64,000 nucleotides of DNA from Polaribacter septentrionalilitoris (GTDB lineage Bacteria; Bacteroidota; Bacteroidia; Flavobacteriales; Flavobacteriaceae): positions 124,001 through 188,000 of the forward strand of contig NZ_VRMJ01000042.1 in NCBI RefSeq assembly GCF_009832745.1, in the 5' to 3' direction. Below, piece after piece: positions 1-64,000 of this stretch. Below the pieces are notes generated by a model that was not told the DNA's origin, did no database searches, and saw only the letters and a program-made list of their open reading frames with translations. The position numbers were made by a program, and so were the translations under genes. Position 1 is the first letter of the stretch, and each line of letters begins with the position of its first letter.

Positions 1-191
1 AATTCTCCCGATTTTTCTGTAATTAAAATAGAATTGTCTGGTAAAAATGTAAATCCCCAAGGAATATTTAATTCGGGCACAACAACTTCTGTGGTGTACT
101 TAAAACCCTCACTTTTAGCAGTCAATGACTCTTGAGCGCACGAAAAAAAAGCTATAAAAAGAAAGGACAGTAAAAAATAGATATGTTTCAT
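1..191 (-). CDS. PQQ-dependent sugar dehydrogenase-like lipoprotein (N-terminal part only)
   Basis: Only the first 63 or so codons are inside the window; the gene runs off the left edge. The start ATG is at 189-191 on the minus strand. The protein opens with a hydrophobic segment ending in SCAQ, a lipobox for a lipid-anchored envelope protein. The mature part has PWGFTFLPD followed by ILITEKSG, the typical first propeller strand of the glucose/sorbosone dehydrogenase (GSDH) family, soluble PQQ-dependent aldose dehydrogenases. The gene lies 21 bp downstream of the TonB-dependent receptor gene and is probably co-transcribed with it. Family assignment rests on this short segment; substrate unknown. 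Confidence 0.7.
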   Translation of the reverse strand, partial: MKHIYFLLSFLFIAFFSCAQESLTAKSEGFKYTTEVVVPELNIPWGFTFLPDNSILITEKSGE

Positions 192-212
192 TTTTTTATT
201 TTTAATGTTCAA

Positions 213-2510
213 CTAAAATACATAATTAAGATTGATTCCTATAAAATAATTTACAGGATTACCTGGGTAAAAATATCGTGGAGCATTTCCTCCAAAACTT
301 GAAGCGTTAATTAAAATTTGAGAAGCATATTTTTCATCAAAAAGATTATTTACTCCAAAAAAAGCGTTTATTTCTATTTCTTTTAAAAATTTAAATACAT
401 AACCAATTTTTAAATTTGTAAGACTATAATCATCAGAATATAAGGTATTCGCATCTGTTATTGGCATACTTCCCACATATTGATAATTGATATTACCATA
501 GAAACCATTAGCCAGTTTAAAATCAATTCCTGTATTAAAAACTGATGATGGAACTCCTGTTAAATCATTCCCTGAAAAATCATTATCTCCATCTATAAAT
601 TCTTTAAACTTAAAATTGTTGATTGTAAAATTTGTAAATGTTTGTATGCTCAATTTTTCGTTTCTAACCCATGTAAAATTGATTTCTGATTCCAAACCAT
701 CGTGTTGTGTTTTACCTGCATTTATTCCTATAAATTCATCTTGAGCAGTTCTTCTAGAAACTAATAAATTTTTAATATTTAATCGATAAATAGACAGATT
801 AAATAACAAACGATTATTAAAAAAATTACCTCTTGTACCCATTTCAAAATTCCAACCAGTTTCTGGTTGCAGATTGGTATTTATTTGACCATCAGGTAAA
901 AGTGTTTCTTCCAAAGATATTGGCGAAAACCCATGACTTACACTTGAAAAAAAACTTATATTTTTTGACTGCAGATGAGATATTCCTATTTTTGGTGAGA
1001 ATACTGTGTTGAACGAGAAATCTCCTGATTGATCTGGATTGCTTGCAGAAACTTTAAAAAGATCATCAAGTTTATACCATGTTTCGTTTGCATTTAAACC
1101 AACCGAAAGTGTAGTTTTTTCTGAAAAGTTGTAATTGATTTCTGCAAAAACATTGTAATAATTTCTTTTTTCTTTAAAGTCTGATAAAATATTGCCTTGA
1201 ACACTTCCTGTACCTTGTGGAAAATCTCGATACAAGTTTTCATATGTTTTAGAAGCATAATTTTCATCAAAAATTTCCACACCAATAGTCCATTTTAAGC
1301 TGTTATCAAATAATCGATAGTTTCCTAATAAACGAGTTCTTACTCCAAAAGTAAGTGTTTTTTCTTCTAAAATATTAAATGGTCTAGGCTCATAATTTTC
1401 TTTAAAAGAAGTAAAAACGCTTGTTACTTGCCTCAAGTTTTTATGAAAAGTATGATTCCAAGACATTCCAAAAACGCCTCTTTCTGAATCTTCAAATCCT
1501 CTTGCAATTTTCCATGTAAATACCGCAGATTGTGGATTATTTATAAAATTATCTTCATTAATTGAACTAGGGATAAATGCTTTTAAATCTAAATAACTAG
1601 CTAAAAAAGTGAGTTCATCTTTTTCTCCTAAGAAATGATTAGAATTTATAGTAAATGTTTTTCTATTATACTTGTTATTTTCACGAAACCCATCACTTTG
1701 GGTATCACTATAAACTGCTTTAAAACTATGCTTTTCGGTTCCATAATTAGCAGTTAAAATACTTTTATGTACCCCAAAAGAACCTACAGAAAATTCTGGT
1801 TTTAGACTAAACTCATTAAAGTTAGCACTATAGGGATTTAAGTGAATAACACCTCCTAAACCAGCACCATAAATACTTGATGCTGCACCTTTAATAATTT
1901 CAAAATTAGCAATTGAAGCCAATTCAAAATCTTCGATTGTAGTCTGTCCACTTCCATTGGTTAATGGAATATCTTTAAAATATGCCCTTATTTTTGAAGT
2001 GCCAAATAGATTTCTTGATCCAATTCCTCTAATTGAAATTCTGTTGGTATTTAATGCTCCATTTTGCATAAAAACCCCTGTAGTTCTATTTAAAATTGCT
2101 GAGAAATCTGTGTTGTTTGAGCGACTAATATCTTTAGCCGAAATAATAGCAATAGTAGCTGTTGCTTTTTTTAGTTGCTTCGGAATATGGTTTGCAGTAA
2201 TAATAACCTCATCTAACTCGAAGGAATTTACAACTAATTGAACAACATAAAATTGATTATTTTTTAGTCGGATTGTTTTTGGGTGATAACCTTTCTTTTG
2301 AAATAAGTATACTCCTTCTTTTTCAACTTTAAAAATCCCATTATTACTAGATTTTGTAACGGTTTGGTTTCTAAAATTGATAATTTCTGTACCCTCTAAT
2401 GGAACTCCATTTTCGTTTAAAACCTTCCCCCTAATAACTGATTGGCTAAACCCTGTAAAAACTTGAATAAAAAAAGCACAAAATGCTATTTTTTTTAGTG
2501 ATAGTTTCAA
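213..2510 (-). CDS. TonB-dependent outer-membrane receptor
   Basis: A 765-residue outer-membrane transporter that would import iron chelates or another large ligand using TonB energy. Order of parts: signal peptide (about 1-24), carboxypeptidase-D-like beta domain (about 27-95, with the GKVLNENGVPLEGTEI pattern), TonB-box-like DEVIITAN near residue 100, plug domain (about 110-225, with RISIRGIG and the IYGAGLGGVIHL motif), then a long beta-barrel ending in the aromatic terminus NYVF. The N-terminal signalling domain seen in the SusC at 6947 is absent. The plug resembles siderophore/ferric citrate receptors, but the ligand cannot be named. It is the promoter-proximal gene of a leftward operon with the sugar-dehydrogenase-like gene. 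Confidence 0.88.
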   Translation of the reverse strand: MKLSLKKIAFCAFFIQVFTGFSQSVIRGKVLNENGVPLEGTEIINFRNQTVTKSSNNGIFKVEKEGVYLFQKKGYHPKTIRLKNNQFYVVQLVVNSFELDEVIITANHIPKQLKKATATIAIISAKDISRSNNTDFSAILNRTTGVFMQNGALNTNRISIRGIGSRNLFGTSKIRAYFKDIPLTNGSGQTTIEDFELASIANFEIIKGAASSIYGAGLGGVIHLNPYSANFNEFSLKPEFSVGSFGVHKSILTANYGTEKHSFKAVYSDTQSDGFRENNKYNRKTFTINSNHFLGEKDELTFLASYLDLKAFIPSSINEDNFINNPQSAVFTWKIARGFEDSERGVFGMSWNHTFHKNLRQVTSVFTSFKENYEPRPFNILEEKTLTFGVRTRLLGNYRLFDNSLKWTIGVEIFDENYASKTYENLYRDFPQGTGSVQGNILSDFKEKRNYYNVFAEINYNFSEKTTLSVGLNANETWYKLDDLFKVSASNPDQSGDFSFNTVFSPKIGISHLQSKNISFFSSVSHGFSPISLEETLLPDGQINTNLQPETGWNFEMGTRGNFFNNRLLFNLSIYRLNIKNLLVSRRTAQDEFIGINAGKTQHDGLESEINFTWVRNEKLSIQTFTNFTINNFKFKEFIDGDNDFSGNDLTGVPSSVFNTGIDFKLANGFYGNINYQYVGSMPITDANTLYSDDYSLTNLKIGYVFKFLKEIEINAFFGVNNLFDEKYASQILINASSFGGNAPRYFYPGNPVNYFIGINLNYVF

Positions 2511-2602
2511 AAAATAAATTTTAAAATATAAGCGGCTAAATTAGTAATTTTGATTAAAGAAATAATTCATAAAAAAAACATTACTGTAATAAATAAAAAA
2601 AG

Positions 2603-2610
2603 TATATTTG
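2603..2610 (+). promoter_or_regulatory. Bacteroidota -7 promoter box for tRNA-Pro
   Basis: The octamer TATATTTG matches the Bacteroidota sigma-70 -7 consensus TAnnTTTG and lies 26 bp upstream of the tRNA-Pro 5' end. No clear TTTG -33 element is visible, so the call rests on the -7 box and its position. Confidence 0.5.
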
Positions 2611-2635
2611 CAGTCCTAAAATTGATGACTATTTT

Positions 2636-2710
2636 CGGGGTGTAGCGTAGCCCGGTCATCGCGCCTCGTTTGGGACGAGGAGGTCGCAGGTTCGAATCCT
2701 GCCACCCCGA
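2636..2710 (+). tRNA. tRNA-Pro (anticodon TGG)
   Basis: A complete cloverleaf of 75 nt. The acceptor stem CGGGGTG pairs with CACCCCG, followed by discriminator A; CCA is not encoded. The anticodon stem CCTCG/CGAGG encloses loop TTTGGGA, giving anticodon TGG. The T arm is GCAGG-TTCGAAT-CCTGC. The last 15 nt of the gene form part of the 21-bp repeat that recurs at 36426-36446, so the 3' end is the attachment site of the island. The gene is intact after integration. Confidence 0.97.
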
Positions 2711-2716
2711 CTAAAA
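2696..2716 (+). repeat. Island attachment site, left copy (attL)
   Basis: These 21 bp cover the last part of the tRNA-Pro T arm and acceptor stem plus six bases beyond it. They recur identically and in the same orientation at 36426-36446. Direct repeats of a tRNA 3' end with a tyrosine recombinase just inside are the classic footprint of site-specific integration. Identity stops at 2717 (T here, A at 36447). Confidence 0.9.
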
Positions 2717-2734
2717 TGAATACCAATAGAAACT

Positions 2735-2768
2735 AAAACCTTGTAAATCGTATGATTTACAAGGTTTT
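2735..2768 (+). terminator. Terminator brought in by the island behind tRNA-Pro
   Basis: A perfect 15-bp inverted repeat (2735-2749 with 2754-2768) with a 4-nt loop; the 3' arm ends in a T run. It lies inside the island, just after attL, and would end tRNA-Pro transcription. The ancestral tRNA terminator now appears to be the one at 36443-36476, behind attR. Confidence 0.75.
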
Positions 2769-2811
2769 GTGGTTTTTGGGTTAACATAAGAATTGAATTA
2801 ATATAGTTTAG

Positions 2812-2863
2812 TTTGGTTCACAATTCGGTTCACAGTTTCAAAACACAAAAAGTGTGAACCAAA
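2812..2863. repeat. Repeat cluster inside attL (possible recombinase arm sites)
   Basis: TTTGGTTCACA at 2812-2822 is repeated in inverted form as TGTGAACCAAA at 2853-2863. A further direct copy of GGTTCACA lies at 2827-2834. The 15-mer ACAATTCGGTTCACA at 2820-2834 recurs exactly at 36353-36367 near the other island end. Repeats shared by both ends and close to the recombinase gene fit arm-type binding sites for the integrase or excisionase; this function is inferred. Confidence 0.5.
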
Positions 2864-2942
2864 TTGAAGCCTTAATAAACTGTTTTTGAAATAGTTGATT
2901 TGACTTTCGTCTAGAAAAATGTTTAATTAAAAGACGACAACT

Positions 2943-4199
2943 ATGCAATCACAAATTAATTTTACCTTATCTTTTTGGGTAAACGCAACACGTATTAAAA
3001 ACAACCAAGTATCTGTATATGGCAGAATAACTGTAAATGGCAAAAGAGCTAATATTAGCTTACAACGAAAAGTTATTCTATCTGAATGGGATTCTAGAAG
3101 AGGAAGAGCAAAAGGTAATAAACAAGAATCACGTTTACTCAATAGGTATTTGGACCAGGTTAAAAATAGAGTTTATACAGCCTATGATGAACTTATAAAA
3201 GAAAAAGCATTTATCTGCTCTCAATCAATTAAAGCTCGTTTTTTAGGTGAAGACAATGAAGAATATTCTTTACTTACTTTAATCGATTATCACAACACTC
3301 AAATGAGTGAATCTTTAACTTATGGGACTTTAAAAAACTACTTTACAACTCAAAAGTATATCAAACTATTTTTAACTAAAAAAAGAAAAATTCAAGACAT
3401 CTATTTATCTCAATTAACATATCGTTTTGTTGTTGACTTTGAAAAATTCTTGCGTTCATATGTTCCTTTAGACCATCAAAAACAGATGGAAAACAACACA
3501 GTAATGAAACATATTCAAAGGCTCCGTAAAATGGTAACATTAGCTTATAAAATGGAGTGGATTGACAAAGACCCCTTTATAAAGTTTAAACCTACATATA
3601 TTAAAAATGAGCGTGAATTTTTAAGAGAAGATGAATTGCAAAAAATCATTGAAAAAGAATTTGATATAGAAAGATTAATCCTAGTTAAAGACTTATTTAT
3701 TTTTAGTTGCTATACAGGCTTATCTTATATTGATGTTATGCAGCTGAACGAAGATAATATAGGTTTAGGTATTGATGGTGGTAAATGGATTATCACAAAT
3801 AGACAGAAGACACATAATAAGGTAAAAATACCTTTACTTCCTTTGGCAGAAGAATTAATAATAAAATATCAAAGCCATATTAAAACAAAGAAAACAAAAA
3901 CACTATTTCCTAATATTTCAAATCAAAAATTAAATTCTTACTTGAAAGAAATTGCAGATTTAAGTGGCATAAAAAAGAATCTTACATTTCATATTGCTAG
4001 ACATACTTTTGCTACTACCATAACTTTAAGCAATGGTGTACCTATAGAAACTGTATCAAAACTACTTGGCCATTCTAAAATAGCAACAACTCAAATCTAT
4101 GCTAAAGTTATTGAAAGAAAGGTTAGTGAGGATATGAATCTTTTAAGAAATATAATATCTGAAAAAGAAAAACAGACAATTAAAAAAAATGTCAGTTAG
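2943..4199 (+). CDS. Tyrosine recombinase / integrase of the island
   Basis: A 418-residue phage-type integrase that would cut and rejoin DNA at the tRNA-Pro attachment site. It has an N-terminal arm-binding region, a SAM-like core-binding region (about 105-200) and a C-terminal catalytic domain (about 215-400). Visible catalytic positions are H350 and R353 (HIARHTF), H377 (LLGHS) and the nucleophile Y386 (QIYAKV). The usual first arginine is replaced: the motif reads CYTGLSYIDV around residue 257, as in the CTnDOT integrase IntDOT, where a serine sits at this position. The gene lies 226 bp inside attL and points into the island. Confidence 0.93.
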   Translation: MQSQINFTLSFWVNATRIKNNQVSVYGRITVNGKRANISLQRKVILSEWDSRRGRAKGNKQESRLLNRYLDQVKNRVYTAYDELIKEKAFICSQSIKARFLGEDNEEYSLLTLIDYHNTQMSESLTYGTLKNYFTTQKYIKLFLTKKRKIQDIYLSQLTYRFVVDFEKFLRSYVPLDHQKQMENNTVMKHIQRLRKMVTLAYKMEWIDKDPFIKFKPTYIKNEREFLREDELQKIIEKEFDIERLILVKDLFIFSCYTGLSYIDVMQLNEDNIGLGIDGGKWIITNRQKTHNKVKIPLLPLAEELIIKYQSHIKTKKTKTLFPNISNQKLNSYLKEIADLSGIKKNLTFHIARHTFATTITLSNGVPIETVSKLLGHSKIATTQIYAKVIERKVSEDMNLLRNIISEKEKQTIKKNVS

Positions 4200-4246
4200 G
4201 GTATTTAAAATTGTTTTCGTTTTTAATAAGAACACTTTAACTCTTA

Positions 4247-4936
4247 TTGCCTATCAATTCTTATTTCAAAATAGCCATTGCTATATTTTCTCTTTTTTTT
4301 TCTCTAAAATTAAAAGCACAGACTAGTAATTTTGAATTAGGATTATTACCCTCAATAAGATTCGAAAAAAAATTACTGAATAATTGGAAAATAAATTTTA
4401 ATACTGAATTTAGACAAAATTTAGCTACAAACTTTTTGACTGAAAACAATAATTTTGATTACAATTATATTCATACGGATTATACTTTTATCGCAACTAA
4501 ACAAAAAAGTAACAAAATATCTTTTGCTGGTGGTTATGTTTTAAGAGTAGAAAATAACAATACACTTATGCATCGATTTATATTTCAAATTAAAAGCAAA
4601 AGTAAAGTTAGTTACAATATATTATCAAATCGCTTAAGGTTTGATGCTAGTTTCCAAAACAATTACTTACCGATTAAAAGATTAAGATACAAATTTCGAA
4701 TAAGTATACCAATAAATAAATTAAAGGTTTATTTTAACCTTGGTGCTGAATATGTAAATATTTTCTCAAATAAAAATTTTGATTTAGAAATAAGAACTAT
4801 ACCAAGTTTCACTTTTAAAGTAAAAGATTCTCAATCGATAAACTTTGGTTTAGATTACAGATTAAACTCATTTATTAAAAATGAAACACCAGAAGGTATA
4901 TTTTGGTTGTTTTTAAAGTATAATATTTCTCTTTAA
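4247..4936 (+). CDS. DUF2490-like outer-membrane beta-barrel protein
   Basis: A 229-residue predicted exported protein. The TTG start at 4247 gives a signal peptide (residues about 8-25, ending KLKAQ); no ATG start keeps that signal. The mature part is rich in alternating hydrophobic/aromatic strands and ends like an outer-membrane barrel (LFLKYNISL). Overall it resembles DUF2490 proteins, which have no known enzymatic role. It lies 47 bp after the integrase and points toward the leftward sigma factor gene. It could belong to the uptake locus or be a separate passenger. Confidence 0.55.
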   Translation: MPINSYFKIAIAIFSLFFSLKLKAQTSNFELGLLPSIRFEKKLLNNWKINFNTEFRQNLATNFLTENNNFDYNYIHTDYTFIATKQKSNKISFAGGYVLRVENNNTLMHRFIFQIKSKSKVSYNILSNRLRFDASFQNNYLPIKRLRYKFRISIPINKLKVYFNLGAEYVNIFSNKNFDLEIRTIPSFTFKVKDSQSINFGLDYRLNSFIKNETPEGIFWLFLKYNISL

Positions 4937-4952
4937 TTAAATTTATTATTTT

Positions 4953-5543
4953 TTAACTAAAGGTTTTCCTTCCAAATAATAAAAATAAAATACCATCAAC
5001 CTTATCCCCAATAGATTTTCTTAAAATACTAAAAGCCTTTGTAATATGTGCTTCTACAGATTTTATTGAAACATTTAAATATTCTGCTATTTCTATATTG
5101 GTTAATCCTTCTTGTTTACTTAATAAGAAAGTTTGTTTACATTTTGGTGGTAAATTCTCAATTTCAATCTTAACAAGTTTCATCATTTTATCAATTGACT
5201 TCTCATCTTCCTCTTCAACAATATAAGTAAGTGCGTCAATATATTTTTTTTCAAGAGTGAGAACAGCTTTCTTTTTTCTGTATTGATCAATAAACTCATT
5301 ATAAACAGATCTATATAGATAACTTCTAACCACAAATTCTTTTTTAAGCTTATTTCTATTTTTCCAAATACTCATAAACACGTTCTGTACAATATCTTCA
5401 GCCAAATCAAAATCATTAGTTAGACTAAAAGCATAAGTACATAACTTTTGATGATATGAAGCAACTAAAAATTTATAGCCATTAGAATCTCCTCTTTTTA
5501 AGGAACTTATCAATTCTACATCATTTAGAAAAAGTGATTTCAT
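4953..5543 (-). CDS. ECF-type RNA polymerase sigma factor (FecI-like)
   Basis: A 196-residue sigma-70 family protein. Region 2 is visible around DLAEDIVQNVFMSIW (about 46-62) and region 4 around LPPKCKQTFLLSKQEGLTN with helix-turn-helix IEIAEYLNVSIKSVEAHI (about 135-175). In Bacteroidota such factors pair with FecR anti-sigma factors and SusC transporters carrying an STN domain; outside ligand binding frees the sigma factor to transcribe the transporter operon. The gene is divergent from the FecR gene at 5656, with 112 bp between them, and probably controls the 6947-16986 operon. Confidence 0.88.
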   Translation of the reverse strand: MKSLFLNDVELISSLKRGDSNGYKFLVASYHQKLCTYAFSLTNDFDLAEDIVQNVFMSIWKNRNKLKKEFVVRSYLYRSVYNEFIDQYRKKKAVLTLEKKYIDALTYIVEEEDEKSIDKMMKLVKIEIENLPPKCKQTFLLSKQEGLTNIEIAEYLNVSIKSVEAHITKAFSILRKSIGDKVDGILFLLFGRKTFS

Positions 5544-5655
5544 TTTAGAATATCATAAAATTTAAGGTTATTTAATACGAATGTAGAAAAAAAGTTGCTA
5601 TAAAAGTTAGGGTTAAGCAAATTTATAACGTTTTATTAATATATAGCAAACATAA

Positions 5656-6810
5656 ATGGTTTCCAAAAAAATACAAAATATACTTATAAAGTATTTGAAT
5701 AATCAAGCTTCATTTTTAGAAATAGAAGAAATAGAACTTTGGTTAAATAATGATTTGAATAAGAAATTCTTCATTGAGTATGTCAAAGTTAATTACTTAA
5801 TTGATTTAAACTTAAAAAAGTTTAATACTTCTAATTCTCAAAAAAAATTATTAGAATTTATTTCTCAACAAAAAAGAGTCAAAAGAATTAGAAAAATTGC
5901 AGTTTTCTCAAAATATGCAGCAGCTATAGTCTTTTTTTTAGGCATATTTTATTTCGTTAAAAACGATATAGTTTCTGAACCTACTATTGTAAAATCACCT
6001 AAAGAAAGTATAACTTTAAAAATGAGCGATGGTAGTGTGAAAATAATTGATGAGAAAGGTAATTTTAAGATAAAGGATAAAGATGGGAATGAGCTAGGAA
6101 CTCAAAATGGGAATGCAATTGTTTATAATGATAAAGTCAAAATAGAAAAACTGGTATACAATACATTAACAGTACCTTATGGTAAAAGATTTGCTTTAAA
6201 ATTATCCGATGGCACAAAAGTTAACTTAAATGCTGGAACATCTTTAAGATATCCTGTTAAGTTTATAGAGGGGCAAAACAGACAAGTATATGTTGAAAAC
6301 GGAGAAGCATATTTTAATGTTACTAAAGATGTAAAGCATCCATTTATTGTATCAAACAACAACGTAAATGTAAGGGTTTTGGGAACTCAATTTAATATAA
6401 GTTCTTATCCTGAAGATGTAAATGTTTCAACAGTATTAGTAGAAGGTAGTGTAAGTTTATATAATAGTAATGATGCTTACAAATCTGAAAATGCCACACT
6501 TTTAAAACCTGGATACCTAGCAGGTTGGAATAAAAGAAATAAATCAATCAAAATAGAAAAGGCAGATATAGAAGTTCATACAGCTTGGATAAATGGGAGA
6601 ATCATTTTAAAACATATGAAGTTTGGCAATATCATAAAAAAACTAGAACGTCATTACGATGTAGAAATAAAGAACAACAACAAATCTCTTGAAGAAGAAT
6701 TAATTACAGCAACATTTGACATTGAAACAATTGAACAAGTTTTTGAGGTTATAAAAGAACTTCATCCAATTGAATATAAAATAAAAGATAAAACAATAAC
6801 AATTAACTAA
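5656..6810 (+). CDS. FecR-family anti-sigma factor
   Basis: A 384-residue single-pass inner-membrane regulator. The cytoplasmic N-terminus (about 1-85) would hold the ECF sigma factor. One membrane segment follows (YAAAIVFFLGIFYFV, about 88-104). The periplasmic FecR domain (about 165-285) shows LTVPYGKRFALKLSDGT, VNLNAGTSLRYP and FNISSYP, and the tail resembles the DUF4974 domain. It would receive the signal from the STN domain of the SusC protein encoded next and pass it to the divergent sigma factor. Confidence 0.9.
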   Translation: MVSKKIQNILIKYLNNQASFLEIEEIELWLNNDLNKKFFIEYVKVNYLIDLNLKKFNTSNSQKKLLEFISQQKRVKRIRKIAVFSKYAAAIVFFLGIFYFVKNDIVSEPTIVKSPKESITLKMSDGSVKIIDEKGNFKIKDKDGNELGTQNGNAIVYNDKVKIEKLVYNTLTVPYGKRFALKLSDGTKVNLNAGTSLRYPVKFIEGQNRQVYVENGEAYFNVTKDVKHPFIVSNNNVNVRVLGTQFNISSYPEDVNVSTVLVEGSVSLYNSNDAYKSENATLLKPGYLAGWNKRNKSIKIEKADIEVHTAWINGRIILKHMKFGNIIKKLERHYDVEIKNNNKSLEEELITATFDIETIEQVFEVIKELHPIEYKIKDKTITIN

Positions 6811-6868
6811 AATAAAATGCCAATGACATATTAAATACAGTAAAACTATTGAGTCATAATATGAGAAA

Positions 6869-6898
6869 AATCGAAAGATGCTGGAACATCTTCCGATT
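6869..6898 (+). promoter_or_regulatory. Hairpin in the leader between fecR and susC
   Basis: AATCGAAAGATG (6869-6880) pairs with CATCTTCCGATT (6887-6898), 12 bp with one mismatch and a 6-nt loop. There is no T run after it, so it is not a simple terminator. It lies in the 136-bp gap ahead of susC and may be an mRNA-stabilising or attenuating structure; function is inferred. Confidence 0.4.
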
Positions 6899-6946
6899 AA
6901 ATATTGTGACTAAAATTAATTAATCACTAAAATTCACTACAAAAAT

Positions 6947-9900
6947 ATGAAAAAAGTAATTAGGAAAAGAGTTAAAAACGCTATTCCAATAACGCTTAAT
7001 TTAAAAATGAGAATTACTACACTTTTATTATTGGTATCTCTTTTTCAGCTTCAGGCTAATAATTCTTATGCTCAAAAAACAAAAGTCTCTTTAGATTATA
7101 AAAATGTTAGTCTTGAAACCATTTTTAATAAAATTGAATCAATTACAGATTTTAAATTTATATACAAAGACAAAGAAATTGATTACAATCAAAAAGTTTC
7201 TATTAAAGCAAAAAAGGAACAGCTTTCTAAAGTTTTAAAAAGACTACTTACCAACTCAAAAATCACATATTTAGTTAATGGTAAACAAATTATTTTAAAA
7301 CCACTTAAAATAGCTTCTAATACAAAACAAGTAATTCAAAAGGAAAAAAATCAAAAAACAACTATTTCCGGAAGCATAGTTGATAAAGATGATAATCCAT
7401 TACCCGGAGCTAGTATTATAGAAAAAGGAACAACAAATGGTACTGAAACAGATTTTGATGGTAATTTTAAAATTTCTGTAACCGATAAGAATGCAATTTT
7501 AGTAGTACAATATCTAGGTTATGCTAAAAAAGAAATTGCAGTAAAAGATAAAACGACTTTTAAAATAGTTTTATTAGAAGATGCAGCAGCACTTGATGAA
7601 ATTGTTGTAATTGGTTATGGTTCTTTATCTAGATCAAAAGTATTAGGAGCTGTTAGTTCTGTAGGTGCAGAAGACATCAGCGAATTACCTGTAAGTAGCC
7701 TAGATGATGCTATTGCTGGTCGTGTTGCAGGTGTACAAATTGTATCAAATGGTGCTCCTGGTGCTGGTTCTACAATTAATATTAGAGGAATTGGTACCCT
7801 TACAGCTGGTGGTTCTCCACTAATTGTTGTTGATGGTTATCCCTTAACAGAAGGTAGTGACCTTAATGCTGTTAATCCAAATGATATTGAATCAATGAAC
7901 ATTTTAAAAGATGCAGCTTCTACTGCAATTTATGGTTCAAGAGGTGCTAATGGTGTCATCATTATTACTACCAAAAAAGCAAAATCAGACAAAGTAACTT
8001 TTAACTTCAATACTTTTTCTGGGTTTCAAGAAGTCCTAAATCAACCTAAATTTATGAATGCGTATCAATTTGCAGAGGTAGTAAAAGAAGCGAGAGATTG
8101 GGGATATGTATCTGCAGACCCAGCGAATAGAAATGAAAATGATAGCAATGCTACAAGACTATCCCAAGGTGCAGTATCTAGACATTTAATTCCATCTAAT
8201 TTTGATAAGTATTTATCAGGTACTCCCGGTTTAACAGATAATAATTGGTTAGATGATATTTTTAGAAGTGGTAGAATTGAGAGTTATGATGTTTCTGTTT
8301 CTGGAAGGTCAGGAAATACAAATTGGTATGTTTCTGGTGGATATTTCAATCAAGAAGGTTTAATACTTGGTTCGGATTTTAAGAGATATATTGCCAAAGT
8401 TAATTTAAATACAAAATTCAATGATAAATTGTCTTTTGGTATAAACCTAACCCCTAGTATTTCTAATAATAATCGTGTAATCGATGGATGGACAGATAGT
8501 CCTTTACAACAAGCAATATTATCAGAACCCTTTTTCACACCATATAACAATCAAGGAGAACTAAATATTAGTCAACAAATTAGATGGCATAATAATGGAG
8601 GTACTGATGGTGCTTTAACAGAAAATCCAGTTGCAATAGCTTTAGGGCGTAAAGACGAAAGAAATAAATTTCGATTATTTGGTAGTACTTTTTTAGAATA
8701 TCAAATAATAGAAGGTTTAAAGCTCAAAACGCTATTAGGTGGTGATTATGACTATTCTTTTAGAGAAGCATTCAGACCATCTTCAATTGGTAGTTATAGA
8801 AATGATGTAAATTCTACAGTAGCTTGGGCTACAGAAAGAACATCAGTAAGAAAAAATATTATTACAGAAAATACTTTTACCTATAATAAAAGTATTGGTA
8901 AACATAGTATTAACGGTTTAGCAGGGTATTCTTATCAAAAAGAAAACTCCACACGTACTTTTGTAGATGCTCCCAATTTAGATAGCGATAATATTCCAAA
9001 TATTGCTGGAACTGCTGTTACAACTACAGATAAAGACATTTCAGAATGGGTAAGAATTTCTTACTTTGGTAGAATTCAATATGATTATGATTCTAAATAT
9101 TTAGTTTCTGCCTCTACTAGAAGAGATGGTTCCTCTCGTTTTGGAGCAAATACAAAATTTGGTAACTTTTCTTCTTTTTCTGCTGGATGGGTAGTAAGTA
9201 ATGAAAATTTCTTTCCAGAAGATTCTTTTATTTCCAAATTAAAATTAAGATATAGTTGGGGACAAACAGGTAATGATCAAATTGGGAACTTTGGCTCTAT
9301 AGCAACGCTTAAAAATCTAAATGGTTTTATTAATGGTGGTTTAGCTACTGGGCAAATTCCAAGTGCATCTCCTAATGCAGATTTATCTTGGGAAACATCA
9401 GTTACAAATAATATTGGTTTTGATTTAGGTTTGTTTGATAATAAATTAAATTTAGTAGTAGATTATTTTGTTGCTAAAACAGAAGATATGCTACTCGATG
9501 TTCCTGTACCATTACAATCTGGTTTTACTAGATCTTTGCAAAATGTTGGTAAAATGGAAAACAAAGGATTGGAAATTGTTTTGTCAACATCAGATATTAA
9601 TTTAGGTGGTGTAAAATGGAATTCGAGTATCAATTTTACGACGATAGATAATAAAGTTAAAGCTTTAGGCCCTGGACAAACTGAAATTATTGATGGTGCC
9701 CATATTACAAAAATCGGAAATTCTATTGGTGAACTTTTTGGCTATCAAGTTGATGGTATTTATAAGTCTCAAGCAGAAATAAACGCATCTGCACAAAGTG
9801 GTACTGATGTTCGTGTTGGAGACTGGAGAATCGTTGATACTTCAGGAGATGGTATTATTAATGATGATGATAGACAATCATTAGGAGCTACTTTACCAGA

Positions 9901-10405
9901 TTTCACCTATGGTATGAATAACAGATTTTCTTATAAAAACTTTGATTTAAACGTATTTGTTGATGGCGTTCAAGGTGTTAATGTTCTTGATAGAACTGTT
10001 AGAAATGCATCAAATGGCCAAGGTTTTTCAAATCAATTTCAATCTTATTACGAAAACAGATGGCATCCAACAAACAATCCTAATGGATTTTTAGCAAGAC
10101 CAGACTATACACAATCCAGTGAAAGATTAAGGGCTAACGTCTCTTCAGCTTTCATAGAAGATGGTTCTTTTTTCAGAGTTAGAAATATAACTTTAGGTTA
10201 TAGTTTATCTGATTCTATATTAGAAAAGATAAAACTTTCAAAGTTAAGGGTATACGTTACTGCAACAAATCCCTTTATATCTACTAATTTTAAAGGTTTT
10301 AACCCAGAGCAAAGAGATAATAATAATCCATTATCACCAAGTGATAATGAGGGTGTTTATCCTCTAAATAAATCATTTGTTTTGGGATTAAACGTTTCAT
10401 TTTAA
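6947..10405 (+). CDS. susC: SusC/RagA TonB-linked outer-membrane transporter with STN signalling domain
   Basis: An 1152-residue outer-membrane importer that works under a SusD lid. The N-terminus is extended, then comes a signal segment (about 22-43). The STN (secretin/TonB short N-terminal) domain spans about 46-118. A carboxypeptidase-like beta domain follows (about 138-212, GSIVDKDDNPLPGAS). The TonB-box region DEIVVIGYG is at about 218-226, then the plug with IRGIGTLTAGGSPL and AIYGSRGANGVIIITTK, then the barrel ending GLNVSF. The STN domain marks it as a transducing transporter paired with FecR. It lies 16 bp before susD. Ligand unknown; downstream genes suggest a glycerophosphodiester or glycosyl-phosphate compound. 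Confidence 0.95.
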   Translation: MKKVIRKRVKNAIPITLNLKMRITTLLLLVSLFQLQANNSYAQKTKVSLDYKNVSLETIFNKIESITDFKFIYKDKEIDYNQKVSIKAKKEQLSKVLKRLLTNSKITYLVNGKQIILKPLKIASNTKQVIQKEKNQKTTISGSIVDKDDNPLPGASIIEKGTTNGTETDFDGNFKISVTDKNAILVVQYLGYAKKEIAVKDKTTFKIVLLEDAAALDEIVVIGYGSLSRSKVLGAVSSVGAEDISELPVSSLDDAIAGRVAGVQIVSNGAPGAGSTINIRGIGTLTAGGSPLIVVDGYPLTEGSDLNAVNPNDIESMNILKDAASTAIYGSRGANGVIIITTKKAKSDKVTFNFNTFSGFQEVLNQPKFMNAYQFAEVVKEARDWGYVSADPANRNENDSNATRLSQGAVSRHLIPSNFDKYLSGTPGLTDNNWLDDIFRSGRIESYDVSVSGRSGNTNWYVSGGYFNQEGLILGSDFKRYIAKVNLNTKFNDKLSFGINLTPSISNNNRVIDGWTDSPLQQAILSEPFFTPYNNQGELNISQQIRWHNNGGTDGALTENPVAIALGRKDERNKFRLFGSTFLEYQIIEGLKLKTLLGGDYDYSFREAFRPSSIGSYRNDVNSTVAWATERTSVRKNIITENTFTYNKSIGKHSINGLAGYSYQKENSTRTFVDAPNLDSDNIPNIAGTAVTTTDKDISEWVRISYFGRIQYDYDSKYLVSASTRRDGSSRFGANTKFGNFSSFSAGWVVSNENFFPEDSFISKLKLRYSWGQTGNDQIGNFGSIATLKNLNGFINGGLATGQIPSASPNADLSWETSVTNNIGFDLGLFDNKLNLVVDYFVAKTEDMLLDVPVPLQSGFTRSLQNVGKMENKGLEIVLSTSDINLGGVKWNSSINFTTIDNKVKALGPGQTEIIDGAHITKIGNSIGELFGYQVDGIYKSQAEINASAQSGTDVRVGDWRIVDTSGDGIINDDDRQSLGATLPDFTYGMNNRFSYKNFDLNVFVDGVQGVNVLDRTVRNASNGQGFSNQFQSYYENRWHPTNNPNGFLARPDYTQSSERLRANVSSAFIEDGSFFRVRNITLGYSLSDSILEKIKLSKLRVYVTATNPFISTNFKGFNPEQRDNNNPLSPSDNEGVYPLNKSFVLGLNVSF

Positions 10406-10421
10406 CTAAAAAATAAAAAAA

Positions 10422-11834
10422 ATGAAAATAACAAATTATATTAAAATATTGGTTGTATTAATAGTTTTTACAGCCTGCGAAAATGATTTAGATACTGCTC
10501 CTGAAGATAGATTTACAGCTGGTAGTTTTTATAAGAATGCTTCAGATATTGAAGCTGCTGTGAATGCTGCTTATGGTGGCCTCCAAAAAAATGGCCTTTA
10601 TGGTTTTAACTATCATATTCTAATTGAAACTAGATCAGATAATACTTTTGAAGAAGAACCTTCAAATTCTGGTGGTTTTGGAGATGTTGATTTATTTAAC
10701 AGAGTTACAACAAATGGAGTTTTTAGACAAACCTGGGTAGATTCTTATGTTACAATCCAAGCAGCTAATATTGTCTTAAACAGAATTGATGCAATTACTG
10801 ATATGGATAGTGCTTTAAAAGAAATAAGAAAAGGGGAGGTAAAATTTATAAGAGCATTGGTTTATTACAACTTGGTGAATTTATATGGTGGTGTTCCTTT
10901 AGTATTACAAGAAACAACAAATCCAACAGATTTCTTTGGACAAGGCAGAGCGAGCGAGCAAGAGGTTTTTGATCAAATAATTATAGATTTAAATGAAGCT
11001 TCAAGTGCTTTACCAGAATCTAATGATATTGGTAGAGCAAATAAAGGTGCTAGTCTAATTCTATTAGGTAAAGCACATTTAACTCTTGGTAACCCTTCTG
11101 AGGCAGAAACTGCATTAAGAGCAATTAACGGATATACATTTATAAATACATATGCAGATTTATTTGGCATTGCTAACGAAAATAATGCAGGTTCAATTTT
11201 TGAAGTGCAATTTCAATCTGGTGTAAATGGAGGTGAAGAAGGAAGTTTATTTGCGTCAAAGTTTAATTCTCAAAAAAACCCTGGTTCTAAAGGAAACAAT
11301 ATCATTACTCAAGATTTGTTAAACTCTTTTGAAGCTGGAGACTTACGTAGAAATGAGATTATCCAAGACCCTTTAGACCCTACTGTTTACATCTCTACAA
11401 AATATATAGATAACACAAGAACTCTTGTAGATGATGGAGATAACAATGCCATTGTTTTTAGATATGCAGACGTATTACTTTCTCTAGCAGAAGCTTTAAA
11501 TGCAAAAGGGTATGTTGCTGGTGGAGAGGCCTTCGATTTAATCAATAGAATTAGAACAAGAGCTGGTTTACCAAATTTAACATCAGCTACAATTACAAAC
11601 CAACAAGAGTTTACAGAAGCACTATTAAAAGAAAGAAGACACGAATTTTTCTATGAAAGTCATAGATGGTTGGACTTAAAAAGATTAGGTGATCCAGTCC
11701 AAGTAATGAATAATCATTTTGCAGGTTTTGTGGGTTTAAATATTACCATAGACCAAAATGATTTACTATTACCAATTCCTTTAGATCAATTAAATAGTGA
11801 TCCAGGAAGTATGCAACAAAACCCTGGTTATTAA
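10422..11834 (+). CDS. susD: SusD/RagB surface lipoprotein (ligand-binding lid)
   Basis: A 470-residue surface lipoprotein that caps the SusC channel and binds substrate. The lipobox FTACEN is near residue 19, followed by the conserved LDTAPEDRF start of mature SusD proteins. The RagB/SusD helical region contains TPR-like repeats (about 135-230), and the C-terminal part shows RRHEFFYESHRWLDLKRLGD, typical of the family. It lies 16 bp after susC and 18 bp before the first phosphodiesterase gene, so these form one operon. Confidence 0.95.
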   Translation: MKITNYIKILVVLIVFTACENDLDTAPEDRFTAGSFYKNASDIEAAVNAAYGGLQKNGLYGFNYHILIETRSDNTFEEEPSNSGGFGDVDLFNRVTTNGVFRQTWVDSYVTIQAANIVLNRIDAITDMDSALKEIRKGEVKFIRALVYYNLVNLYGGVPLVLQETTNPTDFFGQGRASEQEVFDQIIIDLNEASSALPESNDIGRANKGASLILLGKAHLTLGNPSEAETALRAINGYTFINTYADLFGIANENNAGSIFEVQFQSGVNGGEEGSLFASKFNSQKNPGSKGNNIITQDLLNSFEAGDLRRNEIIQDPLDPTVYISTKYIDNTRTLVDDGDNNAIVFRYADVLLSLAEALNAKGYVAGGEAFDLINRIRTRAGLPNLTSATITNQQEFTEALLKERRHEFFYESHRWLDLKRLGDPVQVMNNHFAGFVGLNITIDQNDLLLPIPLDQLNSDPGSMQQNPGY

Positions 11835-11852
11835 TATAAAAATTACAAGTAG

Positions 11853-12962
11853 ATGAAACCTTATAGTAAGTTTTTAGGTATTCTTTTTTTTCTAATTCTA
11901 AATGCTTGTGGTTCTGATGAGCCAATAATAAATCAAGTAAATGCCTCTTTTGAAATTGAACAAAGTGAATATTTCGCAAATGAACCTATAAGGTTTTCAA
12001 ATACATCTTCTGGTATTGGTACAAATTCAGTTTTTGAATGGGACTTTGGTGATGGTAATACCTCAACAAATAAGAACCCTACACACTCGTATGCTGCTAT
12101 CGGAGAAGGTACATATACGATACTTTTAAAAGTTTCTAATGGCAATAATGAAAGTAGTTTTACAAAAGACATAACTATAGCCTTTACTGAAAACATAGTT
12201 GGCAGAAAAAGTTTAGTCGAAAAACTAGGAGAAAATAAAATTTTAACCTGTGCTCATAGAGGCAATCAAAATAACGCACCAGAAAACTCTTTAAAATCAA
12301 TTCAAGATGCGATTAATGAAGAAATAGAAATGGTTGAAATTGATATAAGACAGACTAAAGATGGTAAGTTTGTTTTAATGCATGACAGCGCTTTAGAAAG
12401 AACTACTAATGGTTCTGGAAACGTAAGCGATTTCACATTGGTAGAACTGCAAAAACTAAAGTTAAAAGATAATAGAGGAGTTTTAACATCAGAAAAAATC
12501 CCTACGCTTCAAGAAGCTTTAAATCTGGGTAGAGGTAAAATCTACTTTGATTTAGATATGAGTAATAATAAAGTGTCATTTGATAGAATATATCCTGTTG
12601 TAAAGCAATATGGTATGATAAAACAATCTATTTTTTATACACAAGGTGTAAGCATTACACAATCAGCTCTCAATAAAGATGAAAACGTCATTGCTATGCC
12701 AGTGATTAGTAACGAAAATAGATTAAGCCAATTCGAAGATGATAGTAGAATAAAAGTTGCTCATTTTCAGTCTCAAACTTTCAATCAAAATTTCGTAAGT
12801 AGAGCAAAAGCAAAAGGCTGGTTCATATTTATGAATGCTTATATTAATACAACAAAAACTCCTTTAGATGATAATTACGCTGAAGTAGATAAAATAAGTA
12901 ATCTAGGAGGTAATATTATACAAACAGATAACCCTGTTTTAATTAAAGAACATTTAAACTAA
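11853..12962 (+). CDS. PKD-domain glycerophosphodiester phosphodiesterase lipoprotein
   Basis: A 369-residue lipoprotein (LNACGS lipobox near residue 18). A PKD beta-sandwich spans about 28-110, with the signature FEWDFGDGNTS. The GDPD TIM-barrel domain spans about 125-368, with AHRG, APENS, VEIDIRQTKDG, LMHD and FDLDMS supplying the usual acid/base and metal-binding residues, and IIQTDNP near the end. GDPD enzymes split phosphodiesters such as glycerophosphodiesters into an alcohol plus a phosphomonoester. Anchor, PKD domain and position after susD suggest action at the cell surface. A second GDPD without PKD is encoded at 16057. Exact substrate unknown. Confidence 0.88.
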   Translation: MKPYSKFLGILFFLILNACGSDEPIINQVNASFEIEQSEYFANEPIRFSNTSSGIGTNSVFEWDFGDGNTSTNKNPTHSYAAIGEGTYTILLKVSNGNNESSFTKDITIAFTENIVGRKSLVEKLGENKILTCAHRGNQNNAPENSLKSIQDAINEEIEMVEIDIRQTKDGKFVLMHDSALERTTNGSGNVSDFTLVELQKLKLKDNRGVLTSEKIPTLQEALNLGRGKIYFDLDMSNNKVSFDRIYPVVKQYGMIKQSIFYTQGVSITQSALNKDENVIAMPVISNENRLSQFEDDSRIKVAHFQSQTFNQNFVSRAKAKGWFIFMNAYINTTKTPLDDNYAEVDKISNLGGNIIQTDNPVLIKEHLN

Positions 12963-12969
12963 TTATAAA

Positions 12970-14469
12970 ATGAAAAATAAATCAAATGCTTTGATAATAT
13001 CTTTATTGATATTTTTAAGTCTAATAATCACGTCTTGTGAAGACAATGAAATTGTTGGTAAACCTGTTTCTACAGTAATACCAAATGCTAATTTTTCTGT
13101 AAAAGCAGATAAATTTCAAGCAGGTCAAAAAATAGAATTTACAGATTTATCAGAAGATCCTGATGGTTTTATAACAGCTTGGGAATGGGATTTTGGTGAC
13201 TCTCAAACTTCTTCTGACCAATCTCCTGATCACTTTTACCAATTAGGTGGTAATTACTCTGTAAAATTAATTGCTATTGATAATACAGGAAGTGAAAGTG
13301 AAGTTTTCTCAAAAGAAGTGGTTGTCGCTGATGACCCTTTAGCAAATATCGATGCTCCAGAAACCCTTTGGAGCTTTGATTTAGATGGGAAATTAAATCA
13401 CTCTAACCCTGCTGTATCTGATGATGGAACTGTATATATAGGTTTTAATCAAGCCATAAGAGAAAACCAAGGTCCAGACTTCTTTGCCATAAAAGATGGT
13501 GCTAAAGTTTGGGAACAAGTATTTATTGAAGGTAGTGCTCAAAAATCAGATCAAATAAGGTCTTCTCCTTCAATTGGTCCAAATGGTAATTTATATACCT
13601 CATCTTATTATAGTAGAACAACATTTGTTTTAAATCCTGCAACTGGTGTTATTGACAATGAAATAAATCTAAATGCAAGGGTAAGATACAATTGCCCAAC
13701 ATTTGGTACAGATGGTTCAGTTTATATTGCTGGTCATAATAAAGATGGTAGAGGTTTCCATTCGGTAAATCAAAGTTTAACAACAGCGAATTGGGTATTT
13801 CAAAGTGGTTCAGAGTTTAATGCAACTCCAGCTATTGGTACAGATGGAACTATTTATGTGGGTTCAACAAATGATAATTTTTACGCTATAAATCCAGATG
13901 GTACAGAAAAATGGAGTATAAATTATGGGACTTGGACAGCAAGTGCCACTGCAATTGGTCCAGATGGTACGATTTATTTTTCTGGTGAAACTTCGACTGG
14001 AGGTGTGCTTTTAGCAATTAATCCAAATGGTTCTATTAAATGGCAAAAAGATTTACCTGCAAAAGCAGCACAAGGTGGACCAGCAGTTGCTGCTGATGGT
14101 ACTATTTACCTAGGTGGTTATGAAGAAAAAATGATAGCTTATAATCCAGATGGTTCTGAAAAATGGTCTTATTCAGCAAAAGGTGCAATTGAAGTTGTAC
14201 CAGCTATTGATAATGATGGAAACCTTTATTTTGGTGATACAAATGGATTCTTTCACGTTGTAAATTCTGATGGTTTAAACCCATACAAGGTTACAAAACT
14301 AGGTGATGAAATTCATTCATCTGCAGCTATTGGTTCTAATGGTATCATTTATTTAGCTGTAAATCAAGGCGATTTTGGTAAAGTATATGCTTTAAAAACA
14401 AATGCAACTGGTCTTCAATCTGGAGGTTGGCCTATGTATGCTAAAGACGCAAAACACACAGGAAGGTAA
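12970..14469 (+). CDS. PKD plus PQQ-like beta-propeller surface lipoprotein
   Basis: A 499-residue lipoprotein (ITSCED lipobox near residue 23). A PKD domain covers about 38-118 (WEWDFGDSQTSSDQ). The rest is a repeated beta-propeller with units such as AIGTDGTIYVGS, FYAINPDGTEKWS and AVAADGTIYLGG, the PQQ/pyrrolo-quinoline-like repeat. No catalytic residues stand out, so a binding role is likelier than catalysis. The C-terminal half is closely similar to the protein encoded at 14552, so the two are paralogues. It lies 7 bp after the first GDPD gene. Confidence 0.8.
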   Translation: MKNKSNALIISLLIFLSLIITSCEDNEIVGKPVSTVIPNANFSVKADKFQAGQKIEFTDLSEDPDGFITAWEWDFGDSQTSSDQSPDHFYQLGGNYSVKLIAIDNTGSESEVFSKEVVVADDPLANIDAPETLWSFDLDGKLNHSNPAVSDDGTVYIGFNQAIRENQGPDFFAIKDGAKVWEQVFIEGSAQKSDQIRSSPSIGPNGNLYTSSYYSRTTFVLNPATGVIDNEINLNARVRYNCPTFGTDGSVYIAGHNKDGRGFHSVNQSLTTANWVFQSGSEFNATPAIGTDGTIYVGSTNDNFYAINPDGTEKWSINYGTWTASATAIGPDGTIYFSGETSTGGVLLAINPNGSIKWQKDLPAKAAQGGPAVAADGTIYLGGYEEKMIAYNPDGSEKWSYSAKGAIEVVPAIDNDGNLYFGDTNGFFHVVNSDGLNPYKVTKLGDEIHSSAAIGSNGIIYLAVNQGDFGKVYALKTNATGLQSGGWPMYAKDAKHTGR

Positions 14470-14497
14470 ACAAAAACACATATCTATTTTAATAATT

Positions 14498-14522
14498 AGA
14501 CGGTTCTGAAAATGAACCGTCT
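14498..14522 (+). terminator. Intra-operon hairpin (possible partial terminator)
   Basis: AGACGGTTC (14498-14506) and GAACCGTCT (14514-14522) form a perfect 9-bp stem with a 7-nt loop, between the two beta-propeller genes. Only a weak TT follows, so it may trim expression of downstream genes or protect mRNA rather than stop transcription fully. Confidence 0.5.
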
Positions 14523-14551
14523 TAAAAATCAACATTTTAAATTCTAATATT

Positions 14552-16045
14552 ATGAAAAAAAACTACACATTATTATTCGTATTATCTATTTTATCTATGG
14601 CTTCTTATAGTCAACTTACTGAAAGCTGGTTTTATACTTTACCAGATAAAGTAGCATACTCTGGACCAGCTATCGCTGAAGATGGCACAATATATATAGC
14701 TTGTGACTATAGTGACAGAAATTCTGAAGCATCTTATGAAGACACTCCTTTTAATTTCTTCGCTATAAACCCAAACAATACTTTAAAATGGCAAGGGCAC
14801 ATTAATGAAGGTTCTACTCAAAATAAAGTTGATCAAGTTATATCTAGTGCTTCAATAAATGCTGATGGCTCTGTGTATATAGGTGGGCATTATGGTAGAA
14901 GAATTCACAGGTTTAATGCTATTACTGGTGATACTTTAAGTACAAATTATATAAATTCCAGAATGCGATACACTGCACCTGCATTTTCATCAAACGGAGA
15001 TGTTTATGTTTTAGTTCGTAACAATGGTGATAAAGGAGTACGAAACTTTTCTACCGATTTAACAACACAAAATTGGATTTTTGAAACTGGTACTGATTTT
15101 AATAGTGTGCCTGCAATTGGTGCAGATGGTACTATTTACGCAATATCTACGAATGATAATATTTATGCAATAAATCCAGATGGTACTCAAAAATGGTCTG
15201 CACCTTACAGTGCTGGTGGCGGTTATGCAAGTTCTGCTATTGCTCTTGCTAATGATGGGACTATTTATGCTTCTGCCAAACTTAATTCTGATAAGGATGG
15301 TGTTTTAAAAGCATACAATCCTGCAGATGGTTCTGAAAAATGGTCTGTTACATTTACAGGTGAAAATGTTGAAAAAGGTGGTCCAGCTGTTGCAGCAGAT
15401 GGTACAGTGTACCTTGGGAATACTGGCGGTAAAATGCAAGCATTTAACCCTGCAAACGGAGCAATTTTATGGACTTATTCAGCGAATTCTGCTATTGAGG
15501 TTGTACCAGCTATTGATAATTTAGGAAGAATTTATTTCGGTGATACCTCTGGGATGTTTTATGTGCTTAATAGTGATGGCACGGAAGCTTACACTCCTTT
15601 GAGTCTCGGGACTAAAATTACTTCTCCTGCAGCAATTCACACTGATGGTAAAATATTTGTTGGTGTTGAAACTTCAACTGGTGGTAAATTAAGTGCTTTA
15701 ACTACTTCTGCAACCGGTTTGCAGACAAGTGGTTGGCCAATGTATGGTAGAAATACAAAACATACTTCAAATGTAAATAATGTAGTACTATCAATAGAAA
15801 GTTTTAACTCCATTGAGGGTTTAAATATCTATCCTAATCCAGTTAACAAAGAGGGTTTTTATATAACAGCAACTTCCAATGCTAAAATAACTGTTCGTCT
15901 TTTCGATATTCTAGGCAAAGAAATTTTTTCAAAAACAATAAATAGTAATGAGAAAATAGAAACTCAAAATTTAAAATCAGGCATTTATATGTTAAAAGCT
16001 ATTCAGGATAATAAAACGGCTTCATCTAAAATTATTATTGAGTAA
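14552..16045 (+). CDS. PQQ-like beta-propeller protein secreted by the type IX system
   Basis: A 497-residue exported protein with signal peptide (about 1-20, SMASYSQ). PQQ-like propeller repeats follow (about 22-405: AIAEDGTIYIA, AIGADGTIYAIS, AVAADGTVYLGN). The C-terminal domain of about 75 residues has LNIYPNPV, VRLFDILGKEI and LKSGIYMLK, the type A sorting signal of the type IX secretion system. It lacks the lipobox and PKD domain of its paralogue at 12970, so the pair seems to place similar propellers at the surface by two routes. Role probably binding. Confidence 0.85.
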   Translation: MKKNYTLLFVLSILSMASYSQLTESWFYTLPDKVAYSGPAIAEDGTIYIACDYSDRNSEASYEDTPFNFFAINPNNTLKWQGHINEGSTQNKVDQVISSASINADGSVYIGGHYGRRIHRFNAITGDTLSTNYINSRMRYTAPAFSSNGDVYVLVRNNGDKGVRNFSTDLTTQNWIFETGTDFNSVPAIGADGTIYAISTNDNIYAINPDGTQKWSAPYSAGGGYASSAIALANDGTIYASAKLNSDKDGVLKAYNPADGSEKWSVTFTGENVEKGGPAVAADGTVYLGNTGGKMQAFNPANGAILWTYSANSAIEVVPAIDNLGRIYFGDTSGMFYVLNSDGTEAYTPLSLGTKITSPAAIHTDGKIFVGVETSTGGKLSALTTSATGLQTSGWPMYGRNTKHTSNVNNVVLSIESFNSIEGLNIYPNPVNKEGFYITATSNAKITVRLFDILGKEIFSKTINSNEKIETQNLKSGIYMLKAIQDNKTASSKIIIE

Positions 16046-16056
16046 TTCAATTAAAA

Positions 16057-16986
16057 ATGAAAAAAATCTGTTATTTATTTATTCTATTATCCATTCTTTT
16101 TACGAGTTGTGAAAGTAAATATTCGAGAGGTGAAAATCAAAATTCTCTTAACCTAACAATTGAAGAAAAAATAGAGAACTTAACCAACTCTAAAGATAAT
16201 CAAGTTATTGTAGTGTCTCACAGAGGAGATTGGCGAAACGCACCTGAAAATTCTTTACAAGCAATTAAAAACTGTATAAAGATGGGTGTAGATATGGTTG
16301 AAATTGATATAAGAGAAACCAAAGATGGTCATTTAGTTCTAATGCACGACAAAACTCTAAATAGAACAACAAACGGAAAAGGTAAAGTAAAAGAATGGAC
16401 ATTAGATTCATTAAGAACTTTAAACCTAAAAGATGGCTTAGGCGTAGTAACTAAACATAAAATACCAACACTAAAAGAAGCTTTAGAGGTATCAAAAAAT
16501 AAAATCTTGGTAAATCTTGATAAGAGCTATAAAATTTTTGACAAATGTTATCAAATTATTTTAGAAACTGGCACAGAAAATCAAGTAGTAATTAAAGGTG
16601 GTAAAGATTATCTTACAGTAAAAAAAGAATTTGGTGAGTATTTAGATAAAGTACATTTTATGCCAATTTTAGGCTTACCTAATAATAGTGCTAAAAGATT
16701 CGTTGATGATTATATGAATTCAGAAAACAAGCCTATAGCTTTCGAGTTTACAGTAAAGTCTGATACTATTAATTTTCTGAAAAAATTTAAAAATATTAGA
16801 GATAATGGTGCAAGTATTTGGGTAAATTCTTTATGGCCTCATCACAATGCTAATCACGATGATGAAGAAGCTGTAAATAATATAGAAATCTATGATTGGT
16901 TTATTAATAACCATATCGATATTATTCAAACAGACCGTCCACAATTATTACTCAATTATTTAAGAAAAAAAGGGTTACACAAATAA
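16057..16986 (+). CDS. Glycerophosphodiester phosphodiesterase-family lipoprotein
   Basis: A 309-residue lipoprotein (FTSCES lipobox near residue 18). The GDPD barrel spans about 50-305: VSHRGDWRNAPENS, MVEIDIRETKDG, VLMHDKTLNRTTNG, IPTLKEAL, then NLDKS in the place of the E/D-x-D-x-K strand. The terminal IIQTDRPQLLLNYL closes the barrel. Compared with the PKD-GDPD at 11853 it has a longer segment near the C-terminus (WVNSLWPHHNANHDDE), so it may handle a different bond or a shorter substrate, probably in the periplasm. Last gene before the terminator at 17011. Confidence 0.85.
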   Translation: MKKICYLFILLSILFTSCESKYSRGENQNSLNLTIEEKIENLTNSKDNQVIVVSHRGDWRNAPENSLQAIKNCIKMGVDMVEIDIRETKDGHLVLMHDKTLNRTTNGKGKVKEWTLDSLRTLNLKDGLGVVTKHKIPTLKEALEVSKNKILVNLDKSYKIFDKCYQIILETGTENQVVIKGGKDYLTVKKEFGEYLDKVHFMPILGLPNNSAKRFVDDYMNSENKPIAFEFTVKSDTINFLKKFKNIRDNGASIWVNSLWPHHNANHDDEEAVNNIEIYDWFINNHIDIIQTDRPQLLLNYLRKKGLHK

Positions 16987-17010
16987 ACTATTTATTTGAA
17001 TTAGTTAATT

Positions 17011-17045
17011 AAAGGGCATAGCAGAATGTGTTATGCCCTTTTTAA
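17011..17045 (+). terminator. Terminator/attenuator between the surface genes and the transport/metabolism genes
   Basis: AAAGGGCATA (17011-17020) pairs perfectly with TATGCCCTTT (17032-17041), followed by further T residues. It divides the locus into an envelope part and a cytoplasmic part and covers an ATG at 17033, which argues against that codon as the transporter start. Confidence 0.75.
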
Positions 17046-17059
17046 ATTCTTATCAAAAA

Positions 17060-18364
17060 ATGATAAAATACTTTAAAAAATCAGCTCCTACTTCAATTAC
17101 AAAAACAGAAAGTGAACAACAATCCTATTATAAAAAATTAAAATGGCAAGTATTTATTTCAGCCACTCTAGGTTATGGATTATATTATGTCTGTAGGCTA
17201 AGCTTAAATGTAATTAAAAAACCAATTGTTGATGCTGGTGTTTTAACCGAATCTGAATTAGGTATTATTGGTTCTACTTTATTCTTTGCTTATGCAATAG
17301 GTAAGTTTACCAATGGCTTTTTAGCAGATCATAGCAATATAAAAAGATTCATGTCTGTAGGTTTGTTAATCTCAGCATTAGCAAATTTAGTAATGGGCTT
17401 TACAAGTACTTTTCTATTTTTTGCGATTTGCTGGGGTATAAATGGATGGGTACAGTCTATGGGTGCACCATCAAGTGTAGTATCATTATCCAGGTGGTAT
17501 AAAGATTCAGAAAGAGGTAGTTTTTATGGCTTTTGGAGCACAAGCCACAATATAGGTGAAGCATTAACATACATTTTAACTGCAGTTGTTGTTTCTTATT
17601 TTGGTTGGCAATGGGGATTTAGAGCAGCTGCAATAATTGGTTTATTAGGAGCTTTAATAATCTCTTTGTTTTTTCACGACACCCCTGAAAGTAAAGGTTT
17701 ACCTCCAGTCAATAAAGATTTCACCAAAAAGAAAACTTCAACTTGGGAAGAACAAAGCGGTGTACTAAAAAATCCATATGTATGGCTTTTAGCATTATCA
17801 AGTGCTTTTATGTACATATCAAGATATGCTGTAAATAGTTGGGGGCCTTATTATTTTGAAGCAGCAAAAGGATATACATTAACACAAGCAAATAGTTTAG
17901 TAGCCATTAGTGCTGTTTGTGGAATAATTGGAACCGCATCATCTGGTTTTGTTTCAGATAAAATATTTAATGGAAGAAGAAATATACCAGCTTTATTATT
18001 TGGATTGATGAATGTTTTTGCCCTTTGTCTTTTCTTATTAGGCCCTAAAAACACCTGGTGGTTAGATGCCATAAGTATGGTGATTTTTGGTTTAGGTATA
18101 GGAGCATTAATTTGTTATTTAGGTGGTTTAATGGCGGTTGATATTGCATCAAAAAAAGCATCTGGTGCAGCTCTAGGTATTGTAGGTATTATGAGTTATG
18201 CTGCTGCAGGTATTCAAGATATTGCAAGTGGATATTTAATTGAAAATAATAAAACAATAGTTAATAATGAAATCGTATATAACTTCGATACAATAACATT
18301 CTTTTGGATAGGTTCAGCAATTCTATCAGTTGTATTGGCTTTATTAGTTTGGAAAAAAACGTAA
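17060..18364 (+). CDS. MFS transporter of the organophosphate:phosphate antiporter type (GlpT/UhpT-like)
   Basis: An inner-membrane carrier of about 434 residues with about 12 membrane helices. Motifs such as YYVCRLSLNVIKKPI at the first helix, the ELGIIGSTLFFAYAIGKFTNG loop and WGINGWVQSMGAPS match the OPA subfamily, which exchanges glycerol-3-phosphate or hexose phosphates for phosphate. I chose ATG 17060 (MIKYFKK) over ATG 17033 because the latter lies inside the terminator hairpin. The gene follows the phosphodiesterases and precedes HAD, galE and galT, so it likely imports the phosphomonoester they release. Glycerol-3-phosphate versus sugar phosphate cannot be decided from sequence. Confidence 0.85.
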   Translation: MIKYFKKSAPTSITKTESEQQSYYKKLKWQVFISATLGYGLYYVCRLSLNVIKKPIVDAGVLTESELGIIGSTLFFAYAIGKFTNGFLADHSNIKRFMSVGLLISALANLVMGFTSTFLFFAICWGINGWVQSMGAPSSVVSLSRWYKDSERGSFYGFWSTSHNIGEALTYILTAVVVSYFGWQWGFRAAAIIGLLGALIISLFFHDTPESKGLPPVNKDFTKKKTSTWEEQSGVLKNPYVWLLALSSAFMYISRYAVNSWGPYYFEAAKGYTLTQANSLVAISAVCGIIGTASSGFVSDKIFNGRRNIPALLFGLMNVFALCLFLLGPKNTWWLDAISMVIFGLGIGALICYLGGLMAVDIASKKASGAALGIVGIMSYAAAGIQDIASGYLIENNKTIVNNEIVYNFDTITFFWIGSAILSVVLALLVWKKT

Positions 18365-18368
18365 ATAA

Positions 18369-18989
18369 ATGAGTAAAATAAAAAATATAGTATTCGATTT
18401 AGGTGGTGTGATTATGAATTTGGATGTACCAAAAACAATTAAGGCATTACATAAAATAGGTATAGAAAAAATTGTCAATAACACTGGGCACAATTACCAT
18501 CATTCTTTTTTTTATGATTTTGAAGTTGGTGATATTTCAGAAGAACAATTTTTAGAATCTCTACAGAAACTATCAAAGAAAAAAATGACTTTTTTAGAAA
18601 TAAAAGAAGCTTGGAATGCGATGATATTAGATATTCCCGAATATAGAATTGATTTTCTTAAAGATTTAAAAGAAGAATATAATTTATTCTTATTGAGTAA
18701 TACCAATAGTATTCATCAATTCAAATATTTGTCTGAATTTAATCAGAAATACAACTATTCATTCAATAATTTATTTCAAAGAGCATATTATTCACATGAA
18801 ATAGGTTTAAGAAAACCAGACAAAAAAGTATATGAATTTGTTTTAAAAGACAGCAACTTAAAAGCATCAGAAACACTTTTCATAGATGATTCTCTAACAA
18901 ACATTAAAGCTGCTCAAAAAACGGGTATCAATAGCTTTCATATAGTTAATTATAATATTTCGGATTGTTTAGACAAATTAAAAAAATAA
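18369..18989 (+). CDS. HAD-IA phosphatase, YihX-like
   Basis: A 206-residue haloacid-dehalogenase hydrolase. Motif I is VFDLGGVIMNLD, with the second Asp of the classical DxD replaced by Gly, as in the YihX group. Motif II is LLSNTN, the lysine motif is in GLRKPDKKVYE, and motif III is LFIDDSLTNIKAA. E. coli YihX dephosphorylates alpha-glucose-1-phosphate. Placement next to galE and galT makes glucose-1-phosphate, the GalT product, an attractive substrate, but this is inferred. It lies 4 bp after the transporter gene, with galE following directly. Confidence 0.75.
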   Translation: MSKIKNIVFDLGGVIMNLDVPKTIKALHKIGIEKIVNNTGHNYHHSFFYDFEVGDISEEQFLESLQKLSKKKMTFLEIKEAWNAMILDIPEYRIDFLKDLKEEYNLFLLSNTNSIHQFKYLSEFNQKYNYSFNNLFQRAYYSHEIGLRKPDKKVYEFVLKDSNLKASETLFIDDSLTNIKAAQKTGINSFHIVNYNISDCLDKLKK

Positions 18990-20018
18990 ATGAAAAATAA
19001 AATATTAGTAACTGGTGGTTGTGGTTACATAGGATCTCATACTGTTGTGCAACTAATTGAAAATAATTTTGAAGTAACAATATTAGATAATCTCTCTAAT
19101 TCTCAAGAAAATGTAATTGATAGTATTAAAGAAATTACAGGAAGAAAACCTTATTTCTTAAAATGTGATTTAAAAAACCTAAAACATTTAGAGAATATTC
19201 TAAAATATCATAAAGGTTTTGATGCAATTATTCATTTTGCAGCGCATAAAGCAGTTGGTGAGTCCGTACAAAATCCATTAATGTATTATCAGAATAACCT
19301 AACAGGTTTAATTAATTTATTAGCCTCTGCTAAAAAATACAAAATAGATAACTTAATTTTTTCTTCATCAGCAACGGTTTATGGCAAGCCAAAATCTTTA
19401 CCCATATCAGAAAAAAATAAAACACAAAGACCATCATCTCCTTATGGGAATTCAAAAAAAGTTGCTGAAGAAATCATAGAAGATCTTGCTGCAGCTTCTA
19501 AAGACTTTTCAGCAATATCACTTCGTTACTTCAACCCAATTGGTGCACATAAATCGGGTTTAATTGGCGAACTTCCAACAGGCATCCCTAATAATTTAAT
19601 GCCATACATTACACAAACTGCAATTGGTTTAAGAGAAAAATTAATGGTTTATGGAAATGACTACCCTACTAAAGATGGCACACCAATAAGAGATTATATT
19701 CACGTAGAAGATTTAGCAGATGCACACGTAAAAGCGTTAAGTAGATTGCTAAATAAAAATCAGGAATCCAATTTTGAAGTAATGAATTTAGGAACAGGTA
19801 ATGGGTTTTCTGTTTTAGAAGTAATCAAAACTTTTGAAGAAGTAACACAACAAAAATTGAATTATGAGATTACACAAAGAAGAGCTGGAGATGTACCTGA
19901 ATTATATGCTGATGCAAAACTAGCAGAAGAAAAACTGAATTGGAAAGCAGATAGAACGCTAGATGAGATGATTAAATCTTCTTGGGTATGGGAACAAAAA
20001 GCAAGAAAACAATCTTAA
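18990..20018 (+). CDS. galE: UDP-glucose 4-epimerase
   Basis: A 342-residue extended short-chain dehydrogenase. It has the NAD-binding TGGCGYIGSHTVVQL (about 7-21), IHFAAHKAVGES, the Ser-Tyr-Lys set SSSATVYG with YGNSKK, and RYFNPIGAH. GalE interconverts UDP-galactose and UDP-glucose in the cytoplasm. Its ATG directly follows the HAD stop codon. Together with GalT it would regenerate the UDP-sugar needed to turn galactose-1-phosphate into glucose-1-phosphate. Length is normal for the family. Confidence 0.93.
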   Translation: MKNKILVTGGCGYIGSHTVVQLIENNFEVTILDNLSNSQENVIDSIKEITGRKPYFLKCDLKNLKHLENILKYHKGFDAIIHFAAHKAVGESVQNPLMYYQNNLTGLINLLASAKKYKIDNLIFSSSATVYGKPKSLPISEKNKTQRPSSPYGNSKKVAEEIIEDLAAASKDFSAISLRYFNPIGAHKSGLIGELPTGIPNNLMPYITQTAIGLREKLMVYGNDYPTKDGTPIRDYIHVEDLADAHVKALSRLLNKNQESNFEVMNLGTGNGFSVLEVIKTFEEVTQQKLNYEITQRRAGDVPELYADAKLAEEKLNWKADRTLDEMIKSSWVWEQKARKQS

Positions 20019-20027
20019 AAAATAAAT

Positions 20028-21053
20028 ATGAATTCATTATTAGACAAAACACACATTAGAAAAAACATACTAACTGGTGAAGAGGTATTGGTTTCACCTC
20101 ACAGAACCAAAAGACCTTGGCAAGGAAAAGTAGAAAAAAATGAAGTTTTAAATAAAACTGCTTATGATGAAAATTGTTATTTATGTCCAACTAATAAAAG
20201 AGCTGGTGGTCAAATAACGCCTAACTATAAAAACACCTATGTTTTTGAAAATGATTTTGCAGCAATACTTCCAGAATCAAATACTCAAAAATTAAAAAAC
20301 GGATTATTAGAAGCACATTCAGAAAGAGGAATTTGTAAAGTGATTTGTTTTTCGCCAAATCATTCTTTAACACTTGCTAAAATGACAATTGATGAAATTG
20401 TTCAAGTCATTTTAACTTGGCAAAAAGAGTTCAAAGAATTAGCTGAAAAAGAGTTTATAAATTCTGTACAAATATTTGAAAATAGAGGTGAAATTATGGG
20501 ATGCAGTAATCCTCATCCTCACGGACAAATTTGGGCACAAGAAACAATTCCAGTTGAAATAAAAAAGAAAACATCAAATTTCTTAAACTACTATAAAAAA
20601 AATAACACATCAATATTAGAAGACTATAGTAAACAAGAATTATCAGTAGGGAAAAGAGTTGTTTATGAAAATGCAGACTTTATAATAGTGGTTCCTTTTT
20701 GGGCAGTTTGGCCTTATGAAACGATGATTATTCCAAAAGAGAAAGCAAAGAATATTTTACAAATGAATGAAAATAAGATTGTAAACTTTGCGAAAGCAAT
20801 AAAAACAATTACTACTATTTATGATAAAGTCTTTGATGTGTCTTTCCCTTATTCTGCAGGTATTCATCAAGCACCTACTGATAAAGAAAACTATGATAGT
20901 TGGCATTGGCATATGAGTTTTTATCCTCCCCTATTGCGTTCTGCTTCAGTAAAAAAATTTATGGTAGGTTATGAAATGTTTGCAATGCCACAAAGAGATA
21001 TAACTCCAGAAATGGCTGCTAATTTATTAAAAGAAATTGCCGATATCAGTTAA
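20028..21053 (+). CDS. galT: Galactose-1-phosphate uridylyltransferase
   Basis: A 341-residue HIT-superfamily transferase that converts galactose-1-phosphate plus UDP-glucose to glucose-1-phosphate plus UDP-galactose. The active-site motif NPHPHGQIW is present, with CYLCPTNKRAGG as a possible zinc site near residue 50 and WHWHMSFYPPL near the end. The N-terminal HRTKRPWQG is typical. It is the last gene of the metabolic operon, 9 bp after galE and followed by a strong terminator. No galactokinase (galK) or mutarotase gene accompanies it. Confidence 0.93.
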   Translation: MNSLLDKTHIRKNILTGEEVLVSPHRTKRPWQGKVEKNEVLNKTAYDENCYLCPTNKRAGGQITPNYKNTYVFENDFAAILPESNTQKLKNGLLEAHSERGICKVICFSPNHSLTLAKMTIDEIVQVILTWQKEFKELAEKEFINSVQIFENRGEIMGCSNPHPHGQIWAQETIPVEIKKKTSNFLNYYKKNNTSILEDYSKQELSVGKRVVYENADFIIVVPFWAVWPYETMIIPKEKAKNILQMNENKIVNFAKAIKTITTIYDKVFDVSFPYSAGIHQAPTDKENYDSWHWHMSFYPPLLRSASVKKFMVGYEMFAMPQRDITPEMAANLLKEIADIS

Positions 21054-21082
21054 TAAAAACGTACAATATTAATATTTTAAAA

Positions 21083-21115
21083 AAAAGATATAGCAGCAGC
21101 TATGTCTTTTTTTTT
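21083..21115 (+). terminator. Terminator after galT
   Basis: AAAAGATATAGC (21083-21094) pairs with GCTATGTCTTTT (21099-21110) through one G-T wobble and a 4-nt loop, followed by a long T run. It ends the uptake/metabolism operon and separates it from the RteC module. Confidence 0.85.
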
Positions 21116-21175
21116 GCTAAAGAAATAATGATGAAAATATAAAAAAAAAGAAAAAACCTAAATAATTGCAAGAAA

Positions 21176-22018
21176 ATGAAAAAAAGTATTCCTCTAGTTG
21201 AACAGTATTATGTTCAGCAAAAAAAACACGCAGAAAAAAAAATACCCGAAACTGAAAAACTAAATCTTCAGTTAGAATTAGCCAAAGAAGTCTTGAACGA
21301 TTTAAGAGTTTACATTAGAACTAATAAGTTTAAAGATAGTGATGAAGAAATAGATTTTTTTAAAAATATAAAACCCAACATCTATGCTGATTTTATTTTT
21401 TACAATAGTCTATTAAAGTATCACGTAAACAAACCAAATACAACAAATTCAATACTTAAAAATTATTTCAAAAACGAACTAAAAAAGTTAGAATCCAAGA
21501 AACGTAGAAATTTAAAGTTTTATCAATATTACAAACATAATAGTGCTTTTTTAGATCATGTATATTTCTTAAGAGAAAACAAACAACTAGATTTATTTTC
21601 TGCAGACCTATCCATTCATATAGATTCAGAATTTTACACAAGTCATGATACCTTAGCTGCAGAAGTAATTACTTACGATTTATTGACAAATTTTTACAAA
21701 ACAGAAATAAATAAATTAAAGGAAGTTGCATCTAGTAAAACCAAAAATATCAAATCAAAAAGCCCTTTAAATTGGACAGCCTCCAAAACAGATTTAATTG
21801 AATTAATTTATGCATTAAAAATTTCTGGTGCAGTAAATACAGGGCATATAAACACAAAAGAACTAGTAACTATTTTTTCCTCTTTATTCAACATAGATGT
21901 GTCAAATTATTATAAAACATACTCAGAAATTAAGAATAGAAATACAGAAAGATCAAAGTTTTTAAATAGATTATTGCAAGATTTTGAAGCAAAATTAGAA
22001 TATGATGATGGCATCTAA
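21176..22018 (+). CDS. rteC: RteC-domain protein (mobile-element regulator)
   Basis: A 280-residue protein. The C-terminal third (LNWTASKTDLIELIYALKIS, VNTGHINTKEL, SKFLNRLLQDFEAKL) matches the RteC family, named for the regulator that activates excision of Bacteroides element CTnDOT. The N-terminal part is charged and helical. No DNA-binding motif is obvious by eye. It opens the maintenance module and is followed by the inverted repeats at 22033-22147. A role in excision or transfer control is inferred from the family. Confidence 0.82.
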   Translation: MKKSIPLVEQYYVQQKKHAEKKIPETEKLNLQLELAKEVLNDLRVYIRTNKFKDSDEEIDFFKNIKPNIYADFIFYNSLLKYHVNKPNTTNSILKNYFKNELKKLESKKRRNLKFYQYYKHNSAFLDHVYFLRENKQLDLFSADLSIHIDSEFYTSHDTLAAEVITYDLLTNFYKTEINKLKEVASSKTKNIKSKSPLNWTASKTDLIELIYALKISGAVNTGHINTKELVTIFSSLFNIDVSNYYKTYSEIKNRNTERSKFLNRLLQDFEAKLEYDDGI

Positions 22019-22032
22019 ACACGTAACCTCCT

Positions 22033-22147
22033 CGTAACTACGAAAACATTATTTTCAGAATAGTAAAGTCTCATTTCTTACCAAAACGCAACAAAAAACA
22101 AGATAATAATAGTAGAAAAAGACAAATAAAAACTTTTCGTAGTTACG
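22033..22147. repeat. Long-spaced 14-bp inverted repeat downstream of rteC
   Basis: CGTAACTACGAAAA at 22033-22046 recurs as its exact reverse complement at 22134-22147, with 87 bp between. The pair lies in the 306-bp gap between rteC and the next gene. Such a structure could be an origin of transfer or replication or a regulator site; no function is demonstrated. Confidence 0.55.
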
Positions 22148-22259
22148 TCCAACTAACGTAATGAATCTAAAAATTCTTCTGAAGTTTGCCAGCGAAAGTC
22201 AAACCAACGGTTCACGAACTCATTTATTTAATAATATAAAAGTCGTGAGCTAAATCAAT

Positions 22260-22307
22260 AAGAAGAAGTTACTAATAATGTTGGGGAACATTCGGTAGCT
22301 TCTTCTT
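22260..22307 (+). promoter_or_regulatory. Large stem-loop in the leader of the HTH gene
   Basis: AAGAAGAAGTTAC (from 22260) pairs with GTAGCTTCTTCTT (ending 22307) through 13 positions with one G-T wobble. Inside is a second perfect stem AATGTT-GGGG-AACATT. It ends 17 bp before the start codon at 22325. A leader hairpin here may control translation or transcription of the HTH protein. Confidence 0.55.
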
Positions 22308-22324
22308 TTAAAAATCGTTTACAA

Positions 22325-22603
22325 ATGCCAACATCAATTATCACTACAGAAGATTTAAGAGAATTCAAAGAAGAATTATTAGAAGACATCAAAGCAATGA
22401 TCAATCATCAATCTGGCTTTGCTCCTAAAAAATGGTTAAAATCTCCTGAAGTCAGAGATTTATTAAGCATCTCTCCAGGAACTTTACAAAACTTAAGAAT
22501 AAATGGCACACTCCCCTACTCTAAAGTTGGGGGTGTAATCTATTATGATTATGAAGAAATTCAAAAAGTATTAGAAGAAAATCGCATTCATAATAAATTT
22601 TAA
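22325..22603 (+). CDS. Small helix-turn-helix protein (HTH_17 / excisionase-like)
   Basis: A 92-residue protein. The C-terminal half has a winged helix-turn-helix: WLKSPEVRDLLSISPGTLQNLRINGTLPYSKVGGVIYYDYEEIQKVL, the pattern of MerR-like excisionase/HTH_17 proteins. The N-terminal 35 residues look like a coiled coil. In related Bacteroidota mobile elements such proteins follow rteC and act as directionality or transcription factors. It is preceded by the large stem-loop at 22260-22307. Confidence 0.75.
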   Translation: MPTSIITTEDLREFKEELLEDIKAMINHQSGFAPKKWLKSPEVRDLLSISPGTLQNLRINGTLPYSKVGGVIYYDYEEIQKVLEENRIHNKF

Positions 22604-22676
22604 CTGTCACTTCGAGTGATTTTAATGTCATATTGCGCATAGCGGAATGCGACAGTAAAATTGTATCGAGAAGTCT
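22604..22676. repeat. REP-like palindromic repeat
   Basis: Starting right after the HTH stop codon, this 73-bp segment has nested complementary parts: an outer CACTTCGA.../TCGAGAAGT pair and an inner TGTC...GACA pair. Related TTCGAG/TCGAGAA palindromes recur at 23284, 23391 and 25187, all on this part of the island. It resembles intergenic REP-type repeats of Flavobacteriia. Confidence 0.5.
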
Positions 22677-22681
22677 ATGCT

Positions 22682-23383
22682 ATGCAAAACGTAAATTTTA
22701 TAAAACACCTAAAAGGTGTATTTCTTCAATTCTCTAAAGACAATCGTTTAAACCCAACGCACATTAGTTTATATGTAGCACTTTTTCAAATATGGAACAA
22801 CAATCGATTTGTAGAGGTCTTTTATATCAATCGTGAAGAAGTAATGCGGTTTTCAAAAATTGGTTCTAAATCAACCTATCACAAATGTATTAAAGACTTA
22901 AGTCATTGGAAATATATCGTTTATTATCCTTCACACAATCCATACAAAGGCAGTAAAATCAAGATGTTCAAATTCGAGACAAGTACTGGACAAGCTCTGG
23001 TACACAACAATACCAATATCGAGACAAGCAGTGGACAAGCACTGGTATCTATTAATAAACATATACAAACTAATAGAAACAATAAAAACATAGCTAAACT
23101 AGACCAGCCAAAAAATGAAAAAGAAGTAATTGCTTTTTTCAAAAAAGAAAAATGGCCAGAAATAGAAGCAAAAAAATTTTACAATCACTATCAAGGAATT
23201 GGTTGGAAAGTCGGTGGCAAAACAAAAATTGTCAATTGGCAAGCAACAGCTAAAAATTGGATGCTCAAAGCCGAAGAAATTTTGTCAGTTCGAGCGCAGT
23301 CGAGAACAAACCAAAAAGCAGATAGCCAAAACAGGGACAACCTCAAAACAACCAAAAACAAAAATTACAATGAACCACTCTGA
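22682..23383 (+). CDS. DnaD-like / replication-associated protein of the mobile element
   Basis: About 233 residues from ATG 22682 (MQNVNFIKHLKG). An upstream in-frame TTG at 22661 lies within the REP-like repeat and is unlikely. The N-terminal half looks like a winged helix found in plasmid or phage replication initiators (NPTHISLYVALFQIWNNN, then INREEVMRFSKIGSKSTYHKCIKDL). The C-terminal part has KKFYNHYQGIGWKVGGKTKI and WQATAKNWM, as in DnaD-domain proteins. The last 25 residues are low-complexity and partly encoded by a palindromic repeat. With the DnaC-like ATPase at 23746 it suggests an element-encoded primosome. Confidence 0.6.
   Translation: MQNVNFIKHLKGVFLQFSKDNRLNPTHISLYVALFQIWNNNRFVEVFYINREEVMRFSKIGSKSTYHKCIKDLSHWKYIVYYPSHNPYKGSKIKMFKFETSTGQALVHNNTNIETSSGQALVSINKHIQTNRNNKNIAKLDQPKNEKEVIAFFKKEKWPEIEAKKFYNHYQGIGWKVGGKTKIVNWQATAKNWMLKAEEILSVRAQSRTNQKADSQNRDNLKTTKNKNYNEPL
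23284..23307. repeat. REP-like palindrome inside the DnaD-like gene
   Basis: A short palindrome with arms GTTCGA and TCGAGAAC sits in the 3' part of the coding region and is read through as SVRAQSRT. It is of the same TTCGAG/TCGAGAA type as the repeat at 22604. It suggests recent repeat insertion at a tolerant C-terminal tail. Confidence 0.5.
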
Positions 23384-23745
23384 CTCAAAGTGTCACTCTG
23401 AGCTTGTCGAAGAGTCTCATTAAATTGAAGATAGAATCTATAACCCTGTGTTTTGAGGTAGAGAATCCCTTCCTCTCTGCAAATTGACGATAAAATAAAA
23501 AGAAATGAACAACCAAAAATCTAATAAATACAAAATGAATTCGCAATTTAAACCCGCCATAGGATTTACAGACGAGTGTCAATAGTTTGAAAATGACGGC
23601 AAAAATAAAAGCTGTTTGAGCATAGCGAGTTCTTTTATTTTCGGAATTGAAAACGAGATTGACCGTCGAAAATCCAAGGCTAGATTTTTTGAATACTTTT
23701 TCATCAATGGAAAAAGTATTAGAGAAAAAAGAATTAGAATAAAAA
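23384..23745 (+). other. Gene-free segment with palindromes ahead of the DnaC-like gene
   Basis: No convincing gene lies in these 362 bp. A further REP-like palindrome (ACTCT...AGAGT) is at 23391-23420. A 26-codon reading frame at 23505-23585 is too short to support alone. AAAATAAAAG (23602-23611) pairs exactly with CTTTTATTTT (23632-23641), and AATACTTTTTC (23692-23702) pairs exactly with GAAAAAGTATT (23710-23720). Hairpins just upstream of a helicase-loader-like gene fit a replication or transfer origin; function is inferred. Confidence 0.5.
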
Positions 23746-24408
23746 ATGAAAATAGAATCACCACATATCATAACCGAAGGTAGTGTCCAATACCAATTAG
23801 GAGTACTAAAAGGTAATACCATTCACTACGATTTCCAAAAAATCCTAATCTATTTAGAAACAAAAGGGAAACTACAATTTGGTAAAAACTTCAAAATATA
23901 TCCAGAAGATGAAGTAATTTTACACAAACTATGTGTCTATTTCATTCGTGATTTTGAAACTTGTAGAAAATTAAAAATAGATCCAAATAAAGGTATTTTA
24001 CTATCCGGTCCAGTAGGTTGTGGTAAAACAAGTTTAATGAAATTATTGCCATTTATTGTGCCTCATCAAAGTAAACATAGTGTAGTCGCTGCAAGAAACA
24101 TCACATTTAATTTTAATAAAAGCGGATTTAAAATTATTGAAGATTATGGAAATAATGGTTTTTATTGTTTTGATGATTTAGGTGTAGAAATCACAGGAAG
24201 ACACTTTGGTAAAGATTGCAATGTTATGGGTGAAATTTTGTTGTCTCGTTACGATTTATTCTTAAAAAATAAAGTAAGAACGCATGCAACTACCAATTTA
24301 AATGCACAAGAATTAGAAAACAGGTATGGTAACAGAGTACGTTCAAGAATGCGTCAATTATTTAATTTGATAGCTTTTGATAAAACCACTAGTGATAAAA
24401 GGAAGTAA
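23746..24408 (+). CDS. DnaC/IstB-like AAA+ ATPase (helicase loader)
   Basis: A 220-residue P-loop ATPase. Walker A is GPVGCGKTS (about 88-96), Walker B is YCFDDLG (about 143-149), and ATTNLNAQELENRYGNRVRSRM contains a sensor-1 Asn and arginine-finger region as in DnaC/IstB proteins. Such proteins load a replicative helicase or assist transposition. No transposase neighbour is present, so a replication role with the DnaD-like protein at 22682 is more likely. Length fits the family. Confidence 0.78.
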   Translation: MKIESPHIITEGSVQYQLGVLKGNTIHYDFQKILIYLETKGKLQFGKNFKIYPEDEVILHKLCVYFIRDFETCRKLKIDPNKGILLSGPVGCGKTSLMKLLPFIVPHQSKHSVVAARNITFNFNKSGFKIIEDYGNNGFYCFDDLGVEITGRHFGKDCNVMGEILLSRYDLFLKNKVRTHATTNLNAQELENRYGNRVRSRMRQLFNLIAFDKTTSDKRK

Positions 24409-24513
24409 AAAAAGAGAAACTCCTTCAATTTTAATAAAATTCAATTGTGTTTATCTGGTATTGTAATGATATAATTTCTATTTTTAGAGTTCAAAAAAAA
24501 TTGCCGCGAATAA

Positions 24514-27500
24514 ATGTCACTATATCAAACATCAGTATTAAAAAGTTATATCAACTTACAAGAAGATGCTGTTATAGAAAAAGCCTATAAAAAATATGTC
24601 AAGTATTTTTTAAATCCTACCATTCAAGAAAACATAAGAAGTTCTAAAGAAGAAGAATATCAAGGTATTTTTTTAACAGAACTGTTTGTCAATATTTTAG
24701 ACTATACCCTAAAACCAAAAGCCGATTTTAATTTAGTAGCCGAGTATAAAAATCAAACCAATTCTAGAAAAGCAGATGGTGCAATATTAAACAACGATAT
24801 TGCTCTAGGAGTTATAGAATTAAAAGGCACAAAAACCAAAGACTTAGAAAGTATTCGCAAACAAGCCTTTGATTATAAAGCCAATCAAAAAGGATGTGTA
24901 TATGTAATTACATCTAACTTTGAGAAGTTACGTTTTTATATCAATGATGCCACAGAGTTTGAGGAGTTTAATTTATTTGAACTCACCAAAGAACGTTTTC
25001 AACTCTTCTATTTATGCTTACAGAAAGACAATATCATCAACAATGTTCCTTTAAAAATTAAAGAAGCATCTATAGTACAAGAAGAAAAAATAACCAAAGA
25101 CTTCTACAAAGATTATTCACTCTTTAAAAGAGAATTATACAGAGATTTGGTAAAACAAAATGCCAAACGTTTAAAAAGTTCAACTGTCTCTTCGAGCATT
25201 GGTTCTAATGAAAAGAAAGTTTCGTTAGGAGCAGCCAACGAAGTTGTCGAGAAGTCTATAGAACAACAAGCAGAAAGTTTAAAACTAGAAAAAAACGTAA
25301 AGCTAACCCTCTTTAAAAAATCACAAAAATTAATAGACCGTTTTCTGTTTATATTCTTTGCAGAAGACCGAAGTTTACTACCTGCAAATAGCACCCAACA
25401 AATATTAGACAAATGGAAAGATGATGTAGATTTTGGTGACGACAGACCACTATACACCCTATTCAAACAATACTTTAAATTCTTAGACCAAGGAAGACAA
25501 GGCACAAAAAGTAGAGGCGAAATATACGCTTATAATGGCGGTTTATTTAAAGAAGACACCTTGTTAGATGGTTTAGAAATTGATAGTGATTTACTCTACA
25601 AACACACCCACAAATTAGCAGGTTACGATTTCGAAAGTCAAGTAGATGTAAATATTCTAGGACACATTTTTGAAAATTCCCTTAATGAAATAGAAAGCGT
25701 AAATGCAGAAATTGAAGGTGCAGATTTCGACAAGCAAAAAAGCAAACGTAAAAAAGACGGAGTATTCTACACACCCAAATACATTACCAAATACATTGTA
25801 GAAAATACGGTTGGTAAACTCTGTACAGAAAAGAAAGTTGAGTTAGGCATAAAAGAAGAAGAGTATTTTAAAGGACGTAAAAACAGAAATAAATCAACCA
25901 TTTCAAAATTAGTTACGCTATTAGATGACTATAGAGATTGGATCTTACAACTCACTATTTGCGACCCTGCTTGTGGTTCTGGTGCTTTTTTAAACCAAGC
26001 TTTAAACTTTTTAATTGCAGAACACACCTATATAGATGAACTAAAAACAAAAGTTTTAGGTGGTGGTTTACAGTTTCCAGACATTGAAAATACCATATTA
26101 GAAAACAACATTTTTGGGGTAGATTTAAACGAAGAATCTGTAGAAATTGCCAAACTATCTTTATGGTTACGTACAGCACAACCAAGACGTAAATTAAACG
26201 ATTTAAGTAGCAATATAAAATGTGGTAATTCTTTAATAGATAGCAAAACAGTTGCTGGCAATAAAGCCTTTCATTGGGAAACACAATTCCCACAAGTATT
26301 TGAAAAAGGTGGTTTTGATGTGGTGATTGGGAATCCTCCTTATGTAAGGCAAGAATTGTTTAAAGAGATTAAACCATTTTTAGAAAAAAATTATAAATGC
26401 TATAATAGCATTGCAGATTTGTATACTTACTTTATTGAAAAAGGAATTAATTTAATGAATGAAAATGGTTTGTTTTCATTTATTCTGCCAAATAAGTTTT
26501 TAAAAGCTACTTATGGTAAAAACATAAGAAAAGTAATAAAAGAAGATGCGAATTTAGAATTGTTATTAGATTTTGATGATTATCCTGTTTTTGCTGATGC
26601 TACAACATACCCCATAATTTATGTTTTAAATAAAAAATCAAATGACAAAGCTAAAACCTTTTTTTATTCTGAAATCAACAAAAGAGATAATACAAGTGAC
26701 CCCATAAATACTTTAGAAATTAAAAAATATAAAGTTTCAGTAGAATCATTGAAAGTAGAAATGTGGAATTTTATTAATCTAAAAAAATCTGCGTTATTAA
26801 AAAAAATAGAAAGCAAATCAACAATTTTAAAAGATTTAGTTGATAACAAAATATTTGCAGGAATAGCATCAGGTAAGAATGACGTATTTATAGTCAAAGA
26901 TTTAAGTCCATTTAATAACGATTTCAAAGCAAAAGAGAAGTTAAAATTAATACTTGGGGGTAGTGAAATTTCCAGATATAATATCAACCCAGTTGATAAT
27001 CACATTGTATTCATTCCTTGGGATTATGATTTAAATTATTCAGAATCAATTAAAGAATACTTGATAAGTAACAAAAAAGGACTTGAAAAAAGACCAGAAG
27101 TAAAATCAGGTAGATTTAATTGGTGGTGTTTAAGCAGATATGGTAGTAACAATTCTCATCTTTTAAATGAACCCAAAATAATAGCTCCTTTTATAAATAA
27201 TAAATGTAATTTCTATTTGGATGAATCAGGAGAAATTTATCTTCAAAAAAATAGTATGTTTATTTCATCTGGTTCAAAATCATTATTAGCTTATTTAAAT
27301 TCAAAAATTTCATTTTTTTATCTTTCAAATGTTTGCACAACATTACAAGGAGGTTATTATGACTTTAGAAGAGATAAAATACAATTATTACCTGTTCCTC
27401 AAAACTTAAAAAATAAAGAAGCTTTTTTTATTGAAAAAACAGATTTTATTTCTGATAGTTATAAACTATTAAACAGAACAAAAAACAAATTTAAAAACTA

Positions 27501-27819
27501 TACAAAACAAAAATTCCAATTAGAAAAACTCTCCAAAAAACTACAAAACTGGCACGAGTTAGATTTTGGAGACTTTATAAAAGAACTCAACAAAGCCATA
27601 AAAGCCAATAATAAGTTAAGAACAAAAGAAGATTTAGAGCCAATTGAACCATTAACCAAGAAAGATGAGTTTGAGTGGTTAGACCTCTTTGAAGAAAACA
27701 AACAAAAAGCACAAGCCTTACAAACCCAAATTAACCAAACAGATGCAGAAATCGACCAGATGGTATACGAATTATATAATCTAACTAAGGAAGAAATTGA
27801 GATTGTAGAAAATAGTTAA
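24514..27819 (+). CDS. Type IIG restriction-modification enzyme (Eco57I-like)
   Basis: An 1101-residue fused enzyme. The N-terminal nuclease region has IELKGTKT (about 107-114), the ExK part of a PD-(D/E)xK site. The adenine methyltransferase core has DPACGSGAFLNQAL (motif I, about 485-498) and VVIGNPPYVRQE (motif IV, about 605-615). The C-terminal region (about 750-1050) is the target-recognition and coiled-coil part. It would methylate its own sites and cut unmodified foreign DNA. A palindromic repeat inserted in frame encodes about 24 residues near 225-250. A remnant of a second copy of its C-terminus follows at 27864. Confidence 0.9.
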   Translation: MSLYQTSVLKSYINLQEDAVIEKAYKKYVKYFLNPTIQENIRSSKEEEYQGIFLTELFVNILDYTLKPKADFNLVAEYKNQTNSRKADGAILNNDIALGVIELKGTKTKDLESIRKQAFDYKANQKGCVYVITSNFEKLRFYINDATEFEEFNLFELTKERFQLFYLCLQKDNIINNVPLKIKEASIVQEEKITKDFYKDYSLFKRELYRDLVKQNAKRLKSSTVSSSIGSNEKKVSLGAANEVVEKSIEQQAESLKLEKNVKLTLFKKSQKLIDRFLFIFFAEDRSLLPANSTQQILDKWKDDVDFGDDRPLYTLFKQYFKFLDQGRQGTKSRGEIYAYNGGLFKEDTLLDGLEIDSDLLYKHTHKLAGYDFESQVDVNILGHIFENSLNEIESVNAEIEGADFDKQKSKRKKDGVFYTPKYITKYIVENTVGKLCTEKKVELGIKEEEYFKGRKNRNKSTISKLVTLLDDYRDWILQLTICDPACGSGAFLNQALNFLIAEHTYIDELKTKVLGGGLQFPDIENTILENNIFGVDLNEESVEIAKLSLWLRTAQPRRKLNDLSSNIKCGNSLIDSKTVAGNKAFHWETQFPQVFEKGGFDVVIGNPPYVRQELFKEIKPFLEKNYKCYNSIADLYTYFIEKGINLMNENGLFSFILPNKFLKATYGKNIRKVIKEDANLELLLDFDDYPVFADATTYPIIYVLNKKSNDKAKTFFYSEINKRDNTSDPINTLEIKKYKVSVESLKVEMWNFINLKKSALLKKIESKSTILKDLVDNKIFAGIASGKNDVFIVKDLSPFNNDFKAKEKLKLILGGSEISRYNINPVDNHIVFIPWDYDLNYSESIKEYLISNKKGLEKRPEVKSGRFNWWCLSRYGSNNSHLLNEPKIIAPFINNKCNFYLDESGEIYLQKNSMFISSGSKSLLAYLNSKISFFYLSNVCTTLQGGYYDFRRDKIQLLPVPQNLKNKEAFFIEKTDFISDSYKLLNRTKNKFKNYTKQKFQLEKLSKKLQNWHELDFGDFIKELNKAIKANNKLRTKEDLEPIEPLTKKDEFEWLDLFEENKQKAQALQTQINQTDAEIDQMVYELYNLTKEEIEIVENS
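25187..25258. repeat. REP-like palindromic insert inside the type IIG gene
   Basis: Nested complementary arms: CTTCGA...TCGAGAAG outside, TTGG...CCAA next, and CTAATGAAA...TTTCGTTAG inside (one wobble). The 72-bp block keeps the reading frame and encodes a Ser/Lys/Val-rich linker between the nuclease region and the methyltransferase core. It resembles the repeats at 22604, 23284 and 23391. Confidence 0.5.
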
Positions 27820-27863
27820 TTATAGTAAAAATTAGGGAGATTCGTGAATACCAAAAAATAAAA

Positions 27864-27944
27864 ATGAATGAACAAATAGATAAAATGGTGTATGAGTTGT
27901 ATGGTTTAACTGATGAGGAAATTGCTATTGTGGAAAATAGTTAG
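27864..27944 (+). pseudogene. Remnant duplicate of the type IIG C-terminus
   Basis: A 26-codon frame reading MNEQIDKMVYELYGLTDEEI and then AIVENS before its stop. It is nearly the same as the last residues of the upstream enzyme (QIDQMVYELYNLTKEEIEIVENS, with a break after NLTK). It lies 44 bp after the intact stop codon and lacks everything upstream. It looks like the tail of an older type IIG allele left when the main gene was replaced or its recognition domain swapped. Confidence 0.7.
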
Positions 27945-27959
27945 AACGAACTACTGGTT

Positions 27960-29099
27960 ATGGAAAAGGAAGAAAAAATATACAATAAACTTATTTTAAT
28001 AGGCAATGGTTTCGATTTAGCCTTAGGTTTAAAAACTTCATACAATGATTTTTTATTTTGGTATTTAAGAAACTTGTTGATTACATCAGTTCAAAACAAA
28101 CAACGTTTTGATGATAGAAATATGAGCACAAAATATTTCTATTACAAAGATGAGTTAACTACTACTTATTGGAATAGACTTTATGATCATAATCAATTAT
28201 TAGAATTTATAGATAGGTATGATACACTTAAAAAACTACAAGACTTATTAAAAGAAAATTCAAGAGTAATAATAGAAAGAGACTCTTTACTCTTTAGAAT
28301 GATATATGATTCATCTTTAAACTCTTGGGTGGATATTGAAAGAACATATTATCACATTTTAAAGTCAAATCTAAAAGAAAAAAAAGAAGTTGAAAAATTA
28401 AATAATGATTTTAATTTTTTAAAAAATCAATTAGAGATTTATTTATCAACGCTTAAAATTCCCGAACTTAAAAGACCAATTCTAACGGATTTTATAGAAC
28501 ATTTTTTTTGTGTAATACATCACAGTGAGGTTATTGATGTTAATGAAAATAAGCATTCAATAGGGACAAAAAATTACTATTTTTTAAATTTTAATTATAC
28601 AGATTCTCTTAAACAGATTTTAGATTCCTTTTTTACCCAGAATACAAATAAATCGTTCAAACCAAATTATCAATTAAGCCATATTCACGGTAAATTAAAT
28701 TCAAAAGAAGAAAAAATAATTTTTGGTTATGGTGATGAAATGGACGAAAAGTATGAAGAAATTCAAGATTTAAACGATAATTTATTTTTAGAAAACATAA
28801 AGTCCTTTCAATATTTCAGGAGTCCTAATTATAGAAATTTACTAAGGTTTGTAAATTCTAATGAGTATCAAGTTTGTATTTATGGGCATTCTTGTGGTTT
28901 GTCAGATAGGGTTATGCTTAACGAAATTTTTGAAAACGAAAATTGCAAATCTATTAAGGTATATTATTATAAAGATGAAAATGATTTTAATAATAAAACT
29001 ATGGAAATATCAAGGCATTTTAAAGATAATAACTCAATGAGAAAAAAGATTGTTAATTTCAATAATGCAGATATAATACCTCAATTAAAAGAAGATTAA
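27960..29099 (+). CDS. abiH: AbiH-family abortive-infection protein
   Basis: A 379-residue protein with the AbiH hallmark near the N-terminus: LILIGNGFDLALGLKTSYNDFL (broken here as LILIGNGFDLA and LGLKTSYNDF, about 12-32). Later parts NYFLNFNYTD-like (residues about 203-212) and HIHGKLNS (about 240-247) also fit the family. AbiH was first described in Lactococcus as a phage abortive-infection protein; its mechanism is not settled. It starts 15 bp after the restriction-gene remnant, and the GIY-YIG-like gene follows after 7 bp, so these form one defence transcript. Confidence 0.85.
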   Translation: MEKEEKIYNKLILIGNGFDLALGLKTSYNDFLFWYLRNLLITSVQNKQRFDDRNMSTKYFYYKDELTTTYWNRLYDHNQLLEFIDRYDTLKKLQDLLKENSRVIIERDSLLFRMIYDSSLNSWVDIERTYYHILKSNLKEKKEVEKLNNDFNFLKNQLEIYLSTLKIPELKRPILTDFIEHFFCVIHHSEVIDVNENKHSIGTKNYYFLNFNYTDSLKQILDSFFTQNTNKSFKPNYQLSHIHGKLNSKEEKIIFGYGDEMDEKYEEIQDLNDNLFLENIKSFQYFRSPNYRNLLRFVNSNEYQVCIYGHSCGLSDRVMLNEIFENENCKSIKVYYYKDENDFNNKTMEISRHFKDNNSMRKKIVNFNNADIIPQLKED

Positions 29100-29106
29100 T
29101 AAAATT

Positions 29107-29688
29107 ATGAAAAAGAAAATACAACAATATATTTCTAACTCAATAGAGATATTACAAGATGCTCAATTAAAAATACAATCAACTCAAAGTAAAAACTCCA
29201 TAGTTTTAGATGAAAAATACTTTCATGAAAAATTTATGAATGCTGTTAATATTAGCGAGGCAATTACTGAGTTTAGAGATTTAAAAGAGATTAAAAAACC
29301 TGTTTTATATTGGTTTGAACTTGTTTCTTCTAAACACAACCAATCAATAAGAGAGGAATTTATAAATGGTTACAGAGAACCTATAAAAAAAGGTTCAAAA
29401 ACCCCATACAGAAATACCTCTTCGTACAAAAAAACATTCAACCCTAACAGTTCAACTCTTTATGTAGGTAAGGTAGAGATAGGTTTTTGGGGTAGATTAG
29501 TAACCCATTTAGGGTATGCCCAAAGTTATAAAACAGCGGGTATGCAATTATTTCATTGGTATAAACCAGAATTATTTGGAGACATTAAACTAAATTATAT
29601 TGTATTTGATGAAAACATGAAACATCTTATCGTAATTTTAGAAAAGCTATTAGCAAAAGAATTAGAACCCCTGATTGGAAGATATTAA
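29107..29688 (+). CDS. GIY-YIG-like nuclease domain protein
   Basis: A 193-residue protein. The C-terminal half shows a GIY-YIG-like pattern: TLYVGKVEIGFWGRLVTHLG (about 116-135, giving the YVG strand and catalytic Arg), a middle strand LNYIVFDE, and a terminal ILEKLLAKELEPLIGR helix with the conserved Glu. The N-terminal 90 residues are helical and unassigned. The first GIY motif is degenerate, so activity is uncertain. It overlaps the possible TTG start of the PLD-like gene. Tight linkage with abiH upstream and a PLD-like gene downstream suggests a joint defence role. Confidence 0.6.
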   Translation: MKKKIQQYISNSIEILQDAQLKIQSTQSKNSIVLDEKYFHEKFMNAVNISEAITEFRDLKEIKKPVLYWFELVSSKHNQSIREEFINGYREPIKKGSKTPYRNTSSYKKTFNPNSSTLYVGKVEIGFWGRLVTHLGYAQSYKTAGMQLFHWYKPELFGDIKLNYIVFDENMKHLIVILEKLLAKELEPLIGRY

Positions 29689-29698
29689 AAAAAATAGA

Positions 29699-30652
29699 AT
29701 GTCACACTTTTTAAATAGAGAAAAATTTAATTTTTGGATTCCTAAATTAATAACCAAAGCAGATGTAGAGATTATATTAATAGTACCCTATATTAAAACT
29801 TCTGAAAATGTTTTTAGTGCATTAAAAAAAGCAAATAAGGCAAATAAAAGAATTGTAATTGTTTATAGAGAAAATAAATTAGATAGTATAGAAAAAGAAA
29901 AATTGCTTGCATTAGAAAATGTAGATTTATTACATCACCCAAACATACATTGTAAATGTTATTATAATGGGGATATACTAATAATTGGCTCTATGAATCT
30001 TTATGAGTATTCAGAAAAGAACAACAGAGAAATGGGGGTAATATTCAGTTGTGCTGAAGATGATATTATTGAAGTAAAATATAATGTTGATTATTTTGAA
30101 TATGATGACCTATTAAGTATTGAAGAGCCATTAAAAGAGATTAGAGAAATAATAAATGGGGCAACTTTAGAAAAGAAATCAAAAATAACGTTAGAAAAAG
30201 GGTTTAAACTTTTAACTATTCAAACAGATTTTGAATTAGCTCTTAAGCATTGCGAAATATTCAATAAACATTTTGGTAATAAAGTGTTCAGACCAATAAT
30301 AGATGAAAGAGCAAAATCAGAAGGTTTAGAATTATATGATATAAGTTGTACAAATTATTATGATAATATTGATTTAATTTTTGAGGAGAATAGATTGAAA
30401 CTTCATATAAATCTAAATGAAAAAGAAAAAATAAAACTACATAATCTCTGGAAACAAGAATACAATGAATTTCGTTTTAAAGGATTTAAACATTATTGGA
30501 ATTGGCACACCCAACCAATTTATATATATAAAGATAGTAAATATGACTTTTGGGATAAAAATGAAGATAATGATAAAAAGTTATTAGATGCTTATCAAAA
30601 AGGGCTAAAAAAAGTATTTGAATATTATCAAAAATTAAAAAAAGAAATATGA
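29699..30652 (+). CDS. Phospholipase D-like domain protein
   Basis: About 317 residues from ATG 29699 (MSHFLNREKF); an in-frame TTG at 29675 inside the previous gene is possible. A single HKD motif is visible: IHCKCYYNGDILIIGSMNL, with H84, K86 and a Ser/Asn about residues 97-99. Single-HKD proteins usually act as dimers, many as nucleases (Nuc, BfiI). The C-terminal part (about 150-317) matches no family known to me and carries several aromatic residues. Third gene of the AbiH cluster. Confidence 0.7.
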   Translation: MSHFLNREKFNFWIPKLITKADVEIILIVPYIKTSENVFSALKKANKANKRIVIVYRENKLDSIEKEKLLALENVDLLHHPNIHCKCYYNGDILIIGSMNLYEYSEKNNREMGVIFSCAEDDIIEVKYNVDYFEYDDLLSIEEPLKEIREIINGATLEKKSKITLEKGFKLLTIQTDFELALKHCEIFNKHFGNKVFRPIIDERAKSEGLELYDISCTNYYDNIDLIFEENRLKLHINLNEKEKIKLHNLWKQEYNEFRFKGFKHYWNWHTQPIYIYKDSKYDFWDKNEDNDKKLLDAYQKGLKKVFEYYQKLKKEI

Positions 30653-30838
30653 TAAAACTGCTTTAGATTTAGTGATAGTAATAAAATAATTTTATCAAGT
30701 AAAAAATAGTAATCTAGATATTGTGTTTTAGTTGATAACTATTAAATTAAACTATATTAATCAAGTATGATAAATGTTATTTTTGACTTCTATTTTTTCT
30801 AAATATTTGATTACCTAAAATTAATTAAACGTTAAAAA

Positions 30839-30883
30839 TTCACTTTTAAGTGAAATAAATTTGTAAATTAACTTATAAGTGAA
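30839..30883 (+). promoter_or_regulatory. Twin palindromic operators of the toxin-antitoxin-chaperone operon
   Basis: TTCACTTTTAAGTGAA (30839-30854) has perfect 7-bp arms. A near-copy TTAACTTATAAGTGAA (30868-30883) follows 13 bp later and contains the perfect palindrome ACTTATAAGT. Two like palindromes just ahead of a toxin-antitoxin operon fit binding sites for the HTH antitoxin (autorepression). Confidence 0.65.
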
Positions 30884-31403
30884 TAACTTTGCACGCATAA
30901 AACCATTATTCAAATTAAAAACAGTAGCTTATTATTCTGTTTGTATAGAAGATAATGATGTAACACTTTATCAAGAATTTGTTGAAAAGCATACACTTGA
31001 AAATAAAAACAAGTTATATCATATTCAAAAATGGTTACAACTTATAGGTGAAAAATATGGTGCACAAAATCGTTTTTTTAGAAATGAAGCAAAAAATGCA
31101 GACACTTCAGCATTACCGCCAATTGGCAAAGACCGAAAACCTTACTACGTGGAATATGGTAAGAAAAAGGCAAATAATTTAAGATTATATTGCTTAAAAG
31201 CAAATTCAAATGTCGTTTTTCTTTTTAGTGGCGATATAAAAACAACACAAAAAGCACAAGATTGTCCAAATGTTAGAAAACATTTTAATTTAGCAAATGC
31301 ATTAACTAAAGCCATTGATAACGCTTTTAGAGAAAACGATATTATTTGGAACGAAGATTGCACTTTAATTAATTGCGATGAAGATTTCATCCTTTATTAT
31401 TAA
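30879..31403 (+). CDS. HigB/RelE-like toxin of a toxin-antitoxin-chaperone set
   Basis: A 174-residue frame opening with GTG. Parts such as HIQKWLQLIGEKYGAQNRFFRNE, SNVVFLFSGDIKTTQKAQDCP and NLANALTKAIDNAFRENDI give the mixed alpha/beta pattern and basic residues expected of an mRNA-interferase-type toxin, but similarity to named RelE/HigB proteins is weak by eye. Toxin-first order ahead of an XRE antitoxin matches HigBA systems. The start is unsure because a -7 box overlaps codons 2-5. It lies 11 bp before the antitoxin gene. Confidence 0.55.
   Translation: MNNFARIKPLFKLKTVAYYSVCIEDNDVTLYQEFVEKHTLENKNKLYHIQKWLQLIGEKYGAQNRFFRNEAKNADTSALPPIGKDRKPYYVEYGKKKANNLRLYCLKANSNVVFLFSGDIKTTQKAQDCPNVRKHFNLANALTKAIDNAFRENDIIWNEDCTLINCDEDFILYY
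30884..30891 (+). promoter_or_regulatory. -7 promoter box of the toxin-antitoxin-chaperone operon
   Basis: TAACTTTG fits TAnnTTTG exactly, and a TTTG at 30860-30863 lies at the spacing usual for a Bacteroidota -33 element. The box abuts the second operator palindrome. It overlaps the first codons of the GTG-started toxin frame, so either the toxin starts further in or another promoter is used. Confidence 0.5.
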
Positions 31404-31414
31404 ATAAAACAAAA

Positions 31415-31786
31415 ATGGAATTTCCTAAAGAAAACATACTTAATAACTGGTTAGAAGAAAACAAAAACCCAGAGATAGATAGATTTATTGAACGTAATTT
31501 AGAGATTACTCAAAAAGTATGTGCTATCTTGAACAAAAGAGGTATAAAGAAAAAAGAGTTTGCTAAAATGTTAGATAAAAGACCTTCTGAAGTTACAAAA
31601 TGGTTGTCAGGTTTACATAATTTAACATTAAAAAGTATTACAAAAATGGAGGTAGCATTAGGTGTAAACTTAATGAACCCAGAGCCTCAATATATTTATT
31701 TAGGTAAAGTTGAAGGTGGTTCTAAAGATTTAGCAAAAGCAATAGATAATTATGAGCAAACGTATTACACACAAGAAGCTGTATAA
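31415..31786 (+). CDS. HigA-like XRE antitoxin with aromatic C-terminal tail
   Basis: A 123-residue protein with an XRE helix-turn-helix (about 37-92: VCAILNKRGIKKKEFAKML, RPSEVTKWLSGLHNLTLKSI, KMEVALGVNL). The last 30-35 residues are an extension rich in Tyr (PQYIYLG, NYEQTYYTQEAV). In known toxin-antitoxin-chaperone systems a C-terminal tail of the antitoxin is bound by a SecB-like chaperone and makes the antitoxin unstable without it; this tail is a good candidate. The stop codon overlaps the start of the SecB-like gene (TAATG). Confidence 0.8.
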   Translation: MEFPKENILNNWLEENKNPEIDRFIERNLEITQKVCAILNKRGIKKKEFAKMLDKRPSEVTKWLSGLHNLTLKSITKMEVALGVNLMNPEPQYIYLGKVEGGSKDLAKAIDNYEQTYYTQEAV

Positions 31787-32217
31787 TGGCAGATAACGTA
31801 ATCATTCCAGATAAAATAAAATTATTTCATATTGATGTTGTTAGCACTTATATAAACGACAATACAATTGATGAAAACTTAAATCTTGAATTTAGTGTTG
31901 CTCACAACACAAGACATAACCTCAATGACGAACGTGTTAAAATTGAATTATTTATTAATTTGTTATCGCATCAAGAAATAGGGGTTAAATTTCATATAGA
32001 CTTTCATTACAATATCAAAGATTTAGAGAATCATTATGAATTAAATGAAAATGAAATACCAATATTTTCTGGTCAATTTATTGCTACCCTAATAGGTATT
32101 AGTTTTTCAACTGCAAGAGGTCTTATATTTCAACAATTGCAAGAAACTAATTTTAAAGGAATGATTTTACCTATCGTATCTCCTTTAAAAATGTTAGAAT
32201 CTCAAAAGAAAATATAA
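31786..32217 (+). CDS. SecB-like chaperone of the toxin-antitoxin set
   Basis: A 143-residue acidic protein with alternating strands (LNLEFSVAHNTRHN, RVKIELFINLLSH, VKFHIDFHYNI). The C-terminal segment (FSTARGLIFQQLQETNFKGM followed by ILPIVSPLKML) follows the SecB pattern, where an AR-containing helix leads to a L-x-P-V-x-P-x-x-L element. Mycobacterium Rv1957 is the reference SecB-like chaperone that controls a HigBA pair. Gene overlap with the antitoxin supports the assignment, made by eye from motif and context. Confidence 0.65.
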   Translation: MADNVIIPDKIKLFHIDVVSTYINDNTIDENLNLEFSVAHNTRHNLNDERVKIELFINLLSHQEIGVKFHIDFHYNIKDLENHYELNENEIPIFSGQFIATLIGISFSTARGLIFQQLQETNFKGMILPIVSPLKMLESQKKI

Positions 32218-32421
32218 TTCCCCACAACACAAAACCCAGTTTAGTGCAAAAGCAAAAAATGGCTGTCTTTTGTATTGTTCCGCTTTCCCCTGCAAGTTTA
32301 GCGTTTTACTATTCTAGTGGTACTTGCATTTTAAAGCTTGTATTTTCGCACACTCAAACACAACTATAAAAAGCAACGCGTTTTTATTATTTCAAAAAAC
32401 ACAAAACTTCCCAAAGCTAAG

Positions 32422-32483
32422 TTACATAATGCGCAGTTATATACACATTCATTTAATTTCTGGTCTATAACGCCATTATGTAA
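32422..32483. repeat. Imperfect stem-loop with internal bulge
   Basis: TTACATAATG (32422-32431) pairs exactly with CATTATGTAA (32474-32483). Inside, after unequal unpaired bases (CGCAG versus GCG), TTATA pairs with TATAA. The bulged long-arm shape recalls integron attC sites, but the canonical core-site sequences are not met and no integron integrase is present. Confidence 0.45.
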
Positions 32484-32915
32484 AATAGCCGCTCTTCCAA
32501 CGCACACTTCAGCTATTAATAATGTAATTTAGTTATTTTAACAACATTTCGTCATTGTTGCATTGGTTTTATAAGTGCTTATTTGTTATTTTAAATTAAC
32601 ATTAGTAAAATCATTAAAAATTCAGTTTACATTAGAAATTATAAAGCACATATAAAATCAAAAAAAAGCCAATAAGAGTAAAACTCTTTATTAGTGTAGA
32701 ACATTCGTTGTAACCGTTTTCACTAAAAGTAAATGCTAAGTATAAAACAAATAAAAAGTTTCATTAGTAAATTACCCCTTTAAAATATAAAATAGTAAGC
32801 ATTCACTTTTAATAAAACCTCAATAAATTTAGAATGCACAAATAAAAAGTCTTTACACTTATTCTCGCTGCTGCTCACGCACTAGGTACTACGTCCTTAA
32901 TTATTAAAAAAAGAA

Positions 32916-32938
32916 ACCCACATCGTGGAGAGGTGGGT
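32916..32938 (-). terminator. Hairpin with T run on the minus strand
   Basis: ACCCAC (32916-32921) pairs with GTGGGT (32933-32938). Read on the minus strand it is followed by TTCTTTTTTT, the layout of an intrinsic terminator. No minus-strand gene is visible upstream of it, so it may end a non-coding RNA or act on the plus strand as the leader of the 10-codon frame at 32949. Confidence 0.4.
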
Positions 32939-33511
32939 AAAAATTGCTATGAAAAAGAATGTGAGATTAAACTCACAATAGTAAAGATATTAAATTTTCA
33001 AAAATACTTTTAGTTAATTATTCCTTATCTCATTCAACTGCACAAAACCATCGCTAAGTCCAAGTATTCCTTATCTCAAGTCTTTGTTTGTTTCATTTCA
33101 TTAAGTAATCACAAAAAAAATCCAGATAAAATCTATCATTTTAGATATAATAAAAAATAAAGGATAAAAAGAAAAACAAAAAAAAGACAGCAAAACAAAT
33201 GGTTCCCTTAATGTTGTAGTGGTTTCAACATCTGTTTCATTCAAGAAAAATGTAATTGCATAAAATTTTGTCTTTTTAAAGCCTACGCTTTTAGCCTATA
33301 AAGGTCAAGCCCTTTGGGTTTTGAAAAAAATCTCCACCAACTGACAACTTAATACTCAAAATTCAACATTCGATAGTTGGTAGTATTTTTTTCAAAAACC
33401 TTGATAGTCTACCCTCTCCATTTAGAAACAGCTTTCTTTTTGTTGTTTTCCTTTCCAAAATTTTATGGGCAAAAAAATAGCAAAAGAATCTGAACCTAAA
33501 AATGGATACTT

Positions 33512-33916
33512 ATGCAAATTTTTGAAATCAAAACCCACAAAATTGGACGAACTTACTCAAACCCACATTTTTTTATTTTAAATAAAGGATTAAATTCTGG
33601 AAAGCCATTAGACAAACCTTGTCCAAACTGTTTTGTAATTTCCACAACTTCTAGAGCAAATAGAGAGTCTTTGTATTACCTGTGTTTGTCTTTAAAAGTT
33701 GGTCAATACTTTCGTTATTATTTAAAAGGCTCTGTCATTCCATTTATTGGTATTTCTGATGTGAAAAAAGTAATAAATACTGCACTGCAGAACTATGAAG
33801 AACAACAATGGCAATTGAAAGTTGAAAAACTCAAAAAAATAACTGCTTTCGAAGAAAACTTACAACAACAATTGTCAACTATTTCAAAACTAAAAATAGC
33901 CTTACTAAAATCTTAA
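33512..33916 (+). CDS. DUF6943-like protein of Bacteroidota mobile elements
   Basis: A 134-residue protein of unknown function. The N-terminal part has GLNSGKPLDKPCPNCFVI, with a CPNC pair that could bind metal; the middle reads YYLCLSLKVGQYFRYYLKGSVIPFI, and the last 40 residues form a coiled coil. It resembles small proteins that recur in Bacteroidota mobile elements (DUF6943). It stands alone after the long non-coding segment and 11 bp before the SLOG gene. No function can be assigned. Confidence 0.6.
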   Translation: MQIFEIKTHKIGRTYSNPHFFILNKGLNSGKPLDKPCPNCFVISTTSRANRESLYYLCLSLKVGQYFRYYLKGSVIPFIGISDVKKVINTALQNYEEQQWQLKVEKLKKITAFEENLQQQLSTISKLKIALLKS

Positions 33917-33927
33917 CAAATTAAACT

Positions 33928-34299
33928 ATGAAAATAATTATAGCTGGGTCTAGAAACTTCACCAACTACCAAAAATTAAAACAAGAATGTGATAAATTCC
34001 TCCAGGAATATAAAAATATTGAGATTGTATCTGGAGCTCACTACAAAGGTGCAGACAAATTAGGTGAGAAATACGCCTCCGAAAAAAAAATCAAAATCAT
34101 AAAATTTCAGGCTGATTGGACAAAATACGGAAAAGCTGCTGGACCAAAAAGAAATAATCAAATGGCAATATACGCAGACGCATTAATTGCTTTTTGGGAT
34201 GGAGAAAGTAAAGGAACAAAAAATATGATTCAACTCGCAAAATATAACCAATTAGAAACCAGAATAATTCTCTTTAAAAACGAAATTCGGACTATTTAG
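33928..34299 (+). CDS. SLOG-domain protein (DUF2493 / YspA-like)
   Basis: A 123-residue Rossmann-like protein: MKIIIAGSRNFTNY at the start, IVSGAHYKGADKLGEKYA in the middle and IAFWDGESKGTKNMIQLA near the end, the standard DUF2493 pattern. SLOG domains bind or process nucleotide-type ligands and often occur in defence and mobile-element contexts. It lies 11 bp after the DUF6943-like gene; a shared bidirectional terminator follows at 34311. Ligand unknown. Confidence 0.85.
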   Translation: MKIIIAGSRNFTNYQKLKQECDKFLQEYKNIEIVSGAHYKGADKLGEKYASEKKIKIIKFQADWTKYGKAAGPKRNNQMAIYADALIAFWDGESKGTKNMIQLAKYNQLETRIILFKNEIRTI

Positions 34300-34310
34300 T
34301 CAATGAAAAC

Positions 34311-34346
34311 AAAAGAATACCCAGTACAAAAACTAGGTATTCTTTT
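34311..34346. terminator. Bidirectional terminator between convergent genes
   Basis: AAAAGAATACC (34311-34321) pairs perfectly with GGTATTCTTTT (34336-34346), with T runs on both strands. It ends the rightward SLOG transcript and the leftward four-gene cassette; its 3' part touches the last codons of the leftward gene at 34333. Confidence 0.8.
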
Positions 34347-34545
34347 TTTGCTTCCTAAAAAACAACCACTTTAATAATGTAGAAACAGAAAAACTAACAA
34401 TTGCTCCAATTATAGCCATAATAATAGTAAAAAGTATATCGTCTAAACTAATAGTAAAAACTGTAGAAAGCAATGTTCCTCCAACAACACCAGACTTTAT
34501 TTGAATATCGTTCTGTAACATATATTTACTAATCCTTTTTTTCAT
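34333..34545 (-). CDS. Small membrane protein, last gene of the DUF5675 cassette
   Basis: A 70-residue protein with two likely membrane segments (GVVGGTLLSTVFTI, about 19-32, and LFTIIMAIIGAIVSFSVSTL, about 38-57) and a basic tail (FFRKQKKNT). Its size and layout are holin-like, but no family is recognised. It overlaps the preceding gene by 17 bp, so the two are translationally linked. Confidence 0.6.
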   Translation of the reverse strand: MKKRISKYMLQNDIQIKSGVVGGTLLSTVFTISLDDILFTIIMAIIGAIVSFSVSTLLKWLFFRKQKKNT

Positions 34546-34744
34546 CAGAAACTACAGCTTGACTTACAGCTGTTGCCACTGTTCCTGCAACTGTCATGTA
34601 AGTCGCAATAGTTACTATTGAAGCAGGGATACTTACAGGTGCTGCAATAATTGCTCCTCCAGCTGTAGCCAATGCAATACCAATATTTCTTAAGAGTCTA
34701 AAAAACTTTGGTGTTGGTTTTTGATAACGTTCTATAATTTTCAT
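34529..34744 (-). CDS. Small membrane protein of the DUF5675 cassette
   Basis: A 71-residue protein with a hydrophobic, Ala/Gly-rich central region (about 22-62: IGIALATAGGAIIAAPVSIP, then IVTIATYMTVAGTVATAVS), predicted as one or two membrane segments, and a charged end. It overlaps the DUF5675 gene by 47 bp and the next gene by 17 bp. Together with the neighbour at 34333 it could form a small membrane pore; this is speculation from size and hydrophobicity. Confidence 0.6.
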   Translation of the reverse strand: MKIIERYQKPTPKFFRLLRNIGIALATAGGAIIAAPVSIPASIVTIATYMTVAGTVATAVSQAVVSDEKKD

Positions 34745-35144
34745 AATTCTGTGATTTAATGGTTAATATTATTTTTTCTTTTCTATCTTTTGCTTGATGT
34801 ACCAAAGACAATAGTTTCTGCATTGCGTCCTTTGAATAAATGCCTTTACCAATGCCGCTCAAATAAGTTACAGGAGCAATACAGCCCTCTAAATCCCTTA
34901 GGGCATCATTAGCTGGATGAAATAAAATAAAGCTTCTACCTTTTACATTTTTCAATATCAAATGATGCTGAAAACGTTTTGAAAATCTTGGTATAATTTC
35001 ATAGACTCCTTCAGGAATACAAGAAATATTTCTTTTGTTATTGAACCAGGGCAACTCTATGGTGTGACAGATAAATGTATCAGCAGAAAAGAGAGCACCA
35101 TTAGTGCCCTCTTTAAAATAAGCTCTTTGAAGCACTAACTCCAT
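34698..35144 (-). CDS. DUF5675-family protein
   Basis: A 148-residue soluble protein: MELVLQRAYFKEGTNGALF, CHTIELPWFNNKRNISCIPEG-like middle (about 26-46), HHLILKNVKGRSFILFHPAND and GCIAPVTYLSGIG. This matches DUF5675, found in phages and mobile elements. The H-x-A-N-D and G-C-I-x-P elements look like active-site loops and recall peptidoglycan-modifying folds, but no activity is proven. It lies 2 bp after the 251-residue protein gene. Cassette role unknown; lysis and particle release are possible readings. Confidence 0.7.
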   Translation of the reverse strand: MELVLQRAYFKEGTNGALFSADTFICHTIELPWFNNKRNISCIPEGVYEIIPRFSKRFQHHLILKNVKGRSFILFHPANDALRDLEGCIAPVTYLSGIGKGIYSKDAMQKLLSLVHQAKDRKEKIILTIKSQNYENYRTLSKTNTKVF

Positions 35145-35146
35145 AA

Positions 35147-35902
35147 TTATGGAGTATCAATAGTAACTACTGATAAAGCATTGTAAGCACCGTTTTTAAG
35201 CGCATACATTTCGCCATTTACTTCTTGATAAAACTCAACGCCAATAACTTGCACCACTTGTAACGTTGAATTTGCAGTAATCGTTGCAGACAATGCAATT
35301 GCAGCAGTATCTGCAGCAGTATAAGGAAGAATAGCAGTTGCATCACTTTCAAAAGTTGAGGTCTCATTTTCAAAATCTAGTTCTGCAGCACCCATCACAA
35401 TTTTAAAATGTGTGGTTCCTGAAGGAGCTGCAATTCTCACCACTGGTGAAAAGGCAACCAAATCTAAAGTTGCTTCACCAGTAACTCTGTCAAAAGCTTT
35501 GGTAAACGGAGCGAATAAAGTTGCCCCAAGCTTTCCATTCAAATTGAATTCAAAACCTTCCAAAAGTCCTAAATTTCCATCCTGCAAGGTTCTTAAACCT
35601 CTCTCATTAACCACATCAGTTTTAGTAACTGCCACTAACGTTTTGGTTAATCGAGAAACGACTCTTTTATCCTTTGCGTTCTGTAAAAGCAAACGAATTG
35701 CATTTCGCAATACTTTCCCGCCTTTACCAGCACGACCAAATTCAGAGCCATTTTCACGCGTTCTCTGAAATGCAGGATCATTCTGAATTCTGTTTTTATC
35801 CACTCCACCTTTTTCACGAGCCAAATGTCCATCACTTGTTTTGTAAAAAGAAATACCTCCAATAGTTCCTTTTAATTTGATAATTCCTGTTTGTTTTGCC
35901 AT
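35147..35902 (-). CDS. Conserved 251-residue protein of unknown function (possible structural subunit)
   Basis: The first gene of the leftward cassette. It starts MAKQTGIIKLKGTIGGISFY and continues with KTSDGHLAREKGGVDKNRI, RTRENGSEFGRAGKGGK and a long beta-rich C-terminal part. It has no signal peptide or membrane segment. Similar proteins occur across Bacteroidota without known function. The Gly-rich opening and repeated strands would suit a self-assembling or phage-like subunit. Upstream 145 bp to the divergent HTH gene would hold the promoter. Confidence 0.6.
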   Translation of the reverse strand: MAKQTGIIKLKGTIGGISFYKTSDGHLAREKGGVDKNRIQNDPAFQRTRENGSEFGRAGKGGKVLRNAIRLLLQNAKDKRVVSRLTKTLVAVTKTDVVNERGLRTLQDGNLGLLEGFEFNLNGKLGATLFAPFTKAFDRVTGEATLDLVAFSPVVRIAAPSGTTHFKIVMGAAELDFENETSTFESDATAILPYTAADTAAIALSATITANSTLQVVQVIGVEFYQEVNGEMYALKNGAYNALSVVTIDTP

Positions 35903-36047
35903 AATTTTACTTTTTTTTGATTAATACATCAAATCACGTAACTTTATGACGCACTTAAAAAAAAGAGATTCCGCTTTAATCCATCCTTACCGATTAAACC
36001 TAAATAGGCACTAATAGCTCTAAGTATAGATAAAGCATAGATAATGT

Positions 36048-36248
36048 ATGATGATTACAAAAAGAGCTTGTATATACCCAAAAGACATTCAACGCATCAC
36101 AGGACGTAGTGAGCGTTATTGTCGTATGCTTATTAATAAGATTAAAGAATATTTAGACAAAGAACCTCATCAATTTATAACAGTACAAGATTTTGCTAAT
36201 TATAGTGGTATTGAGGAAGAAACTATTAATAAATATTTAATAGATTAA
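36048..36248 (+). CDS. Small helix-turn-helix protein near attR
   Basis: A 66-residue basic protein: RACIYPKDIQRITGRSERYC and then RMLINKIKEYL form a helix-turn-helix-like unit; FANYSGIEEETINKYLID ends it. Two ATGs open the frame (36048 and 36051). Its size and place next to attR, divergent from the DUF5675 cassette, fit a recombination directionality factor or cassette repressor. No family name can be given with certainty. Confidence 0.6.
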   Translation: MMITKRACIYPKDIQRITGRSERYCRMLINKIKEYLDKEPHQFITVQDFANYSGIEEETINKYLID

Positions 36249-36352
36249 TCATAATATTTGACGCTATTTATCTGGTTTTAATGAAGTTAAAATCGTAAAT
36301 TTGTTTTAGACGTTCAAACAAAACATACTATTTCAATTTAACTATTAGGTCT

Positions 36353-36367
36353 ACAATTCGGTTCACA
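36353..36367. repeat. Right-end copy of the 15-bp island-end motif
   Basis: ACAATTCGGTTCACA here is identical to 2820-2834 near attL. It lies 58 bp inside attR, whereas the left copy lies 103 bp inside attL. It is a candidate recombinase or excisionase site. Confidence 0.5.
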
Positions 36368-36425
36368 CTGTTTTAGCACTTTTCCTAAAGTATTGATTTT
36401 ACTGCATAGTGGCGGTTTAGTTATC

Positions 36426-36446
36426 ATCCTGCCACCCCGACTAAAA
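36426..36446 (+). repeat. Island attachment site, right copy (attR)
   Basis: Exact 21-bp copy of 2696-2716, the 3' end of tRNA-Pro plus CTAAAA. The rest of the tRNA is absent here. It marks the right boundary of the island; the sequence after it is the original flank, beginning with the presumed ancestral tRNA terminator. Confidence 0.9.
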
Positions 36447-36476
36447 AGCCTTAGCATTAAATGCTAAGGCTTTTTT
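36443..36476. terminator. Presumed ancestral tRNA-Pro terminator, now behind attR
   Basis: AAAAAGCCTTAGCAT (36443-36457) pairs with ATGCTAAGGCTTTTT (36461-36475), a perfect 15-bp stem with loop TAA and a T run. It overlaps the last bases of attR. It can also end the leftward gene at 36500. Confidence 0.85.
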
Positions 36477-36499
36477 ATTTTTATTAAAATTAAACAGTA

Positions 36500-37591
36500 C
36501 TACTGAGACAACATTTCTATAGTTGCCACTGTTCTAAACCCTATATGATCAGAACTAGAACTTGGCTCCATCCCCATTTTTGCAGAAATTCGAAAACTTG
36601 CACAATAGGATTCATGACATAAAAAAGAACCTCCTTTCATTACATATTCTGTTTGATATGGATTACTTGGAGTAAAAGATTTAGAAGCTCCTTTTGGGTT
36701 TTTGTGAACAATTGTTGGATCGATCTCTTTGTAATAATTTACATTAAAAAAATCTGAAGTCATTTCCCAGACATTACCTGCCATATCATATAAACCTATA
36801 CTATTTGCTGGATAGGATTTTACAGGAGAAATATACTCAAACCTATCTTCTGAAATATTTTCAATTGGGAAAGTTCCTTGCCAAGTATTTGCATTATCAT
36901 TCAAATCTTCATATTTATTTCCCCAAGCATAAATATTGTCCTCAAACTTACCTTGTGCTGCAGATTCCCATTCTGCCTCTGTTGGTAATCTTCTATTTGC
37001 CCATTTACAGTAGGCTAAAGCATCTTCTTGAGCAACATGTACTACCGGGTAATTCTCTTTGCCTTCAATAGAACTTCCTGGTCCTTCTGGTTGTTTCCAA
37101 TTAGCTCCAAGCTGCCATTTCCACCATTGACCATAATTAGCCATAGAAACCACACCCTTTGCTTTTTTATTGAAAATCAAACTTCCTGGTTGTAAAATTG
37201 AATCTGCTGGTTTGGGTGTTCCTGGAGGTAAATCTTTTTTTATGATTTCCCAATCTAAAGGCCTCTCTGCAACAGTAATATATTTAGTTTCTTCTACAAA
37301 CTTTTTAAATTGTTTATTGGTTACTTCTTGAACGTCTATAAAAAAGCCACCAACTTCTACTTTATGAGCTGGTTTTTCTCTTGGCATTGCAAACTTATCT
37401 TGAGTTTTTGCACCCATTAAAAAGGTTTTCTTTGGCACCCAAACCATTCCGTTTGGTGTTTTTACTTCTTTTGTTGATGTTATTTCTTTAACATTCTTTT
37501 GATTAGTTGTAGATTTCTTTTGATTACAACTCACCAACAATAATGAAAGAGTAAAAACTATTATTGAGACTATTTTAAACCTAAGGTTCAT
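36500..37591 (-). CDS. Formylglycine-generating-enzyme-like lipoprotein (SUMF1 family)
   Basis: A 363-residue lipoprotein (LLLVSCNQ lipobox near residue 22). The FGE/SUMF1 domain fills about 45-360: MVWVPKKTFLMGA, PAHKVEVGGFFID, RRLPTEAEWESAA, GLYDMAGNVWEMTSD. Near the end GGSFLCHESYCASFR places C325 and C330 five residues apart, as in the active-site Cys pair of sulfatase-activating FGE. That argues for catalysis rather than a GldK/GldJ-type structural role. FGE converts a sulfatase cysteine to formylglycine, so a periplasmic sulfatase would be the partner; none is in the window. First native gene right of the island. Confidence 0.85.
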   Translation of the reverse strand: MNLRFKIVSIIVFTLSLLLVSCNQKKSTTNQKNVKEITSTKEVKTPNGMVWVPKKTFLMGAKTQDKFAMPREKPAHKVEVGGFFIDVQEVTNKQFKKFVEETKYITVAERPLDWEIIKKDLPPGTPKPADSILQPGSLIFNKKAKGVVSMANYGQWWKWQLGANWKQPEGPGSSIEGKENYPVVHVAQEDALAYCKWANRRLPTEAEWESAAQGKFEDNIYAWGNKYEDLNDNANTWQGTFPIENISEDRFEYISPVKSYPANSIGLYDMAGNVWEMTSDFFNVNYYKEIDPTIVHKNPKGASKSFTPSNPYQTEYVMKGGSFLCHESYCASFRISAKMGMEPSSSSDHIGFRTVATIEMLSQ

Positions 37592-37686
37592 AATTAAAAT
37601 TTATTGTTTTGAGCAAATATAATATTCTAACAGCTTTTAAATTTAATTCAATTAAAAATCCTTTTGATTTTTAACAAAAGATTATT

Positions 37687-37727
37687 GTTTAACTAAATTC
37701 AAAATACTTTAAACATTCGTATATTTA
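37687..37727 (+). promoter_or_regulatory. Shared operator/promoter motif ahead of photoprotection operon 1
   Basis: GTTTAACTA (37687-37695), 14 bases, TAAACATT (37710-37717), 2 bases, TATATTT (37720-37726). The same blocks with the same spacing recur at 46192-46231. TATATTT fits the start of a -7 box; the GTTTAAC and GTTAAAC/TTTAAAC parts form an imperfect inverted repeat where the -33 element would be. The start codon of the TetR gene is 17 bp downstream. Confidence 0.65.
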
Positions 37728-37744
37728 CATAAAATTAAAATATT

Positions 37745-38401
37745 ATGGCTCGCAAGAAAAACATCACCAAAGACAACATTATTTCTTGGTATATGGAATT
37801 TGTTTTAGAGAACAATCATCAACCGAAATCAGTATTTAGTTTTGCTAAAGAAAATAATTTTGAAGAATCAGATTTTTATAAATATTATGGCTCTTTTGAA
37901 GCAGTTGAAGAATCAATTTTTTCAGAATTTTTTCATCATACTACTGTTGTTTTACAGAAAAGCGAAGATTATGAAACTTATGATGCTAGAAATAAATTAT
38001 TAAGTTTCTATTTTACTTTCTTCGAAATTTTAACGGCTAACAGAAGCTATGTAGTTTATGCTCTAGAAAATGCTAAAAGAGATCTAAAAAAATTAAAATC
38101 ATTGCAATCTTTACGCAATCACTACACTCAATTCGTTGAAGATTTAAATATTGAAAGAATCGAATTAAAGCAGGAAACTTTAGAGAAAATTCAAAACACT
38201 TCTATCAAAGAAACCTCTTGGATGCATCTATTAATCACGATGAAATTTTGGTTAGATGACGTTTCTCCATCTTTTGAAAAGACAGATATTTTTATTGAAA
38301 AATCTATCAATGCGCGTTTTGATGTTATGGATATCAAACCGTTAAAAAGCATTATAGATTTTGGTAAATTTATTCTAAAGGAAAAGGTAAACTTTAACTA
38401 A
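37745..38401 (+). CDS. TetR-family transcriptional regulator
   Basis: A 218-residue protein with an N-terminal DNA-binding region (about 5-55: ITKDNIISWYMEFVLE, SVFSFAKENNFEESDFYKYYGSFEAVEE) of TetR type and a helical C-terminal ligand domain. It is the first gene of an eight-gene rightward operon ending at 46150 (gaps of 1-7 bp or overlaps). The shared motif directly upstream and at 46192 is a candidate operator, so it may repress both operons until light or an oxidised/photosensitised signal appears. Ligand unknown. Confidence 0.78.
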   Translation: MARKKNITKDNIISWYMEFVLENNHQPKSVFSFAKENNFEESDFYKYYGSFEAVEESIFSEFFHHTTVVLQKSEDYETYDARNKLLSFYFTFFEILTANRSYVVYALENAKRDLKKLKSLQSLRNHYTQFVEDLNIERIELKQETLEKIQNTSIKETSWMHLLITMKFWLDDVSPSFEKTDIFIEKSINARFDVMDIKPLKSIIDFGKFILKEKVNFN

Positions 38402-38407
38402 AAAATT

Positions 38408-39712
38408 ATGAAAACAATCGATTCTATACCTACGTCGAAAATTCAACGTGCTTCAAAATTAGTATCTACTGGTGCTAAAATTGGCGTGAATTACATAAAA
38501 TACTATGGTGATAAAATTACCAAAACTGAAGAAGAAGCAAAAGCTCGTTTGAATGAAAACAATGCTGGCGATATTTATGACGGTTTAAAACAACTAAAAG
38601 GAAGTGCGCTAAAAGTTGCACAAATGTTGAGCATGGAAAAAAGTATCCTGCCTCAGGCGTATGTAGAGAAATTTTCATTATCACAATTTTCTGTTCCGCC
38701 TTTATCTCCTGCCCTAGTTACCAAAACTTTTAAAAAATATTTTGGCAAAAACCCAAATGAAATTTACGATAGTTTCGATTCTGTTTCTGTAAATGCTGCC
38801 AGTATTGGTCAAGTACATAAGGCCGAGAAAGATGGCAAAAAATTGGCGGTAAAAATTCAGTATCCTGGAGTTGCAGAAAGTATTGCATCAGATCTATCTC
38901 TAGTAAAACCAATAGCAATTAAAATGTTTAACATCAGAGGAAAAGATTCTGATAAATATTTTAAAGAAGTAGAAAATAAACTCGTAGAAGAAACGAATTA
39001 TATTTTAGAAGTAGAACAAAGTCGAACTATTGTTGAAGCTTGTAAACACATTCCAAATTTAAAGTTTCCAAATTACTATCCAGAATTATCTTCTGACAGG
39101 ATTATATCTATGGATTGGATGCAAGGTGTTCATCTCTCTGAATTTGTATACAAAGATGAAGAAGTTGCTAATAAATTAGGGCAAGCTTTATGGGATTTTT
39201 ACATGTTTCAAATTCATAAATTACAAAAAGTTCACGCAGATCCACACCCAGGAAACTTTTTAATTTCTCCAAAAAACGAACTAATTGTTATCGATTTTGG
39301 TTGTATGAAAACCATTCCTGATGATTTCTACATTCCTTATTTTGAATTAGCAAAAAAAGAAAATATCGCTAATCCTGAATATTTTGAGCAGAAATTGTTT
39401 GAGTTAGAAATTTTAAGAGAAGACGACTCTAAAGAAGAATTGATTTTTTTTAGAGCTATGTTTCATGAAATGTTAAGTTTATTTACACAACCTTTTAATC
39501 AAGAAACTTTTGATTTTTCTGATGAAGTATTTTTTGGAAAAATATCTGACCTTGGTGCAAAATATGCAAAGAGCACAGAACTTAAAAACATGAATGGAAA
39601 TAGGGGATCTAAACACTTTATTTACATTAACAGGACCTTTTTTGGATTGTATAATTTAATGCATGACTTAAAAGCAAAAAATATAAAAATTAATAATTTT
39701 AACACATATTAA
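38408..39712 (+). CDS. ABC1/UbiB (AarF)-family atypical kinase
   Basis: A 434-residue protein-kinase-like protein. It has LKGSALKVAQMLS (the KxGQ-type motif, about 60-72), VNAASIGQVHKAE (the Ala-rich nucleotide-loop motif), LAVKIQYPG (catalytic Lys), VHADPHPGNFL (catalytic loop) and VIDFGCM (metal-binding DFG). UbiB proteins support isoprenoid-quinone synthesis or lipid handling. Here it sits second in the light-stress operon, whose TAATG junction at 39712 overlaps the flavin-reductase-like gene. Its substrate in this operon is unknown. Confidence 0.88.
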   Translation: MKTIDSIPTSKIQRASKLVSTGAKIGVNYIKYYGDKITKTEEEAKARLNENNAGDIYDGLKQLKGSALKVAQMLSMEKSILPQAYVEKFSLSQFSVPPLSPALVTKTFKKYFGKNPNEIYDSFDSVSVNAASIGQVHKAEKDGKKLAVKIQYPGVAESIASDLSLVKPIAIKMFNIRGKDSDKYFKEVENKLVEETNYILEVEQSRTIVEACKHIPNLKFPNYYPELSSDRIISMDWMQGVHLSEFVYKDEEVANKLGQALWDFYMFQIHKLQKVHADPHPGNFLISPKNELIVIDFGCMKTIPDDFYIPYFELAKKENIANPEYFEQKLFELEILREDDSKEELIFFRAMFHEMLSLFTQPFNQETFDFSDEVFFGKISDLGAKYAKSTELKNMNGNRGSKHFIYINRTFFGLYNLMHDLKAKNIKINNFNTY

Positions 39713-40335
39713 TGGCATTTTTTGACGCAAAAGATATTTATGGTTTAGAAAAAATCTTTAGAATTAACTTGATTAATAGCTGCTCTGGATTTAAATCAGC
39801 AAATTTATTAGGTTCTATTTCTAAAGATGGAATACCTAATTTAGCAGTTTTTAGTTCAGTAACACATTTGGGCTCTAATCCACCAACGCTTGGTTTTATT
39901 TTAAGACCCACAACTGTTCCAAGAAATACACACAAAAACTTAAAAGAAACAGTTTTTTTTACAATCAATCATATTTATGAAGACATTATTGAAGATGCAC
40001 ATCATACTTCTGCAAAATATCCTGATGATATATCTGAGTTTGACATGACCAACTTAGAAGAAGAATATAAAGGCGAATTTAAAGCTCCTTTTGTAAAGGG
40101 TGCACCTGTACAAATGAGCATGAAATTTATAGAAGAAATTTATGTACCTTCTAATGATGTGTTGCTAATTGTTTCTCAAATTCAAGAATTATACATCAAG
40201 GATGAATTATTGCAAAAAGATGGACTTATAAATCTATCTAAAGGAAATATAGCTACTATCAATGGTCTAGACACCTATGCAATTCCGAAATTTAAAAAAC
40301 AACTGTCTTACCAAAGACCCAAAAACATTCAATAA
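39712..40335 (+). CDS. Flavin reductase-like domain protein
   Basis: A 207-residue protein with the flavin reductase-like split-barrel pattern: NSCSGFKSANLLGSISKDG, NLAVFSSVTHLGSNPPTLGF, VFFTINHI and the HTSAKYPDDISEFD region. These FMN/FAD-binding proteins supply reduced flavin or act as flavin sensors. In this operon it may feed or protect the FAD of the photolyase/cryptochromes. It overlaps the kinase gene by 1 bp and lies 5 bp before the SDR gene. Confidence 0.8.
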   Translation: MAFFDAKDIYGLEKIFRINLINSCSGFKSANLLGSISKDGIPNLAVFSSVTHLGSNPPTLGFILRPTTVPRNTHKNLKETVFFTINHIYEDIIEDAHHTSAKYPDDISEFDMTNLEEEYKGEFKAPFVKGAPVQMSMKFIEEIYVPSNDVLLIVSQIQELYIKDELLQKDGLINLSKGNIATINGLDTYAIPKFKKQLSYQRPKNIQ

Positions 40336-40340
40336 AGTGT

Positions 40341-41762
40341 ATGAAAATTCTCGTAACAGGAGCTACTGGTTATATAGGCAAACGTTTAATTCCGTTATTA
40401 CTAAACGACGGACATACCATTATTTGCCCTGTTAGAGACAAAAAAAGAGCTGAAAACTACTACAGAAATCAAAAGAGAATACACTTAATAGAAGCAGATT
40501 TTTTAAATTCCCAATCATTAAACGATATTCCCAAAGACATAGATGCAGCTTATTACTTAATTCATTCTATGTCAAATTCTGCAAAAGAATTTCATATTTT
40601 AGAAGAAAAATGTGCAAATAATTTTAAACGATTTGCAAAAACCACCTCATTAAAACAAGTCATTTATCTCAGTGGAATCACCAATGACACGAAACTTTCA
40701 AAACATTTACTATCAAGAAAAAACGTCGAAAACACCTTAAGCTCTGGAGATTATGCACTTACAACTTTTAAAGCAGGAATTATTGTAGGCTCAGGAAGTT
40801 CGTCTTTTGAAATTATTAGAGATTTAGTTGAAAAACTTCCTGCAATGATTGCCCCAAAATGGCTGAATACAAAAACACAACCTTTAGCTGTAAGAGATGT
40901 TTTGTCTTTTTTACATAGAGCTTTAAATAAAAAAGAATTATTCAATGCTTCATACGACATCTATGGGCCAGAAATTCTTACTTACAAGGAAATGCTTTTA
41001 CAGTTTGCTGACGTAAGAAAGCTAAAAAGATGGATTTTTACTGTGCCAGTGATGACTCCGAAACTTTCTTCTTATTGGTTATACTTTGTTACCTCTACTT
41101 CCTACAAACTAGCAGCTTCATTGGTAAATTCTATGGGAGTTGAAGTAATTGGAAAAAAGAGTAACATCAATCAAATTTTGGATGTAAATCCAATGACTTA
41201 CAAAGAAGCAGTGCAACTTGCTTTTAAAAAAATAGAGCAAAATAGTATTATATCTAGTTGGAAAGATTCTTATATAAGTAGCGGGAAATTAAAAAAATAT
41301 GTTCACGAATTCATCAATGTTCCTGAATACGGTTGTTTCAAAGATATTAAAAAACGTAAAATTAAAAACAAAGAACTAGCCTTAGATAGAATTTGGGCTA
41401 TTGGTGGAGAAACTGGTTGGTATTATGGTACTTTCTTATGGAAAATTAGAGGTTTTTTAGATCAATTTTTCGGTGGTGCTGGATTACGACGAGGAAGAAG
41501 ACACCCTACAGAATTAAACGCAGGAGATGCGCTCGATTTTTGGCGTGTTATTTATGCGGATAAAGAAAAAGGCAAGTTGCTATTATATGCAGAAATGATT
41601 TTACCAGGAGAGGCTTGGTTAGAGTTTAAAATCAAAGAAAATAAAATATATCAAACTGCCACTTTTAGACCTCATGGCCTTGGAGGTAGATTGTATTGGT
41701 ATGCAGTAATGCCATTTCATTGGTTTGTTTTTAATGGAATGATTAACAATATCAACAAATAA
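40341..41762 (+). CDS. SDR-type NAD(P)-binding protein with DUF2867 domain
   Basis: A 473-residue fused protein. The N-terminal Rossmann domain (about 1-300) opens with [18 protein letters not shown] and has AAYYLIHSM and [10 protein letters not shown]. The C-terminal part (about 310-470, with [19 protein letters not shown] and [19 protein letters not shown]) is the DUF2867 domain. Related proteins often occur beside photolyase or carotenoid genes. The reaction is unknown. The next small gene begins 2 bp later. Confidence 0.85.
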
Positions 41763-41764
41763 TT

Positions 41765-41905
41765 TTGAAAAAAGAACACCTCCCATCAAAGGTTTGTCCA
41801 GTTTGCAAAAGACCATTTAACTGGAGAAAAAAATGGGAAAAAAATTGGAAAAACGTAAAATATTGTAGTAAAAAATGCAGCAAAAACAAAAAGATACTGG
41901 GTTAG
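41765..41905 (+). CDS. DUF2256 zinc-finger-like small protein
   Basis: A 46-residue frame starting with TTG at 41765. It reads [17 protein letters not shown] then [20 protein letters not shown], with two CxxC-type pairs (C11/C14 and C34/C38) in the DUF2256 pattern. It overlaps the next gene (cryptochrome DASH) by 31 bp. DUF2256 genes often lie next to cryptochromes in bacteria. A Zn-ribbon with a nucleic-acid or partner-binding role is likely but unproven. No ATG start is available in this frame. Confidence 0.75.
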
Positions 41906-43185
41906 TTTGGTTTCGAAATAATTTGAGAGTAAATGATAATATTTCATTATCTAAGGCTACTCAAAACCACAATAAAGTAATTGCTGTTTTTTTCTTTGAT
42001 CCTAAACTTTTTGAAAAAGATAAATTTGGATTCCGAAAAACCGAAAAGTTTAGAGCAAAATTTTTAATTGAAACTGTAAAAGATTTAAAACAAAACTTAG
42101 CAGATTTAAATATCACTCTCCTGACCTATTTCGATAATCCAGAAAATAGAATTTATAAACTTTGCGAAGAGTTTTTTGTTGATACAATTTACACTCAGAA
42201 AGAATGGACTTTTGAAGAGGCAAATACAAACTATAGAATTAAGGAATCAATACCAAATTCATTACATATTATCGATGATTATGATCAATTTTTATATCAT
42301 CCAGAAAAAGTAACTAATGATTTTTCTAGAATTCCAGATGTTTTTAGCATTTTTAGAAAAAAAGCTGAAAAATATGTTGAAGTTTTACCTGAAGTTATTC
42401 CCAAAAAAATGCTTGATTATAATATCATTGAGCAAAAAACTTCTATTCCAACTTTAAAAGATTTAAGTTTTGCAAATATTAAAATCATTAAAAAAAGTGC
42501 TTTTCCGTTTTTAGGAGGAGAAAATGCTGCTTTAGAACGATTGGAATATTATTTTTTTGAATCTAAAAAAATCGCTTTTTATAAAAAAACAAGAAATGGG
42601 TTATTAGGTAAAGATTACTCAACTAAATTCTCTCCTTGGCTAGCAAACGGAAGCATTTCTGCAAAAAAAATTTATTGGAAAGTAAAAGAATTTGAACAAA
42701 AACACGGAGCTAATCAATCTACTTATTGGGTAATTTTCGAGTTGATTTGGAGAGATTATTTCAAATTTATATCCTTAAAATACAATTCTAACATCTTTAA
42801 AATTGGAGGAATTCTTGACAGAGATTATGAATGGAAAAACAATCAAAACATTATTCAAAATTGGATTAATGGTGAAACTAAAGACGATTTTGTAAATGCA
42901 AATATGGTTGAGCTCAAAGAAACTGGTTGGATGAGCAACAGAGGAAGACAAAATGTTGCTTCTTATTTCGCAAAAGAATTATTACAAGACTGGAGAATTG
43001 GTGCTGCTTATTTCGAATCGATGTTATTAGATTATGACGTGCATAGTAACTACGGAAACTGGATGTATGTAGCTGGTGTTGGTAACGACCCTAGAGATAG
43101 AAAATTCAATACAAGATTGCAAGCAGAGCGTTATGACAGCAATTACAAGTTTAGAGATCTATGGTTGCAAAAAACGTTATTCTAA
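41875..43185 (+). CDS. Cryptochrome DASH
   Basis: A 436-residue photolyase-family flavoprotein. The antenna domain starts [13 protein letters not shown]. The FAD domain has [16 protein letters not shown] and [20 protein letters not shown], typical of the DASH class, which binds FAD and methenyl-tetrahydrofolate and repairs cyclobutane dimers in single-stranded DNA or acts as a blue-light sensor. It overlaps the DUF2256 gene and is followed directly by the PhrB-like gene. FolE, needed for folate cofactor supply, is in operon 2. Confidence 0.93.
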
Positions 43186-44670
43186 ATGAAAGAAACAGAA
43201 ATTCATATTATTTTCCCTCATCAACTTTTTAAAAAAACAGCAATTTTAGATAAAGTTGATATTGTTTTTTTGGTGGAAGAACACTTATTTTTTAATCAAT
43301 ATAAATTTCATAAGCAAAAAATTGCTTTTCATAGAGCTAGCATGAAGTTTTATGAAAATTACCTCCTCAAAAAAAATAAAAAAGTAAACTACATTGATGC
43401 AACTGATGATTTATGTGATGTTAGAAAGCTACTTCCTAAATTGGCAAAAGATGGTATTCAAAAAATACATATTATCAATCCTACTGATAATTGGTTAGAA
43501 AAACATCTCAATCAATTTAAAGAGCGTTTAGATATTATTTGGCATGAAAATCCTTTATTTATCAACACAAAAGAAGAGTTGACTTCATTTTTTAAACCGT
43601 CAAAAAAGAAGTTTTTTCAAACCTCATTTTATAAAAACCAGAGAAGAGATAGAAACATTTTGATGAATGGAAAAAATCCAAGTGGAGGTCAATGGACGTT
43701 TGATGCTGACAACAGAAAGAAATATCCAAAAGGCAAAACACCACCTGCAATTCAATTTTCTAAGCAAACAAATTATCACAAAGAAGCCATAAAATATGTA
43801 GATGATAATTTCAATGACAATTATGGAGAATTTAATGATTTTGTAGTTTATCCTATTGATTATGAATCCTCAGAAAAATGGTTAACACAGTTTTTTGAAA
43901 TCCGTTTCCACGAATTTGGAGTTTATGAAGATGCAATAGTAAAAGAGGAACATTTTCTAAATCACAGTTTACTATCTCCATTAATTAATGTGGGATTATT
44001 AGATCCTTTAGAAGTCATTGAAAAAGCGATTTCTTTTGCCAAAGAAAATGAAATCCCTATCAACTCTACTGAAGGATTTGTGAGACAAATATTAGGTTGG
44101 AGAGAATTTATTAGAGGAGTTTACGAAGCCAAAGGAACTGAAGAACGCACCAAAAACTTTTGGAAATTCAAACGTAAAATTCCAAAATCTTTTTATGATG
44201 GTTCAACGGGAATTGTCCCTGTGGATGATGTCATCAAAAAAGTTCTAAAAACTGGTTATGCACATCACATTGAGCGACTGATGATTTTAGGAAATTTCAT
44301 GGTCTTGTGTGAATTTGATCCTGATGAAGTTTACAAGTGGTTTATGGAACTATTTATTGATGCTTACGATTGGGTAATGGTACCTAATGTTTACGGTATG
44401 AGTCTGTTTGCAGACGGTGGCTTAATGAGTACAAAGCCCTACATCAGCAGTAGTAATTATATCATGAAAATGAGCAATTACAAAAAAGATGATTGGCAAG
44501 AAACTTGGGATGGGTTGTTTTGGACTTTTATGGATAAACATCGTGATTTCTTTTTGAGTAATCCCAGATTAGGAATGCTAATTAGAACATTTGATAAAAT
44601 GAAGCAAGAGAAAAAAGAAACTCATTTTAAAAACGCAGAACTGTTTTTTAAACAATTAGATAATGATTGA
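43186..44670 (+). CDS. PhrB-like photolyase/cryptochrome (FeS-BCP family) lacking cluster cysteines
   Basis: A 494-residue protein of the 'photolyase-related protein' group: IHIIFPHQLFK, FHRASMKFYENYL, GFVRQILGWREFIRGVY, YAHHIERLMILGNFM, LPN/VPNVYGMSLFADGGLM and STKPYISSSNYI. In PhrB of Agrobacterium four Cys hold a [4Fe-4S] cluster; the CxxC-type part normally follows the N-Y-I-x-x-M-S-x-Y element. Here that place reads NYKKDDWQETWDGLFW without Cys, and the whole protein has only two Cys. It starts at the stop of cryDASH and overlaps the next gene by 8 bp. Confidence 0.88.
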   Translation: MKETEIHIIFPHQLFKKTAILDKVDIVFLVEEHLFFNQYKFHKQKIAFHRASMKFYENYLLKKNKKVNYIDATDDLCDVRKLLPKLAKDGIQKIHIINPTDNWLEKHLNQFKERLDIIWHENPLFINTKEELTSFFKPSKKKFFQTSFYKNQRRDRNILMNGKNPSGGQWTFDADNRKKYPKGKTPPAIQFSKQTNYHKEAIKYVDDNFNDNYGEFNDFVVYPIDYESSEKWLTQFFEIRFHEFGVYEDAIVKEEHFLNHSLLSPLINVGLLDPLEVIEKAISFAKENEIPINSTEGFVRQILGWREFIRGVYEAKGTEERTKNFWKFKRKIPKSFYDGSTGIVPVDDVIKKVLKTGYAHHIERLMILGNFMVLCEFDPDEVYKWFMELFIDAYDWVMVPNVYGMSLFADGGLMSTKPYISSSNYIMKMSNYKKDDWQETWDGLFWTFMDKHRDFFLSNPRLGMLIRTFDKMKQEKKETHFKNAELFFKQLDND

Positions 44671-46150
44671 AAGAGAAGAAATAAATGTAATTTGGTTTAA
44701 AAGAGACCTTCGTTTACAAGATAACGAAGCTATATTTAATGCAATAAATTCTGATAAAAAAACCCTTTTCTTATATGTATTAGAAAATTCTTTGATTGAT
44801 GACCCTCATTACGATAAACGCCATTGGAACTTTATAAAACAATCTATTGTTGATATTAATGAAGATTTAGCCAAACACAATACTAAAATCTTATGTGTCC
44901 AAACAGAAGTAATTACAGCTTTTAACCAATTACAAAACTATTATAAAATTGATACGGTTTTTTCACATCAAGAAACAGGTTTATTAATTACCTACAAAAG
45001 AGACAAAGATTTTACAAGATATTGTAGAAACAATAATATAAATTGGATTGAAAACAATAATAATGGTGTTTTAAGAGGACTTTTAAATCGTGAAGATTGG
45101 TTTGAAAAATGGGATGAATATATGGCTTCACCTCAAATTAACATTCAATATTCTCACACTAATTTTATCAATCTTGATAAGATTAAAAATTTAGAAAAAG
45201 GTTTTATCATTCCTAACCTAGAAACAAAACCTTCAAATAGATTTCAACCTGGAGGCACAAAAATGGCTTGGAAATATGCAGTAAGTTTTTTCGAAAAAAG
45301 ACATAAACAATATATGTTTCACATTTCTAAACCAGCTTTAGCAAGAGAAAGCAGTAGTAGACTATCCCCTTATATAGCATGGGGAAATGTTTCTATTCGT
45401 CAAATATTTCAAAAAGCTTTAGAATATAAAAATAATAGTAATAAAAGACATTTAGGTGCTTTTATATCAAGATTACGTTGGCAAGCGCATTTTATACAAA
45501 AGTTTGAAATGGAACATACTATGGAAAATGCAAGTGTAAATAAAGGATATCATAAATTAAAAAAAAGTGTTTCAGTAAAGTACCAAAAAGCTTGGAAAGA
45601 AGGTAAAACAGGCTTCCCTTTAGTAGACGCTAGCATGCGATGTTTAATAGAAACTGGGTATTTAAACTTTAGGATGCGCTCTTTATTAGTTTCTTTTTTT
45701 ACACATATTCTATGGCAACCTTGGCAAGCATCTTCGCAACATTTATCAAAACAATTCTTAGATTTTGAACCTGGAATTCATTTTCCACAATTGCAAATGC
45801 AAGCAGGTGAAACTGGCATTAATAATTTAAGAATTTACAATCCTATAAAAAATAGCTTAGAACACGATGCTGATGCAAGTTTCATCAAAAAATGGGTTCC
45901 AGAATTGGCAAATTTGCCTACTCCTTTTATACATGAACCATATTTAATGACTCCTTTAGATCAACAATTTAACAATTTTAGATTGGGAGAAAATTATCCT
46001 CATCCAATTGTTGAGTTAAAATCTGCAAGAAAAAAAGCAAGTGATATTCTTTGGAACCTAAAAAGGAATCCAAGAGTACGTGAAGAAAGCATTAGAATTC
46101 TTAAAAAACATACTATTTCTAACAGAAATAGAATGTTAAAAAATGACTGA
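44663..46150 (+). CDS. Photolyase/cryptochrome paralogue (unassigned class)
   Basis: A 495-residue flavoprotein opening VIWFKRDLRLQDNEAIF, with RLRWQAHFIQKFEME, TGFPLVDASMRCLIETGYLN and FPQLQMQAGETGINNLRIYN. The Trp-rich active site LWQPWQASSQ differs from that of class I CPD photolyases. The group is common in Flavobacteriaceae but its activity (CPD repair, 6-4 repair or signalling) cannot be read from sequence. Last gene of operon 1; it overlaps the PhrB-like gene by 8 bp. Confidence 0.85.
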   Translation: MIEREEINVIWFKRDLRLQDNEAIFNAINSDKKTLFLYVLENSLIDDPHYDKRHWNFIKQSIVDINEDLAKHNTKILCVQTEVITAFNQLQNYYKIDTVFSHQETGLLITYKRDKDFTRYCRNNNINWIENNNNGVLRGLLNREDWFEKWDEYMASPQINIQYSHTNFINLDKIKNLEKGFIIPNLETKPSNRFQPGGTKMAWKYAVSFFEKRHKQYMFHISKPALARESSSRLSPYIAWGNVSIRQIFQKALEYKNNSNKRHLGAFISRLRWQAHFIQKFEMEHTMENASVNKGYHKLKKSVSVKYQKAWKEGKTGFPLVDASMRCLIETGYLNFRMRSLLVSFFTHILWQPWQASSQHLSKQFLDFEPGIHFPQLQMQAGETGINNLRIYNPIKNSLEHDADASFIKKWVPELANLPTPFIHEPYLMTPLDQQFNNFRLGENYPHPIVELKSARKKASDILWNLKRNPRVREESIRILKKHTISNRNRMLKND

Positions 46151-46191
46151 TTTACATACGCTTAAGAAATTATAATGTTATGTTAATTTCT

Positions 46192-46232
46192 GTTTAACTA
46201 TTTTTTAATTTAGTTAAACATTTATATATTTG
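46192..46232 (+). promoter_or_regulatory. Shared operator/promoter motif ahead of photoprotection operon 2
   Basis: GTTTAACTA (46192-46200), 14 bases, TAAACATT (46215-46222), 2 bases, TATATTTG (46225-46232), matching 37687-37727 in blocks and spacing. Here GTTTAACTA and TAGTTAAAC form a perfect 9-bp inverted repeat with 10 bp between. The -7 box ends only 8 bp before the ATG at 46241, so the mRNA would be nearly leaderless or the start lies further in. Confidence 0.65.
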
Positions 46233-46240
46233 ATGTAGAA

Positions 46241-46675
46241 ATGATATATAACACTACACACACAAACAAAGAAGCACAAACAATATTCAATGACCTTTTA
46301 GGTAAAGGCTTCTCTATCATAGAATCTATAAAGATGCGTGGTACTGGCTCTAAGAGGATGATGATTAATGAAGTGGGTATTGGTTTTAAAAAGTATATGA
46401 ATACTGTTGCAGACATCAACTATGGAAATATTGAATTGAGAAGAAAAGGCATTATTGTTCATATAAATAAAGGGCTACAAACTTTTAGTTGGGCAATTCC
46501 TTTTTATCAATTACATACTTACAAAACTAATGGCTTTAGTATACACGCGCATGGTAATTTTGTGAGATTTAAAAACAATAAATTATTAAAAGAAAATAAA
46601 AAATTTATCAACAAAATAATCGATTTAAAGATTGAACACGACAAACAATATGATTTCTATACTCCTATCAATTAA
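46241..46675 (+). CDS. Conserved hypothetical protein, first gene of operon 2
   Basis: A 144-residue protein with no family known to me. Readable parts include KGFSIIESIKMRGTGSKRMM, IGFKKYMNTVADINYGNIEL and GLQTFSWAIPFYQLHTYKTNG. It has no signal peptide or membrane segment. The mixed strand/helix pattern suggests a small soluble fold. It leads operon 2, directly downstream of the shared motif, and is followed 11 bp later by the TIGR03643-type gene. Confidence 0.7.
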   Translation: MIYNTTHTNKEAQTIFNDLLGKGFSIIESIKMRGTGSKRMMINEVGIGFKKYMNTVADINYGNIELRRKGIIVHINKGLQTFSWAIPFYQLHTYKTNGFSIHAHGNFVRFKNNKLLKENKKFINKIIDLKIEHDKQYDFYTPIN

Positions 46676-46686
46676 TTCTATTTAAA

Positions 46687-46959
46687 ATGAAGTTAGATGG
46701 AATAGAAATTGACAGAATAATAGAGATGGCATGGGAAGATAGAACCACATTTGAGGCTATAGAACATCAATTTGGTTTAAAAGAACAACAGGTCATCAAC
46801 CTAATGAGAAGAGAAATGAAACCTTCGAGTTTTAGAATGTGGAGAAAACGAGTACAAGGAAGAAAAACAAAACATCAAAAATTAAGAACGTTTGAAAAAG
46901 GAAGATTTAAATGTTCAAGACAAAAAACAATATCAAATAACTCTATAGCAAAAAGATAA
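46687..46959 (+). CDS. TIGR03643 / DUF2805-family protein
   Basis: A 90-residue basic protein: IDRIIEMAWEDRTTFEAIEH, FGLKEQQVINLMRREM and SSFRMWRKRVQGRKTKH match the TIGR03643/DUF2805 family, a helix-turn-helix-like protein often beside photolyase genes. The C-terminal 25 residues are basic and may bind nucleic acid. It sits between the hypothetical gene and folE. Function is unproven. Confidence 0.8.
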   Translation: MKLDGIEIDRIIEMAWEDRTTFEAIEHQFGLKEQQVINLMRREMKPSSFRMWRKRVQGRKTKHQKLRTFEKGRFKCSRQKTISNNSIAKR

Positions 46960-47019
46960 TAACAGTGCTTTGCTTATAAGATTAGAGTACTTAAAGACAG
47001 CACATTAAAAAGACTAAAG

Positions 47020-47718
47020 ATGATTACAGAAGTAATACTTAAAGAAAAAGAAGCCTCAGAAAAATTAAACGGATTTTCCTTTGAAGAAGTTGGTGATGAC
47101 CACTTGTTTACAGGTTTAGAAACACCAATGAAAAAAGATGCTTTTAAACTCTCTGATGAACTAAAAAAAGAAAAAATTGCAAGATTATTTTCAGAAATTA
47201 TGGATGTTATGGGCTTAGACCTAACAGACGATTCACTGAAAGGAACTCCAAAAAGAGTTGCAAAAATGTATATCGAAGAAATTTTTTCTGGTTTAAACCC
47301 TGCCAATAAACCAAAAGTGGCGTTGTTTGATAACAAATATCAATACAACCAAATGTTGGTAGAAAAAAATATTACTTTTTATTCAAATTGCGAACATCAT
47401 TTTGTACCAATTATAGGTAAAGCCCACGTGGCTTATATTTCTTCTGGAAAAGTAATTGGTTTATCAAAATTAAATAGAATTGTTCAATATTACGCTAAAA
47501 GACCTCAAGTTCAAGAACGATTAACCAACCAGATTGCAGAAGAATTAAAAACTATTTTAAATACAGAAGATGTAGCTGTTATAATAGACGCCAAACATCT
47601 ATGTGTATCATCTAGAGGTATTAAAGATGATACTTCATCTACGGTTACATCATTCTTTGGAGGAAAATTTAATAATCAAGAAAAAATCACTGAATTACAA
47701 AACACCTTAAAATACTAA
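47020..47718 (+). CDS. folE: GTP cyclohydrolase I
   Basis: A 232-residue enzyme that converts GTP to dihydroneopterin triphosphate, the first step of folate synthesis. Catalytic/zinc residues are visible in FYSNCEHHFVPIIGKAHVAY and AKHLCVSSRGIKDD; IGLSKLNRIVQYYAKRPQVQERLT is the family signature. Its place inside a photolyase operon suggests it boosts supply of the methenyl-tetrahydrofolate antenna, although it may equally serve general folate needs. It lies 3 bp before the first of two paralogous small genes. Confidence 0.95.
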   Translation: MITEVILKEKEASEKLNGFSFEEVGDDHLFTGLETPMKKDAFKLSDELKKEKIARLFSEIMDVMGLDLTDDSLKGTPKRVAKMYIEEIFSGLNPANKPKVALFDNKYQYNQMLVEKNITFYSNCEHHFVPIIGKAHVAYISSGKVIGLSKLNRIVQYYAKRPQVQERLTNQIAEELKTILNTEDVAVIIDAKHLCVSSRGIKDDTSSTVTSFFGGKFNNQEKITELQNTLKY

Positions 47719-47721
47719 ATC

Positions 47722-47949
47722 ATGGATTTAATACAAAAAGCAATTGAGTTCGAAAACAGAAAAATGAGATTCCCAACTACAAGCGATCGCATTTTAGCAT
47801 CTAGAGAAGCAAAATCTTTAATTTTAAGCTTAAACGAAATTTATAAGCAAAATAAAGATCAAAAAATAATGGATATTATGAAACGTTTAACAGCTATTAA
47901 ACAAAGAATTGAAAAACGTTTAAAAGGAAAACCTCTTACAGCTGCATAA
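47722..47949 (+). CDS. Small conserved protein, first of a tandem pair
   Basis: A 75-residue, highly charged, helical protein: MDLIQKAIEFENRKMRFPTT and SDRILASREAKSLILSLNEI. Its paralogue at 48024 shares EFENRK, TTSDRILASRE and MKRLTA..KQ.IEKRLKG. No family name or function known to me. The Arg/Lys-rich two-helix layout would suit RNA or protein binding. The gene is 3 bp after folE. Confidence 0.7.
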   Translation: MDLIQKAIEFENRKMRFPTTSDRILASREAKSLILSLNEIYKQNKDQKIMDIMKRLTAIKQRIEKRLKGKPLTAA

Positions 47950-47973
47950 TAAATTCAGTTTTTTCTTGCTTTT

Positions 47974-48003
47974 CTAACTTTTATATTTATATTCGAAAGT
48001 TAG
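47974..48003. promoter_or_regulatory. Inverted repeat between the tandem small genes
   Basis: CTAACTTT (47974-47981) pairs exactly with AAAGTTAG (47996-48003), with 14 AT-rich bases between. There is no T run, so an operator or processing hairpin is more likely than a terminator. It lies 21 bp before the ATG at 48024. Confidence 0.4.
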
Positions 48004-48023
48004 TAAAATAGGAAATACATAGA

Positions 48024-48239
48024 ATGAATTTATTAGAAAGAGCCACTGAGTTTGAAAACAGAAAATTCTCGTTTAAAACTACAAGTGATAGAATTTTAGC
48101 TTCTAGAGAAGTAAAAGCTTTAATATTAGAGCTTAACGAAGTATACAAATTAGAAAAAGATCCAGAAATTATGGATCAAATGAAGCGCTTAACTGCTGTT
48201 AAACAAAAAATAGAAAAGCGCTTGAAAGGAAGACGATAA
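48024..48239 (+). CDS. Small conserved protein, second of a tandem pair
   Basis: A 71-residue paralogue of the protein at 47722, with MNLLERATEFENRKFSFKTT at the start and KQKIEKRLKGRR at the end. Most positions in the middle are shared. The pair has clearly diverged but kept length and charge pattern, so both copies are probably functional. It lies 7 bp before the SDR gene. Confidence 0.7.
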   Translation: MNLLERATEFENRKFSFKTTSDRILASREVKALILELNEVYKLEKDPEIMDQMKRLTAVKQKIEKRLKGRR

Positions 48240-48246
48240 AGCACTT

Positions 48247-48930
48247 ATGAAAACAATTTTAGTTATTGGGGGAAGTAAAGGAATAGGAAACGCAATTCTA
48301 ACTTCCCTAATCGATGAAAACAAAGTTATCAACATTAGTAGAACTTCCCCAGAACTAAATCATAAAAATCTCACGCATCACAATTGTGATGTTCTTACTG
48401 ATGATTTTCCTGAATTAGACGCAATAGATTCTTTAATTTATTGTCCGGGAAGCATAAATCTAAAACCTATTTCTCGTTTAAAATTAGATGATTTTAGAGA
48501 AGATTTTGAAATTAATGTAATAGGTGCTGTAAAAGCGGTACAGCAATATTTACCTGTTTTAAAAAAAGGAAATAATTCATCAATCTTATTGTTTAGCACA
48601 GTAGCTTCTAAATTAGGTATGCCTTTTCACGCAAGTGTAGCTGCCTCTAAATCTGCTATAGAAGGACTTACAAAATCTTTAGGTGCAGAATTAGCACCAA
48701 CAATTCGTGTTAACGCCATTGCACCAACTGTTACTGATACAGATTTAGCATCAAAATTATTGCGCAATGAACGTTTAATAGAAAATATTAAAGAACGTCA
48801 TCCTTTAAAAAAGTTTTTAAAACCAAATGAGGTTGCAGATTTAGCAACTTTTCTAATTTCTGATAAAGCGAGTTCTATTTCAGGTCAAATTTTTGAATTA
48901 GACTGCGGAATCGTAAGTTTTAAAATTTAA
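48247..48930 (+). CDS. Short-chain dehydrogenase/reductase
   Basis: A 227-residue classical SDR. It shows the cofactor motif VIGGSKGIGNAILTSL, YCPGSINLKP (NNAG-like), and SKLGMPFHASVAASKSAIEG, where the usual catalytic Tyr-x-x-x-Lys appears as H/V-x-A-S-K; the Tyr seems replaced (HASVAASK), which may change or weaken activity. RVNAIAPTVTDTDLA follows. Substrate unknown. It lies 8 bp before the glutathione peroxidase gene. Confidence 0.88.
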   Translation: MKTILVIGGSKGIGNAILTSLIDENKVINISRTSPELNHKNLTHHNCDVLTDDFPELDAIDSLIYCPGSINLKPISRLKLDDFREDFEINVIGAVKAVQQYLPVLKKGNNSSILLFSTVASKLGMPFHASVAASKSAIEGLTKSLGAELAPTIRVNAIAPTVTDTDLASKLLRNERLIENIKERHPLKKFLKPNEVADLATFLISDKASSISGQIFELDCGIVSFKI

Positions 48931-48938
48931 TTTTATTT

Positions 48939-49412
48939 ATGACAAGTATTTATAATATAGAGATGAATAGTCTCCAGAATAAGCCTATCCATTTTTCAGA
49001 TTTTAAAGGAAAACATATCCTTTTAGTTAACGTTGCATCTAAATGTGGGTTTACACCTCAATACAAAGGTTTAGAAGAACTATATAAAACCTATAAAGAA
49101 AAGCTTGTAGTTATTGGTGTTCCTTGCAATCAGTTTGGAAAACAAGAACCAGGAAGTTCAAATGAAATTCAAGAGTTTTGTGAAGCAAATTATGGGGTTT
49201 CTTTTTTAATTACCGAAAAAGTAGATGTAAAAGGGATCAATCAACATCCTTTATATTCTTGGTTAACCCAACGAAAATTAAATAATAAAAAAAGTTCTTC
49301 TGTAAAATGGAACTTTCAAAAGTATTTAATCTCTCCAGAAGGAAAATTGATTGATTACTATTTTTCAATTACAAAACCTATGAGTTCAAAAATTACTAAA
49401 CATTTAAACTAG
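48939..49412 (+). CDS. Glutathione peroxidase-family thiol peroxidase
   Basis: A 157-residue peroxidase. The active Cys is C36 (NVASKCGFTPQYKGLEEL), the Gln is in PCNQFGKQEPG, and VKWNFQKYLI supplies Trp/Asn. It reduces peroxides, in bacteria usually with thioredoxin. In this operon it fits defence against light-driven oxidants. It lies 8 bp after the SDR gene and 5 bp before the small gene at 49418. Confidence 0.93.
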   Translation: MTSIYNIEMNSLQNKPIHFSDFKGKHILLVNVASKCGFTPQYKGLEELYKTYKEKLVVIGVPCNQFGKQEPGSSNEIQEFCEANYGVSFLITEKVDVKGINQHPLYSWLTQRKLNNKKSSSVKWNFQKYLISPEGKLIDYYFSITKPMSSKITKHLN

Positions 49413-49417
49413 ATATT

Positions 49418-49606
49418 ATGTTCGGATTATTTAAGAAAAAAACAGCCTTAGAAAAACATCAAGATTTGTATAAAAAACTAATGGAAGATGCTTATAAGTT
49501 GCAATCTATTAATAGAAGTGAAAGTGATCAAAAATATTTAGAAGCTGATATTGTATTAAAGAAAATAAAAGATTTACAAGCACAAAAAATTGATGAAGCA
49601 GTTTAA
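49418..49606 (+). CDS. Lacal_2735-family small protein
   Basis: A 62-residue, charged, helical protein: MFGLFKKKTALEKHQDLYKK and then LMEDAYKLQSINRSESDQKY match the small Lacal_2735 family of Flavobacteriaceae. It has no known function. Its last codons overlap the TspO start (TTGATGAAGCAGTTTAA). Confidence 0.8.
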   Translation: MFGLFKKKTALEKHQDLYKKLMEDAYKLQSINRSESDQKYLEADIVLKKIKDLQAQKIDEAV

Positions 49607-50057
49607 ACTTACATTATTTTTTTTATTTGTAAACTTTGGCGGTTTAGCTATTGGTAATTGGTTAATGAATAATGGACCAAGAACAGAATGGTACATAAAT
49701 TTAAGTAAAGCTCCTTGGACGCCACCTGGTTGGGTTTTTGGAGTAGCTTGGACTGTTATTATGATATGCTTCTCTATTTATTTAGCAAAGCAATTTGTTA
49801 CGAACAAAAAAATACAATTTTTAGGTTTCGTTTTTTTTATTGAGTTTGTATTAAATGTAAGTTGGAATTACCTGTTTTTTAATCAACATTTAGTATTCTT
49901 AGGACTCATCAATATCACCTTTTTAACTTCTACCTTATTTTATTACTTCTATAAACTAAGTGATAAAGTAGGTAATTATAAATTTCTTTTACTCCCTTAC
50001 ATTATTTGGTTGTGTATTGCAACATCTTTAAATCTCTATATTTTAATTCACAATTAG
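49593..50057 (+). CDS. TspO/MBR-family tryptophan-rich membrane protein
   Basis: About 154 residues from ATG 49593. It has five membrane segments and the family residues WYINLSKAPWTPPGWVFGVAWTVI (quoted in two parts: WYINLSKAPWTPP and GWVFGVAWT) and NVSWNYLFF. TspO proteins bind porphyrins and can degrade protoporphyrin IX in light, limiting photosensitisation. This matches the light-stress theme of the operon. It overlaps the upstream small gene by 14 bp. Confidence 0.93.
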   Translation: MKQFKLTLFFLFVNFGGLAIGNWLMNNGPRTEWYINLSKAPWTPPGWVFGVAWTVIMICFSIYLAKQFVTNKKIQFLGFVFFIEFVLNVSWNYLFFNQHLVFLGLINITFLTSTLFYYFYKLSDKVGNYKFLLLPYIIWLCIATSLNLYILIHN

Positions 50058-50061
50058 TAAA

Positions 50062-50520
50062 ATGTATAAACTTCATAAAAAACAAAATGTTCCTATTTCT
50101 CTCCAAGAAGCCTGGAATTTCTTGAAAAGTCCGAAAAATTTAGAAAAAATGACTCCTGCAGCAATGGGATTTAAAATTATTGATGGTGCAGATAGACCAA
50201 CTTACGCTGGCCAATTAATCAGTTACGAAGTAACACCTTTATTAGGTATAAAAACCAAATGGGTTTCTAAAATTACCCAAGTAGAACATTTAAATTATTT
50301 TACTGATGAACAATTGTATGGGCCCTATGCATTGTGGCATCATACTCATTTTATCAAAGAAATTAAAGGTGGTGTAGAAATGGAAGACTTAATCTATTAC
50401 AAAGTTCCGTTTGGTTTTTTAGGTAGATTGTTTCATCCTATTTTAGTGAAACCTCAATTAGAAAAAATATTTAAGTATAGAAGCGAAAAATTAATAGAAC
50501 TTTTTGGTGAATACAAATAA
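50062..50520 (+). CDS. SRPBCC-superfamily ligand-binding protein
   Basis: A 152-residue START/SRPBCC-type protein: PISLQEAWNFLKSPKNLEKM, GQLISYEVTPLLGIKTKWVS and YGPYALWHHTHFIKEI. Such proteins often bind a hydrophobic ligand and appear beside photolyase genes in Bacteroidota. Ligand unknown. The photolyase gene begins 1 bp after its stop codon. Confidence 0.82.
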   Translation: MYKLHKKQNVPISLQEAWNFLKSPKNLEKMTPAAMGFKIIDGADRPTYAGQLISYEVTPLLGIKTKWVSKITQVEHLNYFTDEQLYGPYALWHHTHFIKEIKGGVEMEDLIYYKVPFGFLGRLFHPILVKPQLEKIFKYRSEKLIELFGEYK

Positions 50521-50521
50521 A

Positions 50522-51823
50522 ATGAAGCAAAAAATAAACATATTTTGGTTTCGAAGAGATTTACGCTTAGAGGATAATTGTGGACTTTTTCATGCTTTAA
50601 ATTCTGATAAAAAAGTACTTCCAATTTTTATTTTTGATGAAGACATTCTTCACAAACTACCATGTGATGATGCACGCGTTTCATTTATTCATCAAGAGTT
50701 AAAAAACATCAATCTTCAATTAAACAAAACAGGTAGTTCTTTAGCTGTTTTTCACGGAAAACCTGCTGATATTTTCAAGAGTTTACTAACAAACTATTCA
50801 ATTGATACTGTTATTACAAATCACGATTATGAGCCCTATGCCATCAAAAGAGATTTAGAGATCAAAGAGCTTTTAGCCTCTAAAGAAATTGATTTCAAAA
50901 CGTATAAAGACCAAGTTATTTTTGAAAGAAATGAAGTTGTAAAACAAGATGGAGGCCCTTATAAAGTTTACACACCTTATTCTAGAAAATGGCTAGAAGC
51001 TTTCCATGAAAAAGGAATTTCATTTTATCCTTCTGAAGAGAAATTAGAGAGTTTTGTAAAAGATGATAATCATCCTTTTTTATCATTATCAGATATTGGT
51101 TTTACAGTCTCGTCAATAAAAGTAGCATCTTATACGGTTTCTACAGAATTGATTGATCAGTATGAAGAAACTAGAAATTTCCCTGCAAAAGATGCCACAT
51201 CAAAACTAGGAACACATTTGCGATTTGGAACAGTTAGTGTAAGAAAAATGGTTAAAAAAGCCTCCAAAAGCAATAATATTACATTTTTTAAAGAACTGAT
51301 TTGGAGAGAGTTTTTTATGCAAATTTTATGGCATTTTCCACACACTCCTAACAAAGCTTTTAAATCGAAATACGATAGAATTCAATGGAGAAATAATGAA
51401 GATGAATTTAAAGCTTGGTGTAAAGGAGAAACAGGCTATCCTTTAGTAGATGCTGGTATGAGAGAACTCAATGAAACAGGTTTTATGCACAACAGAGTAA
51501 GAATGTTGGTGGGAAGTTTTTTATGCAAACATTTATTGATAGATTGGAGATGGGGAGAAGCCTATTTTGCAGAAAAATTACACGATTACGAAATGTCAAG
51601 TAATGTTGGTAACTGGCAATGGGTTGCAGGTTCTGGTGTAGATGCATCTCCTTATTTTAGAATTTTTAACCCTACAACACAAATTAAAAAATTTGATAAA
51701 GATTTAAAATATATAAAAAAATGGGTTCCAGAGTTTCAAGAATTGACATATTCTAAAGAAATTGTAGAGCATAAATTTGCAAGAGAACGTTGTTTAAAGG
51801 TTTATAAAGAAGCGGTTTCTTAA
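50522..51823 (+). CDS. phrB: Deoxyribodipyrimidine photolyase, class I CPD type
   Basis: About 433 residues from ATG 50522 (MKQKINIFWF); an upstream in-frame TTG at 50504 lies in the previous gene. It has FWFRRDLRLEDN, ELIWREFFMQILWHFP, TGYPLVDAGMRELNETGFMHNRVRM (given here in two stretches: TGYPLVDAGMREL and NETGFMHNRVRM) and NVGNWQWVAGSGVDASPYFR, which carry the FAD site and CPD-binding residues of class I enzymes. It repairs UV-made cyclobutane dimers using blue light. It closes operon 2; the terminator is at 51929. Confidence 0.95.
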   Translation: MKQKINIFWFRRDLRLEDNCGLFHALNSDKKVLPIFIFDEDILHKLPCDDARVSFIHQELKNINLQLNKTGSSLAVFHGKPADIFKSLLTNYSIDTVITNHDYEPYAIKRDLEIKELLASKEIDFKTYKDQVIFERNEVVKQDGGPYKVYTPYSRKWLEAFHEKGISFYPSEEKLESFVKDDNHPFLSLSDIGFTVSSIKVASYTVSTELIDQYEETRNFPAKDATSKLGTHLRFGTVSVRKMVKKASKSNNITFFKELIWREFFMQILWHFPHTPNKAFKSKYDRIQWRNNEDEFKAWCKGETGYPLVDAGMRELNETGFMHNRVRMLVGSFLCKHLLIDWRWGEAYFAEKLHDYEMSSNVGNWQWVAGSGVDASPYFRIFNPTTQIKKFDKDLKYIKKWVPEFQELTYSKEIVEHKFARERCLKVYKEAVS

Positions 51824-51928
51824 ATATAAAGACAACAAACTAATAAAGATTACGTTTTAAAAATACAGTGTAGATAAATCATTAATAAAATTTATTCTAC
51901 AACATGTAAAATTATTTATTCTTGATTT

Positions 51929-51957
51929 AAAGCTTCAATTTTTTTGAAGCTTTTTTT
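51929..51957 (+). terminator. Terminator of photoprotection operon 2
   Basis: AAAGCTTCA (51929-51937) pairs exactly with TGAAGCTTT (51945-51953), followed by a T run. It lies 105 bp after the photolyase stop codon. Confidence 0.85.
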
Positions 51958-52026
51958 ATGTAATTTTTTAAAATTTATCTTGGTGTTTATTAATATTTAT
52001 ATTTTATTTGCGCTCGTTAAAAAACA

Positions 52027-52100
52027 GCCGATGTAGCTCAGCTGGCTAGAGCAGCTGATTTGTAATCAGCAGGTCGTGGGTTCGAGTCCCTCCATCGGCT
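52027..52100 (+). tRNA. tRNA-Thr (anticodon TGT)
   Basis: A 74-nt cloverleaf: acceptor GCCGATG/CATCGGC with discriminator T, D arm GCTCAGCTGGCTAGAGC, anticodon stem GCTGA/TCAGC with loop TTTGTAA (anticodon TGT), T arm GTGGG-TTCGAGT-CCCTC (one mismatch). CCA is not encoded. Confidence 0.95.
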
Positions 52101-52111
52101 CAAATTTTTTA

Positions 52112-52150
52112 AAAGTCTCAAAAAAATATTTTTTTGAGACTTTCTTTTTT
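52112..52150 (+). terminator. Terminator after tRNA-Thr
   Basis: AAAGTCTCAAAAAAA (52112-52126) faces TTTTTTTGAGACTTT (52129-52143), followed by more T residues. The 2-nt gap means the top A-T pairs stay open as the loop. It separates tRNA-Thr from the next tRNA. Confidence 0.75.
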
Positions 52151-52166
52151 ATTTTAGCAATAAATT

Positions 52167-52241
52167 CGGGTAGTAGCTTAGTCCGGTTAAAGTGCTGGTC
52201 TGGGGGACCAGAGATCGGAGGTTCGAATCCTCTCTACCCGA
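52167..52241 (+). tRNA. tRNA-Pro (anticodon GGG)
   Basis: A 75-nt cloverleaf: acceptor CGGGTAG/CTACCCG, discriminator A, anticodon stem CTGGT/ACCAG with loop CTGGGGG (anticodon GGG), T arm GGAGG-TTCGAAT-CCTCT. It is the second proline tRNA in the window and differs from the island target at 2636 in acceptor and anticodon. Confidence 0.95.
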
Positions 52242-52346
52242 CTTTTCTTATAGACAATCTATTTTTTTCATATATTGCAATACACTTCTATTTTAGAATT
52301 TCATTAGATTTTCTAAATATAAATCTGTAATATCTTAAATCATTTT

Positions 52347-53348
52347 ATGAAATTAAAAGTAGGATTATTAGGCGCTGGTTCTTGGGGAACTACTGTAGCT
52401 TCATTGACATCAAAAAATGCTGAGACTATTATTTGGGCCAGAAATAACGCCACTGTTGAAGAAATAAACAAATATCACACTAATGAAAAATACCTCCCAA
52501 AAGCAACGCTTCATAAAGAGTTAAGAGCATCAAACTCAATAAAAGAAACTGTAGAAAATGCAGACGTTATTGTTATGGGAATCCCTTCTCAAAATTTTAG
52601 ACATGTATTAACTGAAGCTAAACCTTTTATAAGGCCATGGGTTCCTATAGTTAGTTTAGCTAAAGGATTAGAAATTAGTACAAAAATGAGAATGACTGAA
52701 ATTGTGGAAGAAGAACTACCTGGTCATCCAGCAGGAGTTTTAACTGGTCCTAATTTAGCTAAAGAAATTCATTTTGGTAAAGCAGCTGCAGCTGTAATTG
52801 CTATGGTTGATAAATCAATTGCTAAAAAACTACAAAGTGTTTTTAATTCTGGGCTATTTAGGGTGTATACCAATTCTGATGTTATTGGATGTGAATTAGG
52901 CGGTGCATTAAAAAACATTATGGCAATTGCTGCTGGTATGAGTGATGGAGCAAACGCAGGAGAAAATACACGTTCTGCCCTAATCACTAGAGGTTTATCG
53001 GAACTTACAAGGCTTGGAACTGCAATGGGTGGCAAACAAAGAACCTTTGCAGGTCTTACAGGGATGGGAGACTTAATAGTTACTTGTTCTAGTTCTAAAA
53101 GTAGAAATCACCATGTTGGATTCGAGTTAGGAAAAGGAAAACCATTAGAAAATATTATTAGTGAAATGAGCGAAGTTGCAGAAGGTGTAAAGACAGCTAA
53201 AATAATTATGGAATTAGCAAAAGAACATCAAATAGATATGCCAATATCAAACGAGGTATATAAAGTTTTATATAAAGGCAATACTGTATTTGATGCCTTT
53301 AAAGGTTTGCTTACTCATGAAGTTGGTTCTGAAAAAGAACCAGGATAA
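52347..53348 (+). CDS. gpsA: Glycerol-3-phosphate dehydrogenase (NAD(P)+)
   Basis: A 333-residue cytoplasmic enzyme making glycerol-3-phosphate for phospholipids. NAD-binding GLLGAGSWGTTVASL, VSLAKGLEIS, LTGPNLAKEIHFGKAAAAV and catalytic Lys region LGGALKNIMAIAAGMSDG, then TFAGLTGMGDLIVTCSS. Length is normal. It follows tRNA-Pro(GGG) by 105 bp with its own probable promoter, and precedes udk. Confidence 0.96.
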   Translation: MKLKVGLLGAGSWGTTVASLTSKNAETIIWARNNATVEEINKYHTNEKYLPKATLHKELRASNSIKETVENADVIVMGIPSQNFRHVLTEAKPFIRPWVPIVSLAKGLEISTKMRMTEIVEEELPGHPAGVLTGPNLAKEIHFGKAAAAVIAMVDKSIAKKLQSVFNSGLFRVYTNSDVIGCELGGALKNIMAIAAGMSDGANAGENTRSALITRGLSELTRLGTAMGGKQRTFAGLTGMGDLIVTCSSSKSRNHHVGFELGKGKPLENIISEMSEVAEGVKTAKIIMELAKEHQIDMPISNEVYKVLYKGNTVFDAFKGLLTHEVGSEKEPG

Positions 53349-53417
53349 GAACAAAAAATAAACAAAATTTATAAAATCTTTATTATTTTAGACGATTAAT
53401 TATAAAACTTATAATTT

Positions 53418-54023
53418 ATGCTAATCTTAGGTATTGCTGGAGGTACAGGAAGTGGAAAAACTACTGTCGTAAATCAGATAGTTAAACATCTGCCTGTTGA
53501 TGAAGTTTGTGTAATTTCACAAGATTCATACTACAAAGCAACTGATGATTTGTCTTATGAAGAAAGGACAAAAATAAATTTTGACCATCCAAGAGCCATA
53601 GATTTTGATTTGCTTGTACATCATCTAAAAGAATTAAAAAAAGGAAATACAATACCACAACCTGTCTATTCTTTTGTTACGCATAATAGAACAAAAGACA
53701 CTGTTCTTACACATCCAAGAAAAGTTGTCATTGTAGAAGGTATTTTGATTTTTAACAGTGAAGAATTAAGAAACCTTTTTGATATTAAAATTTTTGTTCA
53801 TGCTGATACTGATGAGCGATTAATTAGAAGAGTTCGAAGAGATATTTCTGAAAGAGGAAGAGATATAGATGAAGTTTTGAACAGATATCAAGACACATTA
53901 AAACCTATGCATCTGCAATTTATAGAGCCCACAAAGAACTATGCAGATTTAATAATTCCTAATGATAGACACAACACTGTTGCTATTGACATTGTAAGAA
54001 CTGTAATTAATGAACGTTTATAA
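53418..54023 (+). CDS. udk: Uridine kinase
   Basis: A 201-residue P-loop kinase that phosphorylates uridine and cytidine. Walker A is GGTGSGKTT (about 8-16); CVISQDSYYK and NFDHPRAIDFDLL are family motifs, and LIRRVRRDISERGRD is the lid region. It salvages pyrimidine nucleosides. The divIC-like gene follows directly. Confidence 0.95.
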   Translation: MLILGIAGGTGSGKTTVVNQIVKHLPVDEVCVISQDSYYKATDDLSYEERTKINFDHPRAIDFDLLVHHLKELKKGNTIPQPVYSFVTHNRTKDTVLTHPRKVVIVEGILIFNSEELRNLFDIKIFVHADTDERLIRRVRRDISERGRDIDEVLNRYQDTLKPMHLQFIEPTKNYADLIIPNDRHNTVAIDIVRTVINERL

Positions 54024-54027
54024 ACCT

Positions 54028-54345
54028 ATGGGATTTTCGAAAATTAGAAATAATAAAATAGTAAAAATTGCAACAAATATTTTTGTTCTAATTACTATTC
54101 CGTTTTTAATTTGGATGTTTTTTTTTGATGAAAACTCTTTCTTAGTACACAGAAAATTTGATAGCGAAATTGAAGATTTAGAAAGTACAATTTCTTTTTA
54201 CAAAAAGAAAATTAAAGAAGATAAAGCTACAATTAAAAAGTTGGAAGATTCTTTACAATTAGAACGATTTGCAAGAGAAAAGTACTTGTTAAAAAAAGAA
54301 AACGAAGATATTTATATTATAGAATTTGATACCATAAAAAAATAA
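54028..54345 (+). CDS. FtsB/DivIC-like septum formation protein
   Basis: About 105 residues from ATG 54028 (MGFSKIRNNK). An in-frame ATG at 54010 inside udk would add six residues and cannot be excluded. One membrane segment (IFVLITIPFLIWMFFF, about 17-32) is followed by a coiled coil (FDSEIEDLESTISFYKKKIK) and the conserved FAREKYLLKKENEDIYII end. Such proteins join the FtsL/FtsQ division complex. The stop codon overlaps mutA (TAATG). Confidence 0.85.
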   Translation: MGFSKIRNNKIVKIATNIFVLITIPFLIWMFFFDENSFLVHRKFDSEIEDLESTISFYKKKIKEDKATIKKLEDSLQLERFAREKYLLKKENEDIYIIEFDTIKK

Positions 54346-55700
54346 TGAGTCAGTTTTTATTTGATGAATTTGAAAAAATCACACCCAAAGCTTGGAAACA
54401 AAAAATTCAGGTAGACTTAAAAGGTGCTGATTACAATGATACACTTCTCTGGAAAACAAACGAAGGTGTTGTTGTGAAACCTTTTTATACTTCAGAGGAT
54501 AGAACTAATCATACAATACAATCACCTAAGGAAGGATTCAATATCTGTCAAACCATTTTTGTTGACGATGAAAAAATTGCAAATTCTTTAGCTATTGATG
54601 CTTTAAAAAGAGGCGCTAATTCAATACAATTTAAAGCTGATAAGGTTTTTGACTACCCTATTCTTTTAAAAGGAATTGATTACAATTCTACTATTCTATA
54701 TTTTCAATTTTCTTTTTTAAACGATGATTTTCAGATTGAATTATCAAAATTCATCAATTCAGAAAAAACCTATTTTCAGAACGATATTATTGGTCATTTG
54801 GCAGAAGAAGGCAATTGGTTCAACAATTTAAAAGACGATTATCAAAAACTTGATAATATTGTTAATCATACTAATAGTTGTATCTCTGTTTCTCTAGATT
54901 TATATCAAAATTCAGGAGCGAATATTACACAACAATTGGCGTATACATTAGCTCATGCAAATGAGTATCTAAATCATTTTGGGAGCGAATTTGCTCACAA
55001 AATTCATTTTTACTTTTCAGTGGGTGCTAACTATTTCTTTGAAATTGCAAAATTTAGAGCTTTTAGATTGTTATGGTCAACATTACTAGAAGAATACGGT
55101 ATTGTAAACTTAGATACTCACATTTTTGCTCAACCTAGTTTAAGAAATAAAACATTATATGATTATAATGTAAATATGCTTAGAACAACATCTGAATGTA
55201 TGAGTGCTATTTTAGGAAGTGCTAATACAGTTTCTAATGTTTCTTATGATGCAATTTATCATAAATCCAATGAATTTGGAGAACGTATTGCAAGAAATCA
55301 ATTGCTTATTTTACAGCAAGAAAGTTACTTAGGCAATGCTCAAGATTTTACTGATGGCTCTTATTACATTGAAGCTATTACCACTCAATTATCAGAAAAA
55401 GCATTAGAAATTTTTAAATTTATAGAAAAATCTGGTGGTTTTCTCAATCAATTAAAATCTGGGGTAATACAAAAGAAAATTAACGAAAGTGACCGCAAAG
55501 AAAAAGAAGAGTTTTTAGAAAAAGAACTAATATTGGTTGGCACCAATTTGCAACAAAATAAAGATGATAAGATGCAAAACAATTTGGAGTTATACCCTTT
55601 TGTAAAGCAGAGAAACATCAAAACGTTAATACCCCCATTAACTAGAAACCGTATTTCAGAGTCAATCGAAAAAGAAAGATTGAGTTTAGAAAAGGTGTAA
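54345..55700 (+). CDS. mutA: Methylmalonyl-CoA mutase small subunit
   Basis: A 451-residue non-catalytic partner of MutB. It has PKAWKQKIQVDLKGADYNDT at the start, FSVGANYFFEIAKFRAFRLL and NVNMLRTTSECMSAILGSAN, matching the substrate-domain fold, and no B12-binding domain. With MutB it interconverts succinyl-CoA and methylmalonyl-CoA. A small membrane-protein gene separates the two mutase genes. Confidence 0.92.
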   Translation: MSQFLFDEFEKITPKAWKQKIQVDLKGADYNDTLLWKTNEGVVVKPFYTSEDRTNHTIQSPKEGFNICQTIFVDDEKIANSLAIDALKRGANSIQFKADKVFDYPILLKGIDYNSTILYFQFSFLNDDFQIELSKFINSEKTYFQNDIIGHLAEEGNWFNNLKDDYQKLDNIVNHTNSCISVSLDLYQNSGANITQQLAYTLAHANEYLNHFGSEFAHKIHFYFSVGANYFFEIAKFRAFRLLWSTLLEEYGIVNLDTHIFAQPSLRNKTLYDYNVNMLRTTSECMSAILGSANTVSNVSYDAIYHKSNEFGERIARNQLLILQQESYLGNAQDFTDGSYYIEAITTQLSEKALEIFKFIEKSGGFLNQLKSGVIQKKINESDRKEKEEFLEKELILVGTNLQQNKDDKMQNNLELYPFVKQRNIKTLIPPLTRNRISESIEKERLSLEKV

Positions 55701-55709
55701 TTTATAATT

Positions 55710-56042
55710 ATGAGTAAAAACAAAGAAATTTTAGAACATCAGAAAAAACAAAATACTCTTAAAACTCAAGTTAAAGAGATTAAAAGAAAGTTGCCAACTT
55801 ATATCATAGGTTTTTTGTTGTTTGCCTTTGTTAGCTTATATTTTTTAGAGAATACCTTTTATAATTATTTTGGAAAAAATGTTAATCTTATTATCATAAT
55901 TGTTGTCATCTTATCCGTATTTTCTCTTTTTATTTTGATAAGGAGCTACCTAAAAGTTAAGCAACTACAAAGAGAATCAAAATCTATAGGATCCAAACTC
56001 TATAAACTAATGAAATTGGAAACAGAAACTAAAGATGAGTAG
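55710..56042 (+). CDS. Small two-helix membrane protein between mutA and mutB
   Basis: A 110-residue protein with an N-terminal coiled coil ([19 protein letters not shown]), membrane segments [17 protein letters not shown] (about 31-47) and [18 protein letters not shown] (about 60-77), and a charged tail. It overlaps mutB by 8 bp, so it is translated with it. No family recognised; a role in the mutase operon is not evident. Confidence 0.75.
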
Positions 56043-58098
56043 AAAAGACGTACAACATATAAAAATTAAAAAAACTAAAAAAAGTATTGAAAAATCATTT
56101 CAACATGAAGGTTTTGTTGCTGGTATTTCACCAAATTTAAGAGGTCCTTACTCAACGATGTATGTTCGTAGGCCATGGACTATAAGGCAATATGCAGGAT
56201 TTTCCACCGCTGAAGAAAGTAATGCTTTTTACAGAAAAAATTTAGAGTCTGGTCAAAAAGGATTATCTGTTGCATTTGATTTGGCCACTCATAGAGGTTA
56301 TGATTCTGACCATGAACGCGTGCAAGGTGATGTTGGTAAGGCTGGCGTAGCTATAGATTCCGTTGAAGACATGAAGGTTTTATTTAATCAAATTCCTTTG
56401 GATAAAATGTCGGTTTCTATGACCATGAATGGTGCAGTATTACCAATTTTGGCATTTTATATCGTAGCTGCAGAAGAACAAGGTGTATCTCCTGAACTAT
56501 TATCTGGCACAATTCAAAATGATATTCTCAAGGAGTTTATGGTTCGAAATACATACATCTACCCTCCTACTCCTTCTATGAAAATTATTGCTGATATTTT
56601 TAAATACACCAGTAAAAACATGCCTAGATTTAACTCGATTTCCATTTCTGGCTATCATATGCAAGAAGCAGGTGCTACTGCTGAAATTGAATTGGCATAT
56701 ACCTTAGCAGACGGATTAGAATACCTAAAAAAAGGATTAGAAACAGGAATGGATATTGATGCTTTTGCTCCAAGACTATCATTCTTTTGGGCAATTGGTA
56801 TGGATCATTTTAGAGAGATTGCAAAAATGCGTGCAGCAAGAATGTTGTGGGCAAAAATCGTAAAACAATTTAATCCCAAAAACCCTAAATCCCTAGCTTT
56901 GCGAACACATTGTCAAACAAGTGGTTGGAGTTTAACAGCTCAAGATCCTTTTAACAATGTTGCTAGAACTACTATAGAAGCGATGGCTGCTGCCTTTGGA
57001 GGCACACAAAGTTTACACACAAACGCATTGGATGAGGCTATTGCATTGCCCACAGATTTTTCTGCAAGAATTGCCAGAAATACCCAAATCTATTTACAAG
57101 AAGAAACCAATATTACCAAAACTGTAGATCCCTGGGCAGGTAGCTATCACGTTGAAAAACTAACAGAAGATATTGCCAATAAAGCTTGGGAATTAATTCA
57201 AGAAGTAGAAAGCTTAGGTGGAATGACTAAGGCTATCGAAAAAGGAATTCCAAAATTAAGAATTGAAGAAGCAGCTGCAAAAAAACAAGCTAAAATTGAT
57301 AGCGGACAAGATGTAATTGTTGGTGTTAATAAATACAAACTCAAACAAGAAGACCCTTTACATATTTTAGAGGTAGATAATGAAGCTGTTCGTCAATCTC
57401 AAATTGAACGTTTAGAACAATTAAAAGCGAATAGAAATACTAAGGATGTTGAGAAATCTTTAGTACTTTTAACCAATGCTGCTAAATCTGGGAAACATAA
57501 CTTATTAGATTTAGCAATTAAAGCTGCTAGAAATAGAGCCACTTTAGGTGAAATTTCTAATGCTTTAGAAACTATTTTTAGTAGACACAAAGCCGTAACA
57601 AAAACAATCTCTGGAGTGTATAGTAAAGAAATAAAAGATGATAAACTTTTTAAAGAAGCAAGAGATTTAGCTAATAAGTTTGCTGAATTAGAAGGAAGAA
57701 GACCTCGAATTATGATTGCCAAATTAGGACAAGATGGTCATGATAGAGGCGCAAAAGTTGTTGCTACTGGTTATGCTGATTTAGGTTTTGATGTAGATAT
57801 TGGCCCTTTATTTCAAACACCTCTAGAAGCTGCTAAACAAGCCGTTGAAAATGACGTACATATTTTAGGGATTTCTTCTTTGGCTGCTGGTCATAAAACA
57901 TTAGTTCCTAAAGTAATTGCTGAACTAAAAAAATACGAACGTGAAGACATCATGGTTATAGTTGGAGGTGTAATACCTGCACAAGATTACCAATTTTTAT
58001 TTGACGCTGGTGCTGTAGGTGTTTTTGGACCAGGTACAAAAATTGCGCAAGCAGCAATTGACTTATTAAAAGTTTTAATTGATAGTGTTGTAGAGTAG
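56035..58098 (+). CDS. mutB: Methylmalonyl-CoA mutase large subunit
   Basis: A 687-residue B12-dependent enzyme. Catalytic domain: [20 protein letters not shown] (about 38-57), [32 protein letters not shown] and [15 protein letters not shown]-terminal cobalamin domain (about 555-680): [20 protein letters not shown] with the DxHxxG cobalt-binding motif, and GGVIPAQDY. It acts in propionate and branched-chain catabolism, and its partner is MutA upstream. Confidence 0.96.
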
Positions 58099-58123
58099 TC
58101 TTTTTGGTAACTTTTATTTCAGA

Positions 58124-59038
58124 TTAGTCTCTAATCAAAGGTAAAGTTGAGCATCTTAATAAGCCTTCTTGTTTTGCAATTTCTGAATATGCAACTTCTT
58201 CTACTGTAAATCCGTTTTTTCTTAACCAAGTATTTAAACGTGTAAAGTTTTTTTCTGATATAATTATATCCTCAGCTATAGAAAACACATTACTATTCAT
58301 GTTATACATTTCCTCTTTAGTGATTTCAAATACATTTTCTTTTCCAAAAAAATCAAGCAACCAATTGTATTCACTTTCTATTAAAAATCCATTTTTATGC
58401 AAAATCGCTTTGTCTTTTCCTATAGGTTGAAAACAACAATCTAAATGCAAGGCATTTTCTTTAGCATCTGTATTAGATTTTCTTAACTCAAAAGATTTTA
58501 CTGTTTTATCTGGAAATAATTCTTGTAAAGCTATAACTGCGTCTAAATTGGTTCGCGCTGTTATATAATCAGGGTAATCGCTCCCTGAGTAAGTCCCAAC
58601 AAAAATATAATCATTCCAAGGCATAACATCTCCTCCTTCTACATGGCATTCTTTTGGCAAAACAATAACTTTATCAGGATGAATTTGTGAAATAACATTA
58701 TTAATCGCTTTATATTCCCTTTCCCTATCAGGAAGAATATTAGCTTCAATAAATTTGTCCTCTATTACAAAAGCAATATCTCTAGTAAAAATTTGGTTAT
58801 AATCTTTAATAATATCTGGTCTATATACTTTAACATCATACTTTTTAAAAACTTTAGCTACCGCTTCCATTTCTTGAATCATATCTTCTTCTCTAGGATA
58901 GGTTCCTGCTAAAACATGTTCTTTACTTTTAGGGTCATAACAATCTTCTACTTTAGGAGTTGCTCCATTACTATTTGCAATTCCTAAAATTACTGCTCGT
59001 AAACGTGAAGTTTCGTTTTGTATGTTTAAGTTTATCAT
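58124..59038 (-). CDS. Amidinotransferase/dimethylarginine dimethylaminohydrolase-family enzyme
   Basis: About 304 residues from ATG at 59038 (MINLNIQNET). A longer frame begins at 59065 but lies within the terminator at 59056-59080, so the shorter start is preferred. Catalytic-type residues appear in IFTRDIAFV, ALHLDCCFQPIG and EGLLRCSTLPL (Cys nucleophile near the end), as in the guanidino-group-modifying superfamily. Such enzymes hydrolyse arginine derivatives to citrulline. The exact substrate is not known. It lies just after gltA and is transcribed the same way. Confidence 0.82.
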   Translation of the reverse strand: MINLNIQNETSRLRAVILGIANSNGATPKVEDCYDPKSKEHVLAGTYPREEDMIQEMEAVAKVFKKYDVKVYRPDIIKDYNQIFTRDIAFVIEDKFIEANILPDREREYKAINNVISQIHPDKVIVLPKECHVEGGDVMPWNDYIFVGTYSGSDYPDYITARTNLDAVIALQELFPDKTVKSFELRKSNTDAKENALHLDCCFQPIGKDKAILHKNGFLIESEYNWLLDFFGKENVFEITKEEMYNMNSNVFSIAEDIIISEKNFTRLNTWLRKNGFTVEEVAYSEIAKQEGLLRCSTLPLIRD

Positions 59039-59055
59039 ATATATTTTTGATAAAA

Positions 59056-59080
59056 AAAGCTTCATAAAATATGAAGCTTT
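59056..59080. terminator. Bidirectional-type hairpin between gltA and the amidinotransferase gene
   Basis: AAAGCTTCATA (59056-59066) pairs perfectly with TATGAAGCTTT (59070-59080), loop AAA. On the minus strand it is followed by a T-rich stretch. It ends gltA and overlaps the first codons of the longer amidinotransferase frame. Confidence 0.8.
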
Positions 59081-59101
59081 CTTCTTGTAAAATATTAAAA
59101 T

Positions 59102-60388
59102 TTATCTTTTGTCTATATCAACAAATGGTCTAAAATTTTCGCCAGTATAAATTTGACGTGGACGACCAATAGGTTCTTTACGTAATCTCATTTCTTTCCA
59201 TTGAGCAATCCATCCTGGTAAACGACCTAAAGCAAACATAACCGTAAACATCTCTACAGGTATGCCCATAGCTCTGTATATAATACCTGAATAGAAATCT
59301 ACATTTGGATATAGTTTTCTTTCTACAAAATAAGGGTCATTTAATGCTTCTTGTTCTAAACTTCTTGCAATATCTAAAATAGGGTCTTCAACTCCTAAAT
59401 CGTTTAAAACTTCATCTGCAGCTTTCTTTATGATTTTAGCACGTGGATCAAAGTTTTTATATACTCTATGTCCAAAGCCCATTAATCTAAAAGGATCATT
59501 CTTATCTTTAGCTTTAGCCATATATTTTTTGGTATCACCACCATCTGCCTTAATAGCTTCAAGCATTTCTAAAACTGCTTGATTTGCACCTCCATGTAAA
59601 GGTCCCCAAAGTGCCGATATTCCAGCTGATAATGAAGCAAATAAACCTGCATGAGAAGAACCTACAATTCTTACTGTAGATGTAGAACAGTTTTGTTCAT
59701 GATCTGCATGTAAAATTAATAGTTTGTCTAATGCATTTTTTATTATAGGATTCATTTCAAAATCTTCATTTGGCTGTTTAAACATCAAATACATGATATT
59801 TTCAACATAACCTAAAGATTTTTTACCATAGTTTAAGTGCATTCCTTTTTTCTTACGCATTGTCCAACCCACCAAAACAGGAAACTTACCCATTATTCTA
59901 ACAATGGCATTATACATATCTTGCCTAGACTCAATGTTTACAGAGACTGAATTAAAAGCAGTTAATGCACTTGTTAATGAGGATAAAACTCCCATTGGAT
60001 GAGCATTTTTAGGAAATGCTTCTAAAATTTTTCTAACATCATCGTCTACTAAAGAATGTTCTCTAATATCTGCATGAAATTTTTCTAACTCTTCTTTAGT
60101 TGGTAAGTTTCCAAAAATTAATGCATACGAAACCTCAAGAAAATCAGCTTTATCTGCTAATTCCTCTATAGAATACCCTCGATATCTTAAAATTCCTTTT
60201 TCACCATCTAAGAACGTAATTGCACTTTCACAAGAACCTGTATTTTTGTAACCTGGATCAATTGTAATTACCCCATTCGTAGCTCCTCTTAGGGTTTTTA
60301 TATCGATTGCGACTTCATTTTCTGTTCCTTTTACAAGTGGAAATTCGTAGGATTTACCTCCAACCTCTAACTTAGCGATATCTGACAT
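59102..60388 (-). CDS. gltA: Citrate synthase
   Basis: A 428-residue TCA-cycle enzyme that joins acetyl-CoA and oxaloacetate. Visible residues: HADHEQNCSTSTVRIVGSS, ISALWGPLHGGANQAVLEM (catalytic His), MGFGHRVYKNFDPRA (second His and Arg) and YPNVDFYSGIIYRAMGIP (catalytic Asp). Type II hexameric length. Divergent or convergent partners are absent; eno lies 178 bp upstream on the same strand. Confidence 0.97.
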   Translation of the reverse strand: MSDIAKLEVGGKSYEFPLVKGTENEVAIDIKTLRGATNGVITIDPGYKNTGSCESAITFLDGEKGILRYRGYSIEELADKADFLEVSYALIFGNLPTKEELEKFHADIREHSLVDDDVRKILEAFPKNAHPMGVLSSLTSALTAFNSVSVNIESRQDMYNAIVRIMGKFPVLVGWTMRKKKGMHLNYGKKSLGYVENIMYLMFKQPNEDFEMNPIIKNALDKLLILHADHEQNCSTSTVRIVGSSHAGLFASLSAGISALWGPLHGGANQAVLEMLEAIKADGGDTKKYMAKAKDKNDPFRLMGFGHRVYKNFDPRAKIIKKAADEVLNDLGVEDPILDIARSLEQEALNDPYFVERKLYPNVDFYSGIIYRAMGIPVEMFTVMFALGRLPGWIAQWKEMRLRKEPIGRPRQIYTGENFRPFVDIDKR

Positions 60389-60514
60389 TTATTGATGTAT
60401 TTTTTTGTGTTGTTTAGTATCGCGAAGATACCATTTTTAAAGGAATTTAAAAAGAGCTTAGGTATAGATTTTAGATATTTTAAAATAATATTAACTTATA
60501 TTTTGTATAAATGA

Positions 60515-60548
60515 AAAAGACTTCATAATTTCTTATGAAGCCTTTAAA
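60515..60548 (-). terminator. Terminator of eno
   Basis: CTTCATAA (60521-60528) and TTATGAAG (60533-60540) form the core stem, with flanking AAAGA/CCTTT-like pairs. On the minus strand a T run follows. It ends the enolase transcript before gltA. Confidence 0.75.
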
Positions 60549-60566
60549 AAATAACTTTTTTTGTTA

Positions 60567-61865
<1,299 letters not shown>

Positions 61866-61976
61866 TTAGTTTTTAATATCTATTTTACTTTGGCTAATTT
61901 ACGAAATAAGCTACATTTTCTGAACTTTAAAAGCAGTTACTTACGAAAACGTTTTCTACTAAAACCTTTGTTATTA

Positions 61977-63095
61977 TTAGCTTGTTACAGATTTTGAAGC
62001 CTTGATATTTGCAATAAATTGATCAAACAAATATTCTGAATCATGTGGGCCTGGGCTAGCTTCTGGGTGATATTGTACCGAAAATACATTCTTATCTTTT
62101 AAACGAATTCCTGCTACTGTATGATCATTTAAATGAACGTGTGTAATTTCTACATTTTCATTTGCTTCTGTTTCTTCTCTATGAATCGCAAAACCGTGAT
62201 TTTGAGAAGTAATTTCTCCTTTACCTGTTAATAAATTCTTTACAGGGTGATTGATTCCTCTATGTCCATTATGCATTTTGTAAGTAGAAATTCCTTGAGA
62301 AAGTGCAATTACTTGATGTCCTAAACAAATACCAAATAAAGGTAAATTTCTGCTTACAATTTCTTTAGCAACTGCTTGAGCTTCTTCTAAAGGCTCTGGA
62401 TCTCCAGGTCCATTTGAAATAAAATACCCATCAGGATTAAACGCTGCTAAATCTTCGAAAGAAGAATTATAAGGAAACACTTTTATATAAGCTCCTCTTT
62501 TTGCTAAGTTTCTTAAAATATTCTTTTTGATTCCAATATCTAGAGCAGAAATTTTAATATCAGCGTTTTCATCACCTACAAAATAAGGTTCTGTAGTAGA
62601 TACTTTAGAAGCCAACTCTAAACCTTCCATACTAGGTACTTCTGCCAATTGTTTTTTTAGTGCATCAATATTATCAATATCTGTAGAAATGATTGCATTC
62701 ATTGCACCATTGTCTCTTATATAAGCAACTAGAGCTCTAGTATCTACATCAGAAATGGCTACTAAATTGTGTTTTGCAAACCAATCTTTTAAATTTCCAT
62801 GAGAATCTACCCTTGAATGTGTAAAACTAAAGTTTCTACAAATTAATCCTGATATTTTAATTCCATCAGATTCTACTTCATTATCATTTACTCCGTAATT
62901 ACCGATATGAGCATTTGTAGCTACCATTAACTGACCATAATACGAAGGATCAGTAAATATTTCTTGATAACCAGTCATACCAGTATTAAAACAGATTTCT
63001 CCTGTAGATGTTCCTTCTATTCCAACAGATTTTCCGTAAAAAATTGTTCCGTCTGCTAATAAAACTAAAGCTTTTTTTCTTGTTTGATATTTCAT
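61977..63095 (-). CDS. carA: Carbamoyl-phosphate synthase small subunit
   Basis: A 372-residue glutaminase subunit. The N-terminal CarA domain (about 1-150) has GEICFNTGMTGYQEIFTDPS. The class I glutamine amidotransferase domain (about 190-365) has SNGPGDPEP, LFGICLGHQVIALSQG (catalytic Cys) and VQYHPEASPGPHD (catalytic His and Glu). It supplies ammonia to CarB for arginine and pyrimidine synthesis; carB is not in the window. Confidence 0.97.
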   Translation of the reverse strand: MKYQTRKKALVLLADGTIFYGKSVGIEGTSTGEICFNTGMTGYQEIFTDPSYYGQLMVATNAHIGNYGVNDNEVESDGIKISGLICRNFSFTHSRVDSHGNLKDWFAKHNLVAISDVDTRALVAYIRDNGAMNAIISTDIDNIDALKKQLAEVPSMEGLELASKVSTTEPYFVGDENADIKISALDIGIKKNILRNLAKRGAYIKVFPYNSSFEDLAAFNPDGYFISNGPGDPEPLEEAQAVAKEIVSRNLPLFGICLGHQVIALSQGISTYKMHNGHRGINHPVKNLLTGKGEITSQNHGFAIHREETEANENVEITHVHLNDHTVAGIRLKDKNVFSVQYHPEASPGPHDSEYLFDQFIANIKASKSVTS

Positions 63096-63212
63096 TGATC
63101 GTTGTTGTGTTTCTTACTTTACAAATTTACAAATTATATGTACTGTTATTTATAATTTGGTTTTGGTTTTTTAACAAAATTATTAAGATGCTAAAACAAG
63201 TTTAGCATAAAA

Positions 63213-63242
63213 AAAGGGATAAACGTAAACGCTTATCCCTTT
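63213..63242 (-). terminator. Terminator of the rpoA-rplQ operon
   Basis: AAAGGGATAA (63213-63222) pairs exactly with TTATCCCTTT (63233-63242); on the minus strand a T run follows. It lies 27 bp after the rplQ stop codon. Confidence 0.85.
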
Positions 63243-63268
63243 GATATAATTTAAAAAATTTTCATTTT

Positions 63269-63754
63269 TTATTCTTCTGATTTTTCTTCAGTTGCTGTTT
63301 CTTCTACTTGTGAAGTAGCTTCTGCTTTAGAAGAGCCTCCTCTTCTACTTCTACGTGTAGATTTCTTAGCTTTTTTACCTTTTGGATTGTAAATTTCGTT
63401 ATAATCAACTAATTCTACCATCGCCATAGGAGCGTTATCTCCTTGACGGTTTCCTAATTTGATGATACGAACATAACCTCCTGGTCTGTCTGCTACTTTT
63501 ACAGATATTTCTCTAAAAAGTTCTGTTACAGCATATTTATCACGTAAATAAGAGAATACAATACGTCTGTTATGAGTTGTATCTGCTTTAGATTTAGTAA
63601 TTAATGGCTCTACAAAAGTTCTTAAGGCTTTAGCTTTTGCCACAGTTGTGTTAATACGCTTGTGCTCTATTAAAGAACAAGCCATATTAGCTAACATCGC
63701 TTTTCTATGCGCTGTTTTTCTTCCTAAATGATTGTGTTTTTTTCCGTGTCTCAT
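63269..63754 (-). CDS. rplQ: 50S ribosomal protein L17
   Basis: A 161-residue ribosomal protein. The core (about 1-118) starts [20 protein letters not shown] and has [15 protein letters not shown] and [20 protein letters not shown]. The remaining 40 residues are a low-complexity Lys/Arg then Glu/Ser-rich tail, as in many Bacteroidota L17 proteins. It follows rpoA in the alpha operon. Confidence 0.97.
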
Positions 63755-63816
63755 TTTGACGTTTGTTTTAGGCTTTCATCTTGCTCAACCCTTTTTGAGG
63801 AGCAAACTATGAAAGA

Positions 63817-64000
63817 TTAATCTCTATCTAATTTATATTTTGTTAAGTCCATTCCGAAGCTTAAGCCTTTAACAATCACTAACTCTTCTAATTCAGTTAA
63901 TGATTTTTTACCAAAGTTTCTGAACTTCATTAAATCACTCTTGTTAAACGATACTAAATCTCCTAATGTATCTACTTCTGCAGCTTTTAAACAATTTAAA
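63817..64000 (-). CDS. rpoA: RNA polymerase alpha subunit, C-terminal part
   Basis: The last 60 codons of the gene; the rest lies beyond the right edge. The reading ends [20 protein letters not shown] then LTKYKLDRD before TAA at 63817-63819. [20 protein letters not shown] and [10 protein letters not shown] give the helix-hairpin-helix fold of the alpha C-terminal domain. Position before rplQ matches the usual order. Confidence 0.95.

Follow-up and report, generated by a model that had tools for sequence, protein, structure and literature searches.

A SusCD locus of Polaribacter septentrionalilitoris that couples GDPD-type phosphodiesterases and an OPA-family carrier to GalT and GalE with no linked galK, and a possible galactose-1-phosphate entry into the Leloir pathway

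The classical product of phosphodiesterases of the GDPD family is glycerol-3-phosphate, and in GlpQ-GlpT of Escherichia coli a GDPD is found adjacent to a carrier of the OPA family. A member of the GDPD family that leaves the phosphate on the sugar is AccF, which reportedly releases sugar-2-phosphates (PMC4526662). In Flavobacterium, Pus loci join SusCD to phosphodiesterases and have no glycoside hydrolases (PMC8115612). A literature search outside most subscription papers returned none joining GDPD, SusD and polysaccharide utilization loci.

The window analyzed here is a stretch of 64,000 nucleotides from Polaribacter septentrionalilitoris (contig NZ_VRMJ01000042.1, positions 124,001 to 188,000), and coordinates are counted from its first letter. 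A first-pass annotation had placed in it genes for sigma and FecR factors, SusC/SusD, GDPDs, propellers, an OPA carrier, a HAD phosphatase, GalE and GalT, and the ORF listing and family profiles bear this out, each being an intact ORF at the position assigned. The ECF-type sigma factor (4953..5543, minus strand; family name by sequence reading), relatives of which head many GDPD-SusCD loci, is divergent from the operon. On the plus strand follow a FecR-like anti-sigma factor (5656..6810; NCBIfam FecR PRK09774 at 41.8 of 385 bits, below cut-off), a SusC/RagA TonB-linked outer-membrane transporter (6947..10405; TIGR04056 at 915.6 bits for a cut-off of 368.25) and a SusD-family lipoprotein with lipobox (10422..11834; Pfam SusD_RagB and SusD-like_3). 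The SusC and SusD pair is a mark of polysaccharide utilization loci, and in having SusCD with phosphodiesterases the locus matches Pus loci in gene content (PMC8115612); no glycoside hydrolase or polysaccharide lyase was present among the Pfam and NCBIfam matches of the operon. From SusC to GalT the intergenic gaps measure 0-82 bp, those of OPA-HAD-GalE-GalT being 4, 0 and 9 bp, and with this tight spacing the genes likely form a single operon. When the operon was scanned for promoters and terminators, the counts fell within the range given by shuffled sequences.

Both phosphodiesterases were assigned to the GDPD family by PF03009 and the catalytic motifs (HRG...PEN, ExD and HD), and both carry lipoprotein-type signals. 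GDPD1 (11853..12962, plus strand) combines PKD and GDPD domains (PF03009 94.5 bits, PF18911, lipobox), and GDPD2 (16057..16986, plus strand) combines GDPD with DUF4996 (PF03009 97.9 bits, PF16387 99.1 bits) and has 3i10 as its closest solved relative (E 9.7e-81); against the equivalog PRK09454 they score 67.7 and 78 of 264 bits, below cut-off. The first-pass annotation spoke of surface and lipid-anchored GDPDs; lipid anchoring agrees with both proteins, but the T9SS-sorted protein of the operon is no GDPD. It is PQQ2 (14552..16045, plus strand), a beta-propeller with a T9SS type A sorting domain (Por_Secre_tail/TIGR04183), preceded by PQQ1 (12970..14469, plus strand), a lipoprotein-type protein with PKD and PQQ/BamB-like propeller domains (Pfam; lipobox). 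A structural model of PQQ2 (pLDDT 81.6, pTM 0.73) matched designed propellers, YxaL, BamB and a structure titled PQQ_DH (3hxj) at the top of a Foldseek search, on which grounds a role of the propellers as hidden lyases or phytases was rejected; glycoside hydrolases and polysaccharide lyases were absent among the best 50 rows. PQQ2 is probably a surface binding protein, as far as its modeled fold indicates, and the PQQ_DH row, together with two lower rows for tetrathionate hydrolase (38 and 41 of the best 50 listed), means that it could still be an enzyme.

The locus is flanked by a tyrosine recombinase (integrase) gene (2943..4199, plus strand; Pfam Phage_integrase, Phage_int_SAM_5, Arm-DNA-bind_5). 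At 122 bp behind GalT lies the gene for the conjugative-transposon protein RteC (21176..22018, plus strand; PF09357, 220.4 bits), which marks the cargo edge; an RteC-like ORF (27% identical) also comes after GalT in the sister locus L082. The locus seems to be carried by a conjugative element as cargo.

GalE (18990..20018, plus strand) passes the cut-off for UDP-glucose 4-epimerase (TIGR01179, 436.2 of 262.3 bits), and GalT (20028..21053, plus strand) passes both NCBIfam equivalog cut-offs for galactose-1-phosphate uridylyltransferase (PRK11720 and TIGR00209; 479.8 versus 448 and 427.2 versus 102.1 bits) and keeps the CYLC, NPHPHGQIW and YEMF..PQRD motifs. The Leloir pathway is thus represented by uridylyltransferase and epimerase, with no galactokinase in the same locus. 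The absence of galK claimed in the first-pass annotation holds for the locus, since the sole match in a whole-genome search lies on another contig, C40; it does not hold for the genome, in which this galK stands beside a canonical galT (G000:C40:166177-168361) that is 58% identical to the window GalT. A strictly galK-free organism was thereby ruled out, and kinase-free operation is not forced in Polaribacter septentrionalilitoris. As both this genome and that of the sister loci L176/L177 (G516) retain canonical galK and galT, the locus GalT is an extra paralogue in each.

The tie between a galK-free Leloir module, phosphodiesterases and carrier is recurrent: GDPD-OPA loci with GalT were found in four genomes (window, L082, L099 and L176). 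A galK linked to such homologous loci would have spoken against the proposed route, and none was found in the fetched stretch of any of the four, where ORFs were named by blastp matches (E 1e-8) to proteins of the window and to GalK from the same genome. GalT adjoins OPA and GDPD in 4 of the 15 GDPD-OPA loci found, and neither GalT nor HAD is present in 5. With a rough chance expectation of ~0.001 per locus, the binomial probability is ~4e-9 for 4/16 (the 15 loci plus L134, an OPA locus without GDPD), loci that are not fully independent; the placement of GalT beside GDPD-OPA is not chance. In the family sample, 117 full-length galT genes were counted in 113 of 299 genomes, all 113 of which have galK. 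Within 6 kb of galK lie 106 of these genes, and 7 further were linked by inspection, so that outside GDPD-OPA loci 113/115 adjoin galK; the four unlinked ones are those of the window, L082, L158 (solitary) and L162 (in a GH53 locus, possibly at a contig break). Fisher's test gave p 9e-4 on the family sample and 2e-6 on adding two Aquimarina-group loci. Ahead of the linkage count a 118-residue galT fragment (G020) was removed from 118 rows; a GDPD locus without OPA entered twice (L087 and L102) was counted once, and weaker GDPD matches (about ten genomes, 31-36% identity) were left out of all counts. In the GalT tree, the window and G516 copies share one divergent clade, L082 falls into the canonical clade and L099 elsewhere, and by this sequence grouping GalT was recruited to GDPD-OPA loci from at least three lineages. 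Aquimarina longa has a single galT, located in a GDPD-OPA locus. Its best galK match, a 26%-identical GHMP kinase, is below five listed NCBIfam galactokinase cut-offs and is a doubtful candidate; it passes the cut-off of the Pfam galactose-binding signature (36.5 of 23.1 bits) and so could still act as galactokinase. A strong galK match is missing in 18 of the 66 genomes of its genus group, and the A. longa assembly is a draft.

The carrier (17033..18364, plus strand) was called organophosphate-type in the first-pass annotation; profiles and alignment confirm an MFS carrier of the OPA family, but one that reaches no NCBIfam cut-off (GlpT 225.6 of 632.55, UhpT 154.3 of 497, PgtP 166.7 of 750, subfamily TIGR00881 249.5 of 407.75). 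In an alignment of 14 carriers, from which the broken carriers of L107 and L135 were left out, Y38, Y42, R45, K80, H165 and R269 are kept, among them R45, R269 and H165, which we take to be the paired arginines and the histidine of the OPA phosphate site. The positions K46, N162 and E299, common to GlpT, UhpT and UhpC, are L, S and A in 14/14 carriers, which defines, together with E169, a distinct pocket class (L46, S162, E169, A299; GlpT numbering). These four residues and H165 are identical in a Klebsiella carrier whose gene is flanked by that of an inositol-monophosphatase-type enzyme on one side and that of an AppA/Agp-type acid phosphatase on the other; PMC11219571, consulted for this operon, makes no mention of transporter, monophosphate or operon. 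A pocket like that of the Klebsiella carrier and the lack of a GlpT, UhpT or PgtP equivalog argue against glycerol-3-phosphate as the only substrate. On the other hand, carriers of the main group are 72-94% identical although their loci differ in sugar genes (for galactose, for mannose, for xylose, or none), and an invariant cargo, such as glycerol-3-phosphate, fits this near-constancy at least as well. A search for uptake of galactose-1-phosphate or its galactokinase-free use, outside most subscription papers, gave among the papers listed only PMC10667646 as of use here; in it, the OPA-type carrier Hpt of Listeria imports glucose-1-phosphate, an aldose-1-phosphate, and according to a table note galactose-1-phosphate does not support growth of Listeria.

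Invariant cargo is what would be expected if the GDPDs made the classical cut, yielding glycerol-3-phosphate for the OPA carrier and free galactose (mannose or xylose in sister loci), with the sugar entering by another permease and passing through chromosomal GalK to the local GalT and GalE. We regard this explanation as rather unlikely, but it has known GDPD chemistry and the genomic galK on its side, as well as the common carrier type and several features of the sister loci: some GDPD-OPA loci hold a mannose-6-phosphate isomerase or a xylose-type module in place of GalT, an SSF sodium:solute symporter is encoded in L099 and L107 and a xylose isomerase in L107, and in L172 the gene for a glycerol-3-phosphate dehydrogenase of GpsA type is found 0.3 kb past a GDPD. 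Against it stand the 4/4 GalT loci without galK versus the 113/115 galT genes beside galK elsewhere, the doubtful A. longa galK, a carrier far under the GlpT cut-off that has five pocket positions in common with the carrier of a phytase-type gene set, and the absence of a glycerol catabolic gene from the window operon, most flanking ORFs of the sister loci lying outside the family search.

The HAD phosphatase (18369..18989, plus strand) was assigned from profiles, structural relatives and motifs as a distant YihX relative. The label YihX-like in the first-pass annotation is too loose, as the protein reaches 99.8 of 295 bits for the YihX equivalog, below cut-off, and its closest solved relative is 4dcc, titled 'Putative haloacid dehalogenase-like hydrolase' (9.3e-35), ahead of YihX (1.1e-19). 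Its proposed role of releasing glucose in the last step is weak for the same reason and because a HAD gene is found in only one of the four GalT loci: it is missing from L082, L099 and L176, and six of the 7/15 GDPD-OPA loci that have it lack GalT, so that HAD is not a fixed end of a galactose cycle. Its spread, the Klebsiella carrier relative set among phosphatases, the MBL-fold or NAGPA proteins found in sister loci (in one of which NAGPA, a phosphodiester glycosidase, lies behind the carrier) and the induction of Flavobacterium SusCD-phosphodiesterase loci by phosphate starvation, described in PMC8115612, would all suit a Pus-type locus for removing phosphate from a mixture of phosphodiesters (lipid head groups or the phosphates of inositol or polyols), the OPA carrier importing monophosphates, HAD freeing phosphate and the sugar genes being opportunistic. 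Such phosphorus scavenging is unlikely: chance add-on does not explain four galK-less GalT loci from at least three lineages, and HAD is missing in three of these.

In L176/L177, GDPD-GDPD-OPA-GalT directly follows a nucleoside phosphorylase gene, upstream of which are genes for a NupC-type transporter, an amidohydrolase, a cytosine/purine-type permease and a metalloenzyme-superfamily protein reading as phosphopentomutase; in L134 a related carrier lies beside DeoB, NupC and pyrimidine catabolism genes. This setting would fit external cleavage of UDP-galactose to UMP and galactose-1-phosphate, with nucleoside catabolism taking up the uridine and GalT the galactose-1-phosphate. We consider this highly improbable, as nucleoside genes accompany one GalT locus only and were not recognized in the window, L082 or L099, and splitting of pyrophosphates is not known for GDPDs.

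The reading we favor, tentatively and with a chance somewhat short of even, is that of a SusCD locus on a mobile element that serves the use of phosphate-linked sugars, with galactose-1-phosphate entry; the classical cut to glycerol-3-phosphate and free galactose comes next. A sugar phosphodiester would be bound and imported by SusCD and the surface propellers and cut by the lipoprotein GDPDs on the side that leaves the sugar phosphorylated, as with AccF and agrocinopine. The OPA carrier would move the sugar monophosphate, here galactose-1-phosphate, to the cytoplasm, presumably by antiport with phosphate. GalT could then convert it with UDP-glucose to glucose-1-phosphate, which would pass to phosphoglucomutase, while GalE would restore UDP-glucose; with galactose-1-phosphate imported into this cycle, galactokinase would not be needed and one ATP would be saved. 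HAD may play an accessory part, removing phosphate from hexose or polyol phosphates not accepted by GalT, rather than being an obligatory end. That the food is glycerophospho-galactose is guesswork; nothing in the sequence points to a particular diester.

What was observed in support of galactose-1-phosphate entry is the gene set with its close spacing, the repeated occurrence of this set with no galK linked to it, the lineages of GalT and the pocket class of the carrier. Against it, galK is present elsewhere in the genomes of the window, L082 and G516, from which the module could borrow; the SSF symporters and xylose isomerase handle free solutes; only 4/15 GDPD-OPA loci hold GalT and 5/15 neither GalT nor HAD; two loci, both without OPA, pair GDPD with galK (L094, a GH53/GH2 locus with galK, galT, galE and SSF, and L108, with galK upstream); the aligned L082 carrier has K169 instead of E, and the Klebsiella carrier differs at 138, 139 and 365. 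The GpsA-type gene, the classical GDPD product and the Listeria table note weigh the same way. The observation behind the first-pass annotation is thus partly confirmed and its interpretation partly supported, but kinase-free operation is not forced and the HAD step is weak.

If galactose-1-phosphate entry is right, Leloir metabolism can start kinase-free from an external diester, and this would point to glycosyl-phosphodiesters as a source of carbon and phosphorus for flavobacteria. A testable substrate class would be given to an OPA subfamily and to GDPD lipoproteins whose present name refers to glycerophosphodiesters only; A. longa, whose one galT lies in a locus of this kind and whose sole candidate for galK is doubtful, is a natural test case. 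More broadly, and doubtfully, these loci may be a transferable SusCD class in which sugar-1-phosphates from phosphodiesters enter by OPA carriers of a new pocket class and the sugar tail (GalT/GalE, mannose-6-phosphate isomerase or xylose genes) can be exchanged, galactose entering the Leloir pathway past the kinase; an abundant, still unrecognized glycosyl-phosphodiester nutrient would then exist in the sea.

Among known systems, the acc operon of Ti plasmids likewise has a GDPD-family phosphodiesterase: the gene at the place of accF on pTiC58, assigned by place and product in a record without that name, is a Pfam GDPD (PF03009; 37% over 113 aligned residues with a window GDPD), and it precedes a phosphatase gene (annotated as inositol monophosphatase family) near the sucrose phosphorylase gene gtfA. 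Unlike the window, the acc operon imports the whole diester by an ABC system, cleaves it inside the cell to sugar-2-phosphates, and has no OPA carrier, SusCD, GalT or GalE. Pus loci resemble the window locus in gene content, by SusCD with phosphodiesterases, whereas the window locus adds an OPA carrier and Leloir enzymes. With canonical Leloir operons (galK-galT, often with galM or galE) it has in common a genuine GalT and a genuine GalE, as judged from curated cut-offs, but its GalT is a divergent paralogue without galK, behind GDPDs and an OPA carrier. Compared with GlpQ-GlpT, the carrier is 29% identical to GlpT with a changed pocket, and the operon has no gene such as the glpABC that E. 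coli holds beside the pair. In the Klebsiella set, both enzymes of which are below NCBIfam cut-offs, an acid phosphatase takes the place of GDPD and sugar-nucleotide enzymes are absent; its carrier, the substrate of which is presumed, is 46% identical to that of the window overall and equal to it at positions 46, 162, 165, 169 and 299.

The locus lies at positions 4953-21053 of the window and comprises a divergently transcribed sigma factor gene and genes for a FecR-like protein, SusC, SusD, a PKD-GDPD phosphodiesterase (GDPD1), a PKD-propeller (PQQ1), a T9SS-sorted propeller (PQQ2), a GDPD with DUF4996 (GDPD2), an organophosphate-type (OPA) MFS carrier, a HAD phosphatase, GalE and GalT, in this order. 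Intergenic gaps from SusC to GalT measure 0-82 bp, with just 4, 0 and 9 bp along OPA-HAD-GalE-GalT; a promoter/terminator scan of the operon gave counts inside the spread of shuffled sequences. Lipoprotein-type signals are present on GDPD1, GDPD2 and PQQ1, and the catalytic motifs of both GDPDs are intact. The locus is real and recurrent, and the first-pass annotation, in which a diester is cut outside the cell, galactose-1-phosphate imported and processed by GalT and GalE, and glucose released by the HAD enzyme, was partly right. As the best single reading, we tentatively favor kinase-free entry of galactose-1-phosphate derived from a putative food molecule.

The module had been described as free of galK, which is true of the locus but not of the genome: a whole-genome search returned a single galK, on contig C40, immediately ahead of a second galT whose product is 58% identical to the window GalT. 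In a sample of 299 same-family genomes, 118 galT matches were obtained in 113 genomes, all 113 of which also have a galK match somewhere. After one fragment was dropped, galK lay within 6 kb, by coordinates, of 106 of the 117 galT genes; the remaining 11 were those of the window and of L082 (a locus in genome G044) plus nine inspected individually, in seven of which galK adjoins galT. Four of 117 are thus unlinked: the window, L082, the solitary galT of L158 (G269), whose two scanned neighbors are biotin-carboxylase-type and short-chain dehydrogenase genes, and that of L162 (G204), which adjoins an SSF symporter gene and has GH53 in the vicinity, the galK of G204 lying on a different contig. 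As 54 of the 167 galK-bearing genomes in the sample lack a galT match, another enzyme may complete galactose catabolism in many flavobacteria. Fisher tests of the association between GDPD-OPA loci and unlinked galT gave 9e-4 for the family sample and 2e-6 after addition of two Aquimarina-group loci and the canonical galT of G516; both figures are guides only, since the loci are related by descent and were partly found through the GDPD/OPA search itself.

In a tree of 50 GalTs, the window protein forms a divergent clade (100/99) with those of G138, where galK and a LacI-type gene lie alongside, and of G516 (locus L176), while L082 GalT falls among the canonical GalTs and that of Aquimarina longa (L099) clusters with L158 and L162 (94/93). 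Starred branches force three separate GalT origins for three labelled loci, a count in which the G516 row is unlabelled. Canonical galK and galT, close together, are also kept in the window genome and G516, and the locus galT is therefore an extra paralogue in both; in G044 it is the sole galT of the genome. The draft assembly of A. longa likewise contains one galT, located in its GDPD-OPA locus. The protein closest to GalK in this species has 26% identity; against galactokinase models it reaches 135.1 of 443 and 115.0 of 226.65 bits, and against a mevalonate kinase model 131.0 of 163.05 bits. Because it clears the cut-off of the Pfam galactose-binding signature (36.5 of 23.1 bits), it may still be a galactokinase. 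Such weak galK-like matches co-occur with strong ones in genomes elsewhere in the A. longa group; 48 of the 66 genomes of this group, counted by eye, have a galK match above 300 bits.

Few genomes encode an OPA relative with an E-value of at most 1e-100: 9 of 397 family genomes, 3 of 97 genomes of the window's own genus and 2 of 66 of the A. longa genus group. Searches with OPA and GDPD2 yielded 15 loci combining GDPD and OPA (window, L082, L083, L084, L085, L091, L098, L099, L107, L132, L133, L135, L172, L174 and L176), with broken carrier genes in L107 and L135 and only a 6.9 kb contig for L083. Sister-locus ORFs being named by blastp against the window proteins and a few others, the GDPD-OPA-GalT set recurs in four (window, L082, L099, L176), and galK was seen in none of the 15 within the stretches examined. 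GalE is present in 2/15 and HAD in 7/15; five have neither GalT nor HAD. HAD and GalT co-occur in the window alone, which removes HAD as a fixed end of the galactose route. Hydrolysis of glucose-1-phosphate to glucose by HAD was not retained as the pathway end, as it would waste the phosphate spared by a kinase-free route. Among 19 distinct GDPD-relative loci without OPA (long stretches), one, L094, has GalT, accompanied by galK, GH53, GH2, SSF and GalE; in another, L108, galK lies upstream of the locus.

The remaining content of the sister loci varies. L085 and L132, both of one genus, have a mannose-6-phosphate isomerase gene in their tails, and the GDPD-OPA-HAD locus of Polaribacter filamentus (L107, 1-20307) is followed by a xylose-type module with an SSF symporter, a transketolase, a xylose isomerase (682.1 of 533.25 bits) and an FGGY kinase nearest to xylulokinase (292.6 of 380.25 bits, under the cut-off); decay or a sequencing error has broken each of its SusC, SusD and OPA genes into two ORFs. 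A further type of sugar-phosphodiester enzyme is encoded in the sister locus L084, where a phosphodiester glycosidase gene (NAGPA, PF09992; 8915-10657) comes after those for OPA, two GDPDs and HAD. In G516 (L176/L177), GDPD-GDPD-OPA-GalT stands directly behind nucleoside catabolism genes, and in L134, an OPA locus without GDPD, a related carrier is paired with NupC, DeoB and a phytase-like gene. A metallo-beta-lactamase-fold protein recurs in L091 (9498), L172 (13584) and L135 (10729); the Pfam score is over the cut-off in L091 and below it in L172, and the L135 protein is 37% identical to that of L091.

The operon is probably cargo of related conjugative elements, as it is flanked by integrase (2943-4199) and RteC (21176-22018) genes and the same mobile-element order follows GalT in L082. 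There, GalE-GalT are likewise the final operon genes, followed by an RteC-like ORF (27%) and by counterparts of the window ORFs at 22661 and 23746, with identities of 61% and 62% (window 21176-24408 versus L082 15834-19353). Next to the cargo, a 1101-residue protein with a VIGNPPY motif (24514-27819) was read by eye as probably a restriction-modification methyltransferase; further along are an FGE-sulfatase-domain protein (36500-37591) and an ABC1-type kinase (38408-39712).

The window carrier belongs to the OPA family, yet scores under every NCBIfam cut-off. Compared with E. coli GlpT, UhpT and UhpC (GlpT numbering), it retains Y38, Y42, R45, K80, H165 and R269, while K46, N162 and E299, common to all three, are replaced by L, S and A in 14/14 aligned carriers; the main carrier group has E169, and K takes its place in L082, L084 and L134. 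Members of the main group are 72-94% identical although sugar genes differ between loci, which would be explained by a constant cargo. This is a point for the reading we rank next, as less likely, namely that the locus delivers glycerol-3-phosphate and free galactose; SSF symporters and xylose isomerase of sister loci act on free solutes, and L172 has a gene for a GpsA-type glycerol-3-phosphate dehydrogenase 0.3 kb past a GDPD. Carrier relatives on plasmid records, which are of two types, bear on the same question. The Klebsiella carrier equals the window's at L46, S162, H165, E169 and A299, differs at 138, 139 and 365, and has an inositol-monophosphatase-type enzyme encoded on one side and an AppA/Agp-type acid phosphatase on the other (L191, 8072-11644). 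As no annotated gene in that stretch makes glycerol-3-phosphate, a glycerol-3-phosphate-only role for this shared pocket becomes less likely, which is not proof of a sugar phosphate. Uptake of inositol monophosphate is possible for the Klebsiella set. The Plesiomonas, Vibrio and Proteus carriers have M46, G162, R165, E169 and P299; the first two adjoin a pyruvate kinase gene and a substrate-binding protein, sensor and regulator set, which we take to resemble the PgtABC system, and the third is flanked by similar-reading ORFs in an unannotated part of its record.

Kinase-free entry of galactose-1-phosphate, the favored reading, can be set beside described systems. For Listeria, one study has glucose-1-phosphate imported by Hpt and lists galactose-1-phosphate as not supporting growth (PMC10667646). 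On pTiC58, the gene at the place of accF is a Pfam GDPD, in a record without that name, and precedes a phosphatase gene, with sucrose phosphorylase also close to it; arabinose-2-phosphate and glucose-2-phosphate are the AccF products described in PMC4526662. SusCD loci with phosphodiesterases are described for Flavobacterium as Pus systems in PMC8115612.
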